NCBI GenBank assembly: GCA_003259005.1
Contig: QLII01000001.1
Span: 7,617,001 to 7,681,000, forward strand
Source: Spirosoma telluris
GTDB taxonomy: Bacteria > Bacteroidota > Bacteroidia > Cytophagales > Spirosomataceae
DNA: 64,000 nucleotides
Reading direction: 5' to 3'
Positions 1 through 64,000 of the stretch are shown here, piece after piece. The number at the start of each line of letters is the position of its first letter. Position 1 is the stretch's first letter. The position numbers and the translations under genes are program-made. The notes beneath the pieces were generated by a model. That model did not search any database. It was given only the letters and a program-made list of their open reading frames with translations, and had not been told where the DNA came from.

Positions 1-369
1 GTGCGGGATCATTTCGTTGTAGGCATCGCGTGAGCACGTTACTTTAGCGCGTTGTGGGCGATCTTGTTCTTTCCGCCTGCGGCCCAGTTCGAGCGCTGCA
101 ATAACACTAATGGCCTTTGCTTCGCCAATACCCCGAAATTTAGAGAGGTCTTTAATACTTAGCTTGGCTAGGTCGTTGAGATTGTTGTTAACGCTTTTGA
201 GAATAATTTTGGCTACATCCACAGCCGTCAGATCGACCGTACCCGAGTTAATCAAAATGGCGATCAGCTCGGCTTCTGATAGGGCTGCTTTGCCCTTGAG
301 CATAAGTTTTTCGCGCGGGCGGTCTTCTTCGGCCCAACTCTGAATGGTGCCTGAGGTCTGATAAGCCAT
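1..369 (-). CDS. radC: DNA repair protein RadC, N-terminal part (runs off the window)
   Basis: The first 123 residues are present; the C-terminal JAB/MPN metalloprotease-like domain lies beyond position 1. The N-terminus has the usual RadC opening (SWAEEDRPREKLMLKG), then helices with SEAELIAILINSGT, and a helix-hairpin-helix element at about residues 78-95 (FRGIGEAKAISVIAALELGRR), followed by a charged RRRKEQDRPQ stretch. RadC-family proteins carry a helix-hairpin-helix unit and a UPF0758-type MPN domain; their cellular role is not firmly settled despite the DNA-repair name. I chose the ATG at 369 because it gives the family's normal N-terminus. It is followed on the same strand by nothing visible in this window; rpsT lies upstream on the same strand with its own terminator between them. 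Confidence 0.9.
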   Translation of the reverse strand, partial: MAYQTSGTIQSWAEEDRPREKLMLKGKAALSEAELIAILINSGTVDLTAVDVAKIILKSVNNNLNDLAKLSIKDLSKFRGIGEAKAISVIAALELGRRRKEQDRPQRAKVTCSRDAYNEMIPH

Positions 370-416
370 TTGATTAAGTAGGTTACGGGACGATTTTCGT
401 TGACAAATTGCACAAA

Positions 417-445
417 AAAACCTTACCCTCAAAAAGGTAAGGTTT
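417..445 (-). terminator. Rho-independent terminator of rpsT
   Basis: Read on the minus strand, a 10-bp stem (AAACCTTACC / GGTAAGGTTT) with a short loop is followed directly by a run of T. It sits about 100 bases after the rpsT stop and before radC, so it should end the rpsT transcript. Confidence 0.75.
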
Positions 446-542
446 CGTGATGATTATCAGTGAAAGTCGGTTATTGATTCTTAAGTTACTATTCGCGGCA
501 TGACCATCAATAACTTATAACCCAATAACAAGTAACTGCTAC

Positions 543-809
543 TTAAGCCGTTGCAACTTTCAGGCCATTTACCAAACGAGCCAGTTTCGACTTGTTGTTA
601 GAGGCTTTATTCTTATGAATGATGTTGCGTTTAGCAAGTTTGTCTAACGCAGACGAAACCGTCTTGAACAGTTCAACTGCCATGGCGTGATCGGTAGTAA
701 GACGAAGTTTTTTCACCATGTTTCGAGTCGTAACATGCTGATAACGGTTCATGAGCCGCTTCTTGGCACTCGACCGGATTGCTTTTTTTGATGACTTGTG
801 GTTTGCCAT
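543..809 (-). CDS. rpsT: 30S ribosomal protein S20
   Basis: 88-residue basic protein with the family's N-terminus MANHKSSKKAIRSS and helical, lysine/arginine-rich body ending in a hydrophobic LARLVNGLKVATA tail. S20 binds 16S rRNA and helps assemble the small ribosomal subunit. The open frame continues 26 codons further upstream, but MANHKSS is the conserved start and lies just after the predicted promoter, so I place the start at 809. It is flanked by a promoter overlapping the upstream hairpin and by a strong terminator, so it is probably transcribed alone. Confidence 0.95.
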   Translation of the reverse strand: MANHKSSKKAIRSSAKKRLMNRYQHVTTRNMVKKLRLTTDHAMAVELFKTVSSALDKLAKRNIIHKNKASNNKSKLARLVNGLKVATA

Positions 810-847
810 TGGTATATAAATGAGATCGTTGTCGCGATATGAGGGCG

Positions 848-880
848 CAAAAATACGAATTTCGGTTGGAACAACCAATA
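848..880 (-). promoter_or_regulatory. Predicted rpsT promoter (Bacteroidota -7/-33 type)
   Basis: On the minus strand a TATTTTTG box (855 to 848) matches the Bacteroidota -7 consensus TAnnTTTG, with a TTG about 20 bases upstream that could be the -33 element. It is about 40 bases before the rpsT start. The upstream element lies inside the palindrome at 857-896. Confidence 0.45.
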
Positions 881-896
881 GTTCCAACCGAAATTC
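857..896 (-). terminator. Hairpin after the Dabb gene
   Basis: Perfect 16-bp inverted repeat (857-872 with 881-896) with an 8-base loop, starting 17 bases after the stop of the minus-strand Dabb gene. The following minus-strand bases are T-rich (GTATTTTTG), so it can act as a terminator although the T tract is weak and doubles as the rpsT -7 box. Confidence 0.55.
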
Positions 897-912
897 TTTC
901 TAATTGCCTCTC

Positions 913-1311
913 TTAGGGGCGAATGTCAGCGTTGACAATCAGGGTTTTTTCCCAAATTCCTTTGTTCTGCGCAACGAATTGTTTGTAAGCCGCACTGTTC
1001 TCAAATGTTTTTATATCAGCTTCACTCTGAAACGTAAGATAATGTACAACGTCATAATCAGCAACCGCCTGATTTGGCAAAATTGTCTTGCCAGACGTAT
1101 AATTAACGACCTGTGGAATTTCATGCTTTAGGGACGCAAAACCATTCATATGCTGCTCAACTGCTGCACTTTCGACCCCTTTTTTGAATTTAACACACAC
1201 AACCTGCTGTTTTTGAGCTTTTCTAGCAGGTGAGTAGGCTCCGTAGATTGTTAATGCAAAAGCACACATCAACACAATAATGAGGGTATATCCTCTTGAT
1301 TTGGCATTCAT
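913..1311 (-). CDS. Secreted Dabb (stress-responsive alpha/beta barrel) domain protein
   Basis: 132 residues. An N-terminal hydrophobic segment (YTLIIVLMCAFALTIYGAY) looks like a signal peptide or anchor. The rest resembles the Dabb fold: an opening beta strand VVCVKFKKGV, a helix with EQHMNGFASLKHEIPQVVNYTSGK, a strand YDVVHYLTFQSEADIKTFENSAAYKQFV and a closing strand. Dabb proteins are small ferredoxin-like dimers; a few are enzymes but most have no known reaction, and none can be assigned here. The frame is open for 16 codons further upstream; I prefer the ATG at 1311 because it puts the basic residues immediately before the hydrophobic stretch. Single gene, with a hairpin right after it. 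Confidence 0.7.
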   Translation of the reverse strand: MNAKSRGYTLIIVLMCAFALTIYGAYSPARKAQKQQVVCVKFKKGVESAAVEQHMNGFASLKHEIPQVVNYTSGKTILPNQAVADYDVVHYLTFQSEADIKTFENSAAYKQFVAQNKGIWEKTLIVNADIRP

Positions 1312-1402
1312 GATTGTTCGAGTTTTATTTATTTTTCGAAATATTATTCTGAATAACATGGTCGTTTAATTGAATAGTTAAGTATTTTCCACTTAAAGTA
1401 CC

Positions 1403-2473
1403 ATGTTTTGTCAAATGTACAATTGTTTTATTTGGTTGTTAGTTTCTGCCAGTATTTTTTTTGGAAGTTTAGTGAACGGCGGCCCCCTGGAGTTTGGAAA
1501 ACTAGCTGAAAAGGGCTCGGATTGGAGCCACTCAACCGAGTTTAAGACAAGCAGGAACCACCCAGCCTGGGGCTTCTATGCTCATCAGCAGATTAATCGG
1601 CTCGCCGTATTTACATTGCCGGTAGAGATGATGCCATTTTTCAAAAAACACATTAATTTTTTGGCTGATAATGCGGTTAACCCCGACAAACGTCGGTATG
1701 CAGTTGTTGGCGAAGCGCCACGGCATTTCATTGACCTCGATGCCTACCCTGATACATCGACAGTTACCCTTCCGCGCTATTATAAGGAAGCTACAGACCG
1801 GTATGGAGCCGATACGCTGGCCTTACACGGTTTGGTACCCTGGCAAATTCAGCTAACAAAGTATCAATTAACTGAGGCTTTCAAGCAACGAGACGTTCGG
1901 CGGATTCTGCGTGTAGCTGCCGATTTGGGTCATTATATTGCCGATGCCAATGTTCCGCTGCACACTACGCATAATTACAATGGTCAGTTAACCAACCAGC
2001 AGGGAATTCACGGCTTTTGGGAATCGCGACTGCCCGAATTATTTAGTACAGACTACGATTTTCTGACGGGGCAGGCCGAATACGTTTATTCGCCCCAGAA
2101 AGTAGCCTGGCGAGCCGTATTCAACGCGAATGCTGCGCTGGATTCGGTATTACGTTTCGAGCGGAAACTAACGGAAGAAGTGGGAGAAACCCGAAAATTT
2201 GGCTTCGAAGAGCGAAATGGTATCACGACCAAAGTTTATTCGGCCGATTTCGCTCAACGGTATCATGAACGACTGAGTGGGCAGGTCGAGCGCCAGATGC
2301 GGGCATCCGTCAAAATGGTTGGGGACTTTTGGTACACCTGTTGGGTCGATGCAGGCCAGCCTGATTTACGGGCTTTGGCAAAATACCAGCTTACGGAAGA
2401 AGAACAAAAAGAGGAAGCTGACGAAAAGAAGAGTTGGTTGAAGCGGCTGTTTTCGGCCAGGGAGGAGAATTGA
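1403..2473 (+). CDS. Zinc-dependent phospholipase C / S1-P1 nuclease-like secreted protein
   Basis: 356 residues with an N-terminal signal peptide (FIWLLVSASIFFGSLVNG). The mature part opens with WGFYAHQQINRLAVFTLP, followed by RRYAVVGEAPRHFIDLDAY, LRVAADLGHYIADANVPLHTTHNYNG and HGFWESRLPELF. The conserved Trp near the mature start and the spaced His/Asp residues (AH, RHFIDLD, LGHYIADANVPLH) are the metal ligands of the zinc-dependent phospholipase C / S1-P1 nuclease superfamily. The C-terminus is charged and low in complexity (EEEQKEEADEKKSW). The substrate (phospholipid or nucleic acid) cannot be decided from sequence. The stop codon lies inside a GC-rich hairpin shared with the convergent isomerase gene. 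Confidence 0.8.
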   Translation: MFCQMYNCFIWLLVSASIFFGSLVNGGPLEFGKLAEKGSDWSHSTEFKTSRNHPAWGFYAHQQINRLAVFTLPVEMMPFFKKHINFLADNAVNPDKRRYAVVGEAPRHFIDLDAYPDTSTVTLPRYYKEATDRYGADTLALHGLVPWQIQLTKYQLTEAFKQRDVRRILRVAADLGHYIADANVPLHTTHNYNGQLTNQQGIHGFWESRLPELFSTDYDFLTGQAEYVYSPQKVAWRAVFNANAALDSVLRFERKLTEEVGETRKFGFEERNGITTKVYSADFAQRYHERLSGQVERQMRASVKMVGDFWYTCWVDAGQPDLRALAKYQLTEEEQKEEADEKKSWLKRLFSAREEN

Positions 2474-2497
2474 CCGCGCGGGCAGCCCGCGCGGTCA
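2471..2497. terminator. GC-rich bidirectional hairpin between convergent genes
   Basis: Perfect 12-bp stem (TGACCGCGCGGG / CCCGCGCGGTCA) with a 3-base loop. It contains the stop codon of the upstream plus-strand gene and ends 7 bases from the stop of the minus-strand gene. There is no long T tract on either strand. Confidence 0.55.
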
Positions 2498-2503
2498 GAA
2501 GCT

Positions 2504-3373
2504 TTAAACCGATAACTTCTTCATATACTCCGCATCGTTTTTCATGCTCAATAGCGACGATTCAGGGTATTGCTCCTGCTCTACCAGGAAATACTTGATG
2601 CCGCTGTTCATGGCCACACGCAAAGTCTTTTTGAAATCTACATTTCCTTTGCCAAGGTCGTTCTGGACGGGCTTGCCATCTTTTACGGTATAGTCTTTCA
2701 CATGGCAAAGTTCATAGCGTTTGCCGTATTTTTTGAGGTGCTCTTCTGTATTTACCCCAGCCACATCAATCCAGCATAGATCCAGTTCAAACATGACATA
2801 TTTAGGATCGGTGTTGTCCAGCAGGAATTCTTGTGGAAGTTTTCCGTCGAGGGGGCGGAATGAATAGTCATGATTGTGGTAACCAAATTTTAGGCCCGCT
2901 TTTTTGACCTCTTCGCCAACGGTGTTGAATTGGTCAGCCACTTTCTTCCAGTCATCCCACGTTTTTTGTGGACCATAGAAAGGGCAGAGCAGATAAGTTA
3001 ATCCGGCATCATGCGCCATTTCGATACTTTTCTTGAGCTGATCCGGCTTATCGACCTCGCCCCGGTAGTTAAAGTGGGTACTTACCATCTTCACGCCCAG
3101 GCCATCGAGAAATGATTTGATTTCTCTAGGCTCCATACCCCACAAAAAGCCTTGTGGGCCACCGTAACTCTCAAATTGTTTATACCCCATTTGAGCTAAT
3201 TGGGTCATGACACCTTTAGGATCTTTCGGCATGGCATCACGAACACTGTAGAGCTGAGCACCAAATGGATTGATGGGCTTGGCAAACGCATTCGCGAGTA
3301 AGTCCGATTGGCTAAGGGCAAAGGCTCCGGCGGTAAGCAGACCGGATTGTTTAAGAAAACTACGTCGTTGCAT
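2504..3373 (-). CDS. Sugar phosphate isomerase/epimerase-like protein, Tat-exported
   Basis: 289 residues. The N-terminus MQRRSFLKQSGLLTAGAFALS is a twin-arginine signal. The mature part is a xylose-isomerase-like TIM barrel: FGAQLYSVRDAMPKDPKGVMTQLAQMGYKQFE, then VSTHFNY, FGYHNHDYSF, MFELDLCWIDVAG, YELCHVKDYTVKDGK and a late Glu in FLVEQEQY. The conserved His, Glu and Asp residues (HNHD, ELD, HVKD, EQE) are those that bind the metal in this superfamily. Members interconvert sugars or inositol derivatives; the substrate is not clear. The ATG at 3373 gives a canonical Tat start. Its promoter region is almost filled by a 40-bp-arm palindrome shared with divergent rlmI. Confidence 0.85.
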   Translation of the reverse strand: MQRRSFLKQSGLLTAGAFALSQSDLLANAFAKPINPFGAQLYSVRDAMPKDPKGVMTQLAQMGYKQFESYGGPQGFLWGMEPREIKSFLDGLGVKMVSTHFNYRGEVDKPDQLKKSIEMAHDAGLTYLLCPFYGPQKTWDDWKKVADQFNTVGEEVKKAGLKFGYHNHDYSFRPLDGKLPQEFLLDNTDPKYVMFELDLCWIDVAGVNTEEHLKKYGKRYELCHVKDYTVKDGKPVQNDLGKGNVDFKKTLRVAMNSGIKYFLVEQEQYPESSLLSMKNDAEYMKKLSV

Positions 3374-3392
3374 AGGTAAAAAGAGTTTTTGT

Positions 3393-3480
3393 AAAAGTAG
3401 TGAAGAATGAAGAGTGATGAGTGAAGAATATTAGTTGGTAAATATTCTTCACTCATCACTCTTCATTCTTCACTACTTTT
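3393..3480. repeat. Long perfect palindrome in the divergent rlmI/isomerase interval
   Basis: The 40-base arms (3393-3432 and 3441-3480) are perfectly complementary around an 8-base spacer. The arms are built from variants of the word GTGAAGAATGAAGAG. It fills 88 of the 126 bases between two divergently transcribed starts, so it is not a terminator for either gene. Confidence 0.9.
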
Positions 3481-3499
3481 GCGGACTTTTTAGATACGA

Positions 3500-4705
3500 A
3501 TGACATTTTCCAAATTATATCTACAGGCAGGGCGCGACGAAGCTGTTCGGCGTTTCCACCCCTGGGTGTTTTCACGGGCCATTAGCCGCTATGAAGGTAA
3601 CCTGAACGACGGCGACGTAGTGGAAGTCTTTGATAATAAAAACCGGTATCTCGCTACGGGCCACTACCACGATGGGAGTATTGCTGTACGGATCTTCTCC
3701 TTTGGCGCAACGGCAGGTGGCCCTGTTGTACCTGATTTACCCTACTGGACCCAGAAACTGGCTCATATTCGCAGTATACGGCAAGTTATTGTTACAGGAG
3801 AAACAAACTGCTATCGATTGGTTCATGGCGAAGGTGATGGCTGCACAGGACTGATTATCGATATGTATAATGGCGTTGCCGTGGTGCAGGCCCACTCCAT
3901 TGGGATGCACCGCGAACGAGACATTATTGCCGAGGCACTAAGGGCTGTTTTTGGGAATGAACTAACGGCTGTATACGATAAAAGTGCCGATACACTGCCT
4001 GACGAATATGGCGCCACCGTCACGAATGGCTATCTCTTTGGCCGTACCCCGGTACCGCATCCGGTGCAGGAGAACGGAAATACATTTCTGGTAGACTGGA
4101 TTACGGGTCAGAAAACGGGCTTTTTTCTTGACCAACGCGATAATCGCGCGTTGCTGGCCCAATATGCTCAAGGCAAGGACGTCCTGAATGCGTTCTGCTA
4201 CTCCGGTGGATTTTCGGTGTATGCACTTAAGGCGGGTGCCAATTTGGTTCATTCGGTCGATGTTTCGCAGAAAGCGATTGGGTTAACGAACCAGAACATA
4301 ACGGCGAACTTTGGTGAGGCTGACACCCGGCATGAGGCTCACGAGGCTTATGCTGAAGATGTGATGCATTACCTAAAGGCGCATGATCATAAATACGATG
4401 TCGTGGTTCTGGACCCGCCTGCTTTTGCCAAAAGCCTGTCAGCAAGGCATAGAGCGGTTCAGGGCTATAAACGCCTGAATGCAGAAGGGTTTCGTCGGGT
4501 AGCCAAAGGAGGGCTTTTGTTTACGTTTTCGTGTTCGCAGGTGGTGGATCGGGAGCTGTTTTATAATACGATTGTAGCTGCCGCTATTGAAGCCGGGCGT
4601 CAGGTACGGGTTTTGCATCACCTGAGCCAGCCTGCTGATCACCCGGTTAGTTTGTTTCACCCCGAAGGAGGCTATCTAAAAGGGCTTGTACTTTGGGTGG
4701 AATAG
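3500..4705 (+). CDS. rlmI: 23S rRNA m5C methyltransferase, RlmI type
   Basis: 401 residues. An N-terminal PUA domain (about 1-75: LQAGRDEAVRRFHPWVFSRAI, DGDVVEVFDNKNRYLATGHYH) is followed by a central EEHEE-like region and a Rossmann methyltransferase. Motif I is NAFCYSGGFSVYALKAGA, the ribose-binding acid is in VHSVDVSQKAI, motif IV is VVLDPPAFAKS, and the catalytic cysteine is in the FTFSCSQVV segment. This layout is that of RlmI (YccW), which makes m5C1962 in 23S rRNA from S-adenosylmethionine. The start 20 bases after the palindrome gives the full PUA domain. The exact position modified is inferred from the family. Confidence 0.87.
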   Translation: MTFSKLYLQAGRDEAVRRFHPWVFSRAISRYEGNLNDGDVVEVFDNKNRYLATGHYHDGSIAVRIFSFGATAGGPVVPDLPYWTQKLAHIRSIRQVIVTGETNCYRLVHGEGDGCTGLIIDMYNGVAVVQAHSIGMHRERDIIAEALRAVFGNELTAVYDKSADTLPDEYGATVTNGYLFGRTPVPHPVQENGNTFLVDWITGQKTGFFLDQRDNRALLAQYAQGKDVLNAFCYSGGFSVYALKAGANLVHSVDVSQKAIGLTNQNITANFGEADTRHEAHEAYAEDVMHYLKAHDHKYDVVVLDPPAFAKSLSARHRAVQGYKRLNAEGFRRVAKGGLLFTFSCSQVVDRELFYNTIVAAAIEAGRQVRVLHHLSQPADHPVSLFHPEGGYLKGLVLWVE

Positions 4706-4817
4706 GAGGGAGGAAAGGAGGAGGGGGAAGAGAAGGAGGATGGGTAAAATGATGTAAGAATTTGGCCTTTCTGCCTTTTCCCTTTCTTCCCCTTCCTCCA
4801 TCTCTTCCTTTTTCCTA
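4703..4817. repeat. Purine-arm imperfect palindrome after rlmI
   Basis: About 45 bases of almost pure purine (G/A words such as GGAGGGAGGAAAGGAGG) are followed, after about 25 bases, by a pyrimidine-rich stretch that is its imperfect reverse complement. It begins at the rlmI stop. The same purine/pyrimidine design recurs at 6728-6816 and 30911-31020. Confidence 0.75.
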
Positions 4818-4861
4818 TTCAGAAAGATACAACCTTACTTGCTTTACACTAATTTTGACTC

Positions 4862-4925
4862 TCAACTGGAGTGCTAGCCCAGTGGCGTGCCAACCCAGCG
4901 GAGTGTCGACCCAACGGAATGCCGG
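4862..4925. repeat. Four degenerate 16-bp tandem repeats upstream of the PDH E2 gene
   Basis: Four head-to-tail units at 4862-4877, 4878-4893, 4894-4909 and 4910-4925 share the pattern YCCARYGGMRTGYYRR (for example CCCAGCGGAGTGTCGA and CCCAACGGAATGCCGG). The last three begin CCCA. They end 64 bases before the E2 start codon. Confidence 0.7.
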
Positions 4926-4989
4926 TATGGTCTGCCGTTGTGGGCCCGGTCGATCTTTTCGTATAACCCGATTACATATATAGCTAATT

Positions 4990-6723
4990 ATGGCTGAATT
5001 AATCAGAATGCCCAAGATGAGCGACACAATGACCGAAGGCGTCATTGCGGAGTGGCACAAAAAGGTGGGCGATAAAGTAAAATCCGGCGACGTTCTGGCC
5101 GAAGTCGAAACCGATAAAGCGACCATGGACCTGGAGTCCTACGAAGAGGGTACACTCCTTTACATCGGTGTCGAAAAAGGCGCTTCAGTGCCCGTAGATG
5201 GCGTTCTGGCTATTATTGGAGCCGATGGTGAAGATTATAAAGCGTTGCTGAATGGTTCAACCGGTGGAAGCCAAGAGGCTCCTGCTCCTAAACTGGAAAC
5301 CGCCCCGGCTCCAGCGGCCAGTGATAGTACGCAAGTCGCCACAAAGTTGCCTGAACCGAAAGCTGTTTCGGCAGCTCCAGCGGAGAAAGTCAATGCGTCG
5401 ATTATCCGGATGCCGAAGATGAGCGACACGATGACCGAAGGCACTATCGTGGCCTGGCATAAAAAAGAAGGGGATACCGTAAAATCGGGTGATGTGCTGG
5501 CTGAAGTCGAAACCGACAAAGCGACCATGGATCTTGAAGCTTATGAAGAAGGTACACTGCTTTATATTGGGGTAAAAGAAGGTTCAGCCGTAGCTGTCGA
5601 CGATATCATTGCCGTTGTTGGTGAAAAAGGTGCCAACTTTAAAGTACTGCTGGATGGCAGTGCTGGCCAACAGGCTGCTACCGGCGAAGGCGGCAGCGCC
5701 ACCGCCCAGCAAAATCCACAGGCAGGTGTTCCTGCTAGTGCCGATACGGATTTATCCTATGCAGGTGGTGCCGGTGATGTTTCCGAATCGAATGGTCGGG
5801 TTAAAGCCTCCCCATTAGCGAAACGGATTGCTGAAGATAAAGGAATTAACCTCGCTCAGGTTCATGGCACGGGTCCCGAAGGACGTATTGTAAAAAGCGA
5901 TGTTGAATCGTTCGTTCCTGGTAAGGCTGCGCCAGCGGCTCAACCGGCTGCTCCTGTTGCGCAACCAACGGCTGCCCCAACACCGGCTGCTCAGCCATCT
6001 GCTCCTGCTCCCGTACCTACGCCAGCAGCAACATCCGTTGGGGGCGACTATGAGGATATTCCAGTTAGTCAGATGCGGAAGACGATTGCCCGCCGGTTGA
6101 GCGAGAGTCTGTTCACGGCTCCGCACTTCTACCTAACCATGGAAATCAACATGGATAAGGCAATGGCGTTACGTGGCACAGTTAATGGTCTCAGCCCGGT
6201 GAAGGTTTCCTTTAACGATTTCGTGATCAAAGCTGCTGCGCTGGCCTTGAAACAACATCCAAATGTCAACTCATCCTGGCTTGGCGACAAAATCCGTAAA
6301 TATAAGTATGTGAATATCGGTGTGGCTGTAGCCGTCGATGAAGGCTTACTAGTACCCGTTGTTCGGAATGCCGATCAGAAAACACTATCGACTATTTCGG
6401 GTGAAGTAAAAGATCTGGCTGGTAAAGCGAAAGATAAAAAACTCCAGCCGAAAGATTGGGAGGGCAGCACGTTCTCGATCTCGAACCTGGGTATGTTCGG
6501 AATTGATGAATTTACGGCCATCATCAACCCACCCGATTCCTGCATACTTGCCGTTGGTGCGATTAAGCAAACGGTTAAGTTTGAGGGTGATGTAGCCATG
6601 CCGACCAATGTTATGAAAGTAACCTTATCCTGCGACCACCGCGTGGTCGATGGGGCTACGGGGGCAGCTTTCCTGCAAACCGTTAAGCAACTGCTCGAAG
6701 ATCCAATGCGGATGTTGGTATAA
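4990..6723 (+). CDS. pdhC: Pyruvate dehydrogenase complex dihydrolipoyl acetyltransferase (E2)
   Basis: 577 residues. There are two lipoyl domains (about 1-80 and 136-215), each with the lipoylated lysine in EVETDKATMDLE. They are so alike at DNA level (shared blocks around ATGAGCGACAC and ACCGACAAAGCGACCATGG) that a fairly recent internal duplication is likely. Next come an Ala/Pro linker, the E3-binding domain (VKASPLAKRIAEDKGINL...HGTGPEGRIVKSDV), a second Ala/Pro/Gln linker and the catalytic core starting near ISQMRKTIARRL-type sequence (here VSQMRKTIARRLSESLFTAPHFYLT) and ending with the active-site SCDHRVVDGATGA. E2 moves the acetyl group from lipoamide to CoA. The E1 and E3 genes are not in this window. 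The catalytic His and Asp of HRVVDG are intact. Confidence 0.93.
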   Translation: MAELIRMPKMSDTMTEGVIAEWHKKVGDKVKSGDVLAEVETDKATMDLESYEEGTLLYIGVEKGASVPVDGVLAIIGADGEDYKALLNGSTGGSQEAPAPKLETAPAPAASDSTQVATKLPEPKAVSAAPAEKVNASIIRMPKMSDTMTEGTIVAWHKKEGDTVKSGDVLAEVETDKATMDLEAYEEGTLLYIGVKEGSAVAVDDIIAVVGEKGANFKVLLDGSAGQQAATGEGGSATAQQNPQAGVPASADTDLSYAGGAGDVSESNGRVKASPLAKRIAEDKGINLAQVHGTGPEGRIVKSDVESFVPGKAAPAAQPAAPVAQPTAAPTPAAQPSAPAPVPTPAATSVGGDYEDIPVSQMRKTIARRLSESLFTAPHFYLTMEINMDKAMALRGTVNGLSPVKVSFNDFVIKAAALALKQHPNVNSSWLGDKIRKYKYVNIGVAVAVDEGLLVPVVRNADQKTLSTISGEVKDLAGKAKDKKLQPKDWEGSTFSISNLGMFGIDEFTAIINPPDSCILAVGAIKQTVKFEGDVAMPTNVMKVTLSCDHRVVDGATGAAFLQTVKQLLEDPMRMLV

Positions 6724-6727
6724 AATA

Positions 6728-6816
6728 GGAGAAAAGGGAGGAGGGGGAGTAAAGGGACGAAAGGTGAATATACAACATCCCTTTCGTCCCTTTACTCCCC
6801 CTCCTCCCTTTTCTCC
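6728..6816. repeat. Perfect 37-bp-arm purine/pyrimidine palindrome
   Basis: Arms 6728-6764 and 6780-6816 are exactly complementary over 37 bases with a 15-base spacer. The left arm is almost all purine. It separates the convergent E2 and thioredoxin genes and could stop transcription from both sides, but has no T tract. Confidence 0.9.
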
Positions 6817-6825
6817 CTCTAAAAA

Positions 6826-7170
6826 TTAGATGGTAGCGGGCTCCATAGCGGCTACCAGCTTTTGTTCCAATACACCTTTAGAGGTAGCACCAATCACTTT
6901 ATCGACTAGTTGGCCATTTTTAAACACCATCAGCGTTGGAATGCTACGGATACCAAATTTAGCGGGAGTCTGAGAGTTCTGGTCAACATCCATTTTAGCG
7001 ACAATCGCTTTTCCTTCATATTCGCCGGCGAGTTGCTCAACGATTGGACCGACCATGCGACAAGGGCCACACCATTCTGCCCAGAAATCGACTAAAACGG
7101 GTTTGTCAGAATTTATAAGTTCGCTGAAATTAGCGTCGGTTGCTTCTACGGCATTTGATCCTGCTGCCAT
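6826..7170 (-). CDS. trxA: Thioredoxin
   Basis: 114 residues from the ATG at 7170. Sequence shows the thioredoxin fold with the redox motif FWAEWCGPCRM, the cis-proline region IRSIPTLMVFKNG, and the buried Asp/Lys pair typical of thioredoxins (VLVDFWAEW and VAKMDVD). It reduces disulfides in the cytoplasm using electrons from thioredoxin reductase. The frame is open 14 codons further to 7212 (MSMKQVQLNKLISI), but that extension is not part of the normal fold, so the shorter start is preferred; no signal peptide is evident in the short form. A palindrome lies just downstream. Confidence 0.9.
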   Translation of the reverse strand: MAAGSNAVEATDANFSELINSDKPVLVDFWAEWCGPCRMVGPIVEQLAGEYEGKAIVAKMDVDQNSQTPAKFGIRSIPTLMVFKNGQLVDKVIGATSKGVLEQKLVAAMEPATI

Positions 7171-7266
7171 GATTGAAATGAGTTTATTAAGTTGAACTTG
7201 TTTCATGGACATAAACCGTTTTCATAGCGATTAGTTCCGACTTCCATCCTACCTCACTCGTCGGCT

Positions 7267-8781
7267 TTATTTTTCAATCAGTACGTTTGTCTGGGCATTC
7301 GACTCGAATGTATTAGCCGTCATCACGTCGGCATTGACCGATGAGCCATAGCTAACAAAGAGGCCATAGCCACCACTCCCGGTGATGCGTGTATTTTTGA
7401 TGGCCATCGTAGCGCCAGTTCCATAAATGGCAATGTTGGTCTTTTTGCCCGATACGATGGCAACGCTCCCGGCATTGCTGATAGTCGCATTATCAATGAT
7501 ATTCTGGGAGCTAGTGGAGTAACAGATAATTCCTCGCCAGAAAGCAGCGGTACGCTCAGCTCCTGTAATGGTGATTTTAGCCGTAGCCGTTCCTCTGGCG
7601 CTCATATAGCCTCCTGTATTAACCCGAATTACGGCATCGCGAGCCATTTCGAGGGTAAGCCCAGGATTCAGCCACCAGCCCGTAGTTACGGTTAATTCTC
7701 CGTTAATACGATAAGGAGTTTTATCTGTAAATGGAATCCACTCTACTTCAGTAGCTCCCTTAATACTGGAAGCCATGACTTCTACAACATTCTGCCCGTT
7801 TCCGCTTGTAAAAACAGAAGCTGCATCTAACTGAGGGACATTATCGGCGCTGAGCATCAGGCCTGATTCAGTGTTATTTGAAAACTTGTTCTGGGCAAAC
7901 TCCCGAATAATACCGCCATCCTGCACGTATAAGCCGTAGCCCGTTGTTTCGGCAAAGAGACTGTTTTTTACGGCAATCTGCGCCTTCGTTCCGGAAACAT
8001 ACATACCTGCTTTTATTAGGGAATAGAGCGGACGGCTACCGGCATGAAGAACTTCCACATACTCAAACACATTGGCATTGCTGCCCGAGTAGAGCATCAG
8101 GCCAACCCAGAATCCTTTCGTTTTTTCAACGCCCACAAATCGGATTTTCTGATCTGCGTTTCCTTTTGCGATAATCAGCCCACCGTTATCGTTAATATCC
8201 ATTCTTGTGTCGCGCTCAAAAGCGATCACTACACCTGGATTGATGGTTAATTCGGCTTGAACACTAACTGACTTGGCCACGATATAATCAGGTAAATCGG
8301 GGTTGGCAATTCGGTCGGTCAATACAGTTTTAACGGTAATGTTCTGGTTGATAGTGACGGGTTGCGCTACCGAAGCGGCTATTACCACATTGTCGGTACT
8401 CTTTCCATTTTCATTAGAAACGGTCAATTGCAGTTCATATTCGCCGACTTCATCGGGTGTAAACGTTGGTTTGGCGGTGGTAGCATTAGCCAAGGTTATT
8501 GTGCTTTTGGCCGGCTTGCGAACAAAAGACCATTGGGTTGTGAAGGGCTTGCCCTGGCTATCCTGAGAGTCACTGCCATTCAGAGTAACGAGCTGACCAA
8601 CCTGAACCTGTTGATCAGTTCCGGCATTGGCTGTTAGGGTGCCCGTTGGATTTACTTCAGTTTCTTTTTTACAGCTAGTCATCAAGAGAGCCATAAAGGC
8701 AAATAATACCAATAACCCTTTTTTCAGGGTAGAGTCCGATTGAACGGAAGGGTTCGGGTAAGAGAGTATGATCGTTTTCAT
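7267..8781 (-). CDS. PKD-domain lipoprotein with parallel beta-helix repeats
   Basis: 504 residues from the ATG at 8781. The signal peptide ends in a lipobox (FMALLMTSC), so the protein should be a surface or periplasmic lipoprotein. Residues about 38-130 resemble a PKD/Ig-like domain (TANAGTDQQVQVGQLVTLNGSDSQD...GEYELQLTVSNENGKSTD). The remainder is a right-handed beta-helix of irregular Asn/Gly-rich rungs (for example FEYVEVLHAGS, IAVKNSLFAETTGYGLYVQDGG, IDNATISNAGSVAIVSG, IKNTRITGSGGYGLFV), a fold shared by polysaccharide lyases and adhesins. I see no convincing catalytic residues. The open frame extends to 8874, but that extension has no sensible signal sequence. Function unknown; binding of a glycan or surface polymer is a guess. 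Confidence 0.75.
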   Translation of the reverse strand: MKTIILSYPNPSVQSDSTLKKGLLVLFAFMALLMTSCKKETEVNPTGTLTANAGTDQQVQVGQLVTLNGSDSQDSQGKPFTTQWSFVRKPAKSTITLANATTAKPTFTPDEVGEYELQLTVSNENGKSTDNVVIAASVAQPVTINQNITVKTVLTDRIANPDLPDYIVAKSVSVQAELTINPGVVIAFERDTRMDINDNGGLIIAKGNADQKIRFVGVEKTKGFWVGLMLYSGSNANVFEYVEVLHAGSRPLYSLIKAGMYVSGTKAQIAVKNSLFAETTGYGLYVQDGGIIREFAQNKFSNNTESGLMLSADNVPQLDAASVFTSGNGQNVVEVMASSIKGATEVEWIPFTDKTPYRINGELTVTTGWWLNPGLTLEMARDAVIRVNTGGYMSARGTATAKITITGAERTAAFWRGIICYSTSSQNIIDNATISNAGSVAIVSGKKTNIAIYGTGATMAIKNTRITGSGGYGLFVSYGSSVNADVMTANTFESNAQTNVLIEK

Positions 8782-9081
8782 GAAAAAGAGGAGTCCGTTG
8801 TTGCGGATTGTTTTTAGATAGATGTTGTTTAACTGCTCAAAAGTAGAAGACCCTTTTACGGAGACCCGGCACAAATGCCCTGAAACGGAAAAAGCCTCGT
8901 GTGAACTGTCACGTGACTGAAATCAATTGATTGGGCAGATAAAAGGGTAGGCCTTTTATAGGGGCTGGCATTAAAATTCACGGTGGGACATTTTAAAAGG
9001 AACATTTACCTGGTAGGATGAGTAAGTTTGAGGCCCGAGTACTTACCTAGCGAGGAGATACTATTTTTTGTATTGTTAAGA
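8782..9081. other. 300-bp intergenic interval before the LytS gene
   Basis: No gene seen. It holds a small palindrome at 8939-8959 (ATAAAAGG...CCTTTTAT) and a candidate -7 box TAAGTTTG at 9023-9030 for the sensor kinase. Confidence 0.6.
9023..9030 (+). promoter_or_regulatory. Candidate -7 box for the LytS/LytTR pair
   Basis: TAAGTTTG matches TAnnTTTG. Transcription would begin close to 9037, which excludes the ATG at 9028 and supports the start at 9082. No clear -33 element was found. Confidence 0.35.
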
Positions 9082-10194
9082 ATGGGAAGAAAGACTGAGA
9101 ATCAATTGACATATGGACAAAAATGGCGGCTCGCTACCACTGTTTTTGCGATTTACTGGCCTATTCGATTGTATGTCCATCTTAACCATTTTTCACTTGG
9201 GCTTATAGAGCGTGTGTGGCCTTTTTGGATCATGGAGATTATCGTTACGATTCTGTTCTTTGGCCTCTGGCTCACGGTTACAGATTGGATTCAGCAACGA
9301 TTTTTTAGTAAGATGAACAGGGAATTTCTTATTGAGTTTGACTTACCCGCGCAGCTAGCTACTTTAGTCGTGGCTGGCGCATTAGCCGCCTTATTTAATA
9401 TGGCTTTTCACCGGATGTGGGTAACAATGGCGGGCGTGGAACGCTTCCATTTTTCACAATCAGCCCGCGTGCAGTCATTCCGGCTAAATGCTGAGGAGCG
9501 AAATCAACGTCGAAAGTATGATAATGGATTGACCATAATGGCAATGTTGTCAGCGTTCTATCTGGCGGCTAATCGCAGAGGTTACAAGCGCCTGGAAGAT
9601 ATAAGGGTTAAAGCCGAACAACTGAAACAGGAAGCTACACAGGCCCAGTTTATGGCCCTTAAAAACCAGGTTAACCCACATTTTCTGTTCAATAGCCTTA
9701 GTATTCTTTCTTCACTGATTGAGCCCAATCCCAAGCTTTCAATCCAATTTGTGGGTCAACTGGCCAAAGCATTTCGGTACATATTAGAACAACGGGACTC
9801 GAATTATATAAAACTTCAGGAGGAGTTAACCTTTACGAATGCCTATACGTTTCTGCTTCATATTCGGTTTGGCGAAAAGCTGAAGATTACAACCAATGTG
9901 GCTCCTGAAATAGCGACTAAATACAGTATTGCCCCATTAACCCTACAATTACTGATTGAGAATGTCGTAAAACACAATCAAATGTCAAGCGAAGAACCCT
10001 TACAGGTTAGTATACGAACGGAAGGAAATTATTTGTTGATCACCAACCTCATTCGACTTCGGCCTCAAAAAGAGACTTCCACGGGGCTTGGACTGAAAAA
10101 TATTACCGATCGTTACCGATTACTCACTGAACGACCGGTGTGGTTTGGCGATCAGAATGGGGTATTTATGGTTAGAATTCCGCTGCTCTTATAA
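9082..10194 (+). CDS. LytS-family sensor histidine kinase
   Basis: 370 residues from the ATG at 9082. The N-terminal half has about four hydrophobic helices (around FAIYWPIRLYVHL, FWIMEIIVTILFFGLWLTV, ATLVVAGALAALFNMAF and LTIMAMLSAFYLA). A short coiled coil (KRLEDIRVKAEQLKQEATQAQFMALKNQ) leads into the His_kinase box VNPHFLFNSLSILSSLI with the phospho-accepting His near residue 200. The ATPase region has an N box (LIENVVKHNQ) and a G box (GLGLKNITDRY). This class passes phosphate to LytTR regulators, and the gene directly downstream is one. The signal sensed is unknown. Confidence 0.85.
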   Translation: MGRKTENQLTYGQKWRLATTVFAIYWPIRLYVHLNHFSLGLIERVWPFWIMEIIVTILFFGLWLTVTDWIQQRFFSKMNREFLIEFDLPAQLATLVVAGALAALFNMAFHRMWVTMAGVERFHFSQSARVQSFRLNAEERNQRRKYDNGLTIMAMLSAFYLAANRRGYKRLEDIRVKAEQLKQEATQAQFMALKNQVNPHFLFNSLSILSSLIEPNPKLSIQFVGQLAKAFRYILEQRDSNYIKLQEELTFTNAYTFLLHIRFGEKLKITTNVAPEIATKYSIAPLTLQLLIENVVKHNQMSSEEPLQVSIRTEGNYLLITNLIRLRPQKETSTGLGLKNITDRYRLLTERPVWFGDQNGVFMVRIPLLL

Positions 10195-10219
10195 ATTAGG
10201 TTGTTACTGTTATAACGTT

Positions 10220-10990
10220 ATGAATGTATTAATCATTGAAGACGAAGCCTTAACTGCTCGTCGGCTGGCTTCCTTGTTGCATGAATATGATCCTGGTATC
10301 CATGTATTGGCTCAGTTACCGTCGGTGGCTAAGTCGGTTGACTGGTTTAGAGACTCGCAGTCGATTCAGCCAGATTTGATTTTTCTGGATATTTTTCTGG
10401 AAGATGATTTAGGATTCAGCCTTATTGAGCAGCTCAATCTAAAAATTCCGATCATTTTTACCACGGCTCATGATAACCATGCGTTGCAGGCGTTTAAGGC
10501 AAATAGTATTGACTACTTGCTTAAACCCATTGACAGTGACGAATTGGCTAAAGCCTTAAATAAATTTAAATTGGTTCGACAACCATACTCGGAATCATTG
10601 TCGGAGCACTATGTTGGGGATCAGGTTGTAAAACAGTGGAGCCCACCAGCCTACCGCGACCGGTTTATGGTTAGCGTAGGGCCCAAATTGCGGAGTATTC
10701 GAACCGATGCAATCGCTTATTTCTTTTTTGAGAACAAAGCAACTTACCTGATGCCTCAGGTAGGCGTTCCCATATCGATTGACTATAGCCTTGATAAGCT
10801 AGGGCAGTTGGTAGACCCTGGGCAGTTTTTTCGAATTAATCGCTCATTTCTGGTTGCCATTTCCGCCATTCAATCTGTCCATACCTATTCTGGTAGCAAA
10901 CTCAAGGTCGATTTGCAGCCTGTAGCACGCCAGGACGTGTTTGTTAGCATCGAACGAGTTACCGAGTTCAAAGACTGGTTAGGGCGGTAA
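10220..10990 (+). CDS. LytTR-family DNA-binding response regulator
   Basis: 256 residues from the ATG at 10220 (the frame is open upstream within the kinase gene, but MNVLIIEDEALTARRL is the standard receiver start). The receiver domain has the acidic pocket EDE, the phospho-acceptor Asp in DLIFLDIFLEDD, the switch Thr in IIFTTAHD and the Lys in YLLKPID. The C-terminal LytTR domain (about 155-256) runs from RFMVSVGPKLRSIRTDAIAYF to FFRINRSFLVAISAIQSVHTYSGSKLKV. It lies 25 bases after the LytS gene and surely forms an operon with it. LytTR proteins bind direct repeats near target promoters; the targets are not identifiable here, although susCD is the next large transcription unit. Confidence 0.9.
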   Translation: MNVLIIEDEALTARRLASLLHEYDPGIHVLAQLPSVAKSVDWFRDSQSIQPDLIFLDIFLEDDLGFSLIEQLNLKIPIIFTTAHDNHALQAFKANSIDYLLKPIDSDELAKALNKFKLVRQPYSESLSEHYVGDQVVKQWSPPAYRDRFMVSVGPKLRSIRTDAIAYFFFENKATYLMPQVGVPISIDYSLDKLGQLVDPGQFFRINRSFLVAISAIQSVHTYSGSKLKVDLQPVARQDVFVSIERVTEFKDWLGR

Positions 10991-11235
10991 ATGGTCATTA
11001 TGGGCCAATAAGCCCTATTCTACTTCAGGTTCAACCTGTAAAACCCCGAATTCAACCCGTAAAATCTGTCATCAGTCATCTTTTTTTTCGTCTTCGATAC
11101 CTGGTTTACAACCTTAGCATTGTTATTCAGCCAGTTTACCGGGGGAATACGTAAAAGCAGGCGACTGTTGATCGACTAGTTGTAGTCTGTGTCATCAGTA
11201 TCTCTCAACGATATGCACATAGGACGACAAGGGAT

Positions 11236-11481
11236 ATGAACTACTATTTTTATGCGTATTTCCGCAATCCAAAAGTAACACTACATGTAGGAAGCTGCCG
11301 TTTTTGTAATAATGGGAAAGGCATGCAGTCTAAAAAACTTGGCTACTTAACCGGCCGTTGGCGGGGTGGCTATCCAAATTTTGAACTTGCTTTGGAAGCT
11401 GCCCAGGGAGTTAGCCAGGGGTTAGGGGTAGAGCCCGCTTATTGCCAGCGATGTATTCCCGGGCAAAAGGAGTTGAACTAA
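11236..11481 (+). CDS. Small conserved Cys-rich protein
   Basis: 81 residues: MNYYFYAYFRNPKVTLHVGSCRFCNNGKGMQ...GRWRGGYPNFELALEAAQ...PAYCQRCIPG. Two CxxC pairs (CRFC near residue 21 and CQRC near residue 71) suggest a zinc ribbon. The pattern of a strand with H-x-G-x-C-x-x-C-N, then a W and G-rich turn, an ALEAA helix and a closing CxxC is one I associate with small uncharacterised proteins seen in many bacteria. No function can be assigned. It overlaps by 60 bases the doubtful convergent frame at 11422-11640. Confidence 0.6.
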   Translation: MNYYFYAYFRNPKVTLHVGSCRFCNNGKGMQSKKLGYLTGRWRGGYPNFELALEAAQGVSQGLGVEPAYCQRCIPGQKELN

Positions 11482-11592
11482 CCTTGGCTGGTAATTTCCT
11501 GCAATCATTTCAGTCAAATACGATTCATTAATCTCTTCAACATCCTCAATTGTAGAGAATCGTAACTTTTTTCGGGGCTCAAATTCTGACAT
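11422..11592 (-). CDS. Possible small protein, convergent overlap (doubtful)
   Basis: A frame of about 56 residues from the inner ATG at 11592-region (MSEFEPRKKLRFSTIEDVEEINESYLTEMIAGNYQPRLV...), with a possible longer start at 11640. The composition (charged, helix-like, with no stop-avoidance bias visible) looks protein-like and lower in GC than its neighbours. Its 3' end overlaps the small Cys-rich gene on the other strand by 60 bases. I recognise no family. It may be a remnant or a chance frame. Confidence 0.3.
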   Translation of the reverse strand: MSEFEPRKKLRFSTIEDVEEINESYLTEMIAGNYQPRLVQLLLPGNTSLAISGLYP

Positions 11593-11714
11593 AATCGTGT
11601 ATCGAAGTAATTCGACAGATATGCCATTTTTTGTGAGCATAAATAACTTATTTTTTATTCTATACTAAGTAATTTAGCTGAGTATTAACACTTATTATTT
11701 GTTAATAAGCTTAG

Positions 11715-11798
11715 TTTTTTAATAAAAAAAGACCGTAAAAAACAATTAGTTCTAGTATAAGAACAATTGTTTTTTACGGTCTTTTTTTATTAAAAAAT
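11715..11798. repeat. Long AT-rich inverted repeat with T-runs on both strands
   Basis: Arms of about 38 bases (11715-11753 and 11760-11798ish) pair with a single bulged base around a 6-base loop. The core word AAAAAACAATT and the block GACCGT appear in both arms, and each arm ends in A/T runs. It could terminate transcription in both directions. Confidence 0.85.
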
Positions 11799-11971
11799 AG
11801 GATAAAAGTATTTTCGTTAATTAAATTTTAATTTATAAGGAAAAAGATAATTTAATTAACATAAATTTTAATATAAAATACTGATAATCAAATGATTAAT
11901 AATATTATAGTGTAATTTTTTTTAGAACTGATTTTATTTTATTAAGAAATATAGTTAGCACTATTTTTATA

Positions 11972-11979
11972 TATTTTTG
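11972..11979 (+). promoter_or_regulatory. Candidate -7 box of susC
   Basis: TATTTTTG matches TAnnTTTG and lies 63 bases before the susC ATG, giving an untranslated leader of about 55 bases. No clear -33 TTTG was found at the ideal distance. Confidence 0.4.
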
Positions 11980-12041
11980 AAATATAGTTTCTGTCTTATA
12001 ATATTGACCCGATTACTCATTTTAAAACCAACCTAATCTTC

Positions 12042-15000
12042 ATGAAAGCAACGTTCTACAGGTTTCTGCAGACCGCTTTTTTGGGCGCAGTCTTACTGCT
12101 GGGAAGCTTAACTGTTTCCGCCCAAGACCGTCAGGTGACGGGAAAAATTACCGGTAATGATGGCCCTGTTCCAGGTGCTAACGTAGTCCTGAAAGGTACC
12201 CAAACCGGGACATCTAGTGATGCTAATGGCAACTTTAAGATTTCTGTCCGGGGGGCCAATCCTGTGTTAGTAATTTCGGCTATTGGTACAAAAACTCAGG
12301 AGGTTTCAGTAGGTAACCAGACCAATCTTGACGTGCGTCTCGAAGACGATGCGACTGCTCTTTCCGAAGTGGTTGTAACGGGTTATTCGACCGAAAACCG
12401 TCGGGATGTAACCGGTGCCGTATCGACCGTGAAGCCCGCCCAACTCAAAGTGGTGCCGTCGGCTAACGTTGAGCAGCAGTTGCAGGGCCGCGTAGCGGGG
12501 GTAACCGTTATCACCAACGGTCAGCCAGGCACCTCCAGCCAGGTTCGGGTACGGGCTTCGGTTCTTTTGGGGGTAACCAGCCGCTGTATGTGGTTGACGG
12601 GGTGCCTACCCAAAACATCCAGTTCCTCTCTCCAGATGACATCGAAAGCACTACGGTTCTGAAAGATGCTGCTTCGGCTTCGATTTATGGGGCTCGTGCC
12701 GCGTCGGGTGTGATCGTGTTGACCACCAAGAAAGGGCAGCGCCGGGCTCAGAAATTGAGCGTTAGTTACGATGGACTGTTTGGAGCTACCGATCCAGGCA
12801 AAAGCCTACCGATCCTCAATCCACAGGAGCAGGCTGACTGGACCTGGCAGGCGCGTAAAAATGACCTTTACCAGGCAGGCACAACGCCCGATGCAACGAG
12901 CTTTGCGGGTATCGCCGGTGGTCAGTATGGTTCGGGCTTAACCCCGGTTCTGCCTGATTATCTGCTGGTTGGTAGCCGTTCGGGCTTGTCGGCTTCGCAG
13001 GTTGATTTAACGGCTGAAGCCGCTAAATATAATGTTAACCCTGCTAACGGTGCGATCTACAACGTCATTCCCTCTAACAAAGCGGGTACTGACTGGTATG
13101 CGGCCATTACCCGCGTAGCTCCTATGATGCGCCACTCACTGGGCTTTTCGGGCGGTACAGAATCCAGCCGTTTTTATATCAGCCTGGCTATGCAGAAGCA
13201 AGCTGGTATTGTAATTTTTAACGATTTCTCTCGCTATACCCTTCGCGCTAACACTGAGTTCGATATCACCAAGAAACTCCGTTTCGGTGAGAATTTCCAA
13301 CTAGCTTACATCTCCAATAAAGGTGTTCTTGGTGGGGTGGGCAATCAGCTTGGTAACTCAACCAACAATAACTCAAGCTCTTCTTCGGATGAAAATGAGG
13401 TCTTAACTGCCTTCCGTACTCCCCCGATTATCCCAGTGTATAACTCCTTCGGTGGTTATGCGGGTACAGCCGCTCCTGGCTTTAACAACCCGCACAACGC
13501 GGTTGCTGACCGGACGGCCAACGCCAATAACGGAAACTTCAACATCTATGGTTTTGGTAATGCGTATTTAGAGTATGATGTCATTCCTTCGTTGACACTG
13601 CGGAGCAGCATTGGGGGTACTTATTTCAGCAATTACTACAACAGCTACGGCCGGGTTCAGTATGAAAACTCGGAGAACAACACGACCTATACCTACAGTG
13701 AAGGCTCGGGTTATGGCTTAGCCTGGACCTTTACCAATACGGCTACCTTCAAACAGAAATTTGGTCGTCATGATGTGTTTGCTTTAGGGGGTATCGAAGC
13801 CTTGAACAACGGTTTAGGTCGTAATATCAGTGGTTCGGGTCAGAACCCATTCTCAACCGATCCAAACTATGTGACCATTAACACGACGACACCAGGAGCT
13901 ACTCGTAGCGTTGGTAGTAACTATTATCTGGGGAATAAATTCTATTCGCTGTTTGCTCAGGCTCGCTACACCTACAACGATAAGTACATCCTGACCGGCG
14001 TCATTCGTCGGGATGGTTCGTCCCAGTTCGCAGCGTCTAACCGCTATGGGGTGTTCCCTGCCGTTTCGGCTGCCTGGCGCTTATCTTCGGAAGAATTCAT
14101 GAAGAACCTGCCCTGGGTGTCGGATTTGAAAGTACGGGTGGCTATGGTATCATGGGCAACTCCAACTACCTGAGTGCTACCAACCAGTTTAACCTCTATG
14201 GTGGTGGGGCTGGTCAGGGCTATGACATCACGGGATCAAACGGGTCGATTGCTTCAGGTTTCTATCGGAGCCAGATTGGTAATGCAGCCGCTAAATGGGA
14301 ATCCAGTATCACCTCTAACATTGGTATCGACGGATCATTCTTCAATAACAAGCTGGAAGTTGTTGTTGATTTGTGGCAGAAAGACACCAAGGATCTGCTC
14401 TATCCGTTGACATTACCTGGCGTAGTAGGAGTTCGTTCGAGTGCTCCCTACAAAAACGTAGCCAGCATGAGCAACAAAGGGATCGACATTTTGGTGACCA
14501 ACCGGGGTACGCTTTCTGGTGATCTGACCTATGAAGTGACCGGTATTGCCAGCTTCCTAAGCAACAAAATTACCGCAATTGATCCGTCAGTTCCATACTT
14601 CACGGCGGGTGGTACTCGTTTGAGCACCAACGTGGTTCGTAACCAACCTGGCTATGCGCTGTCATCGTTTTACGGATACAAAGTAATTGGTCTGTTCAAC
14701 AGCAAGGAAGAAGTGGCCGCTGCCCCAACGCAGGATGGCGCGGCTCCAGGTCGTTTCCGCTATGCCGATACGAATGGTGATGGTAAAATCAACGACGACG
14801 ATCGCCAGTTCCTGGGTAATCCAATTCCGAAGTTCACGGGTAGTATTACCCTGACGCTGAAGTATAAAGGCTTCGATTTGAACACCAACCTGTACGCTTC
14901 GCTGGGTAATAAAATCTTTAATAACCAGCGCTGGTTCACCGATTTCTACCCATCCTTCACGGGGGCGGCTGTTAGCGGTCGGGTAAAAGATTCGTGGTTA

Positions 15001-15330
15001 CCGACTCATACCAACACAACGGTGCCCATTTTTGAGAGTGCCTCCAACTTCAGTACCAACACGCAGGCTAACTCATATTACGTGGAGAACGGTTCGTATG
15101 CCCGCATGCAGTACCTGAACTTAGGCTATACCTTCCCCGCGGTCGTGCTTAACAAAGTAAACCTGAGTCGTTTACGCTTATCGGTATCGGCCACCAACTT
15201 GTTCACTATCACCAAATACTCGGGCTTAGATCCTGGCGTAGGGGGATCGGCTGACCAGAACTTCGGTATCGACGTGGGCAACTACCCGGTTCAACGCGGT
15301 TACAACGTTGGTTTAAGCTTCGGTTTCTAA
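12042..15330 (+). CDS. SusC/RagA-type TonB-dependent outer-membrane transporter (two apparent frameshifts)
   Basis: About 1,096 residues when repaired. Signal peptide (FLGAVLLLGSLTVSAQ), a CarboxypepD_reg-like domain (QVTGKITGNDGPVPGANVVLKGTQTGTSSDANGNFKISV), a TonB-box-like EVVVTGYST, a plug domain (QLQGRVAGVTVITNG... PLYVVDGVPTQNIQFLSPDDIESTTVLKDAASASIYGARAASGVIVLTTKKG) and a long beta barrel ending in GYNVGLSFGF. It imports a ligand captured by the partner SusD using TonB energy. The frame breaks twice: at about 12553 (GGG should be GGGG, restoring RVRGFGSFGGN) and at about 14136 (GGG should be GGGG, restoring KVRGGYGIMGNSNYLS). Protein sequence on both sides is well kept, so I treat it as intact. 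susD follows after 30 bases. The substrate is unknown, as no glycosidase lies nearby. Confidence 0.88.
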
Positions 15331-15360
15331 TAACATCAACCTCATCTTATACATCGCACG

Positions 15361-17097
15361 ATGAAAACATTTATAACCAAGGGAACTGTAGCGACCGCCA
15401 TGCTGGTGATGGTTACCTTCGCTTGTCAGGACAAATTTCTCGACGTACCGGCCACAGGCCAGTTATCGGGAACTCAGTTAACCTCCAAGGCGGGTCTGGA
15501 TGGGCTGTTGATTGGCGCTTATGCCCAGTTGAATGCCCGGGGCTTTTCGCAGTCAGCTAGTTCCTTTAACTGGGTACGGGGTAGTATCTCAGGCGGAGAG
15601 GCTAACAAAGGCTCTAACTCTGGAGACTTTAACGCCTTGACACCTTATCAGACCTACCAGATTCTGGCCACCAGCGGTGAGGTAAACGCCAAATGGAGTG
15701 CCATGTATGAAGGCATTGCCCGGTGTAACAGCACTCTTCGCTTACTGGCATCGGCCGGTTCAGATGTGACGGCGGCCGATAAAGCCCGCATCTCGGGTGA
15801 AGCCCGTTTCCTGCGCGCTCACTACTACTTCGAACTGAAGCGTAATTTCAACATGGTTCCTTACGTGGATGAAACCAAGGATTACGGTACGGGTATTGAA
15901 GCAGTTCCCAACAACGCGGACATCTGGCCAAACATTGAGGCTGATTTCAAATATGCGGTTACTAACCTACCTGAAAGTCAGGGAGCAGTGGGCCGGGCTA
16001 ATAAATGGGCGGCTAATGCTTACTTAGCCAAAACGTATCTCTATCAGAAGAAATATGCTGAGGCCAAAGCGCTCTTCGATCAGGTGATTGCCAGTGGGGT
16101 AACCTCCGATGGCAAGAAGTATGCCCTGGTGGCCAACTTCCAGGATAACTTCAATGCCGCCAAGGATAACAGCTCAGAGTCCGTGTTTGCCATTCAGGCA
16201 GCGGCCAACACAGGTAGCTCGGACAATGCCAACCCCGATCTGGTACTGAACTTTCCCTACAACACGGGATCGAACGGTCCAGCAGGTTGCTGCGGCTTCT
16301 TTGCGCCTAGTTTTGAATTAGCCAACTCGTTCCGGGTAGATGCCAATGGGTTGCCTTTACTGGATGGCTCGTACAATTCGGCGGCCAATCAGTTGAAAAC
16401 GGATCAGGGCATTGCTTCGAGCGCAGCCTTTACGCCCGACGCAGGCCCAGTCGATCCTCGTTTGGATTGGTCGGTAGGTCGTCGGGGTATTCCTTACCTG
16501 GATTGGCAGGTACACCCCGGTCTGGACTGGATACGTGACCAGACCTTTGCAGGTCCATATTCGCCGATCAAGTTTGTCTTCTACAAATCGCAGGATAAGT
16601 CCTTGACGGATGGTAGCTCATGGACGGATGGGTATTCAGCCATCAACTACAACATCATTCGGTATGCGGATGTGTTGCTAATGGCGGCCGAATGTGAAGT
16701 GGAAGTGGGTAGTCTGGCAACGGCGCTCTCGTATGTCAACCAGATTCGAAGCCGGGCCAAAGGGACAACTTATGTAAAAACGGCAGCTGGTGCAAACGCA
16801 GCTAACTACCAGATCGGTCTGTACACGGCATTTGCCGACAAGGCAGCGGCTCGTACGGCGGTTCAGTTTGAGCGGAAGTTGGAGCTCTCGGGCGAAGGTC
16901 ACCGGTTCTATGACCTGGTTCGTTGGGGCACGGCGTCAACGGTGTTGAATGCTTTCATCGCTTACGAAAGCAAGCTGTTACCAGTGGGTTACACAGGTGC
17001 TAAGTTCACAGCCGGTAAGGATGAATATCAGCCAATTCCGCAGCAGCAGATTGACTCTCAGGGCAAAACCGTTCTGACTCAGAATCCTGGTTATTAA
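15361..17097 (+). CDS. SusD/RagB-family nutrient-binding lipoprotein
   Basis: 578 residues. The signal peptide ends in a lipobox (MVTFAC), followed by DKFLDVPATGQLSG, the usual SusD opening. TPR-like helices (GEARFLRAHYYFELKRNFNMVPYVDETKDYG, WAANAYLAKTYLYQKKYAEAKALFDQVIASG) and the C-terminal block NIIRYADVLLMAAECEVEVG... ALSYVNQIRSRAKG... FERKLELSGEGHRFYDLVRWG... PIPQQQIDSQGKTVLTQNPGY are diagnostic. It caps the SusC barrel on the outer surface and hands over the ligand. It is translated 30 bases after susC and ended by a strong terminator. A GCCGFF segment in the middle is unusual and could form a disulfide. Confidence 0.93.
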   Translation: MKTFITKGTVATAMLVMVTFACQDKFLDVPATGQLSGTQLTSKAGLDGLLIGAYAQLNARGFSQSASSFNWVRGSISGGEANKGSNSGDFNALTPYQTYQILATSGEVNAKWSAMYEGIARCNSTLRLLASAGSDVTAADKARISGEARFLRAHYYFELKRNFNMVPYVDETKDYGTGIEAVPNNADIWPNIEADFKYAVTNLPESQGAVGRANKWAANAYLAKTYLYQKKYAEAKALFDQVIASGVTSDGKKYALVANFQDNFNAAKDNSSESVFAIQAAANTGSSDNANPDLVLNFPYNTGSNGPAGCCGFFAPSFELANSFRVDANGLPLLDGSYNSAANQLKTDQGIASSAAFTPDAGPVDPRLDWSVGRRGIPYLDWQVHPGLDWIRDQTFAGPYSPIKFVFYKSQDKSLTDGSSWTDGYSAINYNIIRYADVLLMAAECEVEVGSLATALSYVNQIRSRAKGTTYVKTAAGANAANYQIGLYTAFADKAAARTAVQFERKLELSGEGHRFYDLVRWGTASTVLNAFIAYESKLLPVGYTGAKFTAGKDEYQPIPQQQIDSQGKTVLTQNPGY

Positions 17098-17123
17098 GCT
17101 GATCGATTGATTAATTAAATAGT

Positions 17124-17161
17124 AAAAAAGCCAGTCCTATGTAAATAGGACTGGCTTTTTT
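17124..17161. terminator. Bidirectional terminator after susD
   Basis: A 17-bp perfect stem including AAAAAAGCC and GGCTTTTTT ends around a 4-base loop (GTAA), giving a T-run on both strands. It lies between convergent susD and dnaE. Confidence 0.85.
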
Positions 17162-17193
17162 ATGACGGAGTATTCTTAGTTTAGTCTTTTTTG

Positions 17194-20100
17194 CTAAGCC
17201 ACCTTACAAGTCACGCCATCTATTGCTTCCAATGCTTTCAGGAATGAGTTGGCCGGGGAAACTTTTAACGTTCTTGCCTGCAAACTTATCTCGATGCGCT
17301 CGATGGGGTCGACAACGTTGAATGAAAGGGCACAGGTACCTGGGTGCGCATTTGCGAGTTCGTTGAGTTTAGCAATCAGTTGGGCATTTACTATGTCAAT
17401 GGTTAAGGATACACGTAATTCTTTGCAGAATTTTTCGCGCATATCGTTTAGCAGTCGAATACTTACCGGCTTAAATTCCAGTTGTTCTGAGCCCCATTTG
17501 TTCTGCGTCTTGCCCGTAATGTGCAGGAAGCGTCCCACCTCAATGTATTGCACCAGCCGGACATAGTCATCCCCGAAAAGTGCCATTTCCAAGGATGAAT
17601 TGTAATCTTCGATTTTAAAGATACAGAATGGATTACCACTTTTAGTCACCCGCATTTGCACTGCCGACACGATACCACCAACTTTAATTTCAGGCTGTTT
17701 CGTCTCGAAAATATTAGCCAGCGTACAGTTACAGAAGCCATCCATTTCGAGTTTGAATTCATCGAGTGGGTGTCCCGTAATATAAAATCCAACAACGTCT
17801 TTCTCGAATTTAAGCTTTTCAATCTGATTCCATTCCGTCACGGTAGGCGCTTTGGGTCGGGCAATCATGGGCTCTCCATTCATCATAGCCCCAAATAGCG
17901 ACTGTTGTGCAGCTGCTTTCTCAGCGTGATAATTGTTGGCGTATCGGATGATTTTATCCAGAAACGGCGATGTATCGCCTTCTGCCATCTCGAAATATTG
18001 CGCCCGATGGTACTCGTCGATACTGTCAAAAGCACCGGCATAGGCCAACGATTCCCAGGTTTTCTTGTTCACTGTCCGTAGGTTAACCCGTATGGCAAAA
18101 TCGAATATGTCTTTAAAGGGACCACCAGCTTTGCGTTCCTCAATAATGGCTTCTACGGCAGCATCGCCCGCGCCTTTGATACCGCCTAACCCGAACCGAA
18201 TCTCACCATTTTTATTAACGCCGAAAAAGCGCTCCGATTCGTTCACATCTGGGCCGAGTACTGGAATATTTATATTCTTACATTCCTCCATGAAGAACGT
18301 AATCTTGTCAATGGTACCCAGGCAGCTTGTTAAAACGGCCGCCATATACTCCGAGCGATAATGGGCTTTTAAATAGGCCGTCTGGTAAGCTACAAAAGCA
18401 TAGCAGGTTGAGTGCGATTTATTGAAGGCGTACGACGCAAAGGCTTCCCAGTCGGTCCAGACTTTCTCGCAGACTTTCAGGGGTAAATTGTTGGAGGCAC
18501 AACCATCCATAAACTTACCCTTCATTTTATCCAGCGTGGCTTTATCCTTCTTACCCATCGCCTTTCGCAGTACATCGGCGTCCCCTTTGGTAAAGTTGCC
18601 CAGCTTTTGTGACAGTAGCATCAACTGTTCCTGGTAGACCGTAATGCCGTACGTATCAGCCAAATACTCTTCCATTTCTGGCATGTCGTATTTGACTTCC
18701 TCACGACCGTGTTTACGGTTGATGTAATTCGGGATATAGGCAATCGGTCCAGGGCGGTAGAGGGCGTTCATGGCAATGAGGTCACCAAAGCGGTCAGGCT
18801 TCAGATCCTTCATGTGCTTTTTCATGCCGTCGGATTCAAACTGGAACACGGCATTGGTTTCGCCCCGCTGGAAAAGCTTGTAGGTTTCGTCGTCGTCTAG
18901 TGGAATATCATCAATATCGGTTTCTACGCCATTCACGAAGAAACCACCATGATTTTGCCTGATGAGCCGTAGACATTCTTTGATGATGGTCAGGTTGCGC
19001 AGACCTAAAAAGTCCATCTTGATTACCCCCGCATCCTCAATAACTTTTCCCTCATATTGCGTGATAATCAGGTTCGTATCTTTTGAGGTCGATACGGGAA
19101 CAATATCCGACAAATCGCTGGGGGCAATGATAATTCCGGCTGCGTGCAGTCCTGTGTTACGAACCGTACCTTCGAGTTTGCGGGCCTGTTTGAGTACCGC
19201 CGATACCTTTTCGTAATCCACGATACGCATGGCCTGAGCCGCGCTCTTGTCGCCTGCTTCGAGTGCGCGCATTCGCTTCACATTATCCAACTCTTCGGGC
19301 TGAATAACATTCGCCAGACCCCCAGGTCCGTCGAGTGGATCTTCGAAGATGCGCTTGAGAGTCATGTTGTAGGTCGGCTTGTCAGGCACGAGCTTCACAA
19401 CGGCGTTGGCATCCTGCAAAGGCAGATCCATCACCCTTGCTACGTCTTTGATCGACGATTTCGAGGCCATGGTGCCATAAGTAACAATCTGGGCTACCTG
19501 CGACTTACCGTACTTCTGAACGACATAATCAATGACTTTCTGACGACCTTCATCATCAAAGTCCGTGTCAATATCAGGCATTGACTTCCGGTCGGGGTTC
19601 AGGAACCGCTCGAACAGTAAGTCGTATTTAATAGGGTCGATGTTGGTAATACCCGTACAATAGGCCACCGCGCTACCCGCTGCCGATCCACGACCCGGGC
19701 CAATCATGACACCTAAATCGCGCCCGGCCTTAATAAAGTCGGCCACGATCAGGAAGTACCCGGCAAATCCCATTGTTTTGATCGTGAACAGCTCAAAATC
19801 AAGACGTTCCTGGATGTGTGGCAGGATGTCTACGTAACGCTCCTTAGCTCCTGTATAGGTCAGGTGACGCAGGTATTCCCACTGGTTCAATACATCGTCC
19901 GTATGCTGCTGAAACTCCTTCGGAATCGGGAAGTTGGGCAGCATGATGTCGCGCTTCAACTTCAGCGTTTCCACCTTACCCACAATCTCATTGGTATTGT
20001 CGATAGCTTCGGGCAGATCTTTGAAGAGGGTAGTCATCTCCTGCGTGTTCTTGAAATAGAACTGGTCGCTGAAGAAAGCAAAGCGGGTATTTTTAGGCAT

Positions 20101-20829
20101 CACATCGTCGTCGCTGAAATCCTTCATCGACGGTGTGCTTTGCTTTTCGTTGGTGTTTACGCACAGCAGAATATCGTGTGCTACCCAGTCGTCCTGATCG
20201 ACATAGTGCGAATCGTTGGATGCTATAATCTTGACGTTGTATTTCCGGGCAAACTTGATCAATACCTCATTGGCTTTGATCTGATCAGGAATTTCGTGGC
20301 GTTGTAACTCAACGTAGTAATCTTCGCCAAAGCGGTCGAGCCACCACTTGAACTCGATTTCACCGGCTTCTTCGCCTTTTTTGAGAATGGTCTTCGGAAC
20401 TGACGCGCCAATGCAACAAGTGGAAGCAATCAGGCCTTCTTTGTATTGGTCAATCAGGGCTTTGGTAACACGGGGGTATTTGCCGTATAAGCCCTCCATA
20501 TAGCCAAGTGAGCAGAGTTTCGCCAGGTTTTTATAGCCCTGTGCATTCTTAGCCAGCAGCAGTTGGTGGTAGCGAACGTCTTTCTGCTCTTTGGTAAACT
20601 GCTTTTTATGGTGATCTTCTACCACATAAAACTCACAACCAACAATGGGTTTGATACCCTGCTTGCTGGCTTCAGCCACGAACTCAAATACACCGAACAT
20701 ATTACCGTGATCCGTGATGGCAACAGCAGGCATATTGTCGGCTTTAGCCTTCTTAATCAGCTTCTTAATGTCGGCCTGACCGTCGAGCAGCGAGTATTGG
20801 GTGTGGCAGTGGAGGTGTGAGAATTGCAT
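17194..20829 (-). CDS. dnaE: DNA polymerase III alpha subunit
   Basis: 1,211 residues, a normal DnaE length. The PHP domain is at the start (MQFSHLHCHTQYSLLDGQADIKKL... AITDHGNMFGVFEF). The polymerase palm contains IGPGRGSAAGSAVAYCTGIT and the catalytic PDIDTDFDDEGRQKVIDYVVQKYG. A helix-hairpin-helix part follows (FGLGGIKGAGDAAVEAIIEER), then an OB fold (IKVGGIVSAVQMRVTKSGNPFCIFKIEDYNSSLEMALFGDDY) and a C-terminal tail. It is the replicative polymerase catalytic subunit; proofreading is by DnaQ in this family, or by the PHP domain in some lineages. No frame break is visible in this 3.6-kb gene, which shows the base-calling problem is not uniform. Confidence 0.96.
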   Translation of the reverse strand: MQFSHLHCHTQYSLLDGQADIKKLIKKAKADNMPAVAITDHGNMFGVFEFVAEASKQGIKPIVGCEFYVVEDHHKKQFTKEQKDVRYHQLLLAKNAQGYKNLAKLCSLGYMEGLYGKYPRVTKALIDQYKEGLIASTCCIGASVPKTILKKGEEAGEIEFKWWLDRFGEDYYVELQRHEIPDQIKANEVLIKFARKYNVKIIASNDSHYVDQDDWVAHDILLCVNTNEKQSTPSMKDFSDDDVMPKNTRFAFFSDQFYFKNTQEMTTLFKDLPEAIDNTNEIVGKVETLKLKRDIMLPNFPIPKEFQQHTDDVLNQWEYLRHLTYTGAKERYVDILPHIQERLDFELFTIKTMGFAGYFLIVADFIKAGRDLGVMIGPGRGSAAGSAVAYCTGITNIDPIKYDLLFERFLNPDRKSMPDIDTDFDDEGRQKVIDYVVQKYGKSQVAQIVTYGTMASKSSIKDVARVMDLPLQDANAVVKLVPDKPTYNMTLKRIFEDPLDGPGGLANVIQPEELDNVKRMRALEAGDKSAAQAMRIVDYEKVSAVLKQARKLEGTVRNTGLHAAGIIIAPSDLSDIVPVSTSKDTNLIITQYEGKVIEDAGVIKMDFLGLRNLTIIKECLRLIRQNHGGFFVNGVETDIDDIPLDDDETYKLFQRGETNAVFQFESDGMKKHMKDLKPDRFGDLIAMNALYRPGPIAYIPNYINRKHGREEVKYDMPEMEEYLADTYGITVYQEQLMLLSQKLGNFTKGDADVLRKAMGKKDKATLDKMKGKFMDGCASNNLPLKVCEKVWTDWEAFASYAFNKSHSTCYAFVAYQTAYLKAHYRSEYMAAVLTSCLGTIDKITFFMEECKNINIPVLGPDVNESERFFGVNKNGEIRFGLGGIKGAGDAAVEAIIEERKAGGPFKDIFDFAIRVNLRTVNKKTWESLAYAGAFDSIDEYHRAQYFEMAEGDTSPFLDKIIRYANNYHAEKAAAQQSLFGAMMNGEPMIARPKAPTVTEWNQIEKLKFEKDVVGFYITGHPLDEFKLEMDGFCNCTLANIFETKQPEIKVGGIVSAVQMRVTKSGNPFCIFKIEDYNSSLEMALFGDDYVRLVQYIEVGRFLHITGKTQNKWGSEQLEFKPVSIRLLNDMREKFCKELRVSLTIDIVNAQLIAKLNELANAHPGTCALSFNVVDPIERIEISLQARTLKVSPANSFLKALEAIDGVTCKVA

Positions 20830-21096
20830 TGTCTGAACCTGGATTTACCTGATTTTTATGATTTTCAGGATTTCGATACTTGGGTAAATTTAAACTAAAC
20901 CGGTGGTCAACAGGCAATAAAGAGCGGGGATTTTTGCAAAGAATTTGGTAAGGGGCTGAAAGTGAAAGGGTCAACTATTCCAGGGTGGCGGGTTCGACTG
21001 TTGCCGGGTGTAGCATCTAAACTGGTTGGGTGTTAGATCAAAGATAGCAGAACAGAACGATAGCGTTTTCTTTTTGATTCATGCTAAGTTTTTACT

Positions 21097-21528
21097 CTAC
21101 AAATTCTGCAATGCCCACACATAGCAACCCGGATTAGTGGCAGGTCGTTTAACAAAGGCGAAGTATTTCGATGGATAGTCTTTCCCCGTTCCACAATTGA
21201 TTGATACCTGGGCCACAAACTTTGGAGCGTCTTTCAGAATAGTGTCTGAGATGATGATTTGCTCGTTTGAGGCATTGGCATAGGAGCTTTTAATAAGGTC
21301 GCTCGACAGGGTATCTTTCTGAACAAAAATACGGTAAATGAATTGCGTAGCGGAACCCGCTACATAACTTGAAGCAACGAGCTGTACTCCCGGATAACCG
21401 CTTTCGCAGGGGGCTTTTGCAATGAGTGTAGCTGGTGGCTGACAGTCGATTTGTTGAGGTTCGTTTTTCGATTGACAGCTAACGAGCAGAATAAGAACGA
21501 GAATGATTGAAAATCGAGTCGTTTCCAT
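21097..21528 (-). CDS. Hypothetical lipoprotein
   Basis: 143 residues. N-terminal signal FSIILVLILLVSC with a lipobox cysteine near residue 18, then QSKNEPQQIDCQPPATLIAKAPCESGYPGVQLVASSYVAG. The rest predicts beta strands (TQFIYRIFVQKDTL, EQIIISDTI, KFVAQVSINCG). Several cysteines in the mature part (DCQPP, PCESG, NCG, GCY) may form disulfides in the periplasm. I recognise no family. It is a single gene between dnaE and the FAD oxidoreductase on the same strand, with 94 bases to the oxidoreductase stop. Confidence 0.6.
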   Translation of the reverse strand: METTRFSIILVLILLVSCQSKNEPQQIDCQPPATLIAKAPCESGYPGVQLVASSYVAGSATQFIYRIFVQKDTLSSDLIKSSYANASNEQIIISDTILKDAPKFVAQVSINCGTGKDYPSKYFAFVKRPATNPGCYVWALQNL

Positions 21529-21622
21529 AGTTGCCTTGAGAATTGATCGTTCTCCGATTAACTAATGAAAACTGGCTAATGTGTTAAGAATGATTAAATT
21601 TTTTCTCTAAAAAGAGCAATAG

Positions 21623-22906
21623 TCAACCAAGTAGCCGCTTAAGTGCAAACTGGTTGATCTTATTCTGCTCTCCAGCTATTGTTTTGGCAGCAATCTCGCC
21701 AAAGGAAGCACCTTGCTTGTAGCCATGACCCGAATCGCCCCCCATGACCCAAAGATTATCGGCTTCGGGATGCGTATCCAGAATGAAATCCGAATCGGGT
21801 GTCATCGTGACCTGGCAAACGCGCTGTTCGATCAGGGGCTGGCCCACCATTTTGGGGAACCGCCGTTTAATGACGCCTAAGGCCAGCTCAAACTCTTCTG
21901 GTTTTACAAAGCGGTTATAGGTGTCAAATCGATCCGTTACGTTGTTGTCTGGTGGGGTTAGCCCTACTTTAAACCCTCGAAAATCACTCCCCGGTACGCC
22001 GAACGAGCGGAACGGTCCAGCCATGTCACGATCCATCCAGGTAGGCAGTTTGTTCTCCATAAAATCGGATTGGCCTGCTGGACTGGCAAAGAAGAAAACT
22101 AACGCCCGAGTCACGATGAGTTTCTTCGTGAGTTCCGGGAAAAGTCGTGTCACCCACGGGCCACAGGCAAATACGAACTGATCGGCTTCCAGTACGGTGC
22201 CATTGGCCAGGGTAACCGAGGCTGCTTTGCCGCCTTTAATGGCTTCCTGTTTTACCTGCTGTTGCAGAAACGTACCCCCTTCTTTAACAAATAAATCGCG
22301 AACGGCCTGACAGCCTTTGCGGGCATCCAGATACCCGGCTGTTGGGTCGTACATGACATGATCCAACCCGTCGACCCCGATTTGAGGCCACCGTTTAACG
22401 GCCTCGTCCAGACTTACTTTTTCGAGGGGCAATCCAGCCTTTTTGTAGATTGACACAGCGGCATCGGATTCGGCCTTGCTGGACGGATAATTAAAGAGTA
22501 ATAATCCATTCTGATGCAGCAGTTTCTGGCCCATTCGTGATTCATTCTCCTTCCAGATATCCAGAGCACGAATCGCCATATTCGTATAAATAGGGTCGGC
22601 ATAATAGGCCCGAATCAACCGGGTTTCGCCACCTGAACTTGACTGATTATTGCCCGGACCAAATTGATCAACAAGCGTTACTTTATAACCCTTACGTAAC
22701 AGATGCAAAGCTGTCCAGCCTCCAAATGCCCCCGCGCCAACAACAACGATTTTACCATTCTTAGCAGGTTCTTTGATGAAATTGGGGACAGCCGCTTGTG
22801 CAGGTAGGGTAGGACCCAATGCAGTTAGTGCCGCGCCCTGAACGCTGTATTTTAGTAGGTCTCTACGATTTAACTTTCCTTTTTCAATGGTTGATTTTAT
22901 TGCCAT
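21623..22906 (-). CDS. FAD-dependent oxidoreductase, sarcosine/N-methyltryptophan oxidase type, Tat signal
   Basis: 427 residues. A Tat-like signal (NRRDLLKYSVQGAALTALGPTLPAQA) precedes a Rossmann dinucleotide-binding motif (KIVVVGAGAFGGWTALHLLRKGYKVTLVD) and the DAO fold. The SSGGETRLIRAYY segment after the first Rossmann part and the C-terminal LWVMGGDSGHGYKQGASFGEIAAKTI block match the sarcosine oxidase / N-methyltryptophan oxidase (SolA) group, which oxidises N-methylated amino acids with release of peroxide. In that group a C-terminal Cys holds the flavin covalently; here the equivalent is not evident (C near QRVCQVTMTPDSDF is the candidate). The export signal points to a periplasmic role. 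Substrate is inferred only to the group level. Confidence 0.8.
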   Translation of the reverse strand: MAIKSTIEKGKLNRRDLLKYSVQGAALTALGPTLPAQAAVPNFIKEPAKNGKIVVVGAGAFGGWTALHLLRKGYKVTLVDQFGPGNNQSSSGGETRLIRAYYADPIYTNMAIRALDIWKENESRMGQKLLHQNGLLLFNYPSSKAESDAAVSIYKKAGLPLEKVSLDEAVKRWPQIGVDGLDHVMYDPTAGYLDARKGCQAVRDLFVKEGGTFLQQQVKQEAIKGGKAASVTLANGTVLEADQFVFACGPWVTRLFPELTKKLIVTRALVFFFASPAGQSDFMENKLPTWMDRDMAGPFRSFGVPGSDFRGFKVGLTPPDNNVTDRFDTYNRFVKPEEFELALGVIKRRFPKMVGQPLIEQRVCQVTMTPDSDFILDTHPEADNLWVMGGDSGHGYKQGASFGEIAAKTIAGEQNKINQFALKRLLG

Positions 22907-23020
22907 GGCTAAATGAAAGAGTCTTTAACCACTCTTTTGTATGATTACTTACAATGCTGTTTCTGGCATTGTCCGAGGATTTTCTCTATACTATGAACAG
23001 TTGCATCTACGATAAATCAC

Positions 23021-24361
23021 CTAAACCGCATCCGATAAGCTCGTGAACGTAAACTCACGGATCTTCATAGCTGGAATGAGGTAATTACTGAAGGAACCTT
23101 CGCTGCTTACGACTCGCTCTACTTTACCCAGCGTTTCCAGATTGTTCAGCATAATAACCGGGCTTTCGTTGAATCGAAAATTCTTGACGGGGTGCTTTAT
23201 TTTGCCGTTTTCGATGTAAAACGTACCATCTCGGGTTAAGCCGGTCACTAACAGCGACTGCGGATCGACGGAGCGGATATACCAGAACTTGGTGACCAAA
23301 ATGCCTCGCTGCGTGCTTTTGATCAGGTCTTCCAGGGAAGCTGTTCCGCCCACCATCATGACATTGGTTGGGGCTGGCACTGCCTTCACGCCTTTTTTCT
23401 GCGCCCAATAGCGGGAATACGACAGGTTTTTGACGACGCCTTTTTCAATCCAGTTGAGCTTTTCCTGCGCCCGCCCATCGGCCGACCAGGGCGAAGCGGG
23501 TAGTTCCGGGTTGGTTGGGTCGGAGTAGATGGTTACCCGTTCGTCCATGATTTGCTCACCAAGCTTCGTCTTGCCGCCGGGTTTGCTCAGAAACGAGCGC
23601 CCTTCATCGGCACTACGGGCATCCAGACTGCGGAATAGGTGTTCGAGTAAGACCGCAGCTGCCAGGGGTTCTAAAATAACGGTGTATTTGCCGGGTTCTA
23701 TGGCTCGGGCTCCTACCGTTCCGAGCGCTTTCTGAAGCGCAATTTGGGTCGATGCAGCCGTATGTAACTTAGGGAAATCGCTTACGCCCTGTGCAGCATA
23801 GCCCGAACCTGTCCCATTGTCGGTGCGGATGGTAGCGCTAAAATTGACCCGCGTACTCGGATAGTAGGCAAATAACCCTTTGCTATTCATCATGGCCGAA
23901 TAGCCAACGCGGTCTTCCAGGTAACCCGCTACGGTTTGCTTTTGCGATTTGGCGACCTGAATACTTTGGGCAACAGCCTTAGCTCGATCAACTGCTGATA
24001 GATTGGCTGTTGAGTCGAAGAAGCCGGTAGCGGGGAGGTACTGTTGCGGACCGACCAGACCCATATACTCTGGATTTTCGGGGGCTAGTTGAGCCACTTC
24101 TTCCGATCGCCGAACAGCTTTTTCCAGCGAAGCATCGTCGAATTCATCAATCGTAGCAATGCCCACCTTCTGGCCAAAAGCCGATTGAATGGAAAGTGTT
24201 TTATATGATTTCGATCCGCAGGTGGTGACTTTGTTGAGGGCATACCGGATGTTACTCCACTCTTCCCCCTGTAAATTCACTTCGCACTCGTCGGCTTTGG
24301 AGAACTTGAGCACCTTCTGTAAGAGTGCTTTTGCGTCCGTTTCGGTTAGGATGATAGACAT
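23021..24361 (-). CDS. TldD/PmbA family protein, TldE-like subunit
   Basis: 446 residues from the ATG at 24361 (MSIILTETDAKALLQKVLKFSKADECEVNL). The N-terminal part has the family's GAPS-like opening, the middle has DRVGYSAMMNSKGLFAYYPSTRVNFSATIRT, and the C-terminal part has GKYTVILEPLAAAVLLEHLFRSLDARSADEGRSFLSKPGGKTKLG and VPAPTNVMMVGGTASLEDLIKSTQRGILVTKFWYIRSVDPQSLLVTGLTRDGTFYIENGKIKHPVKNFRFNESP. It lacks an HExxxH zinc motif, as expected for TldE (PmbA). TldD and TldE form a heterodimeric protease that processes small peptides. The upstream gene is the metal-bearing partner. A 38-bp-arm palindrome separates the two. Confidence 0.85.
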   Translation of the reverse strand: MSIILTETDAKALLQKVLKFSKADECEVNLQGEEWSNIRYALNKVTTCGSKSYKTLSIQSAFGQKVGIATIDEFDDASLEKAVRRSEEVAQLAPENPEYMGLVGPQQYLPATGFFDSTANLSAVDRAKAVAQSIQVAKSQKQTVAGYLEDRVGYSAMMNSKGLFAYYPSTRVNFSATIRTDNGTGSGYAAQGVSDFPKLHTAASTQIALQKALGTVGARAIEPGKYTVILEPLAAAVLLEHLFRSLDARSADEGRSFLSKPGGKTKLGEQIMDERVTIYSDPTNPELPASPWSADGRAQEKLNWIEKGVVKNLSYSRYWAQKKGVKAVPAPTNVMMVGGTASLEDLIKSTQRGILVTKFWYIRSVDPQSLLVTGLTRDGTFYIENGKIKHPVKNFRFNESPVIMLNNLETLGKVERVVSSEGSFSNYLIPAMKIREFTFTSLSDAV

Positions 24362-24375
24362 GTGTTTGGTTGATT

Positions 24376-24472
24376 GGTGTAGTAAGTGTAGTGGTTGAGT
24401 GAGTGCAGTAAGTGGAGCGTGGTTGACCAACTGCACTTACTACACTCACTCAACCACTGTACCTACTCCACT
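24376..24472. repeat. Long imperfect palindrome between tldE and tldD
   Basis: Arms of about 38 bases on each side of an 18-base spacer pair with about four mismatches. They are built of GTGTAGTAAGTG / CACTTACTACAC words. It lies just upstream of the tldE start and just downstream of the tldD stop. Confidence 0.8.
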
Positions 24473-26113
24473 ATATTTTCCGACCTGTATTGATCACATT
24501 GACGCCGTTGAAACGAGCGGTTGCGCTGCCGTGCGACACCGCGTTGATTTGGATCGGTTGGCCTTTCCCGTCGAAAAATGACCCGCCTAATCGGTAATCG
24601 CGCTCGTCGCATACCTTCACACAGGAGTTCCAGAATTCCTGCGTATTGGATTGATAGGCCACATCTTTCAGCATCCCAACGATTTGGCCATCTTTGATCT
24701 CGTAGGCCAGTTGTCCGCTAAACTGGAAGTTATACCGCTGTTGGTCAATAGAATAGGAGCTATCGCCAATAATGTAAATGCCTTTCTTTACATCTTTGAT
24801 CAATTCATCGACCGAGAGGGGTTCTTTGCCCGCTGCCAGCGATACGTTGGCCATACGCTGGAATTGAACCGATCCCCAGCTATCAGCATAACAACATCCC
24901 TGCGATTCGGTCTCGCCCAGCATATGGACCTGATCGCGGATGGCCTGATAGTTGACCAGAATGCCATCTTTAACCAAATCCCAGCGTTTGGTCTGAACCC
25001 CTCATCGTCGTACCCCACGGCTCCTAACGACCCTGCCTGGGTTTTGTCGGCAAAGAGAGTAACCTGATTACTTCCGTAATTGAACCCTTTGGTTTTCCAC
25101 TTGTCGATGGTAGCAAAGGACGTCCCGGCGAAGTTAGCTTCGTAGCCGAGCACCCGGTCCAGTTCCAGCGGATGCCCGACCGATTCGTGAATGGTCAGCC
25201 AGGTATGCGAGGGGTCGAGTACCAGATCGTATTTGCCCGCTTCGACCGATTTGGCCGTGAGTTTTTGTTTAGCCTGTTTGGCAGCCGCTACCACATCTTC
25301 GAGCATGTCATAGCCTTTGTTGTAGCGGGTGGTGATCCCTGTAATTTTATCGGCTGGATTAACCTGTAGGTACTCGTACCCCATGCCCATGGGTGCACTC
25401 AGAGAATCTCTGGTTTCAAACTTACCGCTTTTGGGATCGATAGCTGTAACAGTGAAGCTGGGCCATAAGCGGTGAATATCCTGATCGATGTAGGAGCCAT
25501 CGGTGGAGGCAAAATACTTCTGTTCGTTGACCAGAAACAGCTGTGAATTTACGAAGCTGGCACCATTTTTCGAGGCCGCTCCATTGACCGCCATTAGCAA
25601 TTCTACTTTCTCTTTGATCGGAATTTCAAAGGCGTTTTTCTGGATGGGCGTTTTCCAACTGATCTCGCCAAAGCCTTTTTGTGGAGCCAGCTGAACAGGT
25701 TCGTCGGATAATAACAAGGCATTTGCTTTAGCCATTGCCACCGCTTTTTCGGCTGCTCTGGCTAATTCCGCTTCGGTTTTTGCATCACCAACGGCAGCAA
25801 ATCCCCAGCAGCCATCGGCAATAACGCGGATACCTACACCATACGATTCTGTACTCGCTATATTCTGTACTTTGTCTTCGCGGGTAATAATGAACTGGTT
25901 CAGGTAGCGACCAATTCGAACATCGGCATAGGAGGCTCCCTTCGATTTGGCGGCATTCAGGGCAGCATCGGCCAGTCGTTTTTTTATAACTAGGTCCAGG
26001 CCAGGCATTAGCAGGGCTTCTTCTGAGACTGGGCGCCCGAAAACAGGTAGTTGGGAGAGCAGTAACGAACCGGCCCCTAAGCCCGTTACCTGCATAAAGT
26101 CTCGTCGATTCAA
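24471..26113 (-). CDS. tldD: TldD family metalloprotease, Tat signal (one apparent frameshift)
   Basis: About 547 residues when repaired. A Tat signal (MNRRDFMQVTGLGAGSLLLSQLPVFG) is followed by the family's N-terminal domain (ASYADVRIGRYLNQFIITREDKVQ...) and the metal motif HESVGHPLELDRVLGYEANFAGTSFAT, then the C-terminal part (YDDEGVQTKRWDLVKDGILVNYQAIRDQVHMLGE... CCYADSWGSVQFQRMANVSLAAG... LIKDVKKGIYIIGDSSYSIDQQRYNFQFSGQLAYEIKDGQIVG). The frame breaks at about 24998 where a C run of four (plus strand) should be five, restoring YDDEGVQTKRW. The HExxxH zinc ligands are intact. With TldE it forms the heterodimeric protease. Export by Tat is odd for the E. coli-type cytoplasmic complex and suggests periplasmic action. 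Confidence 0.85.
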
Positions 26114-26479
26114 GAGCGTTTCCTGCGTTTAGAGTATGTATCGATTGACTTGGTTCATTTTGTAGAACCAGCTCGTGGCTTCGAACAGAGCCAGGTCGTA
26201 ACGATGCAGGAAGATATGCAATTCTTTAGTTAAGCGGAATATAGTTTTGTTATAACCAGTCTGATTGTAGTTTAAATTCTATTAGTTCTTTTTATGGTAA
26301 AATAAAAGTTGGTGGTTGGTTTGGTGGAGTTGTTCGGAATTTTTTTGTTGTCACTAGAATGAGTGCGGTTTTGCGTGTAGTGCCGACCGTCCCGGTCGGG
26401 AGAGAAATACTTTAATACACACCTGGGACGGTCGGCACTACAGAGCCTGCTCCTACTATTTTGAAAGGTTTAAACAACT
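26114..26479. other. Intergenic region with a GC-rich palindrome
   Basis: 366 bases without a gene. The only clear structure is the palindrome at 26376-26442. The left half includes T/A-rich and T-run sequence that may hold promoters for tldD on the minus strand; none was convincing. Confidence 0.6.
26376..26442. repeat. GC-rich palindrome, 18-bp perfect arms
   Basis: TGTAGTGCCGACCGTCCC (26376-26393) pairs perfectly with its complement at 26425-26442. A nested 6-base inverted repeat (CCGTCC..) sits in the left arm. It lies downstream of the nuclease gene remnant and upstream of tldD. Confidence 0.85.
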
Positions 26480-27049
26480 TCAATGTGAAAATGCGGTGTC
26501 TAAAATTAGCTGCGCCTTTTTCAAATTTTCTAACGTAGCGTTGAAGTCCAGTTTGCCATTTGCTGATTCAAGATAATCCCCATCCCATCGTAGGACAGTC
26601 ATGTAACGCCCGTTTCCCATACGGCCTGGTCGTTTGATTGATGTTATACCAAGTTCGTTTGCAGTTTCTATTAGTTTTCGATATGCTTCTTCACGAGCCT
26701 CATATCGCTTGGTTTCATCTTTTACCTCAATTTTGAAGCAAAGCTCATTATTTTCTAATTGTAGGTAGGGAGTGTAAATATCTTTTTGAATTGTTCTGAA
26801 GTACCACCAGAAGCCAAAGAATCCACCGGATGGATTGGCTATATAGTTCCAGTTTGCTCCATCATTGTCAGTAGGGTCGTATAACTTCGTACGTTCTTTA
26901 TATAAGTGCATGAAGAAGCCTCGCCAGTCATTGATAGTCCAAATATTATCTCCGTTTTTTGAGAGTGGATCTTTTATGAAGAATTGATTGACAACGAACT
27001 CCATGTGCTCTAAATGAGCTAGGAAGTCGTTGTAGATGGCATTTTTTAC
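26480..27049 (-). pseudogene. PD-(D/E)XK nuclease gene, 3' part (cut by IS)
   Basis: The C-terminal half of the gene whose 5' half is at 27653-28132. The listed reading frame starts at MEFVVNQFFIKD (27004), but the same frame runs upstream without a stop through KVKNAIYNDFLAHLEH to the IS junction. Removing the IS (27050-27652) joins GSEK to VKNAIYNDFLAHLEHMEF in frame. The whole protein would be about 349 residues. This half has an aromatic-rich block (ANWNYIANPSGGFFGFWWYFRT) and a helical tail. It has no catalytic motif of its own. Confidence 0.75.
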
Positions 27050-27075
27050 TTTTCAAGTACGCTAGTCAAAGCTAT

Positions 27076-27087
27076 GCCCTTTAGGGC
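27076..27087. repeat. Left-end hairpin of the IS element
   Basis: GCCCT TT AGGGC, the type of subterminal hairpin recognised by single-strand transposases of the IS200/IS605 family. Confidence 0.7.
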
Positions 27088-27126
27088 AAGACTTTAGTTG
27101 CTACTCATTTCTAATAGCTTTGCGGG

Positions 27127-27557
27127 ATGAAGCAGCAACGGTCGAGCAGTCATTCGGTGCATCAATTGCAAGTTCATCTGGTGTGGAGCACCAAGTATCG
27201 GTATCAGGTGCTGACAGGGGAGGTTCAACTGCGTTGTCGAGACCTGATTCGGCAAACCTGCAATGCGCTGGACGTACAGATTCTGAAAGGGGTTGTGAGC
27301 AAAGACCACATCCATTTGCATGTATCGTATCCACCCTCGTTGAGTGTGAGCGACATGGTCAAACGGCTGAAGGGTCGGAGTGCGAAACTGCTCTTGGCTG
27401 AGTACCCGGAGCTGAAACGTCGGTATTGGGGCGGTCATTTTTGGGGATTGGTTATGGAGCCTGGAGCGTGGGCTCGATTACCGATGAGTTGTTGCAGACC
27501 TATTTGGATCATCATAAAGAACACCCGAATGGGGATGAGAATTTTATTCTGGAATGA
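27127..27557 (+). CDS. tnpA: IS200/IS605-family transposase TnpA (one apparent frameshift)
   Basis: About 143 residues when repaired. The start MKQQRSSSHSVHQLQVHLVWSTKYRYQVL and the HUH motif in KDHIHLHVSYPP match the Y1 single-strand transposase family. The frame breaks at about 27445, where a run of four G should be five; repair gives HFWGIGYGAWSVGSITDELLQTYLDHHKEHPNGDENFILE. The catalytic Tyr is probably that of TYLDHH, so the unrepaired frame would separate HUH from Tyr. As the break matches the window-wide G-run deficit, the enzyme may be intact in the living cell. It cuts single-stranded DNA at its hairpin ends. Confidence 0.85.
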
Positions 27558-27558
27558 T

Positions 27559-27644
27559 CCCCTTTCAGGGGTTGGCTTTCAGTCGGTTTCAACCGAAACG
27601 GCGAATTTCATTCGCTTCTCAACCTATGGACTTCCAGTCCATAG
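27559..27644. repeat. Four small hairpins in a row at the IS right end
   Basis: CCCCT-TTC-AGGGG (27559-27571), TCGGTT-TC-AACCGA (27583-27596), GCGAAT-TTC-ATTCGC (27601-27615) and CTATGGACT-TCC-AGTCCATAG (27624-27644). Stems differ, but the loops are all TC-centred. This looks like REP-type palindrome series. Confidence 0.75.
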
Positions 27645-27652
27645 TCGTTTAG

Positions 27653-28132
27653 TTTTTCGCTACCTTTTTTTAATAGCTTCAAAAATTCCTCACGCAGGTA
27701 GGTTTTATATTCGCCTACATCAAATTTTGACTGATAACCTGTTTTAAAATAGATGGGTATAATCTGATCAGCAGTGTAATTTTTTCTGGTATTCTCATAA
27801 TATCTGCCTAACTGGCCTGAGTGATGATCGGTATGTGTTTTGTCCTCAATCAAAATTGCTAGCTTGTCAGGAGCATCTGCATTGATTTTAATCAATATGT
27901 CTAACTTCTCAACTTGCCGCTCAACATCAACAGTTCTGATCATTGCTACATCATAACTTGGCTGGTGTTTATGGATCAATGAAGCAATGAACTCGCGGGC
28001 AGTTTGATATAACTCTGGGTCAATAGCCTGAAATTTTGGATTAGCCCAAGCGGCTAGCCAGCAGATGAAGGCATCCTGTGATAATTCACTGGTTGCGTAT
28101 GAAAAAAGATTCGGACGGGCGGGATTCTCCAT
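27653..28132 (-). pseudogene. PD-(D/E)XK nuclease gene, 5' part (cut by IS)
   Basis: The N-terminal 160 residues (MENPARPNLFSYATSELSQDAFICWLAAWANP...). The frame continues through the IS end into 14 foreign residues (LNDYGLEVHRLRSE) to a stop at 27608. The catalytic region reads VERQVEKLDILIKI... KLAILIEDKTHTDHHSGQLGRYYENTRK: an Asp before the strand and the E-x-K of the next strand fit the PD-(D/E)XK fold, near the PDDEXK_4 group. The role in the cell is unknown; such proteins often sit in defence or mobile regions. The IS splits it 3' to the catalytic motif, so the fragment keeps all expected active-site residues but loses its C-terminal half. Confidence 0.75.
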
Positions 28133-28186
28133 TGTTATTGGTTTGAATAGTCTGTGACAACAAGCCTGATAGTCAGTTTAACTACT

Positions 28187-28727
28187 TCACCGACTCAAAA
28201 AATACGCCCGGAACTCAGCCATTTCCCGCTCCTCTACCTCTATATATTTTCCGAATAATTTATCGCCTACTTGAGTTCGTAAGGCTGAGATACCGGCGTC
28301 GATCAGGCGCAAACCTTTATCGGTCATAAAGACGTTGTCGTAACGTTCGCCGGATTGGTCGGAGGGACGCCTAAGGTCACGATGGACGAAGCCCGCAGCA
28401 TGTAATTCGCGTAATTTATCTTCAAAGACATCTAACCGCAATTCCCGTTTCCCGATTTCGAGACTACGGAAATCGAGCGGATATAATCTTTCCAGGATGA
28501 GCATATCCCAGTCGTGTTTGTCGTCATAATCGAGCCGGATGAAGCGCACTAATAGGCCGTTAATGCCGTTGGCAACTTTGAGTTTTTCGGCTTCTGAGCG
28601 GTCCGTCGTTACGGCCGATGTCGGAATGGGTGTCGCCCTGGAAAACCTTGGCTACTTCTGTATCGGAAAGGGCTATAACCAGATTATTGGGCCCATATGA
28701 AAGTTGATTACTATACCGTTCTGCCAT
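28187..28727 (-). pseudogene. Small kinase-like protein gene with a frame disruption
   Basis: From the ATG at 28727 the frame reads MAERYSNQLSYGPNNLVIALSDTEVAKVFQGDTHSDIG and then runs into a stop; the continuation SEAEKLKVANGINGLLVRFIRLDYDDKHDWDMLILERLYPLDFRSL...HAAGFVHRDLRRPSD...YDNVFMTDKGLRLIDAG is in another frame to the stop at 28187. The AKVF lysine, HRD, N and DAG motifs are those of protein-kinase-like folds. The break (near 28610-28630) needs a net loss of one base, or gain of two, unlike the missing-base breaks elsewhere. It may therefore be a true pseudogene. Substrate unknown. It lies upstream of the nuclease gene, same strand, spaced by 55 bases, so a joint accessory unit is possible. 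Confidence 0.6.
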
Positions 28728-28833
28728 ACCGTAAACCTACATAAATTTGTACTTTTCGTTCAGGTTTATACTTCACAAACCCGGCACGACGTTTGATAGA
28801 CAACATATGGACATAACCCATTTACCCCAAACC

Positions 28834-29328
28834 ATGGCAACTTCCTACGCCGTCCGGCCTTTCCGGAATGCGCTCTTTCTGTTATTGGCAATTGGCCTGC
28901 TTACTACATCCTGCAAAAAAAGTGGGGGCTCCGATGCCGTTGATCCGCGCGATCAATACATTGGTACTTATGTGGGAGGGTTTCAAACCTCGTTTACGGT
29001 GGGTGGCGTTGAAAGTGCTCCGGAATCAGGCACCGCCACCATTACGATTACTAAAGGGTCGAATCCGAAGGAAATCTATATTGAAACAAATGTCCCTCGG
29101 CCAACAGCTTTAAAAGTAACCGGCCAACTGGACGATACTGGAAAGGCGTTTACTATAATTGATCGTAGTCAGGATCAGATGGCCGTGCTGAATAAAACGT
29201 TTACCGGCGATTTTACGGCGACGGGTGTTTTTGACAATAATCAAATTGCTATTTCGACAACCACTGAAACGGTTCAGGGGGGCGCATTAGCCGATACGAA
29301 TCAATTACAGGGACAAAGAAATAAATAG
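28834..29328 (+). CDS. Hypothetical lipoprotein
   Basis: About 164 residues from the ATG at 28834 (MATSYAVRPFRNALFLLLAIGLLTTSCKKSGG), which gives a textbook lipobox LTTSC. The frame is open upstream to 28747 but without a sensible signal peptide. The mature domain is beta-rich (YIGTYVGGFQTSFTVGG, TATITITKGSNPKEIYIETNV, LKVTGQLDDTGKAFTIIDR, FTGDFTATGVFDNNQIAISTTTE), of a kind common in Bacteroidota lipoproteins that may adopt a lipocalin-like barrel. No function can be given. A strong terminator follows. Confidence 0.65.
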   Translation: MATSYAVRPFRNALFLLLAIGLLTTSCKKSGGSDAVDPRDQYIGTYVGGFQTSFTVGGVESAPESGTATITITKGSNPKEIYIETNVPRPTALKVTGQLDDTGKAFTIIDRSQDQMAVLNKTFTGDFTATGVFDNNQIAISTTTETVQGGALADTNQLQGQRNK

Positions 29329-29379
29329 AGCTGACCAGTCATTGATTATCGGAGCCGCCTACGGGATGGATTCTAATTG

Positions 29380-29404
29380 ACCGGCCAGAAGGCCGGTTTT
29401 TTTG
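29380..29404 (+). terminator. Rho-independent terminator
   Basis: ACCGGCC and GGCCGGT pair around a short loop and are followed by seven T. It lies 50 bases after the lipoprotein stop. Confidence 0.85.
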
Positions 29405-29563
29405 TGTCCGTAACGATGTATAAATAAACAAAATCGGCTTATCATGCTTTTATATCATAGAACGACCTGAACTGATTCATTGGTAAATTGTCTTGTTTGT
29501 ATTCATTAATCGATCTAAAAGTTACGCAAGTGAATGGATTAACTACCTAAACAACATAGTCTT

Positions 29564-30430
29564 ATGATTCGCTCAGCCCTATCCTTGATCATCATCTGTA
29601 TCTGTTATTACAGTTGTACGATGCCCGATTCAGACCCTTCAACTGTTTCGGCGAGACAATTTCAGCAACCCGTTGAGCGGGTGAGTAAAATGACGGTCTA
29701 TTATACCTCTCCACTGGCAAGCAGGAACTATGTGGGGAAGGATACCATAAATGGCCAGATTTATAGTTTCATTGGGGCTGATGCCTATACATTCCAGTAT
29801 GATGCGCAGAGTCGATTAATTAAGCAGGTTCTCGTTCAGACTAGTGCTTCTGATAATGGGTTGCATTCGCGTAAAGATCAATATAGCTATGTGTATGCCA
29901 ATGGTCGAATGATAGAGACACAAACTTCTGATGGAGGAACGAGAACGTACTCATTTACACTTGATAGTACTCAAAACAAGGTTCTTGCTTATACCAAACG
30001 AACCTATACGGATGCGGGCATACCTGTTCCTGCTTCGCTTGATACCCTAAGGCAGTATTCTGTCGAGGGAATTTTACAACGAGTAGTCAGAGGAGCAAGT
30101 CGGCAGGTGATTACGATTGCGACAAAGAATATCGCTCAAATTGATGAATATAGCAACAGAACGGGTAAGTTAGACAATAGTACGTCTTTTCTATACGATG
30201 CAGATCATTACGGACCACCCGCTTATTTCACCTTTCTTGGAGAAACCAGCCGCAACGCTGTGGTGAAACAAACGGTCACTTATGGCAACCAGGGTCAGGC
30301 TGCTGCTTATATCTCAACCTACCAGAATGCGTTTGATGCCCAAAGCCGTTTGATCAAGCAGGTTGAGTTTTTGCAGTACCCCGGCCAGGATAAACCCGTA
30401 GTAGCAACCATAACCACGTATTCCTACTGA
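29564..30430 (+). CDS. Hypothetical lipoprotein with YD-like segments
   Basis: 288 residues. Signal and lipobox at the start (LIIICICYYSC). The rest consists of beta-strand pairs such as YTFQYDAQSRLIKQVLVQ, YSYVYANGRMIETQTS and AFDAQSRLIKQVEF, a pattern seen in Bacteroidota lipoproteins with YD-type repeats (strand, YD/FD, then G-R or S-R-L). It probably sits on the cell surface. No enzymatic motif is visible. The next gene starts 4 bases after its stop, so the two are probably co-translated. Confidence 0.6.
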   Translation: MIRSALSLIIICICYYSCTMPDSDPSTVSARQFQQPVERVSKMTVYYTSPLASRNYVGKDTINGQIYSFIGADAYTFQYDAQSRLIKQVLVQTSASDNGLHSRKDQYSYVYANGRMIETQTSDGGTRTYSFTLDSTQNKVLAYTKRTYTDAGIPVPASLDTLRQYSVEGILQRVVRGASRQVITIATKNIAQIDEYSNRTGKLDNSTSFLYDADHYGPPAYFTFLGETSRNAVVKQTVTYGNQGQAAAYISTYQNAFDAQSRLIKQVEFLQYPGQDKPVVATITTYSY

Positions 30431-30434
30431 TTAA

Positions 30435-30911
30435 ATGAAATTTCTCCTGACTCTGGGTCTGTTTTTATCCCTTCAGTTTGTACGAGCTCAGCCGCCCGTA
30501 TCACCTTCGGCTGCGGTATCGACTTCATTCGCAGTCACATCGGCTGACGAAAAAGCCGTTATTGAAACCGAAAAAAAACGATTTCAGGCGCAGATAAATG
30601 CCGATCTTCCTATGCTGGATCAGGTTCTCTCTAATGACCTGATCTATACCCATTCGAATGGAAATATTGACACAAAACAGTCGTATGTCCAATCAATCCG
30701 GGATGGGAAAACCAAGTACACTTCCATTGACATCGAAGAACAGAAAGTGCGGGTGTATGGTACTACGGCTACCATTAATGGCCTATGTATGCTGAAAGCG
30801 ATCAGCAATGGCGAAATGCTGAACAACCACTTGCGTTATCTATCGGTCTATGTCAGAAATGCCGGTCAATGGCAGATGGTGGCGTGGCAGTCTCTCAAAT
30901 TGACGAAGTAG
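30435..30911 (+). CDS. Secreted NTF2-like (SnoaL/DUF4440-type) protein
   Basis: 158 residues. Signal peptide (FLLTLGLFLSLQFVRA). The mature part starts with a helix (DEKAVIETEKKRFQAQINADLPMLDQVLSNDLIYTHSNGNIDTKQSYVQSIRDGKTKYTSIDIEEQKVRVYGTTATINGLCMLKA) and ends in strands (YLSVYVRNAGQWQMVAWQSLKL), as in DUF4440 nuclear-transport-factor-2-like folds. These small cone-shaped domains bind or convert small molecules, or serve as immunity-like or scaffold parts. The function here is unknown. It is the second gene of a two-gene unit with the upstream lipoprotein and is followed by a purine/pyrimidine palindrome. Confidence 0.75.
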   Translation: MKFLLTLGLFLSLQFVRAQPPVSPSAAVSTSFAVTSADEKAVIETEKKRFQAQINADLPMLDQVLSNDLIYTHSNGNIDTKQSYVQSIRDGKTKYTSIDIEEQKVRVYGTTATINGLCMLKAISNGEMLNNHLRYLSVYVRNAGQWQMVAWQSLKLTK

Positions 30912-31018
30912 GAAAAGGGAAGGAAGGAGGAAAGGGAGTAAAAGGACGAGAGGGAGGAAAGGAAAAAAGGTAAGGGCGGCTTATTTCTTTCCTCCCCCTC
31001 GTCCCTTTCCTCCTCCCC
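30911..31018. repeat. Purine/pyrimidine imperfect palindrome between convergent genes
   Basis: A purine-rich left part (words such as GGAGGAAAGGGAGT) and a pyrimidine-rich right part pair imperfectly around about 30 bases. It starts at the stop of the NTF2-like gene and ends at the stop of the thioesterase gene. Confidence 0.75.
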
Positions 31019-31019
31019 T

Positions 31020-31535
31020 CTATACTTTTAAAAATTCCCGTAACTCCTTGGCATCCTGAGGATTCATTCGCCCGGCTAAAACCAGTCGCAACTGCCGACG
31101 GCGGAGGGCGCTGGCATAGCGGTCTTTTTCTTCGTCAGTTTCGGGGATAACGGCTGGTACTTCAATAGGCCGCCCGCTCTGGTCAACAGCTACGAAGGTA
31201 TAGAATGCACTGTTTGTACTGACCCGAATACCAGCTGGAATATCTTCGGCCCACACTTCGATAAAGACTTCCATCGACGAACTGAACGCCCGCGTTACCT
31301 GCGCTTTCATGGTCACAATGTTGCCCAGCCGGATAGGCTCGGAAAAAGACACATTATCGACTGAGGCTGTTACGACAATCCGATTGGAGTGTTTTTGCGC
31401 GGCAATAGCAGCCGCAATGTCCATGAAGTGAAGCAGGCGTCCCCCCATCAGATTGTTAAGCGTGTTGGTATCGTTGGGGAGTACCATTTCGGTCATTACC
31501 GTTATGGACTCGCGGGCGTGTTTGGGTTGGGGCAT
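31020..31535 (-). CDS. Acyl-CoA thioesterase, hotdog fold
   Basis: 171 residues of the YciA/BFIT-like hotdog family: SITVMTEMVLPNDTNTLNNLMGGRLLHFMDIAAAIAAQKHSNRIVVTASVDNVSFSEPIRLGNIVTMKAQVTRAFSSSMEVFIEVWAED. The conserved features are NxxNxxxGG with the following D-x-A-A helix and the central VTASVDNVSF strand. The usual catalytic acid is in the helix (HFMDIAA). It hydrolyses medium or long acyl-CoA to fatty acid and CoA in the cytoplasm. The tail is charged (EETDEEKDRYASALRRRQL-like). It is transcribed alone, divergent from the fasciclin lipoprotein. Confidence 0.85.
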   Translation of the reverse strand: MPQPKHARESITVMTEMVLPNDTNTLNNLMGGRLLHFMDIAAAIAAQKHSNRIVVTASVDNVSFSEPIRLGNIVTMKAQVTRAFSSSMEVFIEVWAEDIPAGIRVSTNSAFYTFVAVDQSGRPIEVPAVIPETDEEKDRYASALRRRQLRLVLAGRMNPQDAKELREFLKV

Positions 31536-31990
31536 TTTTTAGTTGTTGGTAAATAGATTCCGTTATCCGTGAACGATCATTCATGACTCTAATCCTCAGG
31601 AATAACCGTTTGCCAATAACGGATAACCAGTTTGCAAACCAACCACCGAAAATTGAAACGGTCAAACGGGGAGTAAAGATTTACACGGGATTTTCAGCTA
31701 GACTAGTGCTCGTCCAATTTAGTTTCTATAGATTCTTTTGGTTCTATTGTATCTGATTGTCAATACAATAGAACCAAAAGAATCTATAGGATCAAAAGAA
31801 TCTATTTTGCCAAAGCACTACTATGGAGTTGGTACACTACTCTCCGAAAGAAATGAAGAACACAACCAAAATGGTATACAATCAGTATAAGTTGCCCGAT
31901 TTTTGCTGTTATCTAGTGAACAAATCAATTAAATGTCTGTTCTGCAACAGGAAGTATAGTACAACCTCCATTATTAATCACCAATTTATT
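31536..31990. other. Divergent intergenic region with two palindromes
   Basis: 455 bases without a supported gene. It contains an inverted repeat GTTATCCGT / ACGGATAAC (31564-31627) and the long palindrome at 31726-31789. A frame open from 31823 merely extends the fasciclin gene upstream without a good start. Confidence 0.65.
31726..31789. repeat. Palindrome with 27-bp perfect arms (GATTCT-word family)
   Basis: Arms 31726-31752 and 31763-31789 match perfectly; the left arm is made of GATTCTTTT, GGTTCTATT and GTAT. The unit resembles the 9-base GATTCTnnn words of the palindromes at 38280-38346 and 39737-39813. Confidence 0.9.
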
Positions 31991-32997
31991 ATGTCCATCC
32001 ATCCCTATACGTCTACCAGACGTAGTTGGAGTCTGCTACTCACGTTATTAACGGCTCTGACACTTTCCTTTTCTGCCTGTAAGAACCAGGATGAAACCAC
32101 ACCAACGCTCTCAACGATTACGGAGATCATCAATACGGGGAGTAAATTTACGCTCCTGAAAGCGGCTCTTGTTCGGACTGGATTAGATGCTACCCTCGGT
32201 CAGCCTGGTACGTATACCTTATTTGCGCCCACAGACGATGCTTTTAAACTATTTGGATATGGTGATGTGGCGACCGTCAGTGCAGCCCCTGTCGAAACAT
32301 TGAAAGCGGTTTTGCAATATCATGTACTCGGAACCCGGCTGGAGTCGTCAGCCATACCCGTTGCGGTCAACACAGCTCAGCAAACCTTGATTCCTAACGC
32401 TGTTCTCTATACTTCTAAAGTTTCATCGGGAACGTCCACTACCTCTTCATCGACTACGCTGTCGGTTAATGGCGCCCACGTGTTGCAGGCTGATGGACAG
32501 GCCAGTAATGGCGTTATTTATGCCATCGACCGGATATTGTTACCGCCTGTATTCGGTAATGTTGTTGTTACTATCCAGAACATTTCGCTTCTATTCCCTA
32601 CTGCAACGTTCAAACTGCTGCAAGCGGCCGTAACAAAAGCCGGCACTCAGACTGCAGGAGTGCTAACAGGAACGGGACCGATTACAGTTTTTGCTCCGAC
32701 AGATGCCGCCTTCAAAGCCGTGGGATATGATTCGGCAACAATAGCTAAAGCTCCTGCTGGTGTATTGGCGAATATTTTAAGCTATCACGTACTGAACAGT
32801 CGTACGTATACGCCCTTGATTACCAACGGATCGAGCTTAACTACGCTGCAGGGGGAACGCTGACGGCCGGTATTAGTACCACCGCTCTAACGGTTACAGG
32901 AAGAGGCAATGCCAATACAGCCTCGAACATTACAGTCCCAGATATTACGGCAACTAATGGCGTCGTGCATATTATTGATCGCCTGTTGATACCCTAA
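31991..32997 (+). CDS. Fasciclin (FAS1) domain lipoprotein (one apparent frameshift)
   Basis: About 335 residues from the ATG at 31991. The signal peptide ends in a lipobox (LTLSFSAC). Two FAS1 domains follow: KFTLLKAALVRTGLDATLGQPGTYTLFAPTDDAFKLFGYGDVATVSAAPVETLKAVLQYHVLGTRL and ATFKLLQAAVTKAGTQTAGVLTGTGPITVFAPTDAAFKAVGYDSATIAKAPAGVLANILSYHVLNSRTY, each with the FAPTD and YHV motifs. The frame breaks near 32851 (five G should be six), restoring LQGGTLTAG... TNGVVHIIDRLLIP and a stop at 32997. FAS1 proteins mediate cell adhesion or surface anchoring. The upstream open frame from 31823 lacks a signal and is not used. Confidence 0.85.
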
Positions 32998-33010
32998 GAT
33001 AAGATCAAAC

Positions 33011-33090
33011 GCAAAGGATGCCAGGACAGCGTAGCGATCGCAAAGGAGGGTAAGATTATTCCTTCGCGATCGTTGCGCTGTCTTGGCGTT
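33011..33090. repeat. Imperfect palindrome with GCAAAG words
   Basis: AACGCAAAGGATGCCAGGACAGCG is followed by its near complement with the words CTGTCTTGGCGTT at the right end; GCGATCGC and CGCGATCG lie inside. It separates fasciclin and polA. The word GCAAAG recurs at 38237-38250. Confidence 0.7.
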
Positions 33091-33237
33091 TACCTGTTCG
33101 GGAGGAATCAAACCGCCACTAATCCTGTTCTATTAGTAGACAATTTCTCCTGTACAACTTCGCAATTTGTCGGACTAAAAGCGCGCGATTGTCCCTAAGA
33201 CTGTCGACCTTTGGGTCTTGATCTGTGATCGTTTCGA

Positions 33238-36200
33238 ATGGCTAAACCACAAAAAAAACTGTTTCTGTTAGACGCGCTGGCCCTTATTTACCGCGCTCAT
33301 TTTGCCTTCAGCAAAGCCCCCCGCATTTCGTCGCGTGGCATTAACACATCCGCCGTTTTTGGCTTCATGAACGCCATGATTGAGGTGCTGACGAAGGAAA
33401 AACCTACGCATATTGGTGTCGCATTCGACTCGGCTAAGAAGACCTTCCGGCACGAACAGTTTCCAATGTATAAGGCCAATCGGCAGTCGCAACCCGAAGA
33501 CATCAGTGTGGCCATGCCCTACATCAAACAGATTGTAGAGGCCATGCACATTCCAATGCTGATTCTGGATGGCTACGAAGCCGATGATATTATTGGGACG
33601 ATTGCCAAGAAAGCAGCTCTGGCTGATTTTGAGGTGTATATGATGACGCCCGATAAAGATTACGGTCAGTTGGTGGAAGAACACATTCACATTTACAAGC
33701 CTGCGTTTATGGGCAAACCTGCCGAAAAGTTGGGGGTGAATGAAGTGCTGGACCGCTGGCAGATTGAGCGGATCGATCAGGTAACGGATATGCTGGGGCT
33801 GATGGGCGATTCGGTCGATAATATCCCTGGCATTCCGGGAATTGGGGAAAAAACAGCCCAGAAACTCATCACTGACTTCGGTTCAGTCGAAAATCTGATT
33901 GCCCGCGCCGATGAGCTTAAAGGTAAACTCAAAGAAAATGTTGTCAACTTCGCCCAGCAGGGCTTGCTGTCCAAACAATTAGCAACCATTCATCTGGATG
34001 TTCCTGTTCCTTTTGATGAAGAACACCTTCGCCATACAGAATATGACAAACCCCGATTGGCTGCGCTGTTGGATGAGCTGGAGTTTCGGCAGATGAAAAC
34101 CCGACTGCTTGGCGATTTCGATGAAAAACCATTGCCTGCTGCGTTTAAAACACCAGCATCGGCACAAATGAATTTGTTTGACTCGCCTGGGGTAACGCTC
34201 CAGCGTTTATACCTTTCCCGAATATGGGGGTGTCCAATCCATCGGGAGCGGAGGACTTGCCGTTTGATTTTGGTTCGGAAACAACGCCAGCGACTCCGGC
34301 AAAGCCTGTATCAAAATCGAAGAAAACGCCGGTCAATATACCCACGGCCTCGGCTACGGCTGAAACGCCTAAACAGGTAACAGAAACAATTACGACGGAT
34401 GATTCTATGGGTGCAGAAGCACCTGCCTATCTCGATGTTTACCCTGATTATGAGATCGATCCGGTACAGCCCGAACGTCGAAAAACGATTTTGTCGGTCA
34501 AACATGATTATCGTTTAGTCGACACGCCCGAACTACGGGCCAGTCTGGTGCATTACTTAGGTCTTCAGGAAAGCATCTGCTTTGACTCCGAGACGACGGC
34601 TATTGACCCGGTCGAAGCTGATCTGGTCGGTCTGTCATTTGCTTACCGAAAAGGAGAAGCGTTTTATGTTCCAGTACCTGCTGATCGTGACGAGGCTCAG
34701 GCGATTGTGGATCAGTTTAAACCTGTTTTTGAAAACGCCAGCATCGGTAAGATCGGGCAGAACCTGAAATACGACCTGCTCATGCTGAAAAAGTATGGGG
34801 TGGAAGTACAGGGGAAGCTGTTCGATACCATGATTGCACACTACCTGATTGAGCCGGAAATGCGCCACAATATGGACATGATGGCCATGACCTATCTGAA
34901 CTACAGTCCGGTTGAGATTGAAATGCTGATTGGCAAAAAAGGGAAGGGCCAGTTGACCATGCGTGATGTGGATATTCAAAAGGTTGTCGACTACGCGGCT
35001 GAAGACGCTGATATTACGCTTCAGCTTAAAGAAACCTTTGCCCCCCGGCTCGAAAAAGACAGTCTTTACAAACTCTTCGATCAGGTAGAAATGCCGCTTG
35101 TGCAGGTGCTCACCGACCTCGAACTGGAAGGTATAAAGATTGACACTAATGCCTTAGCTGAACTATCGGCCACGCTGGAGGTGGATATGCGGCAGGTACA
35201 GCAGGAGATTTTCGACATTGCCGGTGAGCCATTTAATATTGGGTCGCCAAAGCAGTTAGGTGAGGTGTTGTTCGACAAACTGAAGCTCGATAAGAACGCC
35301 AAAAAGACGAAAACCGGACAGTATGCAACGGGTGAAGAGATTTTGTCGAAGATGGAAGCCGAGCACGAAATTGCCCGGAAGATTCTGGACTACCGCGAAC
35401 TGATCAAACTCAAAAATACCTACGTCGATGTGCTGCCTTTGCTGATCAGTAAACGAACGGGTCGGATTCATACCTCGTTCAATCAGGCAGTTGCGGCAAC
35501 CGGGCGCCTGTCATCGGTGAATCCTAATCTGCAAAACATCCCGATTCGTACCCGCGCGGGCAGGAAATTCGCAAAGCATTCGTGCCCCGTGGGCCGGAGT
35601 TCCTGATTATGTCGGCCGACTATTCGCAGATCGAACTGCGCATTATGGCGGCTTTCAGTGGTGATCAGACCATGCTGGAAGCGTTCAATAATGGCGTTGA
35701 TATTCATACCCAAACAGCCAGTAAAGTCTTTCATGTGGGACTGGATGAGGTAACGGGTGAGATGCGCCGAAAGGCCAAGACTATCAATTTTGGGATTATC
35801 TATGGCATTTCGGCCTTTGGCCTTTCGCAACGACTCAAGATTCCCCGCAAAGAAGCGGCCCAAATCATCGATGAATATTTTGCAGGCTTCCCGGCGGTGA
35901 AAGACTACATTGACCAATGCATCGAAAAAGCACGCGGCTTTGGGTATGCGGAAACCATTCTAGGCCGTCGCCGGTATCTACGTGACATCAATTCACGGAA
36001 CCAGACCGACCGGATGTTTGCCGAACGTAACGCTGTGAACGCCCCCATCCAGGGCAGTGCCGCCGACATGCTCAAGATTGCCATGATTCGGATTCACGAG
36101 TTCATGCAACAGGAGCGATTGAAGTCGAAAATGATCCTAACCGTTCACGATGAACTCGTCTTCGATGCCCACCGCGACGAAATTGAGCTGTTACGTGTTC

Positions 36201-36292
36201 GCGTCGATGATATCATGCGTAACGCCATTCCAATGGGTGTCAAGATGGAAACCGGCATCGGCACGGGTGAGAACTGGTTGCTGGCGCACTGA
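33238..36292 (+). CDS. polA: DNA polymerase I (two apparent frameshifts)
   Basis: About 1,018 residues when repaired. The 5'-nuclease domain spans about 1-300 (LLDALALIYRAHFAFSK, ILDGYEADDIIGTIAKKA, GLMGDSVDNIPGIPGIGEKTAQKLI). An unusual Pro/Thr/Ala-rich linker follows. The 3'-5' exonuclease domain keeps its DxE (CFDSETTAIDPVEADLVG), with the later YAAEDADITLQL. The polymerase domain has TGRLSSVNPNLQNIPIR, the catalytic SADYSQIELRIMAAFSGD, the O helix RRKAKTINFGIIYGISAFGLSQRL and the HDELVFDA acid. Breaks: near 34189 (four G should be five) and near 35561 (GGGCAGG should be GGGCCAGG, giving RAGQEIRKAF). Pol I fills gaps and removes primers, and is normally needed, so I judge both breaks to be errors. 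The proofreading acids are present. Confidence 0.9.
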
Positions 36293-36312
36293 TTTATACA
36301 TTGTCGAGAAAT

Positions 36313-36353
36313 AAAAATTAACCACATCGGTCCGCCGATGTGGTTAATTTTTG
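36313..36353. terminator. Bidirectional terminator after polA
   Basis: A stem of about 17 bases (AAAAATTAACCACATCGG / CCGATGTGGTTAATTTTT) with T-runs on both strands. It lies 20 bases after the polA stop. Confidence 0.85.
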
Positions 36354-36484
36354 CCTGTCACCATATAGTCTTTTTTGTGATCATCTACCATTTATCCCCA
36401 CCCTCAACCGACTAATAACTTTGTGCGGTGGCGAAAGTCAGAAATGGGTAATCTTGGCAAATCATTCCATTTTCATTGTCTCCC

Positions 36485-38227
36485 ATGAACAACACACCTG
36501 TACGTAATCGATTCTATCTGGCCATTATAGCCGTTCTGCTGGCCGTTTCTGCGACGTTCGCTCAGGATAAAGCCGCTAAAATTGACGCACTCCTTCAGCA
36601 ATATGTGGCTAATCGGCAGTTTAACGGAACTGTGCTGGTGGCAGAGCACGGTAAGGTGATTTTTAAGAAGGGCTATGGTATGGCCAACATGGAGTGGAAT
36701 ATTCCGAATGCGCCTGATACCAAATTCCGATTGGGTTCCATCACCAAGCAGTTTACGTCCATGCTTATTATGCAATTGGTCGAGAAAGGAAAGCTGAAGC
36801 TGAACGGAAAAGTCACGGATTATTTACCTGATTACCCGAAAGCCACCGGCGATAAAATCACGGTTCATCATTTGCTCACGCATACGGCAGGTATTCCCAA
36901 TTACACCAATTTTCCGAAATTCTTCGAAACGGTAAGCCGTGACCCGTACACGCCCAATGCCTTTATAAAGCAATTCGCAGATATGCCACTGGAGTTTGAG
37001 CCGGGTTCAAAGTTTTCCTACAGCAACTCCGGGTATTTTTTGCTGGGCGTACTTATTGAAAAAGTGACTGGAAAACCCTATGCTGATGTATTGAAAGAGA
37101 GTATTCTGACCCCGCTTCAACTCAAGGATACGGGTTATGATCTATTCGGCCCAATACTACCCAAACGCGCAACGGGGTATGAAAAACGGGGTGGCAGCTA
37201 CGTCAATGCGCCTTATCTGGATATGTCGATTCCGTATGCAGCCGGGTCACTGTATTCAACCGTTGAGGATTTATACCGTTGGGATCAAGCCTTGTATACC
37301 GATAAATTACTGCCATCTAGCGCGAAAGCAACCCTATTTACTCCCTTTCTGGATGGTTATGCATACGGCTGGGGCGTTCGGAATAGTAAGATTGGCAACC
37401 TGAATGATAGCTTGCAGGTTATTGAACATAGTGGAGGAATTAACGGCTTCAATACCATTATTAGTCGCCTGCCTAAAGACAAGCAACTGGTGGTTTTATT
37501 GAATAATACCGGTGGTGCACCACTTGGCGCTATCCGGAAAAATATTCTCAACATCCTATACAATCAACCCGTTGAAGCCCCTAAAAAGCTGATTTCGGAT
37601 CTACTTCGTCAGTCGGTACTTACGGAGCCGATGGCTAAATCACGGGAAAAATTCAATGCCTGGAAGGCGGATAAAGCCTACAGCCTGAGCGAGGATGACA
37701 TAAATGGCCTTGGTTATGAATTGATGGGTGCCGGAAAACTGCCCGAGTCAATAAATGTGTTTACGCTCAATGTTGAAGCCTTCCCAAAATCGTACAACGT
37801 GTATGATAGTCGCGGAGAGGCCTACATGGCCGCCGGGAATAAAGCGGCCGCTATCCAGGATTACAAAAAATCAGTAGAACTCAATCCGCGCAATACCAAT
37901 GGGTTCGATAAGTTGAAGGAATTGGGGGAAAAAGTGGAAGCACCAAAAGAAACTACCGTTGCCGTGGATGCGGCAACATTAGAGTCCTATGTGGGTAACT
38001 ATGAACTGGCTCCTTCCTTTTCGATCGTTATCACACGTGATGGGGATAAACTCTTCGGGCAAGCGACCGGGCAACCCAAGTTTGAGCTTTTCGCCGAGTC
38101 GAAAACGAAGTTTTACCTCAAAGTCGTCGACGCACAGGTGACGTTTGAAACGAACGATAAAGGCGAAGTGACACAACTGATTCTTCATCAGAACGGACAG
38201 AATATGCCAGGCAAACGAGTGCGATGA
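36485..38227 (+). CDS. Serine hydrolase, class C beta-lactamase fold, with TPR
   Basis: About 580 residues from the ATG at 36485. Signal peptide (FYLAIIAVLLAVSATFAQ). The beta-lactamase/transpeptidase fold has the nucleophile motif SITK in RLGSITKQFTSMLIMQL, YSNSGY as the second motif and a HSG-like GGIN block (VIEHSGGINGFNTI). The C-terminal part has TPR helices (NVYDSRGEAYMAAGNKAAAIQDYKKSVELNPRN) and a final beta domain (SIVITRDGDKLFGQATGQPKFELF), a common arrangement in Bacteroidota esterase-like penicillin-binding protein relatives. It is periplasmic. Substrate unknown; a D-alanyl or ester bond is likely. No neighbour clarifies the role. Confidence 0.82.
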   Translation: MNNTPVRNRFYLAIIAVLLAVSATFAQDKAAKIDALLQQYVANRQFNGTVLVAEHGKVIFKKGYGMANMEWNIPNAPDTKFRLGSITKQFTSMLIMQLVEKGKLKLNGKVTDYLPDYPKATGDKITVHHLLTHTAGIPNYTNFPKFFETVSRDPYTPNAFIKQFADMPLEFEPGSKFSYSNSGYFLLGVLIEKVTGKPYADVLKESILTPLQLKDTGYDLFGPILPKRATGYEKRGGSYVNAPYLDMSIPYAAGSLYSTVEDLYRWDQALYTDKLLPSSAKATLFTPFLDGYAYGWGVRNSKIGNLNDSLQVIEHSGGINGFNTIISRLPKDKQLVVLLNNTGGAPLGAIRKNILNILYNQPVEAPKKLISDLLRQSVLTEPMAKSREKFNAWKADKAYSLSEDDINGLGYELMGAGKLPESINVFTLNVEAFPKSYNVYDSRGEAYMAAGNKAAAIQDYKKSVELNPRNTNGFDKLKELGEKVEAPKETTVAVDAATLESYVGNYELAPSFSIVITRDGDKLFGQATGQPKFELFAESKTKFYLKVVDAQVTFETNDKGEVTQLILHQNGQNMPGKRVR

Positions 38228-38548
38228 TTTTAACACAAAGGCGCAAAGCAGCTTGTGCCCTAACAAAACAGACTCTTTGGATTCTGTTGATTCTATGGAT
38301 TCTATTGACTCATTAGGCTAATAGAATCCATAAAATCAACAGAATCTATTTTTTGCGCCTTTGCCGGTGCGGTTTAAAAATAATCCTTAATTGCACCGAC
38401 TAACTAATAAATTAGACCTTTCTTAGAGTGGGGAACAATTTTGCACTTTTTCTATTTTTCTAACAAAATAGGCTTCATTTTGTGAGGTTTATTGTGAGTT
38501 TTCCAAGTTGGATCAACTCGCGAGCTGTCAGAAAATAGTACGCTGCAA
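38228..38548. other. Intergenic region with nested palindromes
   Basis: 321 bases. It holds the palindrome at 38280-38346, an outer pair of GGCGCAAAG and its complement, and AT-rich sequence before the MFS gene. No gene seen. Confidence 0.65.
38280..38346. repeat. Palindrome with 27-bp arms (GATTCT-word family)
   Basis: Arms 38280-38306 and 38320-38346 pair with one mismatch. The left arm has three units of GATTCTnnn. It is enclosed by AAAGGCGCAAAG at 38237-38248 and GCGCCTTTG near 38355. Confidence 0.9.
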
Positions 38549-39723
38549 ATGAAAAAAAGTCTGTTACCCCTCGCTATTGGAGGCTTCGGTATTGGCATGA
38601 CGGAATTCGTCATGATGGGCATTTTGCCTGATATTGCCAACTCATTAACCATCTCGATTCCGACCGCTGGCCACCTCATTTCGGCCTATGCGCTGGGTGT
38701 TGTACTGGGTGCTCCGCTCCTGGTAGGTATTGCCGGGAATTATCCACCTAAGAAAATCTTGTTGGGCCTGATGGCCTTATTTACCTTTTGCAACGTGCTT
38801 TCGTCGTTTGCGCCTAATTATGAAATCATGCTGATAACCCGCTTACTATCGGGCTTACCGCATGGTGCATTTTTTGGTGTGGGGGCCGTGGTTGCCAGTC
38901 GATTGGCGGGCAAGGGGAAAGAAGCGCAGGCTATCTCCATGATGTTTGCCGGACTTACCGTAGCCAACATCATTGGCGTACCCTTAGGTACGTATATTGG
39001 CCATACTATGAGCTGGCGCATAACGTTTGTGATCATTGCTGGCGTTGGCCTGGTCACAATGGCCAGTATACAAAAGCTGCTGCCCGTAATGCCGGTTGTA
39101 GGCGAATCCAATTTACGTAAAGACCTCAAGCTCTTTACGCACGTAGAACCCTGGCTTATTTTGGGTATTACGGCCATTGGTACCGGCGGGTTATTTGCCT
39201 GGTTCAGTTATATCGCTCCCTTATTGACAGAAGTCGCTCATTTTAGCAATAATCAACTAACCTGGATTCTGGTGCTGGCCGGTGTAGGCATGGCGGTCGG
39301 TAATCTGATTTCCGGACGAACGGCCGACCTTATTTCTCCAATCAAGGCCACTGCTTTGTTTTTATTGTTGATGTCCATTAGTCTGGTGGTAGTCTATTAT
39401 GTCTCGTCGTTTCAGATACCAATTCTGGGCATGACATTTATTACGGGAGCTATCGCCTTCTCACTGGGAGCGCCGATCCAGATTTTAATGATTCGGGCCG
39501 CCAATGGTTCCGAAATGCTGGCGTCATCCGTTAGTCAGGCAGGGTTCAATATTGGAAATGCACTGGGGCCTATCTGGGTGGTTTACCGATTGCTGCTGGC
39601 TTAGGCTATGCATCTCCCGAATTAGTAGGCGCGATGATGGCATTTACTGGTTTTTTAATGGCCATGATGATGTATTACCGGCAGAAAGAGGTTGTGAATT
39701 ACGAATTGTCTCCGGGACATTGA
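38549..39723 (+). CDS. MFS transporter, AraJ/DHA1 type (one apparent frameshift)
   Basis: About 391 residues when repaired, with roughly 12 transmembrane helices. The opening LPLAIGGFGIGMTEFVMMGILPDIANSLTISIPTAGHLISAYALGVVLGAPLLVGIAG and LLGLMALFTFCNVLSSFAPNYEIMLITRLLSGLPHGAFFGVG are typical for the sugar-efflux/AraJ branch of drug:H+ antiporters (DHA1). The frame breaks at about 39565 (four G should be five), restoring NALGAYLGGLPIAAGLGYASPELVGAMMAFTGFLMAMMMYYRQKE and ending at 39723. The substrate is unknown. A palindrome follows immediately. Confidence 0.85.
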
Positions 39724-39736
39724 GTGGGTGGGATAA

Positions 39737-39813
39737 GATTCTGTTGATTCTGTGGATTCTTTCGATTCTCTGTTTGCTATAGAATCGAAAGAATCCACAG
39801 AATCAACAGAATC
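39737..39813. repeat. Palindrome with 33-bp perfect arms (GATTCT-word family)
   Basis: Arms 39737-39769 and 39781-39813 match perfectly around an 11-base spacer. The left arm is GATTCTGTT, GATTCTGTG, GATTCTTTC and GATTCT, a clear 9-base period. The right arm is followed by a further partial copy (AATAGAATCCACAGAATC). Confidence 0.92.
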
Positions 39814-39889
39814 AATAGAATCCACAGAATCTTACCCTACATCATCCTAAGTACAATACCGATTAAACAAATTTCTCGTTAGCCTTCCA

Positions 39890-39926
39890 ACGGATTACGT
39901 ACCTTTTGTGCGTAATCCGTTTTTTG
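39890..39926 (+). terminator. Terminator-like hairpin 21 bases before the SPFH start
   Basis: ACGGATTACG and CGTAATCCGT form a 10-bp stem followed by TTTTTGTTTTTT. It may end the MFS transcript or act as a leader structure of the next gene. Confidence 0.7.
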
Positions 39927-39946
39927 TTTTTTAACCTTTTCTATAC

Positions 39947-40906
39947 ATGAGCTTTCTGGGTATACTTCTTGTGCTGGCGATTATTGTCGTCTACCTCTCC
40001 GTCGTCATTGTGCAGCAGGGCACGGTGGCTGTCATTACCGTTTTTGGAAAATATTCCCGCGTTATGACGCCGGGTTTAAATTTTAAAATTCCTTTTATTG
40101 AGTTCATCTACCGGCGTATTTCTATTCAGAATCGTTCCGTGGAACTGGCGTTTCAGGCCATCACCGCCGATCAGGCTAATGTAAATTTCAAGGCTATGCT
40201 CGTGTACTCGGTCCTGAATCAGGGCGAGGAAGTAATTAAAAACGTGGCCTTTAAATTCATTGATGAAGCTTCATTTATGCAGGCATTGATTCGCACCATC
40301 GAAGGCTCAATCCGGAGCTTCGTGGCTACGAAACGCCAGTCGGAAATTCTGGCACTGCGTTCCGAAATCATCGAACACGTAAAATCACAGCTCGATGTTC
40401 TTCTCGAAAGCTGGGGCTATCATCTCACCGATCTCCAGCTGAATGATATTGCCTTCGATGAAGTCATTATGCGCTCGATGGCACAGGTGGTAGCTTCCTC
40501 AAATCTGAAAGCGGCTGCCGAGAACGAAGGACAGGCGCTGTTAATCACCAAAACCAAAGCGGCTCAGGCCGAAGGAAATGCCATTCAGATTTCAGCCGAA
40601 GCCGAAAAGACAGCCTCTCAGTTACGTGGCCAGGGTGTGGCTTTATTCCGGGAAGAAGTCGCCAAGGGTATGGCCGAATCCGCTAAAGTGATGAACGAAG
40701 CCAATCTGGATGCCTCCCTGATTTTATTCTCGATCTGGACCGAAGCCATCAAGCATTTTGCTGAAAACGGGAAAGGCAATGTCATTTTCCTGGATGGTTC
40801 AACGGAAGGGATGCAAAAGACAATGAATCAATTGCTGGCCGTTGAAAATATGAAGCGAGGTGGCGATTCGGGAATAATACCGACAGCTACACCCGGAAAA
40901 CGCTGA
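39947..40906 (+). CDS. SPFH/band-7 family membrane protein
   Basis: 319 residues. One N-terminal membrane segment (LGILLVLAIIVVYLSVVIV) is followed by the SPFH domain (GTVAVITVFGKYSRVMTPGLNFKIPFIEFIYRRISIQNRSVELAFQAITADQANVNFKAMLVYSV) and a helical coiled-coil region rich in Ala and Glu (SSNLKAAAENEGQALLITKTKAAQAEGNAIQISAEAEKTASQLRGQ). Stomatin/HflC-like proteins oligomerise on membranes and organise microdomains or control proteases such as FtsH. No partner protease gene is adjacent; the ftsH start is at the other end of the window. The start at 39947 is only 21 bases after a terminator hairpin. Confidence 0.85.
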   Translation: MSFLGILLVLAIIVVYLSVVIVQQGTVAVITVFGKYSRVMTPGLNFKIPFIEFIYRRISIQNRSVELAFQAITADQANVNFKAMLVYSVLNQGEEVIKNVAFKFIDEASFMQALIRTIEGSIRSFVATKRQSEILALRSEIIEHVKSQLDVLLESWGYHLTDLQLNDIAFDEVIMRSMAQVVASSNLKAAAENEGQALLITKTKAAQAEGNAIQISAEAEKTASQLRGQGVALFREEVAKGMAESAKVMNEANLDASLILFSIWTEAIKHFAENGKGNVIFLDGSTEGMQKTMNQLLAVENMKRGGDSGIIPTATPGKR

Positions 40907-40919
40907 ACATAGTTAGTCA

Positions 40920-40989
40920 TTTACGGTTTTCAGTGTAGGGTTTACGGTTATTTCATACTCATCGTAAACTCTATACTGAAAACCGTAAA
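40920..40989. repeat. Imperfect palindrome between SPFH and UspA genes
   Basis: Arms TTTACGGTTTTCAGTGTAGG.. (40920-40947) and its near complement (40963-40989) pair with two mismatches over 27 bases. Confidence 0.85.
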
Positions 40990-40996
40990 CTAGTTT

Positions 40997-41725
40997 ATGA
41001 CAACCCTACTATTCCCTACAGACTTCTCGTTCACCACCAGCGTTGCGTTGGATTGGGTACGACTATTTGCGCATAAAACAGGTGCAACCGTTACCTTACT
41101 ACACGTTTTTCAACCCATGATTCCCGATTCTACCCTGCCAACAATGGGTGATCCGGGCTTAGGCGTTATGGCTTCGCAGGAAATAGAAGACATCAGCCGA
41201 CAGCGATTGGGAGCCTTAGCCGATGAGCTTCGCGCCGAAGGACTATCTGTAGAGGTAGAATGGCGCATTGGTTTTGTCAATGATGGAATTCTTGAAGCGG
41301 CTAAGGAGCGCTCAGCCGATTTAATTGTCATGGGACGAAGTGACCTAAGCACGTTTTTTGACCGATTGGCCGGAAGTGCTGTCACTGAGGTGGCTGATGA
41401 GGCCCGATGCCCGGTGCTGATTGTGCCCTCTACCCCTGAGGGACATGCTGTTCGTCCGGCGCAGGTACATACCATTGCGTATGCCATGCAGCCCGAAACG
41501 ACGCAGGCCCAGGTTTCTTTCCAGACGGATTCACTCGTAGAGGCATTTGACGCCCAATTGCTTATCCTTACAGAAGATAAGCTCGATACCGCTCATGCTG
41601 ACTTGATAGTTATGGAATTACACCCTGCATCCGGCTTTCTGGATAGTTTATTTCATCCGAATCATCTGGCCAAATTGATTGAAAACTCGGAGGTTCCGTT
41701 GCTGGTTTATCACGAGAAAAAGTAA
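40997..41725 (+). CDS. Universal stress protein (UspA) with a degenerate second half
   Basis: 242 residues. The first 140 residues are a classic Usp fold: LLFPTDFSFTTSVALDWVRLFAHKTGATVTLLHVF, DLIVMGRSDLSTFFDRLAGSAVTEVADEARCPVLIVPS, with the G-x2-G-x9-G(S/T)-type ATP-binding loop changed to MGRSDLSTFFDRLAGSAV. The second half (VHTIAYAMQPETTQAQVSFQTDSLVEAFDAQLLILTEDKLDTAHADLIVMELHPASGFLDSL) keeps the fold outline but has lost the nucleotide loop, as in tandem Usp proteins. The protein is cytosolic; its exact stress role is unknown. A palindrome with 16-bp arms follows. Confidence 0.8.
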   Translation: MTTLLFPTDFSFTTSVALDWVRLFAHKTGATVTLLHVFQPMIPDSTLPTMGDPGLGVMASQEIEDISRQRLGALADELRAEGLSVEVEWRIGFVNDGILEAAKERSADLIVMGRSDLSTFFDRLAGSAVTEVADEARCPVLIVPSTPEGHAVRPAQVHTIAYAMQPETTQAQVSFQTDSLVEAFDAQLLILTEDKLDTAHADLIVMELHPASGFLDSLFHPNHLAKLIENSEVPLLVYHEKK

Positions 41726-41735
41726 GGAAATGAAG

Positions 41736-41803
41736 CCCCTGTTAACTTCCCGAAACGGGGCCGCCTGCCCGGCGGTTCAAAACTTTTGGGAAGTTAACAG
41801 GGG
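41736..41803. repeat. Palindrome with 16-bp perfect arms between convergent genes
   Basis: CCCCTGTTAACTTCCC (41736-41751) pairs perfectly with 41788-41803. A second small GC-rich inverted repeat (CCGCC..GGCGG) lies inside the loop. Confidence 0.9.
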
Positions 41804-41806
41804 ATA

Positions 41807-42286
41807 TTACCTTTCGCCCACAGCGTTACACGTCGGCTCATGGTGAACCGGAAAGTTACAGGAGTTGGCAATAAAGCATAGCTTGTTTGCCTGATGATGC
41901 AACTCATTGGCTTTGTCGATCATGGCGGAGTCAGCAACGACAACAAGCGGGTGAAGGGTAACCTCACTAAAATGCCCACCCCCATCCGGCGTTTCGACCA
42001 TAGTGCCCGTTGCTTTGTCGGTGTACTCGATGACGTTGATACCCGCTACAGCGCATAGATGCAGGTACGACAACATATGGCAAGTAGAGAGCGAGGCAAC
42101 CAGTAATTCTTCCGGGTTATATTTCGTCTTGTCGCCCCGGAAGGACGGGTCCGACGATCCCAGAATGTCCGGCTTGTTGTCGACGGAGATGGTATGACTT
42201 CGCTCATAGGAACGGTACGTGCTTGTCCCTTCTCCCATATTGCCAGTCCACTGGATGGTTAGTGCGTATTGATGTTGTTTAGCCAT
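41807..42286 (-). CDS. OsmC family protein
   Basis: 159 residues. The sequence has the OsmC layout: QHQYALTIQWTGNMGEGTSTYRSYERSHTISVDNKPDILGSSDPSFRGDKTKYNPEELLVASLSTCHMLSYLHLCAVAGINVIEYTDKATGTMVETPDGGGHFSEVTLHPLVVV. The conserved first Cys (STCHMLSYLH) and the later Cys (LCFIANSCNFPVHHEP) form the peroxidatic pair, with the acidic residue of the EEL segment. OsmC/Ohr enzymes reduce organic hydroperoxides in dimers. It is the last gene of the minus-strand cluster 44839-41807, after the PaiB-like gene with a 15-base gap. Confidence 0.87.
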   Translation of the reverse strand: MAKQHQYALTIQWTGNMGEGTSTYRSYERSHTISVDNKPDILGSSDPSFRGDKTKYNPEELLVASLSTCHMLSYLHLCAVAGINVIEYTDKATGTMVETPDGGGHFSEVTLHPLVVVADSAMIDKANELHHQANKLCFIANSCNFPVHHEPTCNAVGER

Positions 42287-42301
42287 AAGTGAAGATAATT
42301 T

Positions 42302-42934
42302 TTATTCGGTTATCGTTGGTCGACGGGCGACCATTTCCTTCGCCAGTTCAATGGCATTGGGGTTGCCTGTTTGCTGTAGCTCAGAAACGATGCTCTGGTA
42401 ATTTTTGTCGTCGCGATTCTGACTCAGTTTGGCCGCGCCCTGTAAGGTATCAATGCTAATGGTAAAGGCAACGATGCCACGCATCTCTTTGCGTACATAC
42501 TCTTCCGTCATACTTTCCACTGAGATCGGATGTTTGGAAAAGGCTTCGTGTTTATCAACCTGTTGGCGAAGGAAGGCCAGTGTTTCATCATCCGTCAATA
42601 GGCGGGTTCGGCCTGTAATCTGGACGGCGAGGTAGTTCCAGGTTGGTACGTTTACGTGATCGTACCAGGAAGAGGAGATGTAGCTATGCGGTCCCGAAAA
42701 TATAGCCAGTGCGGGTGTAGCCTGACCCAGCAATTTCCATTGTGGATTCGCTTTGGCCAGGTGCCCAATCAACTGGAATTGGCCATCGGTATCGGGTAGA
42801 AGTTCGAGAGGCAGGTGCGTGGCTATCGGAACACCATCGTTGCCCGTGGTGACCAGTAAGCCAAACGAGTTATCCCGGATAAATTGCAGTAAAGTATCAC
42901 GGTCGGTTTCCTGAAACGCTTTGGGGATATACAT
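42302..42934 (-). CDS. FMN-binding negative transcriptional regulator, PaiB type
   Basis: 210 residues of the PaiB family: MYIPKAFQETDRDTLLQFIRDNSFGLLVTTGNDGVPIATHLPLELLPDTDGQFQLIGHLAKANPQWKLLGQATPALAIFSGPHSYISSSWYDHVNVPTWNYLAVQITGRTRLLTDDE. The split-barrel flavin-binding fold, including PHSYISSSWY and VPTWNY, is preserved. Such proteins bind FMN and were first described as regulators in Bacillus; enzymatic activity is uncertain. Here it lies inside a cluster with a PNPOx-family flavin protein, GNAT, LysE and OsmC genes, so a role in small-molecule or amine stress is plausible. Confidence 0.88.
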   Translation of the reverse strand: MYIPKAFQETDRDTLLQFIRDNSFGLLVTTGNDGVPIATHLPLELLPDTDGQFQLIGHLAKANPQWKLLGQATPALAIFSGPHSYISSSWYDHVNVPTWNYLAVQITGRTRLLTDDETLAFLRQQVDKHEAFSKHPISVESMTEEYVRKEMRGIVAFTISIDTLQGAAKLSQNRDDKNYQSIVSELQQTGNPNAIELAKEMVARRPTITE

Positions 42935-42949
42935 AGGCTGTAACTAATT

Positions 42950-43025
42950 GATTCTTTGGATTCTTTTAGATTCTATTGTCTATGCTTGCTATTGAATTTT
43001 TCTGGCAGTGACACTAGAATCAACC
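42950..43025. repeat. Degenerate GATTCT-word region
   Basis: Three GATTCTTTG/GATTCTTTTA/GATTCTATT units are followed by TAGAATCAACC at the right side, a weak and partly decayed version of the GATTCTnnn palindromes. It lies between the PaiB-like and LysE genes. Confidence 0.5.
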
Positions 43026-43059
43026 GAACGGGTGGTCTCGAGAGTCTAACTTACCTCCG

Positions 43060-43692
43060 TTACTTGCCCTTGTCAATGGCCATTCGCATGGCTAGCCCGG
43101 TCAGGATGCTGGCCATGATCCATTTCTGTACCCGTATATAGGCCGGGCGAGCCTGAAACCAGCGTGATATGCGTGCTGCCGAGAGAACGATCAGGAAATT
43201 GACCGTTGCGCTGACCAGCAATTGGGTTAGCCCCAATTCAACGTTCTGAGCAAGCAACGAACCGTATTCGGGCCGGGTAAACTGAGGGAAAAAGGATAGA
43301 TAAAAAACGGCTACTTTCGGATTCAACGCATTGGTTAGAAAACCCATTTGGAACAATTTGGTATTGGAGTCGTGGGGGAGATTCCGGGTTTCAAACGGTG
43401 AACTGCTGCCCGGTTTGATCGCTTCCCAGGCCAGAAAAAGTAAATACCCGATCCCGAGCCATCGCAGGATTTCATAGGCCATTGGGATTGCCATAAATAC
43501 AGCGGTTAATCCAAAGGAGATCAGAAAAATATGCATCAGAAAGCCGGTCAACACGCCCAACAGCGAGAGCAATCCGGCACGTCGTCCCTGCGTGATGGAT
43601 CGGGAAATAATATAAATCATGTTCGGGCCGGGGCTGAGAACCAAACCCAGCGCGGCCAACGCAAAAAGCAGTAAGTCGTTGATAGGGAGCAT
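43060..43692 (-). CDS. LysE family translocator
   Basis: 210 residues with six hydrophobic helices: LLLFALAALGLVLSPGPNMIYIISRSITQGRRAGLLSLLGVLTGFLMHIFLISFGL... The first helix with SPGPNM and the following RxxGLLSLLGVxxG motif are typical of the RhtB/LysE superfamily, which exports amino acids or small amines. The second half (FQMGFLTNALNPKVAVFYLSFFPQF) has the conserved NALNPKV...FF box. The substrate cannot be deduced. It is the third gene of a minus-strand cluster, starting 12 bases downstream of the GNAT stop. Confidence 0.9.
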   Translation of the reverse strand: MLPINDLLLFALAALGLVLSPGPNMIYIISRSITQGRRAGLLSLLGVLTGFLMHIFLISFGLTAVFMAIPMAYEILRWLGIGYLLFLAWEAIKPGSSSPFETRNLPHDSNTKLFQMGFLTNALNPKVAVFYLSFFPQFTRPEYGSLLAQNVELGLTQLLVSATVNFLIVLSAARISRWFQARPAYIRVQKWIMASILTGLAMRMAIDKGK

Positions 43693-43703
43693 GTCGTTAT
43701 ATC

Positions 43704-44219
43704 TTAGCTTGAAACGGGTAGGTTATTTATAAACAAGACCATTAACTCTTCATCGTAATAAATATCTCCGTCTTTGATCGCATTTTTTTCGAACGAAAAT
43801 GAGCGAAACCCCAGCTTCTCATATTGACGCTTTGCCCGGCTATTGTTTGCCAAAACCTGTAGATTAATCTGTTCTAAATCAGGCACCAGGTGCACCCGAC
43901 GGATCGTTTCTTCTAACAACAGGCGCCCCAGCCCCTGCCCGCTGTATTCATCGGCTACATACATGCCAAAAAGTAAGCCTTTATGCCTGAATTTCTGGTG
44001 GTACTGGCCTTCGCGTTGAAAGCTCACTACACCCACCAGTTTATTGGCCTTGTTGAGCAAACCAAGCGTAAAACTATCTGGGGTACCGTTCGTGGGGAAC
44101 GGTTTATTGAGCTGGTCGGAGGGGGTACTTCGAAAACAATCCTGGTGCTTTCGGATACCCTCTACCAGAAACAGTCGGTAGTCAAAGTTTTCTGTAGCGG
44201 TCAGTTCAACGAGCTTCAT
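43704..44219 (-). CDS. GNAT family N-acetyltransferase
   Basis: About 171 residues from the ATG at 44219, whose start overlaps the stop of the upstream gene as ATGA, implying coupled translation. The sequence begins MKLVELTATENFDYRLFLVEGIRKHQDCF and has the acetyl-CoA-binding motif LFGMYVADEYSGQGLGRLLLEETIRRVHLVPDLEQINLQVLANNSRAKRQYEKLGFRSF. It acetylates an unknown amine with acetyl-CoA. The frame is open upstream into the neighbour gene, which is not a credible start. It lies between PNPOx-like and LysE genes. Confidence 0.87.
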   Translation of the reverse strand: MKLVELTATENFDYRLFLVEGIRKHQDCFRSTPSDQLNKPFPTNGTPDSFTLGLLNKANKLVGVVSFQREGQYHQKFRHKGLLFGMYVADEYSGQGLGRLLLEETIRRVHLVPDLEQINLQVLANNSRAKRQYEKLGFRSFSFEKNAIKDGDIYYDEELMVLFINNLPVSS

Positions 44220-44839
44220 GACAAATAATCGGGCAAGGGTATGTCGGTACTTGTCTCCGTAGGAACCGGGGTAAGGCGTACGGTTTGCAGTGGAATCACA
44301 CCCGACCACGTGGGTAAGTTCTCATCTTCAGGATCATCGCTTGGGCCACCTGTTCGTACTTTCGCAGAGGCTTCTGCCAGGGAGAAACGCAATACGGTGG
44401 TTTTCCGCATTTCACTATCAGTGGTTGGGCGCAGGTCGTCCCAGCGATTGGGAATCAGGTGGTCGGTAATCAGAGCCAGGGCATTCATTTGTTCGGCTTC
44501 ATCGGTTACTTTTTCGGCTGTAGCGAAAATTACCACCGACCGGTAATTGACCGAATGATGAAAAGCTGATTTCGCTAATACCAAACCATCGGCCAGCATG
44601 ACCGTAATACAAACCGTACCTCCATGCTCGATAGCCCGGATGAAATGACTCCCTACCGATCCATGAATATAAAGTGTATTACCCTGCCGGGCAAAAGCGG
44701 TGGGAATGGCCATTGGTTGCCCATCGACGGAAAAACTGACGGTACAGAATAAGGCTTCGTCCAGAATTGAATGAATTGTGACCTCATCGTAATGAGCGCG
44801 TTTGGCTAATCGGCTGGGCGTTGTGCGAGCTGTTTGCAT
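44216..44839 (-). CDS. Pyridoxamine 5'-phosphate oxidase-like flavin protein
   Basis: 207 residues of the PNPOx-like split barrel: TPSRLAKRAHYDEVTIHSILDEALFCTVSFSVDGQPMAIPTAFARQGNTLYIHGSVGSHFIRAIEHGGTVCITVMLADGLVLAKSAFHHSVNYRSVVIFATAEKVTDEAEQMNALALITDHLIPNRWDDLRPTTDSEMRKTTVLRFSLAEASAKVRTGGPSDDPEDENLPTWSGVIPLQTV. The motif GQPMAIPTAFAR and NYRSVVIFATAE recur in the group often annotated as FMN-binding or pyridoxamine oxidase family. The exact reaction is unknown. It is the first gene of the cluster and faces the MocR regulator across a 170-base region containing a GATTCT palindrome. Confidence 0.82.
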   Translation of the reverse strand: MQTARTTPSRLAKRAHYDEVTIHSILDEALFCTVSFSVDGQPMAIPTAFARQGNTLYIHGSVGSHFIRAIEHGGTVCITVMLADGLVLAKSAFHHSVNYRSVVIFATAEKVTDEAEQMNALALITDHLIPNRWDDLRPTTDSEMRKTTVLRFSLAEASAKVRTGGPSDDPEDENLPTWSGVIPLQTVRLTPVPTETSTDIPLPDYLS

Positions 44840-44852
44840 ACTGTAGATGTTA

Positions 44853-44940
44853 ATGATTCTGGGATTCTATTGATTATGGCGCAACTAGCGTTTTATACAG
44901 ATCACTAAAAGAATCTATAGAATCCAAAGAATCTGAGATA
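44853..44940. repeat. GATTCT-word palindrome in the divergent PNPOx/MocR interval
   Basis: GATTCTGGGATTCTATTGATT (about 44855-44876) and AGAATCTATAGAATCCAA.. (44910-44932) pair imperfectly. It occupies the shared promoter region of the divergent genes. Confidence 0.75.
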
Positions 44941-45017
44941 GCTGGATTCTGGAACAAATGTCGTTCTTTGCCGGACTATTGAAATCATCCGATTTTAAGA
45001 AAACTACTAGTCCGGTT

Positions 45018-46534
45018 ATGCTCCCTTTTAAATCACTGATTCAGATTGACAAGTCCTCAAGAACTCCTGTTTTTCTACAACTGAGTGATCAGCTTGGCCA
45101 ACTTATTCGGAAAGGAACCTTGATTTCTGGCCAGCGCCTTCCCGGTACGCGTCAATTAGCTGACTTACTGACGTTGAATCGTCAAACGATCGTAGCCGCT
45201 TATGACGAAGGACTGGCACAGGGCTGGCTCGAAAGTCGGTCGGGGAGTGGCACCTATGTAGCAGCTCATATTGACGAGGTTAAGCCGCAGGCATTAGTGT
45301 CGGAGGATAGACATGGCACATCTTTTAGATATGGCATGTCTGAAAGGCAGCCGAACGAACAACCCGGCTATCGTTTTGAATCGCTCAATTTTCTGGTTCG
45401 TCCTATACTCACCGATCAGGCAGGGCTACGGCTGGACGACGGTTTTCCTGACATTAGACTAGCACCGATGGAGGAGTTGAGCCGGGCGTATCGCTCGTAT
45501 TTTCGTTGGGGTAATCCGCAGAAACACTTCGGTTACGGTGATACAAAAGGGCATTTGTTGCTCCGGGAACAACTCTCGATTCACTTGAATGAAACGCGGG
45601 GATTACGAACAACACCTGAGAATGTGCTTATTACGCGGGGTAGCATCATGGGGCTGCATCTGAGCTGTCAGGTATTATTGCGACCGGGGGACGTGGTCGT
45701 GACGGGCGAGACAACCTGGGCGGGTGCCACCATGAATATCCTGAAAACGGGCGCATCGGTGCTGACCGTTCCGGTTACTCAACAGGGTATGGACGTTGAT
45801 GCACTGGAAGCTCTTTGCCAAAAACAGCGAAGCGTCGCCCGGGCAATACGAATGGTTTTTGTGACGCCCCATCACCACTATCCAACCACCATAACCCTGC
45901 GGGCCGATCGGCGTGTTCGCTTACTTCAACTGGCTGAACACTATGGCTTTGTGATTCTGGAAGATGACTACGATTACGACTTCCATTACCTCAGCCGCCC
46001 CATTTTACCCCTGGCCAGTGCCGACCAGCAAGGGATGGTCGTTTATGTAGGATCGCTGACTAAATCGGTAGCACCGGCTTTTCGGGTGGGGTATGTGGTG
46101 GCCCCAACGGCGGTGATTGACGAACTGGCCGGCTTCGGCGCATCATTGATCGGCAGGGCGACCCTATGCTTGAGTTTGCGATTGGACAACTGCTTAAAAC
46201 GGGCGATCTAAAACGCCATTTTCGTAAAGCCCTGCGCACCTACCACTCCCGACGCGACCATTTTTGTAATCTACTGACAACGGAACTGGCCAATGTCGTG
46301 CAGTTCACCAGACCCGATGGGGGACTGGCTGTCTGGACTACGTTTGATCCGGTCATTGATATGGAGTTGATGGCGCAAAGAGCGGCTCGGGAAGGGTTGT
46401 CGTTGTCGAGTGGTGTGTTGCATAACCCACCTGGCCAGCGGCTCAACGGAACGAGGCTGGGGTTTGCCTCCAGTACGGAGGAAGAACTGGAGCAGAGTGT
46501 GGCGGTATTGAAAAAAGTACTAACAGGGGCTTAA
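45018..46534 (+). CDS. MocR/PdxR-type GntR-aminotransferase regulator (one apparent frameshift)
   Basis: About 506 residues when repaired, from the ATG at 45018 (MLPFKSLIQIDKSSRTPVFLQLSDQLGQLI). The N-terminal GntR winged helix (KGTLISGQRLPGTRQLADLLTLNRQTIVAAYDEGLAQGWLESRSGSGTYVA) is joined to an aminotransferase fold (RLAPMEELSRAYRS... FGYGDTKGHLLLREQLSIHLNETRGLRTTPENVLITRGSIMGLHLSCQVLL... VFVTPHHHYPTTITLRADRRVRLLQLAEHYGFVILEDDYDYDFHY... VGSLTKSVAPAFRVGYVVAP). The PLP lysine is in SLTKSVAP. The frame breaks near 46154 (GGCAGG should be GGCCAGG), restoring IGQGDPMLEFAIGQLLK. MocR proteins sense PLP-linked ligands. The frame may start at 44958 instead. Confidence 0.85.
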
Positions 46535-47145
46535 TAAACTATCTCCTCGTCGTCAAGGAGTTGCTTGATATTCAGTACACAATTATCCACTACAGTTATG
46601 TTTTCTGTCCAGTTAACCACATACCAGGTTGGATCATTGTGGTCAATAACATAAACTTTGTGCGTGCCCGTAATGACCCACAGTACTTTCTCGACCCCGA
46701 AATCGAGGAGTTTTTGCGATTTTCGCATAATATACTCGTCGGCTTTGTTCGGGAAGTCAGATAAATCAGCTTTAATATCCACTTCAATGACGATTTTCGG
46801 TGGAATATCGAAGTATTTTCCTTTGAGTTTGCCAAGTTTTTCTTTTTCAAAAAGAACCACATCGTTGCCGAGGTTGTCATTCAGCGCCAGATGTAAACCT
46901 ATTTCGTTAGTAGCAAGCAGGTATTTCTTTCGATTGATGACACTATACAGATAGCCATTCAGTAGCGATACCAGCACTCCCTGCAAATCAGAACACGACA
47001 TAACCTCTTCAATAGATTTCTTACCTGCCAGAACATCCTGATATCCCCGATAATAAACGGGTTTACCTGCCCACATCTCATAAATCAATGCAGGGGGAAT
47101 GCGACGAGTAGAAATACGCGGTTTTTTCTCAGCGACAACGGCCAT
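46531..47145 (-). CDS. Uma2-family putative restriction endonuclease (DUF820)
   Basis: 204 residues. Its core (YEMWAGKPVYYRGYQDVLAGKKSIEEVMSCSDLQGVLVSLLNGYLYSVINRKKYLLATNEIGLHLALNDNLGNDVVLFEKEKLGKLKGKYFDIPPKIVIEVDIKADLSDFPNKADEYIMRKSQKLLDFGVEKVLWVITGTHKVYVIDHND) has the Uma2 layout with Asp in the NDVVLF strand and EVD/K in the next one, so the PD-(D/E)XK-like active site (D, E-x-D, K) may be complete. Uma2 proteins are very common in cyanobacteria and Bacteroidota but have no clear cellular function. Its stop overlaps that of the MocR gene by 4 bases, converging. Confidence 0.85.
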   Translation of the reverse strand: MAVVAEKKPRISTRRIPPALIYEMWAGKPVYYRGYQDVLAGKKSIEEVMSCSDLQGVLVSLLNGYLYSVINRKKYLLATNEIGLHLALNDNLGNDVVLFEKEKLGKLKGKYFDIPPKIVIEVDIKADLSDFPNKADEYIMRKSQKLLDFGVEKVLWVITGTHKVYVIDHNDPTWYVVNWTENITVVDNCVLNIKQLLDDEEIVY

Positions 47146-47207
47146 AGTGGCATTGGATTTAATGCGTTAACAAGATTAACAAAAAAGATGCAGATGGGCA
47201 AACCAGC

Positions 47208-47468
47208 TCATAAGCTTCTTTTCCATGCTTTGTAACGCTCGGGCAGACAAACCGCACAGGGCCGATAGCCGCTGGTAATGGCCTCTGTTTCATTCTGAAA
47301 GAACACCCGATTTTCTGGCTTCATGCGTTTGCCCGTCCGGCAGGTAAGTATGCCGTAAATTTTACCAGGCCGATGGCCACCTATCGTAATTGTTTTGCTT
47401 TTTACCAATAGTATCAGTGCGCGAAACTGGGCGAAGCGTGTCGGGCCGAGGTCGGTGTGTCGAATCAT
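47208..47468 (-). CDS. Ada-type zinc-binding domain protein (free-standing)
   Basis: 86 residues: MIRHTDLGPTRFAQFRALILLVKSKTITIGGHRPGKIYGILTCRTGKRMKPENRVFFQNETEAITSGYRPCAVCLPERYKAWKRSL. It has the signature of the Ada N-terminal methylphosphotriester domain: the CRTGKRM block, ENRVFF, EAITSGYRPCAVC. Only three of the usual four zinc cysteines are evident (CR-x-G, PCAVC), because the fourth Cys position of the CRPSC-type motif is Arg/Met here. Its ATG overlaps the stop of the upstream 2OG-Fe(II) oxygenase gene, so translation is coupled. In E. coli this domain is fused to Ada; here it is a separate protein near an Ada-like regulator. Confidence 0.87.
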   Translation of the reverse strand: MIRHTDLGPTRFAQFRALILLVKSKTITIGGHRPGKIYGILTCRTGKRMKPENRVFFQNETEAITSGYRPCAVCLPERYKAWKRSL

Positions 47469-48169
47469 GCTGCGTCGTGAAAAATGATCCCCACGGTCAT
47501 GCGTTGACCAGCTTTTACGTCACTCACGCCGTGGCGCATACCCATCCGGTGATAGCCTCGTGAACCTTTGGCAGGCCGGTATTTTGTGGTGAATAGTACA
47601 ATCTGGCCCTGTTTAGGTTGCAATACAATGGCTTTCGATTGCATACGAGGTCGCTGCTCCACCAGGACAAACTCGCCCCCTGAGAAATCCTGATCGGGTT
47701 GATTGAGAAATAAAACAGCTTGAAACGGGAAGTATAACTCGCCGTAAATATCCTGATGCAGCGCGTTCCAATCACCTACGCCGTATTTCAAGATCAGTGC
47801 CGTTGGGCGATTTTGTCCGGCTTTATGGCAGGTCTTCAGCCAGTCGTCGAGGTCGGTTGGGTACCGTTGAGGAATGCCTAATTTTTCATTCCAGTCATTC
47901 GCAACAGGCGCTATTTGGGTAAACAATTCGTGCCGAAGCGTATCGATAGTTGGTGGTAATGGGTAGTTAAAGTATTTGTACTCGCCACTGCCATAGCCAT
48001 GCCTCTGCATCACTATAGTTTTGCGGTACAAGTCCGGCACGTCGAACAGGCCAGCCAGCTTACGACATTCATCGGGTGAGACAAGTGGTGGCAATACTAC
48101 AAAGCCAGTTTCGGAGAGAGCCGTTTGGTGACTGAGCCAGTCAGTAAGAGTGAGCGTTTTGGCAAGCAT
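47465..48169 (-). CDS. 2OG-Fe(II) oxygenase
   Basis: 234 residues from the ATG at 48169 (MLAKTLTLTDWLSHQTALSETGFVVLPPLVSPDECRKLAGLF). The double-stranded beta-helix core carries the metal triad HQD (NALHQDIYGELYFPFQAVLFLNQPDQDFSGGEFVLVEQRP) and a C-terminal His followed by the 2-oxoglutarate-binding region (RGYHRMGMRHGVSDVKAGQRMTVGIIFHDAA). The group includes AlkB-like and prolyl-hydroxylase-like enzymes; similarity is not enough to fix the substrate. Its position between the Ada-like regulator and the Ada zinc-domain gene argues for DNA-alkylation repair. The frame is open further upstream to 48229, through part of the palindrome, and is not used. Confidence 0.85.
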   Translation of the reverse strand: MLAKTLTLTDWLSHQTALSETGFVVLPPLVSPDECRKLAGLFDVPDLYRKTIVMQRHGYGSGEYKYFNYPLPPTIDTLRHELFTQIAPVANDWNEKLGIPQRYPTDLDDWLKTCHKAGQNRPTALILKYGVGDWNALHQDIYGELYFPFQAVLFLNQPDQDFSGGEFVLVEQRPRMQSKAIVLQPKQGQIVLFTTKYRPAKGSRGYHRMGMRHGVSDVKAGQRMTVGIIFHDAA

Positions 48170-48191
48170 AATGATCCTATTTATGGAAAAA

Positions 48192-48263
48192 ATAACCACA
48201 GAGGCACAGAGATCGCAGAGAAAAGCCACAAAATCTCTGTGTTCTCTGTGCCTCTGTGGTTAA
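48192..48263. repeat. Palindrome of CACAGAGGCACAGAG type
   Basis: AACCACAGAGGCACAGAGA near 48193-48211 pairs with TCTCTGTGCCTCTGTGGTT at 48244-48262; between them lies a further AAATCTCTGTG/CGCAGAGAAAA pairing. It lies between the Ada-like gene and the oxygenase gene, so the cluster is split by a large hairpin. The word family looks familiar from other phyla but I could not check. Confidence 0.85.
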
Positions 48264-48270
48264 GTAAAAC

Positions 48271-49115
48271 TCATACGTCAGCCCGTGCGGCTTCCCAGCC
48301 GAGCATGGCTTGTTTGCGTTCGACACCCCAGCGATACCCGCCAAACAGGCCGGTTTTTTTATGACCCGGTGGCACGGAATCAAATAGCCAACCGGATTGC
48401 TGCCAATGGCTGTTCCAACGGCTCGTGAGGCTGTCGGTTGCCCAATCGCTTCGGCAATCTGGTCGTAGCTGGCCAATCGTCCTTCCGGAATCTTGAGTAA
48501 GGCTTCCCATACTTTAAGCTGAAAAGCAGAACCGCGAAGTAAAACCGGCAGCGGATGTGTTAGAGCGGCAACGTCGTTTGACGGGAAAATCTGATTCGCC
48601 AACGTTTGTACTGCATCCTGGTCCTGTCGAAGTGCAACTTCTGGCCAGGCCGTTCTCAGAATTACTTCAGGATCATCGTTTTCGGTCAGAAAATGGAGCA
48701 GTGCGATTTTTCCATTGATAGTTCCCAATACGTATTTTCCAAAGGGGCTATTGAAGACACCATACGAAAGTGCCAAGCCGGAACCCGCCTGCTTGAACTG
48801 CCCAGGGGTAACCCCTTCAATCGTAACAAACAGATCATGTAATCGACCCGTCCCCGATAGGCCTGCATCATGAGCCGCATCACTTAGGGGAGCCCCCTTG
48901 CGAAGTTGGGTTTTGGCATGTTCAAGCGTTAAATATTGCCCAAACTTTTTAGGACTTACCCCTGCCCATTCGGTGAATAGTCGCTGGAAATGAAACTCGC
49001 TTAGATTCGCTTTTTCAGCTAATTCGCTCAACGAGGGTTGCTCACGAAAGTGCGTGGTGAGGTGCTCGATAGCGCGGGCAATTTGCTGATAGGTGTAGGT
49101 GTTACTGGTTGTCAT
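48271..49115 (-). CDS. Ada-like AraC/O6-methylguanine-DNA methyltransferase (one apparent frameshift)
   Basis: About 281 residues when repaired, from the ATG at 49115 (MTTSNTYTYQQIARAIEHLTTHFREQPSLSELAEKANLSEFHFQRLFTEWAGVSPKKFGQYLTLEHAKTQL). An AraC helix-turn-helix (about 10-100) is followed by the methyltransferase domain: FGKYVLGTINGKIALLHFL... GSAFQLKVWEALLKIPEGRLASYDQIAEAIGQPTASRAVGTAIGSNPVGYLIPCHRVI with the acceptor Cys in PCHRVI. The frame breaks at about 48354, where seven T (plus strand) should be eight; repair gives KKTGLFGGYRWGVERKQAMLGWEAARADV. The N-terminal Ada zinc domain is absent and found as a separate gene downstream. Confidence 0.87.
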
Positions 49116-49293
49116 GAATTTGTTGTTTGACCTATACAAATGTCGTGATAAGCCGGTCGGAGGAAAACCCGATTCTTGCGGAGTTATTAGACCGTTGAGT
49201 TGTACATTTCAGCATCTCCTCACAATGTTTTAGTCTTTATAAAATCGTTTGGGTAGGTTCGGTAAGTAATTTAACCAACTAAAAACAAAACCT

Positions 49294-49590
49294 ATGCCTG
49301 TCAACGCGAAACATTTAGCCACGTTTATTCTCGGTGCTGCTGCGGGAGTGGCGCTCAATAAGTATGCGCAAACGGAGGATGGCCAAAAGCTGATGGCCGA
49401 TCTGAAAGAAAAGGGAATGCAACTGAAAACAGAGGCTGAAGGGGCAATTGATAATGCACCAGAGTATTTCGAGAAGCTGAAAACACAACTGGCCGAGATG
49501 CTCAAAACGAATTTCCCGAATGCTGAAGCCACGATTGACGATGTATTAGGCAAAAAGCCTGATTCTCCTGAACCAACCAGTCCGGTTTAA
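49294..49590 (+). CDS. YtxH-like small protein
   Basis: 98 residues. Opening MPVNAKHLATFILGAAAGVALNKYAQTEDGQKLMADLKEKGMQLKTEAEGAIDNAPEYFEKLKTQLAEMLK has a hydrophobic glycine-containing segment near the N-terminus and then long amphipathic helices rich in Lys and Glu, as in YtxH/gas-vesicle-like stress proteins. The Pro/Ser-rich tail (KKPDSPEPTSPV) is probably disordered. Function unknown; many such proteins respond to general stress. A strong terminator follows, and katG converges on it. Confidence 0.7.
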   Translation: MPVNAKHLATFILGAAAGVALNKYAQTEDGQKLMADLKEKGMQLKTEAEGAIDNAPEYFEKLKTQLAEMLKTNFPNAEATIDDVLGKKPDSPEPTSPV

Positions 49591-49612
49591 GAAACTACGT
49601 ACGTAAAACGAA

Positions 49613-49645
49613 CAACGCCGGGCAAAGCTGCCCGGCGTTGATTTT
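49613..49645 (+). terminator. Terminator between YtxH-like gene and katG
   Basis: 12-bp stem (CAACGCCGGGCA / TGCCCGGCGTTG) around AAGC, followed by ATTTT. It serves the plus-strand gene and may also help the minus-strand katG end, which is 20 bases away. Confidence 0.85.
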
Positions 49646-49664
49646 ACTGGAGAAAGAAAAATGA

Positions 49665-51997
<2,333 letters not shown>

Positions 51998-52153
51998 TTA
52001 AATATACTAGCGAATAGGCGGTGAAGCGATTTATAGGTACAAGATTACATGGTTCAGCTTTATAAATCAAATTGATTTAATTTATTATCATATCGAAAAA
52101 TACTATATTGGTTGGCTTTCAGATTTATATAATTGTATTGGCGATTTTTCATG

Positions 52154-52861
52154 TTAGAGGATACCTATTACAATCAGATATTGAGCGGTTGCATACGTAC
52201 TCATTACAAGCCACGTAGAGCCACTAATGGGCATCAGAAATTTGTCGATGGCAATCAGCGAATCGGAAAGAATAAAAAGCAGGGCACCGATCATGACCCA
52301 TCTATATCCCTGTAAACCCTGTCGTTGAGTAGCCAGAAACCCCATTGTGTTTAGGCAAATGGCGTAGAGTACAACGGGCCACCATAATGGCTTTAAAGCA
52401 GGATTTTGACTGAATGTTGGGTGGAGAACGGCTAGAAAAATGCCCAAATACACGACAAATGGTAACGCATAGGACCATGTCCACCGGTTTGTAGCTGCCT
52501 GATGTTGTTGCCTTGACAGCCAGAAAGCCCGGCTGTAGCAAAGCTGCATGACTAAAAAGGCCCCTAACCCTGGGGCAAACAGATCCAGCTCGCGAATCAT
52601 CAGAAAAACATCGCCCAACAAGGCGAATACCATACCAATCATCAGCCAGCGGGCAGGACTTTTATAGCCTATAGTCCGGTATTGCTTCCAGCTATACCAA
52701 AACAGAAGCCCCATGATGAGGGGTTTGCAGCCATAGTGGAGCCACGTAATTGGCAGCGTATCCCCGATCATTTCGAGCAGGGAGATAGCTACAAATGTAA
52801 GCATGAAGAGGAGAGAGGGTTTTGAGGGCATAGTGGCTGACGGTGGGGCGAAATTGGCCAT
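52154..52861 (-). CDS. Lysoplasmalogenase, YhhN family
   Basis: 235 residues with about eight hydrophobic segments: LLFMLTFVAISLLEMIGDTLPITWLHYGCKPLIMGLLFWYSWKQYR... MIGMVFALLGDVFLMIRE... ACLNTMGFLATQRQG-type helices and MIGALLFILSDSLIAIDKFLMPI. The two acidic patches in LLGDVFLM and FILSDSLIA(ID)KF are the YhhN/TMEM86 signature. Family members cleave the vinyl ether bond of lysoplasmalogens or act on related lipids; the bacterial role is uncertain. Single gene between katG and a short coiled-coil gene. Confidence 0.8.
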   Translation of the reverse strand: MANFAPPSATMPSKPSLLFMLTFVAISLLEMIGDTLPITWLHYGCKPLIMGLLFWYSWKQYRTIGYKSPARWLMIGMVFALLGDVFLMIRELDLFAPGLGAFLVMQLCYSRAFWLSRQQHQAATNRWTWSYALPFVVYLGIFLAVLHPTFSQNPALKPLWWPVVLYAICLNTMGFLATQRQGLQGYRWVMIGALLFILSDSLIAIDKFLMPISGSTWLVMSTYATAQYLIVIGIL

Positions 52862-52978
52862 TACCTATAGAATAAGCCACCACAATATATCTACTGCTAA
52901 TGCATCGACAACTGGCTTTATTAAACCATTTGGTAACGAGCGTGTTTATACCGTAATACTCAACAATAGATAAATATC

Positions 52979-53281
52979 ATGGATAAATTACAGAAGTTTG
53001 AGTTGATGAACAAGATTGTTCGTGAACTCGAAGACCTTCAGAATAGTCAGACAGCCCTGATTGAGAAAATTGGCAAGATTGAAGTAGATAATATGAACGG
53101 GTTGAATGACTCATACCTGGAGAAAAATCTGGGTACGATGCACGGCAAAATCGCCGAGAACCTCGACACGATTATTGAGATATTTTCGCACTTCGAGAGC
53201 AAGCGCGATGAGTATGCCGAGAAAAACGGCGCAGCCATTGCCGCTATTGAAGCCGCGGCCGCCATTGAAGCGGCTAGTTAA
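52979..53281 (+). CDS. Small coiled-coil protein, function unknown
   Basis: 101 residues: MDKLQKFELMNKIVRELEDLQNSQTALIEKIGKIEVDNMNGLNDSYLEKNLGTMHGKIAENLDTIIEIFSHFESKRDEYAEKNGAAIAAIEAAAAIEAAS. It is almost wholly helical, acidic with an Ala-rich tail. The opening repeats of hydrophobic residues every three to four positions suggest a coiled coil. I recognise no family. It is followed by a palindrome and a shared terminator, and the M1 aminopeptidase converges on it. Confidence 0.6.
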   Translation: MDKLQKFELMNKIVRELEDLQNSQTALIEKIGKIEVDNMNGLNDSYLEKNLGTMHGKIAENLDTIIEIFSHFESKRDEYAEKNGAAIAAIEAAAAIEAAS

Positions 53282-53320
53282 TGGCTAGTCTGATACGAGT
53301 AAGTTAATGAATAATGTAAA

Positions 53321-53368
53321 ATGAATAATGGACAATGATTTGATTATTAGTCATTGTCCATTATTCAT
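53321..53368. repeat. Palindrome with 18-bp perfect arms
   Basis: ATGAATAATGGACAATGA (53321-53338) pairs perfectly with 53351-53368 around 12 bases, and the flanking TAATGAATAATG / TTATTCATTA extends the pairing. Confidence 0.85.
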
Positions 53369-53390
53369 TAACCTGCGGTAGATATGCATA

Positions 53391-53421
53391 AAAAACGCCG
53401 AACTACCCATTCGGCGTTTTT
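53391..53421. terminator. Bidirectional terminator
   Basis: AAAAACGCCGAA and TTCGGCGTTTTT form a 12-bp stem around 7 bases with A/T runs on both sides. It lies just beyond the stop of the M1 aminopeptidase gene. Confidence 0.85.
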
Positions 53422-53439
53422 TATGTAAACCTCGTTGGA

Positions 53440-55995
53440 TTAGTGATATAGTAGTCGGCTTGCCCGAAATGGCCGATCGGCCGCTTGCAGGAGCTTGGCT
53501 CGTAAGCGTGCATTATAGGCAGGGCGGTCGGCAAGAAATGTGCGTACCAGCCTGGCAACTTCGGGGGTTTGATAGGCTGAGAACGTAGCCCCTACCCATC
53601 GCTCAGGAAAGAAAATATCACCTGTTTTCTGAATTTCCTCCAGTAGCTCTAAACTTATAGGCAGATACTTTTCTGAGGTTTCTGTGCGTAAGGGATGATG
53701 CAGATACCCAGTGCATCAACAACCCAGGCCTCACGTTCCCGATTAGCTTCCTTAGCTAAGGAAGCAAAAAACTGATCCCGTTCGGCTACATTGCCCGATA
53801 AAGCGGGCATCATGAATTGCAGCCGTTTTTTACGGTCTGGATTTTTGATGCGGGCCAACTGCTTGGCCAGAATGCCATCTACAGGATAATCGCGCACGGC
53901 CAGCGCAAGAGCCAGAGAGGTGTAATCATCTTCGGTAAGAGTTACGCTTGCGGGGATTTTTGCTCATTCCAGATCGTATATAGCTGGTCTTTTGCTTCCG
54001 TGCTGAGGGCAATATTCTGATAAAGCCGAAAGAGTAGTTTCTTTTTTCCAGGGGCTGTTTCCTGCTCCATCGCCTGCCAGGCATCACGTTCAACCGCGCT
54101 TGCCAGCGCCAGACGGGCTTCGGGCCGGGTGAAGTTCCAGACCAGATCGGATAATTGACTCGTTAACAGCCGCAAATTTAGTTCTTCCGATTCTTTCCCT
54201 AGCAAACTTCGGTGGCCTGTGGCCAGTTGGGTGGGCGTAATGCCCTGACCCGCCAGCATATTTTCGTATAGATTAATGTAAATGGATGCTCGTGCTACCG
54301 GATTTTTGATCCGTTCCAGTTGCAGAACCGACACCGAGTCAATCGGAAATATACCATAGCCCTGCCCAGAGGAATTAAAGATGATATATTGTGGGGTGGG
54401 CTTACCAATCGCTTGCGTCAGGGAAACCTGTGCCCGATCCATCGTTACGGTCAACTCGTCGATATGATCGCTGTAAACCAGTTCTAGTTCAAAACTCTGT
54501 GGCCATAATCGCTGGGAACCATCTTCGCCCTGCTGCGAAATAACGAACTGTTTAATGGTTCCCCCTCGACCATCCAACTGATAGGTGAACTTGGGGCGAC
54601 CGGTCTCACTAACCCAAACGTGGTTCCAGGTCACCAGATCAGTTGGCGTTCGGGCGTCCAGAATCGCAATCAGATCGGCCCAGGTGGCGTTAGAAAAGCT
54701 GTATTTTTTGAGATATTCGCGAAGCCCATTGCGCAAGGCAGTTTTGCCCATAAGCCGCTCCAACTGTCGCATCATAATAGGGGCCTTGTGATAAATAATC
54801 CCGCCATACATGGAGCCAGCTTCCTGCAAATTGGCAAGGGGCTGGCCAATGGGGTTAGCACCTTCGGTACGGTCAACAGCATAAGCAGCCGGGAAATGAT
54901 CGACAACAAACTGAAGGTCGTAGTTGGCATCAGCAGAGGAGACTTCCGTGATTTTGTCGGCCATGAAATTGGCGAAAACCTCTTTTAGCCAGACGTCATT
55001 AAACCAGCGCATGGTTACTAAATCACCGAACCACATATGGGCTGTTTCGTGGGCTATTACGCTGGCACGGGCCAGTCGCTGATCACGAGTGGCTCCGTTA
55101 TCTAAAAACAGAGCCGACGCCCGGTAGTCAATGGCACCTACGTGCTCCATACCCCCGTACTGAAAATCGGGAATTGCGGCAAAATCGAATTTTTGGAATG
55201 GATAGGGAATCTGGGTGTACTCTTCCAGAAACCGGATGGCATCGGCATGGAGTTTAAAAAGTGTTTCCATGCTCAATCGAATTTTTGTCGTGTCGGTTTC
55301 GCGATGGAGGAGTGTCATCGGGCGACCATCCAGTGTGCGGCTTACGGGCGTGAATTTGCCCGCGATGAATGAGAATAAGTAAGTTGGGATGATGTTGGAG
55401 GTCTTGAAGTTGACTGTCTTTCGGTCACCCGCAATAGATGAGCCCTGGACGGTGGCATTCGTCATAACCTGCCAATGACTTGGAATCGTGAGTGAGAGTT
55501 GAAACGAAGCCTTAAGATCAGGCTGATCGAAGCAGGGAAAAACTGTTCGGCGCGGTCGGGAACGAGTAGTGTATAGAGGTAATCATCGTTCCGATTTAGT
55601 GACAGGTTTCCTGCCGTAAACTGGATGGAAATACTGTTCATTCCCGACTTCAGAAAAGCAGTAGAAATCAGCAAATGTTCGCTCTCAAATACAACAGGAA
55701 TATTGGTTTTGTTGACGGAAACTTTCTGGATATGAGTACGTTCTTCCTTAAAGTCCAGTTGGAGAGGTGTATCTGTTTTCACCCAGTTGAACGTTATTGT
55801 TTCATTGGCTGAAATTAGTTGGTTTTTCTGCGCTGGAATGTCGAACTTTAGTGCATAGGCCAGTTGGCTGATTTGCTGTTTACGAGCCTTCGCCAGTGTT
55901 TGTGATACGCCCGTCTCAATGGCTTGTTTAGACTGAGAGCTGCCCGACATAGCAAAGAAGAAAAAGAGTAGTAGCGTAATACCGTAACGAATCAT
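53440..55995 (-). CDS. M1-family aminopeptidase, secreted (three apparent frameshifts)
   Basis: About 852 residues when repaired. Signal peptide (YGITLLLFFFFAMSGSSQ). The N-terminal beta domain is followed by the exopeptidase motif YGGMEHVGAIDY and the zinc motif VIAHETAHMWFGDLVTMRWFNDVWLKEVFANFMAD (HExxH-18-E). The C-terminal alpha-helical half is complete. Breaks: near 55534 (three G on the plus strand should be four, giving FFPCFDQPDLKASFQLSLTIPSHWQVM), near 53952 (four G should be five, giving KSPASVTLTEDDYTSLALALAV) and near 53707 (three C should be four, giving ALGYLHHPLRTETSEKYLPI). It probably trims peptides in the periplasm. Three breaks in one gene strongly suggest base-calling error. 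Confidence 0.87.
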
Positions 55996-56013
55996 AGGAA
56001 GGTCATTTAATAG

Positions 56014-56118
56014 TCATTGATAGTCAGTAGTTGTCATTACTAGTTGATAGCCCTCTTGCTTCATTTAGCAATCAATGGCCATTAATGACAACCAGCGACA
56101 ATTGAATGACAATTAATC
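56014..56118. repeat. Imperfect palindrome with AGTCATTGAT words in a divergent interval
   Basis: Left GTCATTGATAGTCAGTAGTTGTCATTA and right TAATGACAACCAGCGACAATTGAATGAC pair with several mismatches around a 36-base spacer. It fills most of the 147-base space between divergent M1 and the next gene. Confidence 0.7.
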
Positions 56119-56142
56119 GTTGGGTCAAAAATAAGGTACTCT

Positions 56143-57414
56143 ATGAAACAGCGCCTATCTTTTCTGCTGCTATTGCTGGCAATTATTGGCCAGGCCACGC
56201 CAAGTCTGGCTAATTACGTCCTGATTCCGATGGATGATCGGCAAACAAACCATCTGAAAGCCTATGGGATTGCCTACAAAGTCCTCAAAGACGACCAGGA
56301 TGTTGACTGGCTATTAAACTACCGGGGTGGCAGTTTTATGATAAAACATACGGCTTCTGTTGAAACCGAATGCCGGGTTCGGGGTGTGTCGTTCGATGCG
56401 ATCTCCGATGCGCAGGCTGCATCCATTCGTCAGCAACTGGCCGATCCCGACCTGAATATGAATGTGGTGACACTCCAGAAAGCGGCCAAAATCATTGTGT
56501 ATTCACCCATTAAGGTCAGCCCGGCCGAGTTTGAGAATACAGATGCCGTATTACTGGTACTCACCTATGCCGAAATTCCGTATGAGGTAGTTTATGATGA
56601 AGAAATTCTGAAGGGAGACCTGGCCAAGTTCGACTGGTTACACTTGCACCACGAGGATTTTACGGGGCAATATGGCCGGAATATGCATCGTCAGTCATTG
56701 GCCGATATCAAAGCGCAGGAAGACATCGCCCGGAAATATGGCTACGGAAAGGTATCACAGATGAAGCTAGCGGTGGCCAAAGCCATTAAGGCGTTTTGCG
56801 CGGGTGGAGGTTATCTGTTTGCCATGTGTTCCGCTGCCGAAACGCTGGATATTGCACTGGCTGCCGATGGCGTCGATATTGTAGGCAGTAGCTACGACGG
56901 GGATGGCATGGACCCCGATGCCCAGGAAAAACTCGATTTCACCAAAACATTCGCTTTTGGAAACTTTACGCTCGAATCGGACAATGGCTACCGGGGTTTT
57001 TCGACTTTTTCGGACATCAACTCGGCCGGAGGGCGTGGCTTCGATCAGCCGCAGGGGTTTTTTGAGTTGTTTAACTTCTCGGCCAAGTGGGACGTCATTC
57101 CAGCCATGCTGACCCAGAATCATGAGTCCATTATCAAGGAGTTTTTTGGCCAGACAACGGCGTTCCGGAAAGGAGCCGTCAAGCCAAGCAGTCTGGTCAT
57201 GGGCGAAAGTAAATCCTCAGATCGCTACCTCTACGGTGAAGTAGGCCGGGGCCAGTGGACATTTTACGGTGGCCATGACCCCGAGGGCCTGCGCGGTGGG
57301 GGTGGTTTCCGAAATCCAACCGACCTGAACCTGCACCCGCATTCACCCGGCTACCGACTTATTTTGAACAATGTACTGTTTCCATCGGCCCGGAAGAAGA
57401 AGCGAAAGACGTAG
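56143..57414 (+). CDS. Conserved secreted protein, amidotransferase-like fold (function unknown)
   Basis: 423 residues. Signal peptide (SFLLLLLAIIGQATPSLA). The mature part begins NYVLIPMDDRQTNHLKAYGIAYKVLKDDQDVDWLLNYRGGSFMI. A middle region reads DAVLLVLTYAEIPYEVVYDEEILKGDLAKFDWLHLHHEDFTGQYG, then AFCAGGGYLFAMCSAAETLDIALAADGVDIVG, in which the GGGYLFAMCSAAE stretch resembles a class I glutamine-amidotransferase/ThuA-like nucleophile elbow (Cys in AMCSA). The final part has RGQWTFYGGHDPEGLRGGGGF. I recall such Bacteroidota proteins carrying the label asparagine synthetase B, but I do not see asparagine-synthetase chemistry here. It is probably periplasmic. Role unknown. Confidence 0.6.
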   Translation: MKQRLSFLLLLLAIIGQATPSLANYVLIPMDDRQTNHLKAYGIAYKVLKDDQDVDWLLNYRGGSFMIKHTASVETECRVRGVSFDAISDAQAASIRQQLADPDLNMNVVTLQKAAKIIVYSPIKVSPAEFENTDAVLLVLTYAEIPYEVVYDEEILKGDLAKFDWLHLHHEDFTGQYGRNMHRQSLADIKAQEDIARKYGYGKVSQMKLAVAKAIKAFCAGGGYLFAMCSAAETLDIALAADGVDIVGSSYDGDGMDPDAQEKLDFTKTFAFGNFTLESDNGYRGFSTFSDINSAGGRGFDQPQGFFELFNFSAKWDVIPAMLTQNHESIIKEFFGQTTAFRKGAVKPSSLVMGESKSSDRYLYGEVGRGQWTFYGGHDPEGLRGGGGFRNPTDLNLHPHSPGYRLILNNVLFPSARKKKRKT

Positions 57415-57442
57415 GAGGTAGCATGACGAAAAAGGGTATAAA

Positions 57443-58438
57443 TCAACGCACAATCGGTGTGCTGTTATTCAGTCGCTTCATCTTTAGCATATCGGTTCCA
57501 GCCTGATAGCCCTGAACAATCATCTTGCTGATGTCCTCGGAAGAGAATTTCATCAGGTTCAGAGAAAGAGGCTCTGTTGGTCGAATAATGGTTAGATTTA
57601 GACTTCGATCATGAAGCTTTTCGCGTTCGGCGTAGCGTTCTGCCCAGGCAATGTCGTTGTTAACTAATTGATTGACGGTGATGTCTTTTACCCGATCCAT
57701 CAAGTTCAACAGGTTGCGGTAATTGAATTTCTCGTTGTAGATTTTCTTCGCATGGCAGGCAATACACGCAATGTCGGTTGCTCCATCTTCGATTGCCACT
57801 CGTAAGGGAGCCACCTCACGGAGTCCGCCATCCAGAAACGCCCGACGATGATCACCGCCAATTTGAACGGCGGGCATCAGAAACGGTAGTGAACTGCTCG
57901 CATACACGTAGTCCAGAAAATGGGGATCGTGAACATCGGCATAGCACATATCGCCTTCAATAATGTCAACTGCTCCCACTTTCAGGGTTACGGGGCCAGT
58001 TTTAATAGCTTCCAGATCAATATGGCTGCGAATAAGTTCCTGAATGGGTGAATTGTCTAACAACCCATCAAACCGACTCATGATCGTATTATAGCCCATC
58101 CGGAACCGAGACCGGATAACGGCCACATCGCTGGGTTTCGTAATATTCCGAATCCAGAATTCAATTAAATATTTGCCTACTTTTGTCCAGTCAACCTGCC
58201 CCGTTTCGGCTTGCTGACGAGCCGCTTCATTCGCAATAAAGGTAGCATTAAGGCTTCCAACTGAAATGCCATACAGTTTGCTGGGAACGAAGCCCGATTC
58301 AAAAAGTGCCATAACGGCCCCAACCTGAAAGGCACCTTTTAACGAGCCTCCACCTAATACAAGGGCGTGAACAGATGAATTTGTTTTGGGCTGACTGGCG
58401 GCTACTTTAGGAACGGGCGGAGTTGGATTATTAATCAT
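57443..58438 (-). CDS. Patatin-like phospholipase
   Basis: 331 residues. The patatin core carries the oxyanion motif HALVLGGGSLKGAFQVGAVMALFE, the nucleophile elbow GISVGSLNATFIANE (Ser of G-x-S-x-G) and the catalytic Asp in RAFLDGGLREVAPLR (D-G-G). No signal peptide is visible, so it is cytoplasmic or peripheral on the membrane. It hydrolyses acyl ester bonds of lipids. Several basic stretches near the end (NYRNLLNLMDRVKDITV) may contact membranes. It is transcribed divergently from the polyprenyl synthase, with a palindrome between. Confidence 0.87.
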   Translation of the reverse strand: MINNPTPPVPKVAASQPKTNSSVHALVLGGGSLKGAFQVGAVMALFESGFVPSKLYGISVGSLNATFIANEAARQQAETGQVDWTKVGKYLIEFWIRNITKPSDVAVIRSRFRMGYNTIMSRFDGLLDNSPIQELIRSHIDLEAIKTGPVTLKVGAVDIIEGDMCYADVHDPHFLDYVYASSSLPFLMPAVQIGGDHRRAFLDGGLREVAPLRVAIEDGATDIACIACHAKKIYNEKFNYRNLLNLMDRVKDITVNQLVNNDIAWAERYAEREKLHDRSLNLTIIRPTEPLSLNLMKFSSEDISKMIVQGYQAGTDMLKMKRLNNSTPIVR

Positions 58439-58599
58439 ACGGAACGGCAGTAGTGACGTTAACGACTTACCTGAGCGGTAAGTTGGACGTTTTCAAGTAA
58501 TAAACAAAACGAATTGATGTTCGGATAGTTATGAAAAGGTTGTCCGGTTTTCTAAGCGGCTTTTTCGGCGTCTGCTCTTTCCTTACTATAATTGCCAAA

Positions 58600-58682
58600 G
58601 AATAGTCACTAACCGTTAGTCAATAGTCGTCGGAAACCGTTACTCACTCTCGACTATTACCTAACGATTTTCGACTGACTCC
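58600..58682. repeat. Imperfect palindrome with AGTCxnTAGTC words in a divergent interval
   Basis: AATAGTCACTAACCGTTAGTCAATAGTCG and its near complement (CGACTATTACCTAACGATTTTCGACTGACT) pair imperfectly. It ends 8 bases before the polyprenyl synthase start. Confidence 0.65.
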
Positions 58683-58689
58683 CCATATA

Positions 58690-59663
58690 ATGTCTCTTAC
58701 CGTCGCGGATATACAGGCTCCTATTGCTGTCGAAATGGAATTGTTCGAACAGAAGTTTCGGGGGTTGATGAAGAGTGACGTCATGCTACTCGACCAGATT
58801 ACGAAGTACATTGTGAAGCGGAAAGGAAAGCAGCTCCGCCCAATGTTTGTGTTTCTAATGGCCGGTGTATGCGGGCAAATTAACGAATCGACTTACCGGG
58901 GGCATCACTTATTGAGTTGTGTCACACCGCTTCCCTTGTTCATGACGATGTGGTCGACGAGTCTAACTATCGACGTGGTTTTTTTTCGATTAATGCCCTC
59001 TGGAAAAATAAAGTAGCTGTACTGGTTGGCGATTATCTATTAACACGTGGCTTGTTTCTGGCCGTTGATAATAATGATCACGATCTGCTTCGAATCGTTA
59101 CAATGGCTGTTCGCGAACTGAGTGAGGGAGAGTTGCTACAAATTGAAAAAGCCCGGCGTTTAGACATTACCGAAGCGGTTTACTACGAGATTATCCGCCA
59201 AAAAACGGCCTCACTTATTGCTGCCTGTTGTGCTGTCGGCGCACAGTCGGTGGGGGTTGATAAAGAATTGGTGGAAAAGGCCCGGTTCTTTGGTGAAAAA
59301 GTAGGTATCGCCTTTCAGATAAAAGATGACCTGTTTGACTATGGGACTGCCGAAGTGGGAAAGCCATTAGGCATCGACATCAAAGAGAAAAAAATGACCC
59401 TACCGCTTATTTATGCGCTGAATAAAGCGGGCTTTCTGGAGAAACGACGCATAATCAACATTATCAAGAACGAAAGCGAAAAGCCCAAGAAGGTTAATGA
59501 AGTCATTGCCTTCGTGAAGAATTCAGGCGGAATTGAGTATGCAACCCAGGCCATGAATCAATACGTTGCCGAAGCTCAGGCGCTCTTAAACGCTTTCCCC
59601 GATTCACGCTATCGGCAATCATTACACCAACTCGTGCAGTATACTATTGACCGAAGCAAATAA
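58690..59663 (+). CDS. Polyprenyl diphosphate synthase (one apparent frameshift)
   Basis: About 325 residues when repaired. The first aspartate-rich motif is LVHDDVVDESNYRRG, and the second is IKDDLFDYGTAEVGKPLGIDIKEKKMTLPLIYALNKAG, both intact, with RKGKQLRPMFVFLMAG before the first. The frame breaks at about 58898 (five G should be six), restoring YRGASLIELCHTASLVHDDVVDE. The enzyme condenses isopentenyl diphosphate onto an allylic primer, as needed for quinone side chains or cell-wall lipids. Chain length is not certain; the residues before the first motif (IELCHTASL) are in a size range often seen in longer-chain enzymes. Confidence 0.87.
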
Positions 59664-59664
59664 T

Positions 59665-59739
59665 AGTGAAGAGTGTAGAATGAAGAGTTAAGAATACATA
59701 TCTATTATATTCTTAACTCTTCATTCTACACTCTTCACT
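59665..59739. repeat. Perfect 32-bp-arm palindrome between convergent genes
   Basis: Arms 59665-59696 and 59708-59739 are exactly complementary around 11 bases. The words (GTGAAGAGTG, AATGAAGAGT) are related to those of the palindrome at 3393-3480. Confidence 0.92.
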
Positions 59740-60512
59740 TCTTTCTTCGTCTTCTCCCCAAATAACCGGTGGAAATCAGGGCTTTCTGTCTTCATCCACT
59801 TATCCCAGAACGTAAAATACAGGCCATAGTTGAACCGAAACTGCGTATGATGCAGGCTATGGTGGGTTGCCCCAATGAGCCATCGCCCGATCCAGTGCTG
59901 ATCAAAATTTCGGGGGTAAATTTCTGTATTCAAATGATTGACCGCACTTGACAAGGTCATAATCAATAAAATAAACCCGACGGCTGAAATATGGAGCGGT
60001 ATGACAAACGTTAGGGCCGGAATTACAATGGCTTGTAGGGTACTCTCAATTGGATGAAACGAGAAGGCTGTCCAGGCTGAGGTTGTAATACTGTCATGAT
60101 GGGTTCTATGGACTAATTTATACACACCCGGCCGGTGCATCCAGCGATGAAGCCAGTAATAGTACGTTTCGTGAATAAACAGGACGAGGATAATACTGAT
60201 GGGATACCACCAAAGTGGATAGGCACGCAGATTAGCATAGATTCGAGTATGCCCCGCTTGAAAGGCAAGAATTACGCCCATGGCAATGGCTGTAAAGATA
60301 AGCGATGTCAGCACTGACCAGCCAATCTCACGCCAATCCTGACCCGGTTTGCGGGGGCGCGTCTGCACGGCCCGATGGGCAAACTGGTTTTTCATCGACA
60401 CTTTAAATAACCACCAGAACGCCAGCGAAAATAATACATACCGCCCAAAAATAGCGATGAAAAACAGCAAGGCTGTCAGCCAGAACGTAGCAGGGCCGGA
60501 AATCTGAATCAT
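59721..60512 (-). CDS. Sterol desaturase / fatty acid hydroxylase family protein
   Basis: 263 residues with about four membrane segments (TFWLTALLFFIAIFGRYVLFSLAFWWLF, VLTSLIFTAIAMGVILAF, ISIILVLFIHETYYYW, IVIPALTFVIPLHISAVGFILLIM). The three histidine boxes are HETYYYWLHRWMH, HRTHHDS and HSLHHTQFRFNYG, with HLNTEIYP before the last, so the di-iron centre should be complete. It oxidises or desaturates a lipid or carotenoid at the inner membrane. The substrate is unclear. Its stop lies inside the 32-bp-arm palindrome: the right arm (59708-59739) covers the last codons, so arm and gene end overlap. Confidence 0.87.
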   Translation of the reverse strand: MIQISGPATFWLTALLFFIAIFGRYVLFSLAFWWLFKVSMKNQFAHRAVQTRPRKPGQDWREIGWSVLTSLIFTAIAMGVILAFQAGHTRIYANLRAYPLWWYPISIILVLFIHETYYYWLHRWMHRPGVYKLVHRTHHDSITTSAWTAFSFHPIESTLQAIVIPALTFVIPLHISAVGFILLIMTLSSAVNHLNTEIYPRNFDQHWIGRWLIGATHHSLHHTQFRFNYGLYFTFWDKWMKTESPDFHRLFGEKTKKEVKSVE

Positions 60513-60696
60513 ATCAATAGGGCAAATTGCTTTGCCATTAACTCAACAGATTCAAAACCACAATGTTGAAAAAAAAGTCCCTTTTCGATAGAGGCAGGTC
60601 GATAAACTTCGGATTTGCCCGCTCTTAGCTTCATGTGCTCCTTTCGTTTGTTTGTACATTTGCCTGAAAGTTTCTCAACAACCAACGAACGACCTT

Positions 60697-62349
60697 ATGC
60701 GTCTGACTTCTTCTGTTTTGCTGTTGTCTTTGCTTACCTTAACAGCCTTCGCTCAACCTAAAAAAACAGCATTACCACCTCGTTCTCCATTAGCCAAGCC
60801 AAAGCTTGTCGTCGGCATTGTAATTGACCAAATGCGTTATGATTACCTCTATCGGTACTATGCCAAATTTGGTACTGGTGGTTTTCGGCGATTGATGGAC
60901 CAGGGGTTTAATGCCCGAAATAACCATTATCATTATGCCGCTACGTATACCGGCCCTGGTCATGCGGCTATTTATACGGGTTCTGCTCCGGCGCTTAACG
61001 GCATTGTTGGAAATGATTTTTACGAGCGAAATATTGGCCGGTTGTTATACTGTGCCGAGGATACCACAGTCAGTACCGTAGGTAATACAGGTACGGCAGG
61101 TAAAATGTCGCCCCGTAACCTGCTCGTTACAACAATTGGAGACCAGCTTAAACTCGCTACCGATGGTCGGGCTAAGGTTATAGGGATTGCCTTGAAAGAT
61201 CGAGGGGCTATTCTGCCAGCTGGTCATGCCGCCAATGCTGCCTATTGGTTCGACTCGAAAGATGGAAATTTTATTAGCAGCACGTTCTACCAAAAGGAGT
61301 TACCACAATGGGTACAGTCATTCAACGCGCAAAAGCTTCCCGAGAAGTTTATTAGCCAGAGATGGGAGCCTACACTTCCCATGAACCAATATACAGAAAG
61401 CACCGCCGACGATAAGACTTACGAAGCAACAATGCCGGGAGAGGCTAAAGCCGTTTTTCCGCACGAATTTGTTGTTCAAACGGGTAGTAGTAAATACGAA
61501 GTCCTACGGACCAGTCCTTACGGCGATCAGATTACCAAAGAGTTTGCGTTGGCTGCGCTGAAAGGTGAACAGTTAGGCCAACACGAAGTAACGGATATGC
61601 TTTGCCTTAGTTTTTCTTCGCCCGACTATATCGGTCATGCCTTTGGCACGCATGCCGTAGAAACCGAAGATAATTACATTCGACTTGACCGTCAGCTTGC
61701 GGATATTTTTGCGAACCTGGATGCTACAGTGGGAAAGGGAGAGTGGCTGGCATTCCTATCGGCAGATCACGGCGTAGTCGATGCGCCCGGTTTTTTACAG
61801 GAATATCGTATTCCGGCGGGCGTAAAAACTTACGGAGAAGTTGGGGAGACCGTAAAAGCTACGCTCGAAAAGGCGTATGGTCCAGGGCAGTGGATGTTGT
61901 CCTACATGAACCAGCAGGTTTATCTGAACCATGCTCTGTTAGTAGAGAAGAAGATTGCCATGCAGGATGTATACGAATTGCTGCGGGCTACCTTGCTTAA
62001 GCAGAAGGCCATTGTTAACGTGATTAATTTACACAATCTGGGTGCGGAAGCTCTGCCATTATTGCAGGAAAATCTGTTTCGGAATGTTTATCACCCGAAC
62101 CGGAGTGGTGATTTCTATGTAATGCAACCTCCAGGCTGGCTCGAAGGTCGTAATAAGGGCACTACACACGGCACTACCTATGCGTATGACACGCATGTAC
62201 CCTTTCTGCTCTACGGCTGGGGGGTTAAACCCGGTCAGACGCTGCGTCGGACTCATATTCATGATATTGCGCCAACTATAACGGCCCTACTTGGTCTGCT
62301 CGAACCCAATGGCTGCATCGGGAATCCGGTAGAGGAAGCGATGAAGTAG
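60697..62349 (+). CDS. PafA-type alkaline phosphatase / type I phosphodiesterase family
   Basis: About 550 residues from the ATG at 60697 (MRLTSSVLLLSLLTLTAFAQPKK, signal peptide). The metal site has VGIVIDQMRYDYLYRYYAKFGTGGFRRLMDQGFNARNNHYHYAATYTGPGHAAIYTGSAPALNGIVGNDF: the first Asp and the Thr of ATYTGPGH (nucleophile) are as in PafA. The second set includes SSPDYIGHAFGTHAVETEDNYIRLDRQLADIF and LSADHGVVDAPGF, then HGTTYAYDTHVPFLLYGWGVKPG. These give the D, T, D/H, DH and H ligands for two zinc ions. It releases phosphate from phosphate monoesters in the periplasm. The upstream frame to 60652 lacks a signal peptide. Confidence 0.9.
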   Translation: MRLTSSVLLLSLLTLTAFAQPKKTALPPRSPLAKPKLVVGIVIDQMRYDYLYRYYAKFGTGGFRRLMDQGFNARNNHYHYAATYTGPGHAAIYTGSAPALNGIVGNDFYERNIGRLLYCAEDTTVSTVGNTGTAGKMSPRNLLVTTIGDQLKLATDGRAKVIGIALKDRGAILPAGHAANAAYWFDSKDGNFISSTFYQKELPQWVQSFNAQKLPEKFISQRWEPTLPMNQYTESTADDKTYEATMPGEAKAVFPHEFVVQTGSSKYEVLRTSPYGDQITKEFALAALKGEQLGQHEVTDMLCLSFSSPDYIGHAFGTHAVETEDNYIRLDRQLADIFANLDATVGKGEWLAFLSADHGVVDAPGFLQEYRIPAGVKTYGEVGETVKATLEKAYGPGQWMLSYMNQQVYLNHALLVEKKIAMQDVYELLRATLLKQKAIVNVINLHNLGAEALPLLQENLFRNVYHPNRSGDFYVMQPPGWLEGRNKGTTHGTTYAYDTHVPFLLYGWGVKPGQTLRRTHIHDIAPTITALLGLLEPNGCIGNPVEEAMK

Positions 62350-62432
62350 TGTAGTGAGTGATTAGTGTAGTAGTGAAGTAAGTGAAGTCGACAAACTAAT
62401 TCCACTCACTTCACTACTTTCACTCACTATAC
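62348..62432. repeat. Imperfect palindrome of GTGTAGTGAGTG words
   Basis: Left AGTGTAGTGAGTGATTAGTG.. and right CCACTCACTTCACTACTTTC.. pair imperfectly. It starts at the stop of the phosphatase and overlaps the last codons of birA on the opposite strand. Confidence 0.75.
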
Positions 62433-63191
62433 CAAGAAACTCACTTCCTTAAAATTAAAATACCGTACCTGGCCGTCTGTAGCAATTACCAGACGGCCAT
62501 TTGTATCTATACCGATAATTGTGCCTCGAAACGTATTGCCTTCGGTTTCGAAGGTGTGTTCTTCCTGATAGCGATATAATATCTGTAAGTAGTTTATTTT
62601 TAAGACGTCGCGTTGGCCAGCCCGTAGTTGAAGATAACGCTGTTCGAGGGTTTCACAGAGACGACTGAGCAAGCCAGGTAGGTCATACGAATTTGGTATA
62701 GGAGCCTGTAGTTGTAGGGATGTGGCGGTAGCGTAGCCAAACTCCGTTTGATTTACGTTTAGGCCCATTCCCACAATGGACCACTCGATGGTGTAACCAT
62801 GTAGTATATTTTCTAGTAGAATTCCCCCCAATTTTTGATCACCCACGTAAATGTCATTTGGCCATTTGATGCGCAGCGTATCGCCGACGAGTGGTTGAAG
62901 CGCATCATAAATACCTAATGAAATGGCTATGTTAAGCCAGAATTGATCGGTCGCGGCTAAAAAAGAAGGTTTAAGAATCAGCGAAACGGTTAGATTTTGA
63001 CCAGTTTTTGCTTCCCATTGATTACCACGCTGTCCTCGTCCAGCCGTTTGATTGTCGGTTATGACAAGCATGCCTTCACTGGGGTCTGTTTGAGCAATCA
63101 AAGCAGACGCTTCGTCGTTAGTAGACTGACAGCTTGGCAGATATTGGATTATTTGTCCAAGAAAAAGCGTTTTGGGATAGATTTTGTACAA
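62427..63191 (-). CDS. birA: Biotin-[acetyl-CoA carboxylase] ligase
   Basis: 254 residues. The catalytic domain has LVITDNQTAGRGQRGNQWEAKTGQNLTVSLILKP (ATP/biotin loop GRGQRG), QPLVGDTLRIKWPNDIYVGDQKLGGILLENI (KWPND with the catalytic Lys, GGIL) and IVGMGLNVNQTEF. The C-terminal part is a small SH3-like fold (GTIIGIDTNGRLVIATDGQVRYFNFKEVSFLV). There is no N-terminal DNA-binding helix-turn-helix, so this is a pure ligase and not a regulator. It attaches biotin to the carboxyl carrier protein. Expression faces rsfS divergently with a 103-base gap. Confidence 0.92.
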   Translation of the reverse strand: MYKIYPKTLFLGQIIQYLPSCQSTNDEASALIAQTDPSEGMLVITDNQTAGRGQRGNQWEAKTGQNLTVSLILKPSFLAATDQFWLNIAISLGIYDALQPLVGDTLRIKWPNDIYVGDQKLGGILLENILHGYTIEWSIVGMGLNVNQTEFGYATATSLQLQAPIPNSYDLPGLLSRLCETLEQRYLQLRAGQRDVLKINYLQILYRYQEEHTFETEGNTFRGTIIGIDTNGRLVIATDGQVRYFNFKEVSFLV

Positions 63192-63294
63192 AATATTGTA
63201 TAGTTTAGTAGTAGAGCTAATGAATGGTGCGTCGGGCTGTATGTCCTGTAGGCAAAGTACCCGCTGATTAGTGTAGCAATGTTAAACCGAAAGC

Positions 63295-63690
63295 ATGAGA
63301 ATTAACAACAATAAAGACTTTACCGCCGAGCAAATACGTGATTTCGTTGTTCGTGGAATGCAGGAGAAAAAAGGACATGACATCGTCGTAATGGACTTAC
63401 GCAACGTTAAAAACGCCATCTGTGATTACTTTGTCATTTGTTCGGGTAACTCCGACACACAGATTGACGCCATCTCAACGTCTATTGAAGAAGAAGTTTA
63501 TAAGGCTAGCAAGCAAGATCCCTGGCATAAAGAAGGTAAACTAAACCGAGAGTGGATTCTGCTGGATTATGTTGATGTCGTAGCACACGTGTTTAAAAAA
63601 GAGCGACGATCTTTCTACGACCTTGAGCAACTTTGGGGCGATGCTGAAATTCATTTAATTGAAGCGAATGAATTGACAGTAGCTTCTTAA
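63295..63690 (+). CDS. rsfS: Ribosome silencing factor RsfS
   Basis: 131 residues. The RsfS/YbeB core is HDIVVMDLRNVKNAICDYFVICSGNSDTQIDAISTSIEEEV and REWILLDYVDVVAHVFKKERRSFYDLEQLWGDAEIHLIE. It binds L14 of the large ribosomal subunit and blocks subunit joining under starvation. It is followed by the start of ftsH, a known Bacteroidota arrangement. Start chosen at the ATG at 63295, giving normal family length. Confidence 0.92.
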   Translation: MRINNNKDFTAEQIRDFVVRGMQEKKGHDIVVMDLRNVKNAICDYFVICSGNSDTQIDAISTSIEEEVYKASKQDPWHKEGKLNREWILLDYVDVVAHVFKKERRSFYDLEQLWGDAEIHLIEANELTVAS

Positions 63691-63909
63691 AAATTCGTTA
63701 ATTAGCTGAAAGGTATGGATCAAGGAGTCGTTTTCACCCATAGCATACCTAACTACTTAATTAATATTTTTAATGTATGCTAAATTAATCAGGCTCATTT
63801 TGGGCCGTTTATAGGACTGATTTACCGTCTGTCCTAACCGTTTGGCAGAAGAAACATTCAACTGCAAAACAGTGTTACTTGTTGAAATCCGTTTGTATAA
63901 CCTGAAGAA

Positions 63910-64000
63910 ATGGCAGAAAATAATAGAAATCCGTTAGTACCTCGTGGAGGGCCTCGTAAGCCTAACTTTCAGGGTTGGATTGTTGCGTTGCTGATTGCCG
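63910..64000 (+). CDS. ftsH: FtsH metalloprotease, start only (runs off the window)
   Basis: The first 30 residues, MAENNRNPLVPRGGPRKPNFQGWIVALLIA, show the Bacteroidota FtsH opening: a Asn/Pro/Arg-rich cytosolic tail then the first membrane helix. The AAA and zinc protease parts lie beyond 64000. The gap after rsfS is 219 bases and holds no other gene; a TTTGTATAA-like box sits about 20 bases before the start. Confidence 0.8.
   Translation, partial: MAENNRNPLVPRGGPRKPNFQGWIVALLIA

Follow-up and report, generated by a model that had tools for sequence, protein, structure and literature searches.

Palindromes between the genes of the window

The window, that is, the whole 64-kb stretch of Spirosoma DNA analysed here, carries long inverted repeats between many of its genes. 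Nineteen ungapped repeats scoring at least 13 were found in it, while the top score over 10 dinucleotide shuffles of the window was 12, and no score of 13 appeared in a shuffled 400 kb sample either. When gaps were allowed, 22 of the 43 intergenic regions of at least 40 bp (gene ends being taken from a simple custom gene caller) scored above all 60 of their own shuffles, among them 8 of the 9 between convergent genes, 10 of the 21 between co-directional genes and 4 of the 13 between divergent genes. Low complexity and internal repetition mark many of the arms, which would suit a chance product of random low-complexity sequence. However, the window, 400 kb and per-region shuffles rule out such an origin, to which we give practically no credence, and the match between the two arms is closer than that between the units within an arm. 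The excess over shuffled sequence, on which the preliminary description had staked its case, is thus real.

Flanked by divergent genes, the palindrome at 3393-3480 (arms of 40 bp, loop of 8; palindromes are given here without strand) is built of GTGAAGAAT words. At the orthologous site, genome G003 has the same words, whereas G023 and G008 have purine words, G001 has GAAAGAGC words and G010 has none. Between the convergent E2 and thioredoxin genes, 6728-6816 (arms of 37 bp, loop of 15) consists of GGAG and AAAGGG words, and its loop appears inverted in G023. Purine (GGAG) words also form the convergent palindrome at 30935-31013, whose orthologous site holds a related palindrome in G023 and an unrelated AACCTGGATTTTT palindrome in G008. 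GATTCT words recur at 31726-31789 (arms of 27 bp, divergent), with no palindrome found at the orthologous site in G008 or G023; at 38280-38346 (arms of 27 bp at 96%), where they are enclosed by outer 12-bp CAAAGGCGCAAA arms and which is absent from G008; and at 39737-39813 (arms of 33 bp). The last corresponds to a 128-bp gap in G008, and in G023 the alignment runs through the whole spot (286/346), which, judged by that alignment, may hold a decayed copy.

Co-directional genes flank 40920-40989, a GTTTACGG-word palindrome lying 13 bp past a stop codon, with related words in G008, G023 and G001. Convergent genes flank 41736-41803 (arms of 16 bp if perfect, or 20 bp at 95%; assigned to no family), 53320-53369 (AATGNAN words; absent from G023 and G003) and 62344-62419 (imperfect, GTAGTGAGTG-type words). 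Another imperfect palindrome, 24377-24471 (arms of 38 bp, loop of 19, GTGGAGTAA-type words), sits where the minus-strand ORF 24471-24977 ends, and the weaker one at 33020-33087 has a CGCAAAG-word palindrome at the same site in G008. The element at 26376-26442 (arms of 18 bp) is an inverted pair of GTAG-tagged REP-like halves (TGTAGTGCCGACCGTCCC) separated by a loop of 31. Finally, 48193-48262 (CACAGAG words) lies over the 3′ end of predicted gene 48177-49115, and 59665-59739 (arms of 32 bp, GTGAAGAGT words) overlaps the predicted gene 59721-60512 (minus strand) at its end, so the earlier statement that none of the palindromes is protein-coding needs a slight correction.

The coordinates and arms first reported for 3393, 6728, 26376, 31726, 38280, 39737, 41736 and 59665 were all borne out. 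Of the further sites reported, 44853 and 56014 are weak (score 12 each), and 58600 is not significant against its own shuffles. Loops, originally put at 8-15 bases, span 4 to 44 bases in the 22 shuffle-beating regions, and 17123, 36313 and 53387 have the appearance of ordinary T-tract terminators. A conserved hairpin (857-896) lies ahead of rpsT. Known Rfam structured RNAs were rejected as the identity of the palindromes, as the window gave no match to Rfam 15 at gathering score.

Word families and their turnover between genomes

A 1.264 Mb sample of the same Spirosoma genome yielded 167 long arms, of which 119 fell into 14 clusters of three or more, 10 of which are word-built, with words such as GATTCTNNN, AATGNAN, GTGNAGTNN and CACAGAG. 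The word is constantly read in the 5′ arm: among the 167 arms, same-polarity matches numbered 271 and opposite ones 0, and the 28 AATG loci included 20 of the “+-” arrangement and none of the “-+”. Consequently, the arms do not merely differ in sequence, as had been thought, and a word-built family is a short degenerate word of 7-9 bp with this fixed polarity. The set as a whole is a mix of ordinary terminators, REP-like repeats (including the GTAG-tagged pair) and word-built palindromes, and a simple test for word-built arms was passed by only 70 of 200 palindromes. In AATG, the family tested, copies do not share one consensus that includes the spacer, since arm likeness is 0.73 and loop likeness is 0.27, against 0.25 for shuffled loops. 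Nesting, with outer arms scoring at least 11, is real but rare (11 of 198 palindromes, 0.5 expected), and only about 2-3 of the 11 join two different word families.

Word counts vary strongly across the 36 genomes compared. Matches to the GATTCT triple word number 115 in the genome itself, 13 in G008, 4 each in G003 and G023, 1 in G035 and 0 in the remaining 31; those to the AATG pattern, 451, with 416 in G023, 287 in G008 and 5 in G003; and those to GTGNAGT, 96, with 92 in G023 and 1 in G008. GTGNAGT is also frequent in G003, G016, G010 and G007, while G001 and G022 have one match or none. Orthologous sites likewise differ in the presence or absence of a palindrome, and one site may carry different words in different species. 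Word families thus burst and vanish between species, and such counts offer a direct route to seeking the spreading agent. Non-terminator palindromes as a class reach 158 per Mb in the genome itself, 176 in G008, 158 in G023, 153 in G003, 114 in G010 and 100 in G001; in G005 and G004, which have no Y1 transposase match and are possibly close kin, the values are 65 and 60. Among 296 genomes of the phylum, mainly of distant classes, the only match besides the genome itself was a simple tandem GATTCTCAG array. In plasmids, GTCATCC matched two Spirosoma plasmids only, the AATG word matched seven plasmids of Providencia, Parabacteroides and Pantoea (the one inspected being a tandem array with no inverted partner), and two other words had no match.

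The original suggestion of a family of mobile or structural elements is therefore supported: the palindromes are dispersed, well above chance, present or absent at orthologous sites and expanded in lineage-specific bursts. The suggestion that they form an undescribed system holds in part, as far as a dispersed element population goes; a single system is not supported, the set being mixed, and elements of this general kind are already known. Searches of open-access literature turned up no account of such word-built palindromes from Spirosoma. The nearest accounts include the TAACTGA heptamer repeats, reported as common to Beggiatoaceae, Cyanobacteria and Bacteroidetes (PMC4679880), which are also short-word, intergenic and patchy across phyla. 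As portrayed in the portion of that report used here, however, they are direct tandem repeats placed, in its main genome, mostly just before starts, whereas the Spirosoma words make up the arms of inverted repeats, found mostly downstream of stop codons. In Fusarium mitochondria, palindromic microsatellite elements (PMC7218506), called mobile in the part of the source drawn on, share low-complexity arms and optional presence between species, but differ from the word palindromes in their mononucleotide A/T arms and organellar location.

Placement relative to genes and terminators

By a rule that defines a terminator as a hairpin whose loop is at most 8 and whose foot carries four A or T in a row, 20 of 220 inverted repeats were terminators and 200 were not. 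The rule set aside 3393-3480 and one AATG palindrome (L123), both wrongly in our view, and lets longer-loop terminators slip through as palindromes. It also underlies the per-Mb counts, part of the comparison of orthologous sites and the first loop test. A short loop with a T tract after the stem is thus lacking in most. Density in the 1.264 Mb sample was 2.88 per kb between convergent, 0.85 between co-directional and 0.22 between divergent genes, and the median distance past the upstream stop was 12 bp for 111 co-directional palindromes; by both measures, the palindromes lie mostly at gene 3′ ends. Divergent placement, which had been taken to argue against terminators, is real but is the rarest class (9 of 200 non-terminator palindromes, or 10 of 201 counting 3393-3480) and does not bear the weight given to it. 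Exclusive placement at 3′ ends, which was to have spoken against the original idea, nearly holds, as judged from gene positions, for most palindromes, the GATTCT elements and 3393-3480 being exceptions.

These positions would suit bidirectional transcription terminators or mRNA 3′-end stabilisers, whose arms are kept paired by selection on the RNA hairpin. As called by the simple rule, where greedy hairpin picking possibly hides small stems, ordinary terminators are scarcer in regions with a palindrome than in those without, both between convergent genes (4/66 vs 17/71, p=0.004; in relatives, 1/38 vs 10/56, p=0.03) and between co-directional genes of relatives (0/69 vs 43/344, p=0.0004). In addition, the E2 site holds a purine palindrome and no T-tract hairpin in five genomes (its own, G008, G015, G035 and G023). 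However, the deficit is not significant between co-directional genes of the genome itself (3/121 vs 30/523, p=0.17), and some palindromes lie between divergent genes. Nor is there wobble bias, as sense-strand mismatches in 117 co-directional palindromes comprise 52 G-U and 56 A-C, the terminators being useless as a positive control with 3 mismatches in all. Moreover, RNA-level selection leaves the shared words, their polarity, the bursts and loop inversion unexplained, and we regard it as an unlikely account of the palindromes, if one to be taken seriously.

Dispersal and arm identity

REP, BIME and REPIN elements with their RAYT transposases, as described in the sections consulted of PMC3733652, are likewise short, intergenic, lineage-specific palindromes in many copies and inverted pairs. 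Mobilisation of all the palindromes as REPs or REPINs by Y1 (RAYT/IS200) transposases finds some backing in the genome, which has 14 Y1 matches, with one Y1 gene (in L187) flanked on both sides by the cluster 9 repeat GCCGGGTTAAAACCCGGCGC. GTAG tags occur in 26376-26442 and in members of cluster 8, and there is no target duplication. Of the 36 genomes, 7 have no Y1 match; None of these has more than 14 AATG matches, a number exceeded by 11 of the 29 genomes that do have Y1, while GTGNAGT is absent from the 7 and present in 8 of the 29. The Y1-free genomes may, however, simply be related to one another, and 4 of the 7 still carry AATG words. Moreover, none of the 14 Y1 matches has a word-built palindrome within 1.5 kb, no GTAG was seen at word-family ends (up to 14 ends per family), and the Y1 gene of the window, an IS200/IS605 TnpA by NCBIfam, falls under the RAYT cut-off. 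Compared with the elements of that source, the word families also have longer near-perfect arms of degenerate 7-9-mers, unrelated loops (in AATG) and no adjoining Y1 in the loci read. A Y1 origin for the entire set is consequently doubtful.

Two other candidates were rejected. Insertion of a DDE-type element or MITE would leave target duplications, and direct repeats of at least 5 flank 10 of 199 palindromes, below the null of 14.4. As for loss of the hairpin nuclease SbcD as a cause of long palindromes, its presence does not track palindrome numbers: the genome itself and G023 score above the cut-off and have many, and G008 (many) and G004 (few) have no match.

Evidence on how the arms stay identical comes from orthologous palindromes. 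Across 13 pairs, 2 of them the rpsT leader, 26 columns show double Watson-Crick changes (a count inflated because the arms were chosen for pairing, and 6 of which come from one A/T-rich palindrome), 17 show one-arm mismatches and 281 are identical. Arms are therefore homogenised by double changes, with that ascertainment bias. Against other loops, inversion was detected at p<0.01 in 4 of 36 ortholog pairs (rpsT leader and second copy of the E2 site excluded; 0.36 expected), one being an exact 11-base reverse complement. At p<0.02, the same pairs gave 4 forward and 4 inverted; an earlier plain-shuffle test, since replaced, gave 6 and 7 among 42 pairs, with one site counted twice. When dinucleotide shuffles served as the null, inversion at p<0.01 was confined to 2 of 39 pairs. 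Template switching homogenises arms and inverts spacers (PMC8604942, PMC8794818), and joint arm change with no G-U preference and a few apparently inverted loops matches its known footprint. The cases treated in the parts of those papers used here concern yeast genes, microRNAs and rRNA, with the same arm homogenisation, compensated changes and loop inversion, whereas here a large intergenic population of bacterial palindromes would be involved.

On balance, we are inclined to see most of the palindromes as dispersed REP-like DNA elements of several families, which spread as hairpins and whose arms are kept identical by template switching. The hairpin would extrude and one arm be copied from the other, a process that would also flip the loop. 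Movement in trans by Y1/HUH transposases is a plausible means of spread. Copies would survive at the least harmful positions, directly past stop codons, and may there come to serve as bidirectional 3′-end structures. Several results count against this preferred reading, namely AATG loops barely more alike than shuffled ones, which is not what a recent burst of copying should leave, AATG words in Y1-free genomes together with the lack of nearby Y1 genes, the low share of word-built palindromes, and the weak loop signal under the dinucleotide null with equal forward and inverted counts at the looser threshold. If right, it would make one genus a natural experiment, with a very large set of sites, on template switching keeping hairpins perfect, on palindromic repeats replacing one another at fixed sites and on genes changing their 3′-end signals between species.

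A far less probable account, which we regard as a long shot, is that the palindromes are not copied from site to site. A lineage-specific machine, telomerase- or reverse transcriptase-like, would extend a 3′ DNA end by a short array of words in which some positions are free, and this end would then snap back and copy itself. Word grammar and polarity would then be the same at each new site, the arms would be perfect, the loop would be unrelated and the target would not be duplicated; word families could also be switched on or off between close species.

Abundance, placement and terminators

The inverted repeats that a preliminary description had listed in this window were found in place, and they exceed chance, as a gapped search of the 43 intergenic regions of at least 40 bp gave 22 that outscored every one of 60 dinucleotide shuffles of the same region. 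The palindrome at 58600 failed this test, and those at 44853 and 56014 are weak. That description is therefore mostly right in what it observed; its reading of the palindromes as one undescribed system is not upheld.

In 1.264 Mb of the 9.09 Mb S. telluris genome (the window, bases 7,617,001-7,681,000, together with 60 further stretches of 20 kb), a score of at least 15 was reached by 220 inverted repeats. By rule, 20 were terminator-like (including, wrongly in our judgement, one AATG palindrome and 3393-3480, which has 40-bp arms) and 200 were not (including the rpsT leader hairpin and the palindrome at 11715-11797). This corresponds to 158 non-terminator palindromes per Mb and, by extrapolation, to some 1,400 genome-wide. 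Between convergent genes there are 61 of the 200 (2.88 per kb), between co-directional genes 111 (0.85 per kb) and between divergent genes 9 (0.22 per kb), while 19 lie inside predicted coding regions or straddle a boundary of one; the median distance of co-directional palindromes from the upstream stop is 12 bp, with gene ends being approximate because a simple custom hexamer model was used to call genes.

Ordinary terminators are scarce beside palindromes. Among intergenic regions of 30-600 bp with and without a palindrome, terminators were observed in 4/66 vs 17/71 convergent regions of S. telluris (p=0.004), and in its relatives in 1/38 vs 10/56 convergent (p=0.03) and 0/69 vs 43/344 co-directional regions (p=0.0004). 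The differences were not significant in co-directional (3/121 vs 30/523, p=0.17) or divergent (0/13 vs 4/119) regions of S. telluris, or in divergent regions of the relatives (0/6 vs 2/102). This scarcity fits either a 3′-end role taken over by the palindromes or their insertion into old terminators.

Some other features of the window deserve mention. A perfect 16-bp hairpin at 857-896, in the leader of rpsT (S20; 543-809, minus strand), is a candidate regulatory leader, and it occupies the same position in the Spirosoma genomes G023, G008, G003 and G010, with no clear counterpart in G001. An A/T-rich palindrome with 33-bp arms (11715-11797) lies within a long gap, beyond which an ORF (12042-12662) matches the first part only of a SusC/RagA profile. 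A TldD/PmbA-like protease (24471-26095) is split across two overlapping ORFs in different frames, one (24800-26095) with domains 1, 2 and the start of 3 and the other (24471-24977) with the remainder of domain 3; G023 and G008 both conserve the spacer that the gene finder placed there. At 3393-3490, between divergent genes, arrays stop at TANNTTTG, a Bacteroidota -7 box, in S. telluris, G023, G008 and G001, and they may therefore shape the promoter.

Word families, polarity and matched arms

Many arms are built from a repeated short degenerate word, although only 70 of the 200 palindromes pass a simple test for this (a shift of 6-10 bases within the arm must give 60% identity). Of the 167 arms with a length of 18 bp or more, 119 fall into 14 clusters with at least three members; the largest cluster combines several related words. 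The remaining components are 46 pairs or singletons. Judged by eye, ten clusters are word-built and four are REP-like (GTCATCC, GTAGCG, GCCGGGTT and GGGCCAAGC types). Two perfect hairpins of 40 and 35 bp with 3-base loops (8748-8830 and 18835-18907 in the further stretches L124 and L129, respectively) show no evident word structure and are of a different kind.

As a palindrome is identical on both strands, its polarity means that a given word always forms the 5′ arm. This polarity is strict, with 271 same-polarity and no opposite pairs at local alignment scores of at least 15, and 393 and one, respectively, at 13 or more. Random-direction folding back of scattered tandem arrays would not yield such a pattern. 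The AATG word occurs at 28 loci in 1.403 Mb, 22 of them palindromic, in forward-then-reverse order at 20, in the opposite order at none and on one strand only at eight. Its arms are alike (0.73), and its loops hardly more so than shuffled ones (0.27 vs 0.25). Thus, in what is apparently a recent burst, the copies have word grammar and polarity in common but not their loops, which we consider the most interesting unexplained fact. Some GATTCT copies are recent, since elements in the stretches L004, L013 and, partly, L011 have near-identical outer sequence at different places.

In 13 same-family ortholog pairs, 281 of 324 aligned arm columns were identical, 26 had changed in both arms with Watson-Crick pairing kept and 17 had a mismatch in one species, a ratio of double to single changes that is inflated because the pairs were chosen for pairing. 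The rpsT leader provides two pairs and 31 identical columns, and 11715-11797 compared with G023 provides six of the 26 double changes. Despite the selection bias, independent drift would produce almost no matched double changes. The mismatches of 117 co-directional palindromes, read on the sense strand (52 G-U, 56 A-C and 73 others), show no preference for the wobble that RNA would tolerate. Loops were also compared between orthologs, with 278 other loops as the background: of 36 pairs, 4 were inverted at p<0.01 (0.36 expected) and one matched forward, whereas at p<0.02 there were four of each (0.72 expected each); one inverted loop, at site 76, also scores forward (p=0.018). With dinucleotide shuffles as the null, which is severe for loops this short, 2/39 pairs were inverted and one forward. 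In the spacer between the convergent E2 dehydrogenase and thioredoxin genes (palindrome 6728-6816), the 11-base loop of G023 exactly matches the reverse complement of a segment of the S. telluris loop, and the G008 loop is for the most part inverted relative to the G015 loop. Homogenised arms together with inverted spacers are what template switching between inverted repeats is known to leave behind (PMC8604942, PMC8794818).

Turnover and bursts among Spirosoma genomes

Orthologous regions were compared with those of five relatives, an alignment score of 13 being required to assign two palindromes to the same family. Of 42 convergent comparisons, 5 had the same family, 10 different words, 11 a palindrome in S. 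telluris only, 9 in the relative only and 7 none; the corresponding values were 8, 8, 23, 11 and 63 for 113 co-directional and 0, 0, 6, 2 and 38 for 46 divergent comparisons. Turnover is somewhat overstated by these numbers, because three or more of the 18 pairs scored as “different” (among them 5 G023, 71 G001 and 105 G001) resemble one family by eye, two “same” pairs are the rpsT leader, the terminator rule left out 3393-3480, and some sites present in one genome only are decayed copies (e.g., 39737-39813 in G023).

Turnover is best displayed by the E2-thioredoxin spacer, which was taken in the correct orientation at 18 of 30 loci. Among named relatives, the E2 protein is closest to those of a Spirosoma MAG (88% identity) and S. 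fluviale (87%). Purine-word palindromes occupy the spacer in S. telluris, G008, G015, G035 and G023; G010 has GTGGAGTAA words and an ordinary terminator, and several further genomes have other small hairpins and a terminator.

Counts of exact word patterns in 36 Spirosoma genomes, overlapping matches being counted separately, point to bursts. The GATTCT triple was found 115 times in S. telluris, 13 in G008, four each in G003 and G023, once in G035 and never in the other 31. AATG is most frequent in S. telluris (451), G023 (416), G008 (287) and G022 (222), followed by G001 (135), G016 (106) and G017 (90), and eight genomes have none; G003, with an E2 protein as close to that of S. telluris as the G023 one is, has five. 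GTGNAGT reaches 96 in S. telluris, 92 in G023, 45 in G003, 33 in G016, 31 in G010, 19 in G007, 5 in G028 and 1 in G008, with none in the rest and two matches in total for the backward control.

Spread, Y1 transposases and distant genomes

Several sites are missing in close relatives, and no target duplication was found at the palindromes. Outer arms enclose 11 of 198 palindromes; in two or three cases the inner and outer arms clearly belong to different families, as with the GATTCT palindrome 38280-38346 within CAAAGGCGCAAA arms.

REPs, REPINs and their associated Y1 transposases (RAYTs) are treated in PMC3733652, Fusarium palindromic elements in PMC7218506, and insertion sequences are described as targeting REPs in PMC1525189 (see also PMC12306157 and PMC13155455). 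The word palindromes are filed here as REP-like in behaviour, yet not as REPs, because the GTAG tag was absent from the family ends inspected and no shared spacer was found for the AATG copies. Of the 14 Y1 matches in S. telluris, some representing fragments of a single gene, none has a word-built palindrome within 1.5 kb, and one gene is flanked on both sides by a GCCGGGTTAAAACCCGGCGC repeat, which belongs to a REP-like cluster (cluster 9). In the window, the GTAG-tagged palindrome 26376-26442 has an IS200/IS605 family Y1 gene (27127-27747), below the RAYT cut-off, roughly 0.7 kb away. Seven of the 36 genomes lack a Y1 match, each having at most 14 AATG matches and no GTGNAGT, while of the 29 with one, 11 exceed 14 AATG matches and eight have GTGNAGT. 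Judging from these counts, it is possible that a Y1 enzyme spreads word palindromes in trans.

Beyond Spirosoma, a 27-base CACAGAG word was detected on plasmids from Nostoc, Anabaena and Gloeocapsa, as well as, in a less exact form, Calothrix; six of the seven plasmid records match it with no mismatch or a single one. In the five cyanobacterial records read (L238-L242, position 1501-1527), it is a lone arm between genes with no inverted partner. Cross-phylum spread of a short-word repeat, TAACTGA, was noted earlier (PMC4679880). Palindromes of the GTCATCC type are also present in named Hymenobacter loci.
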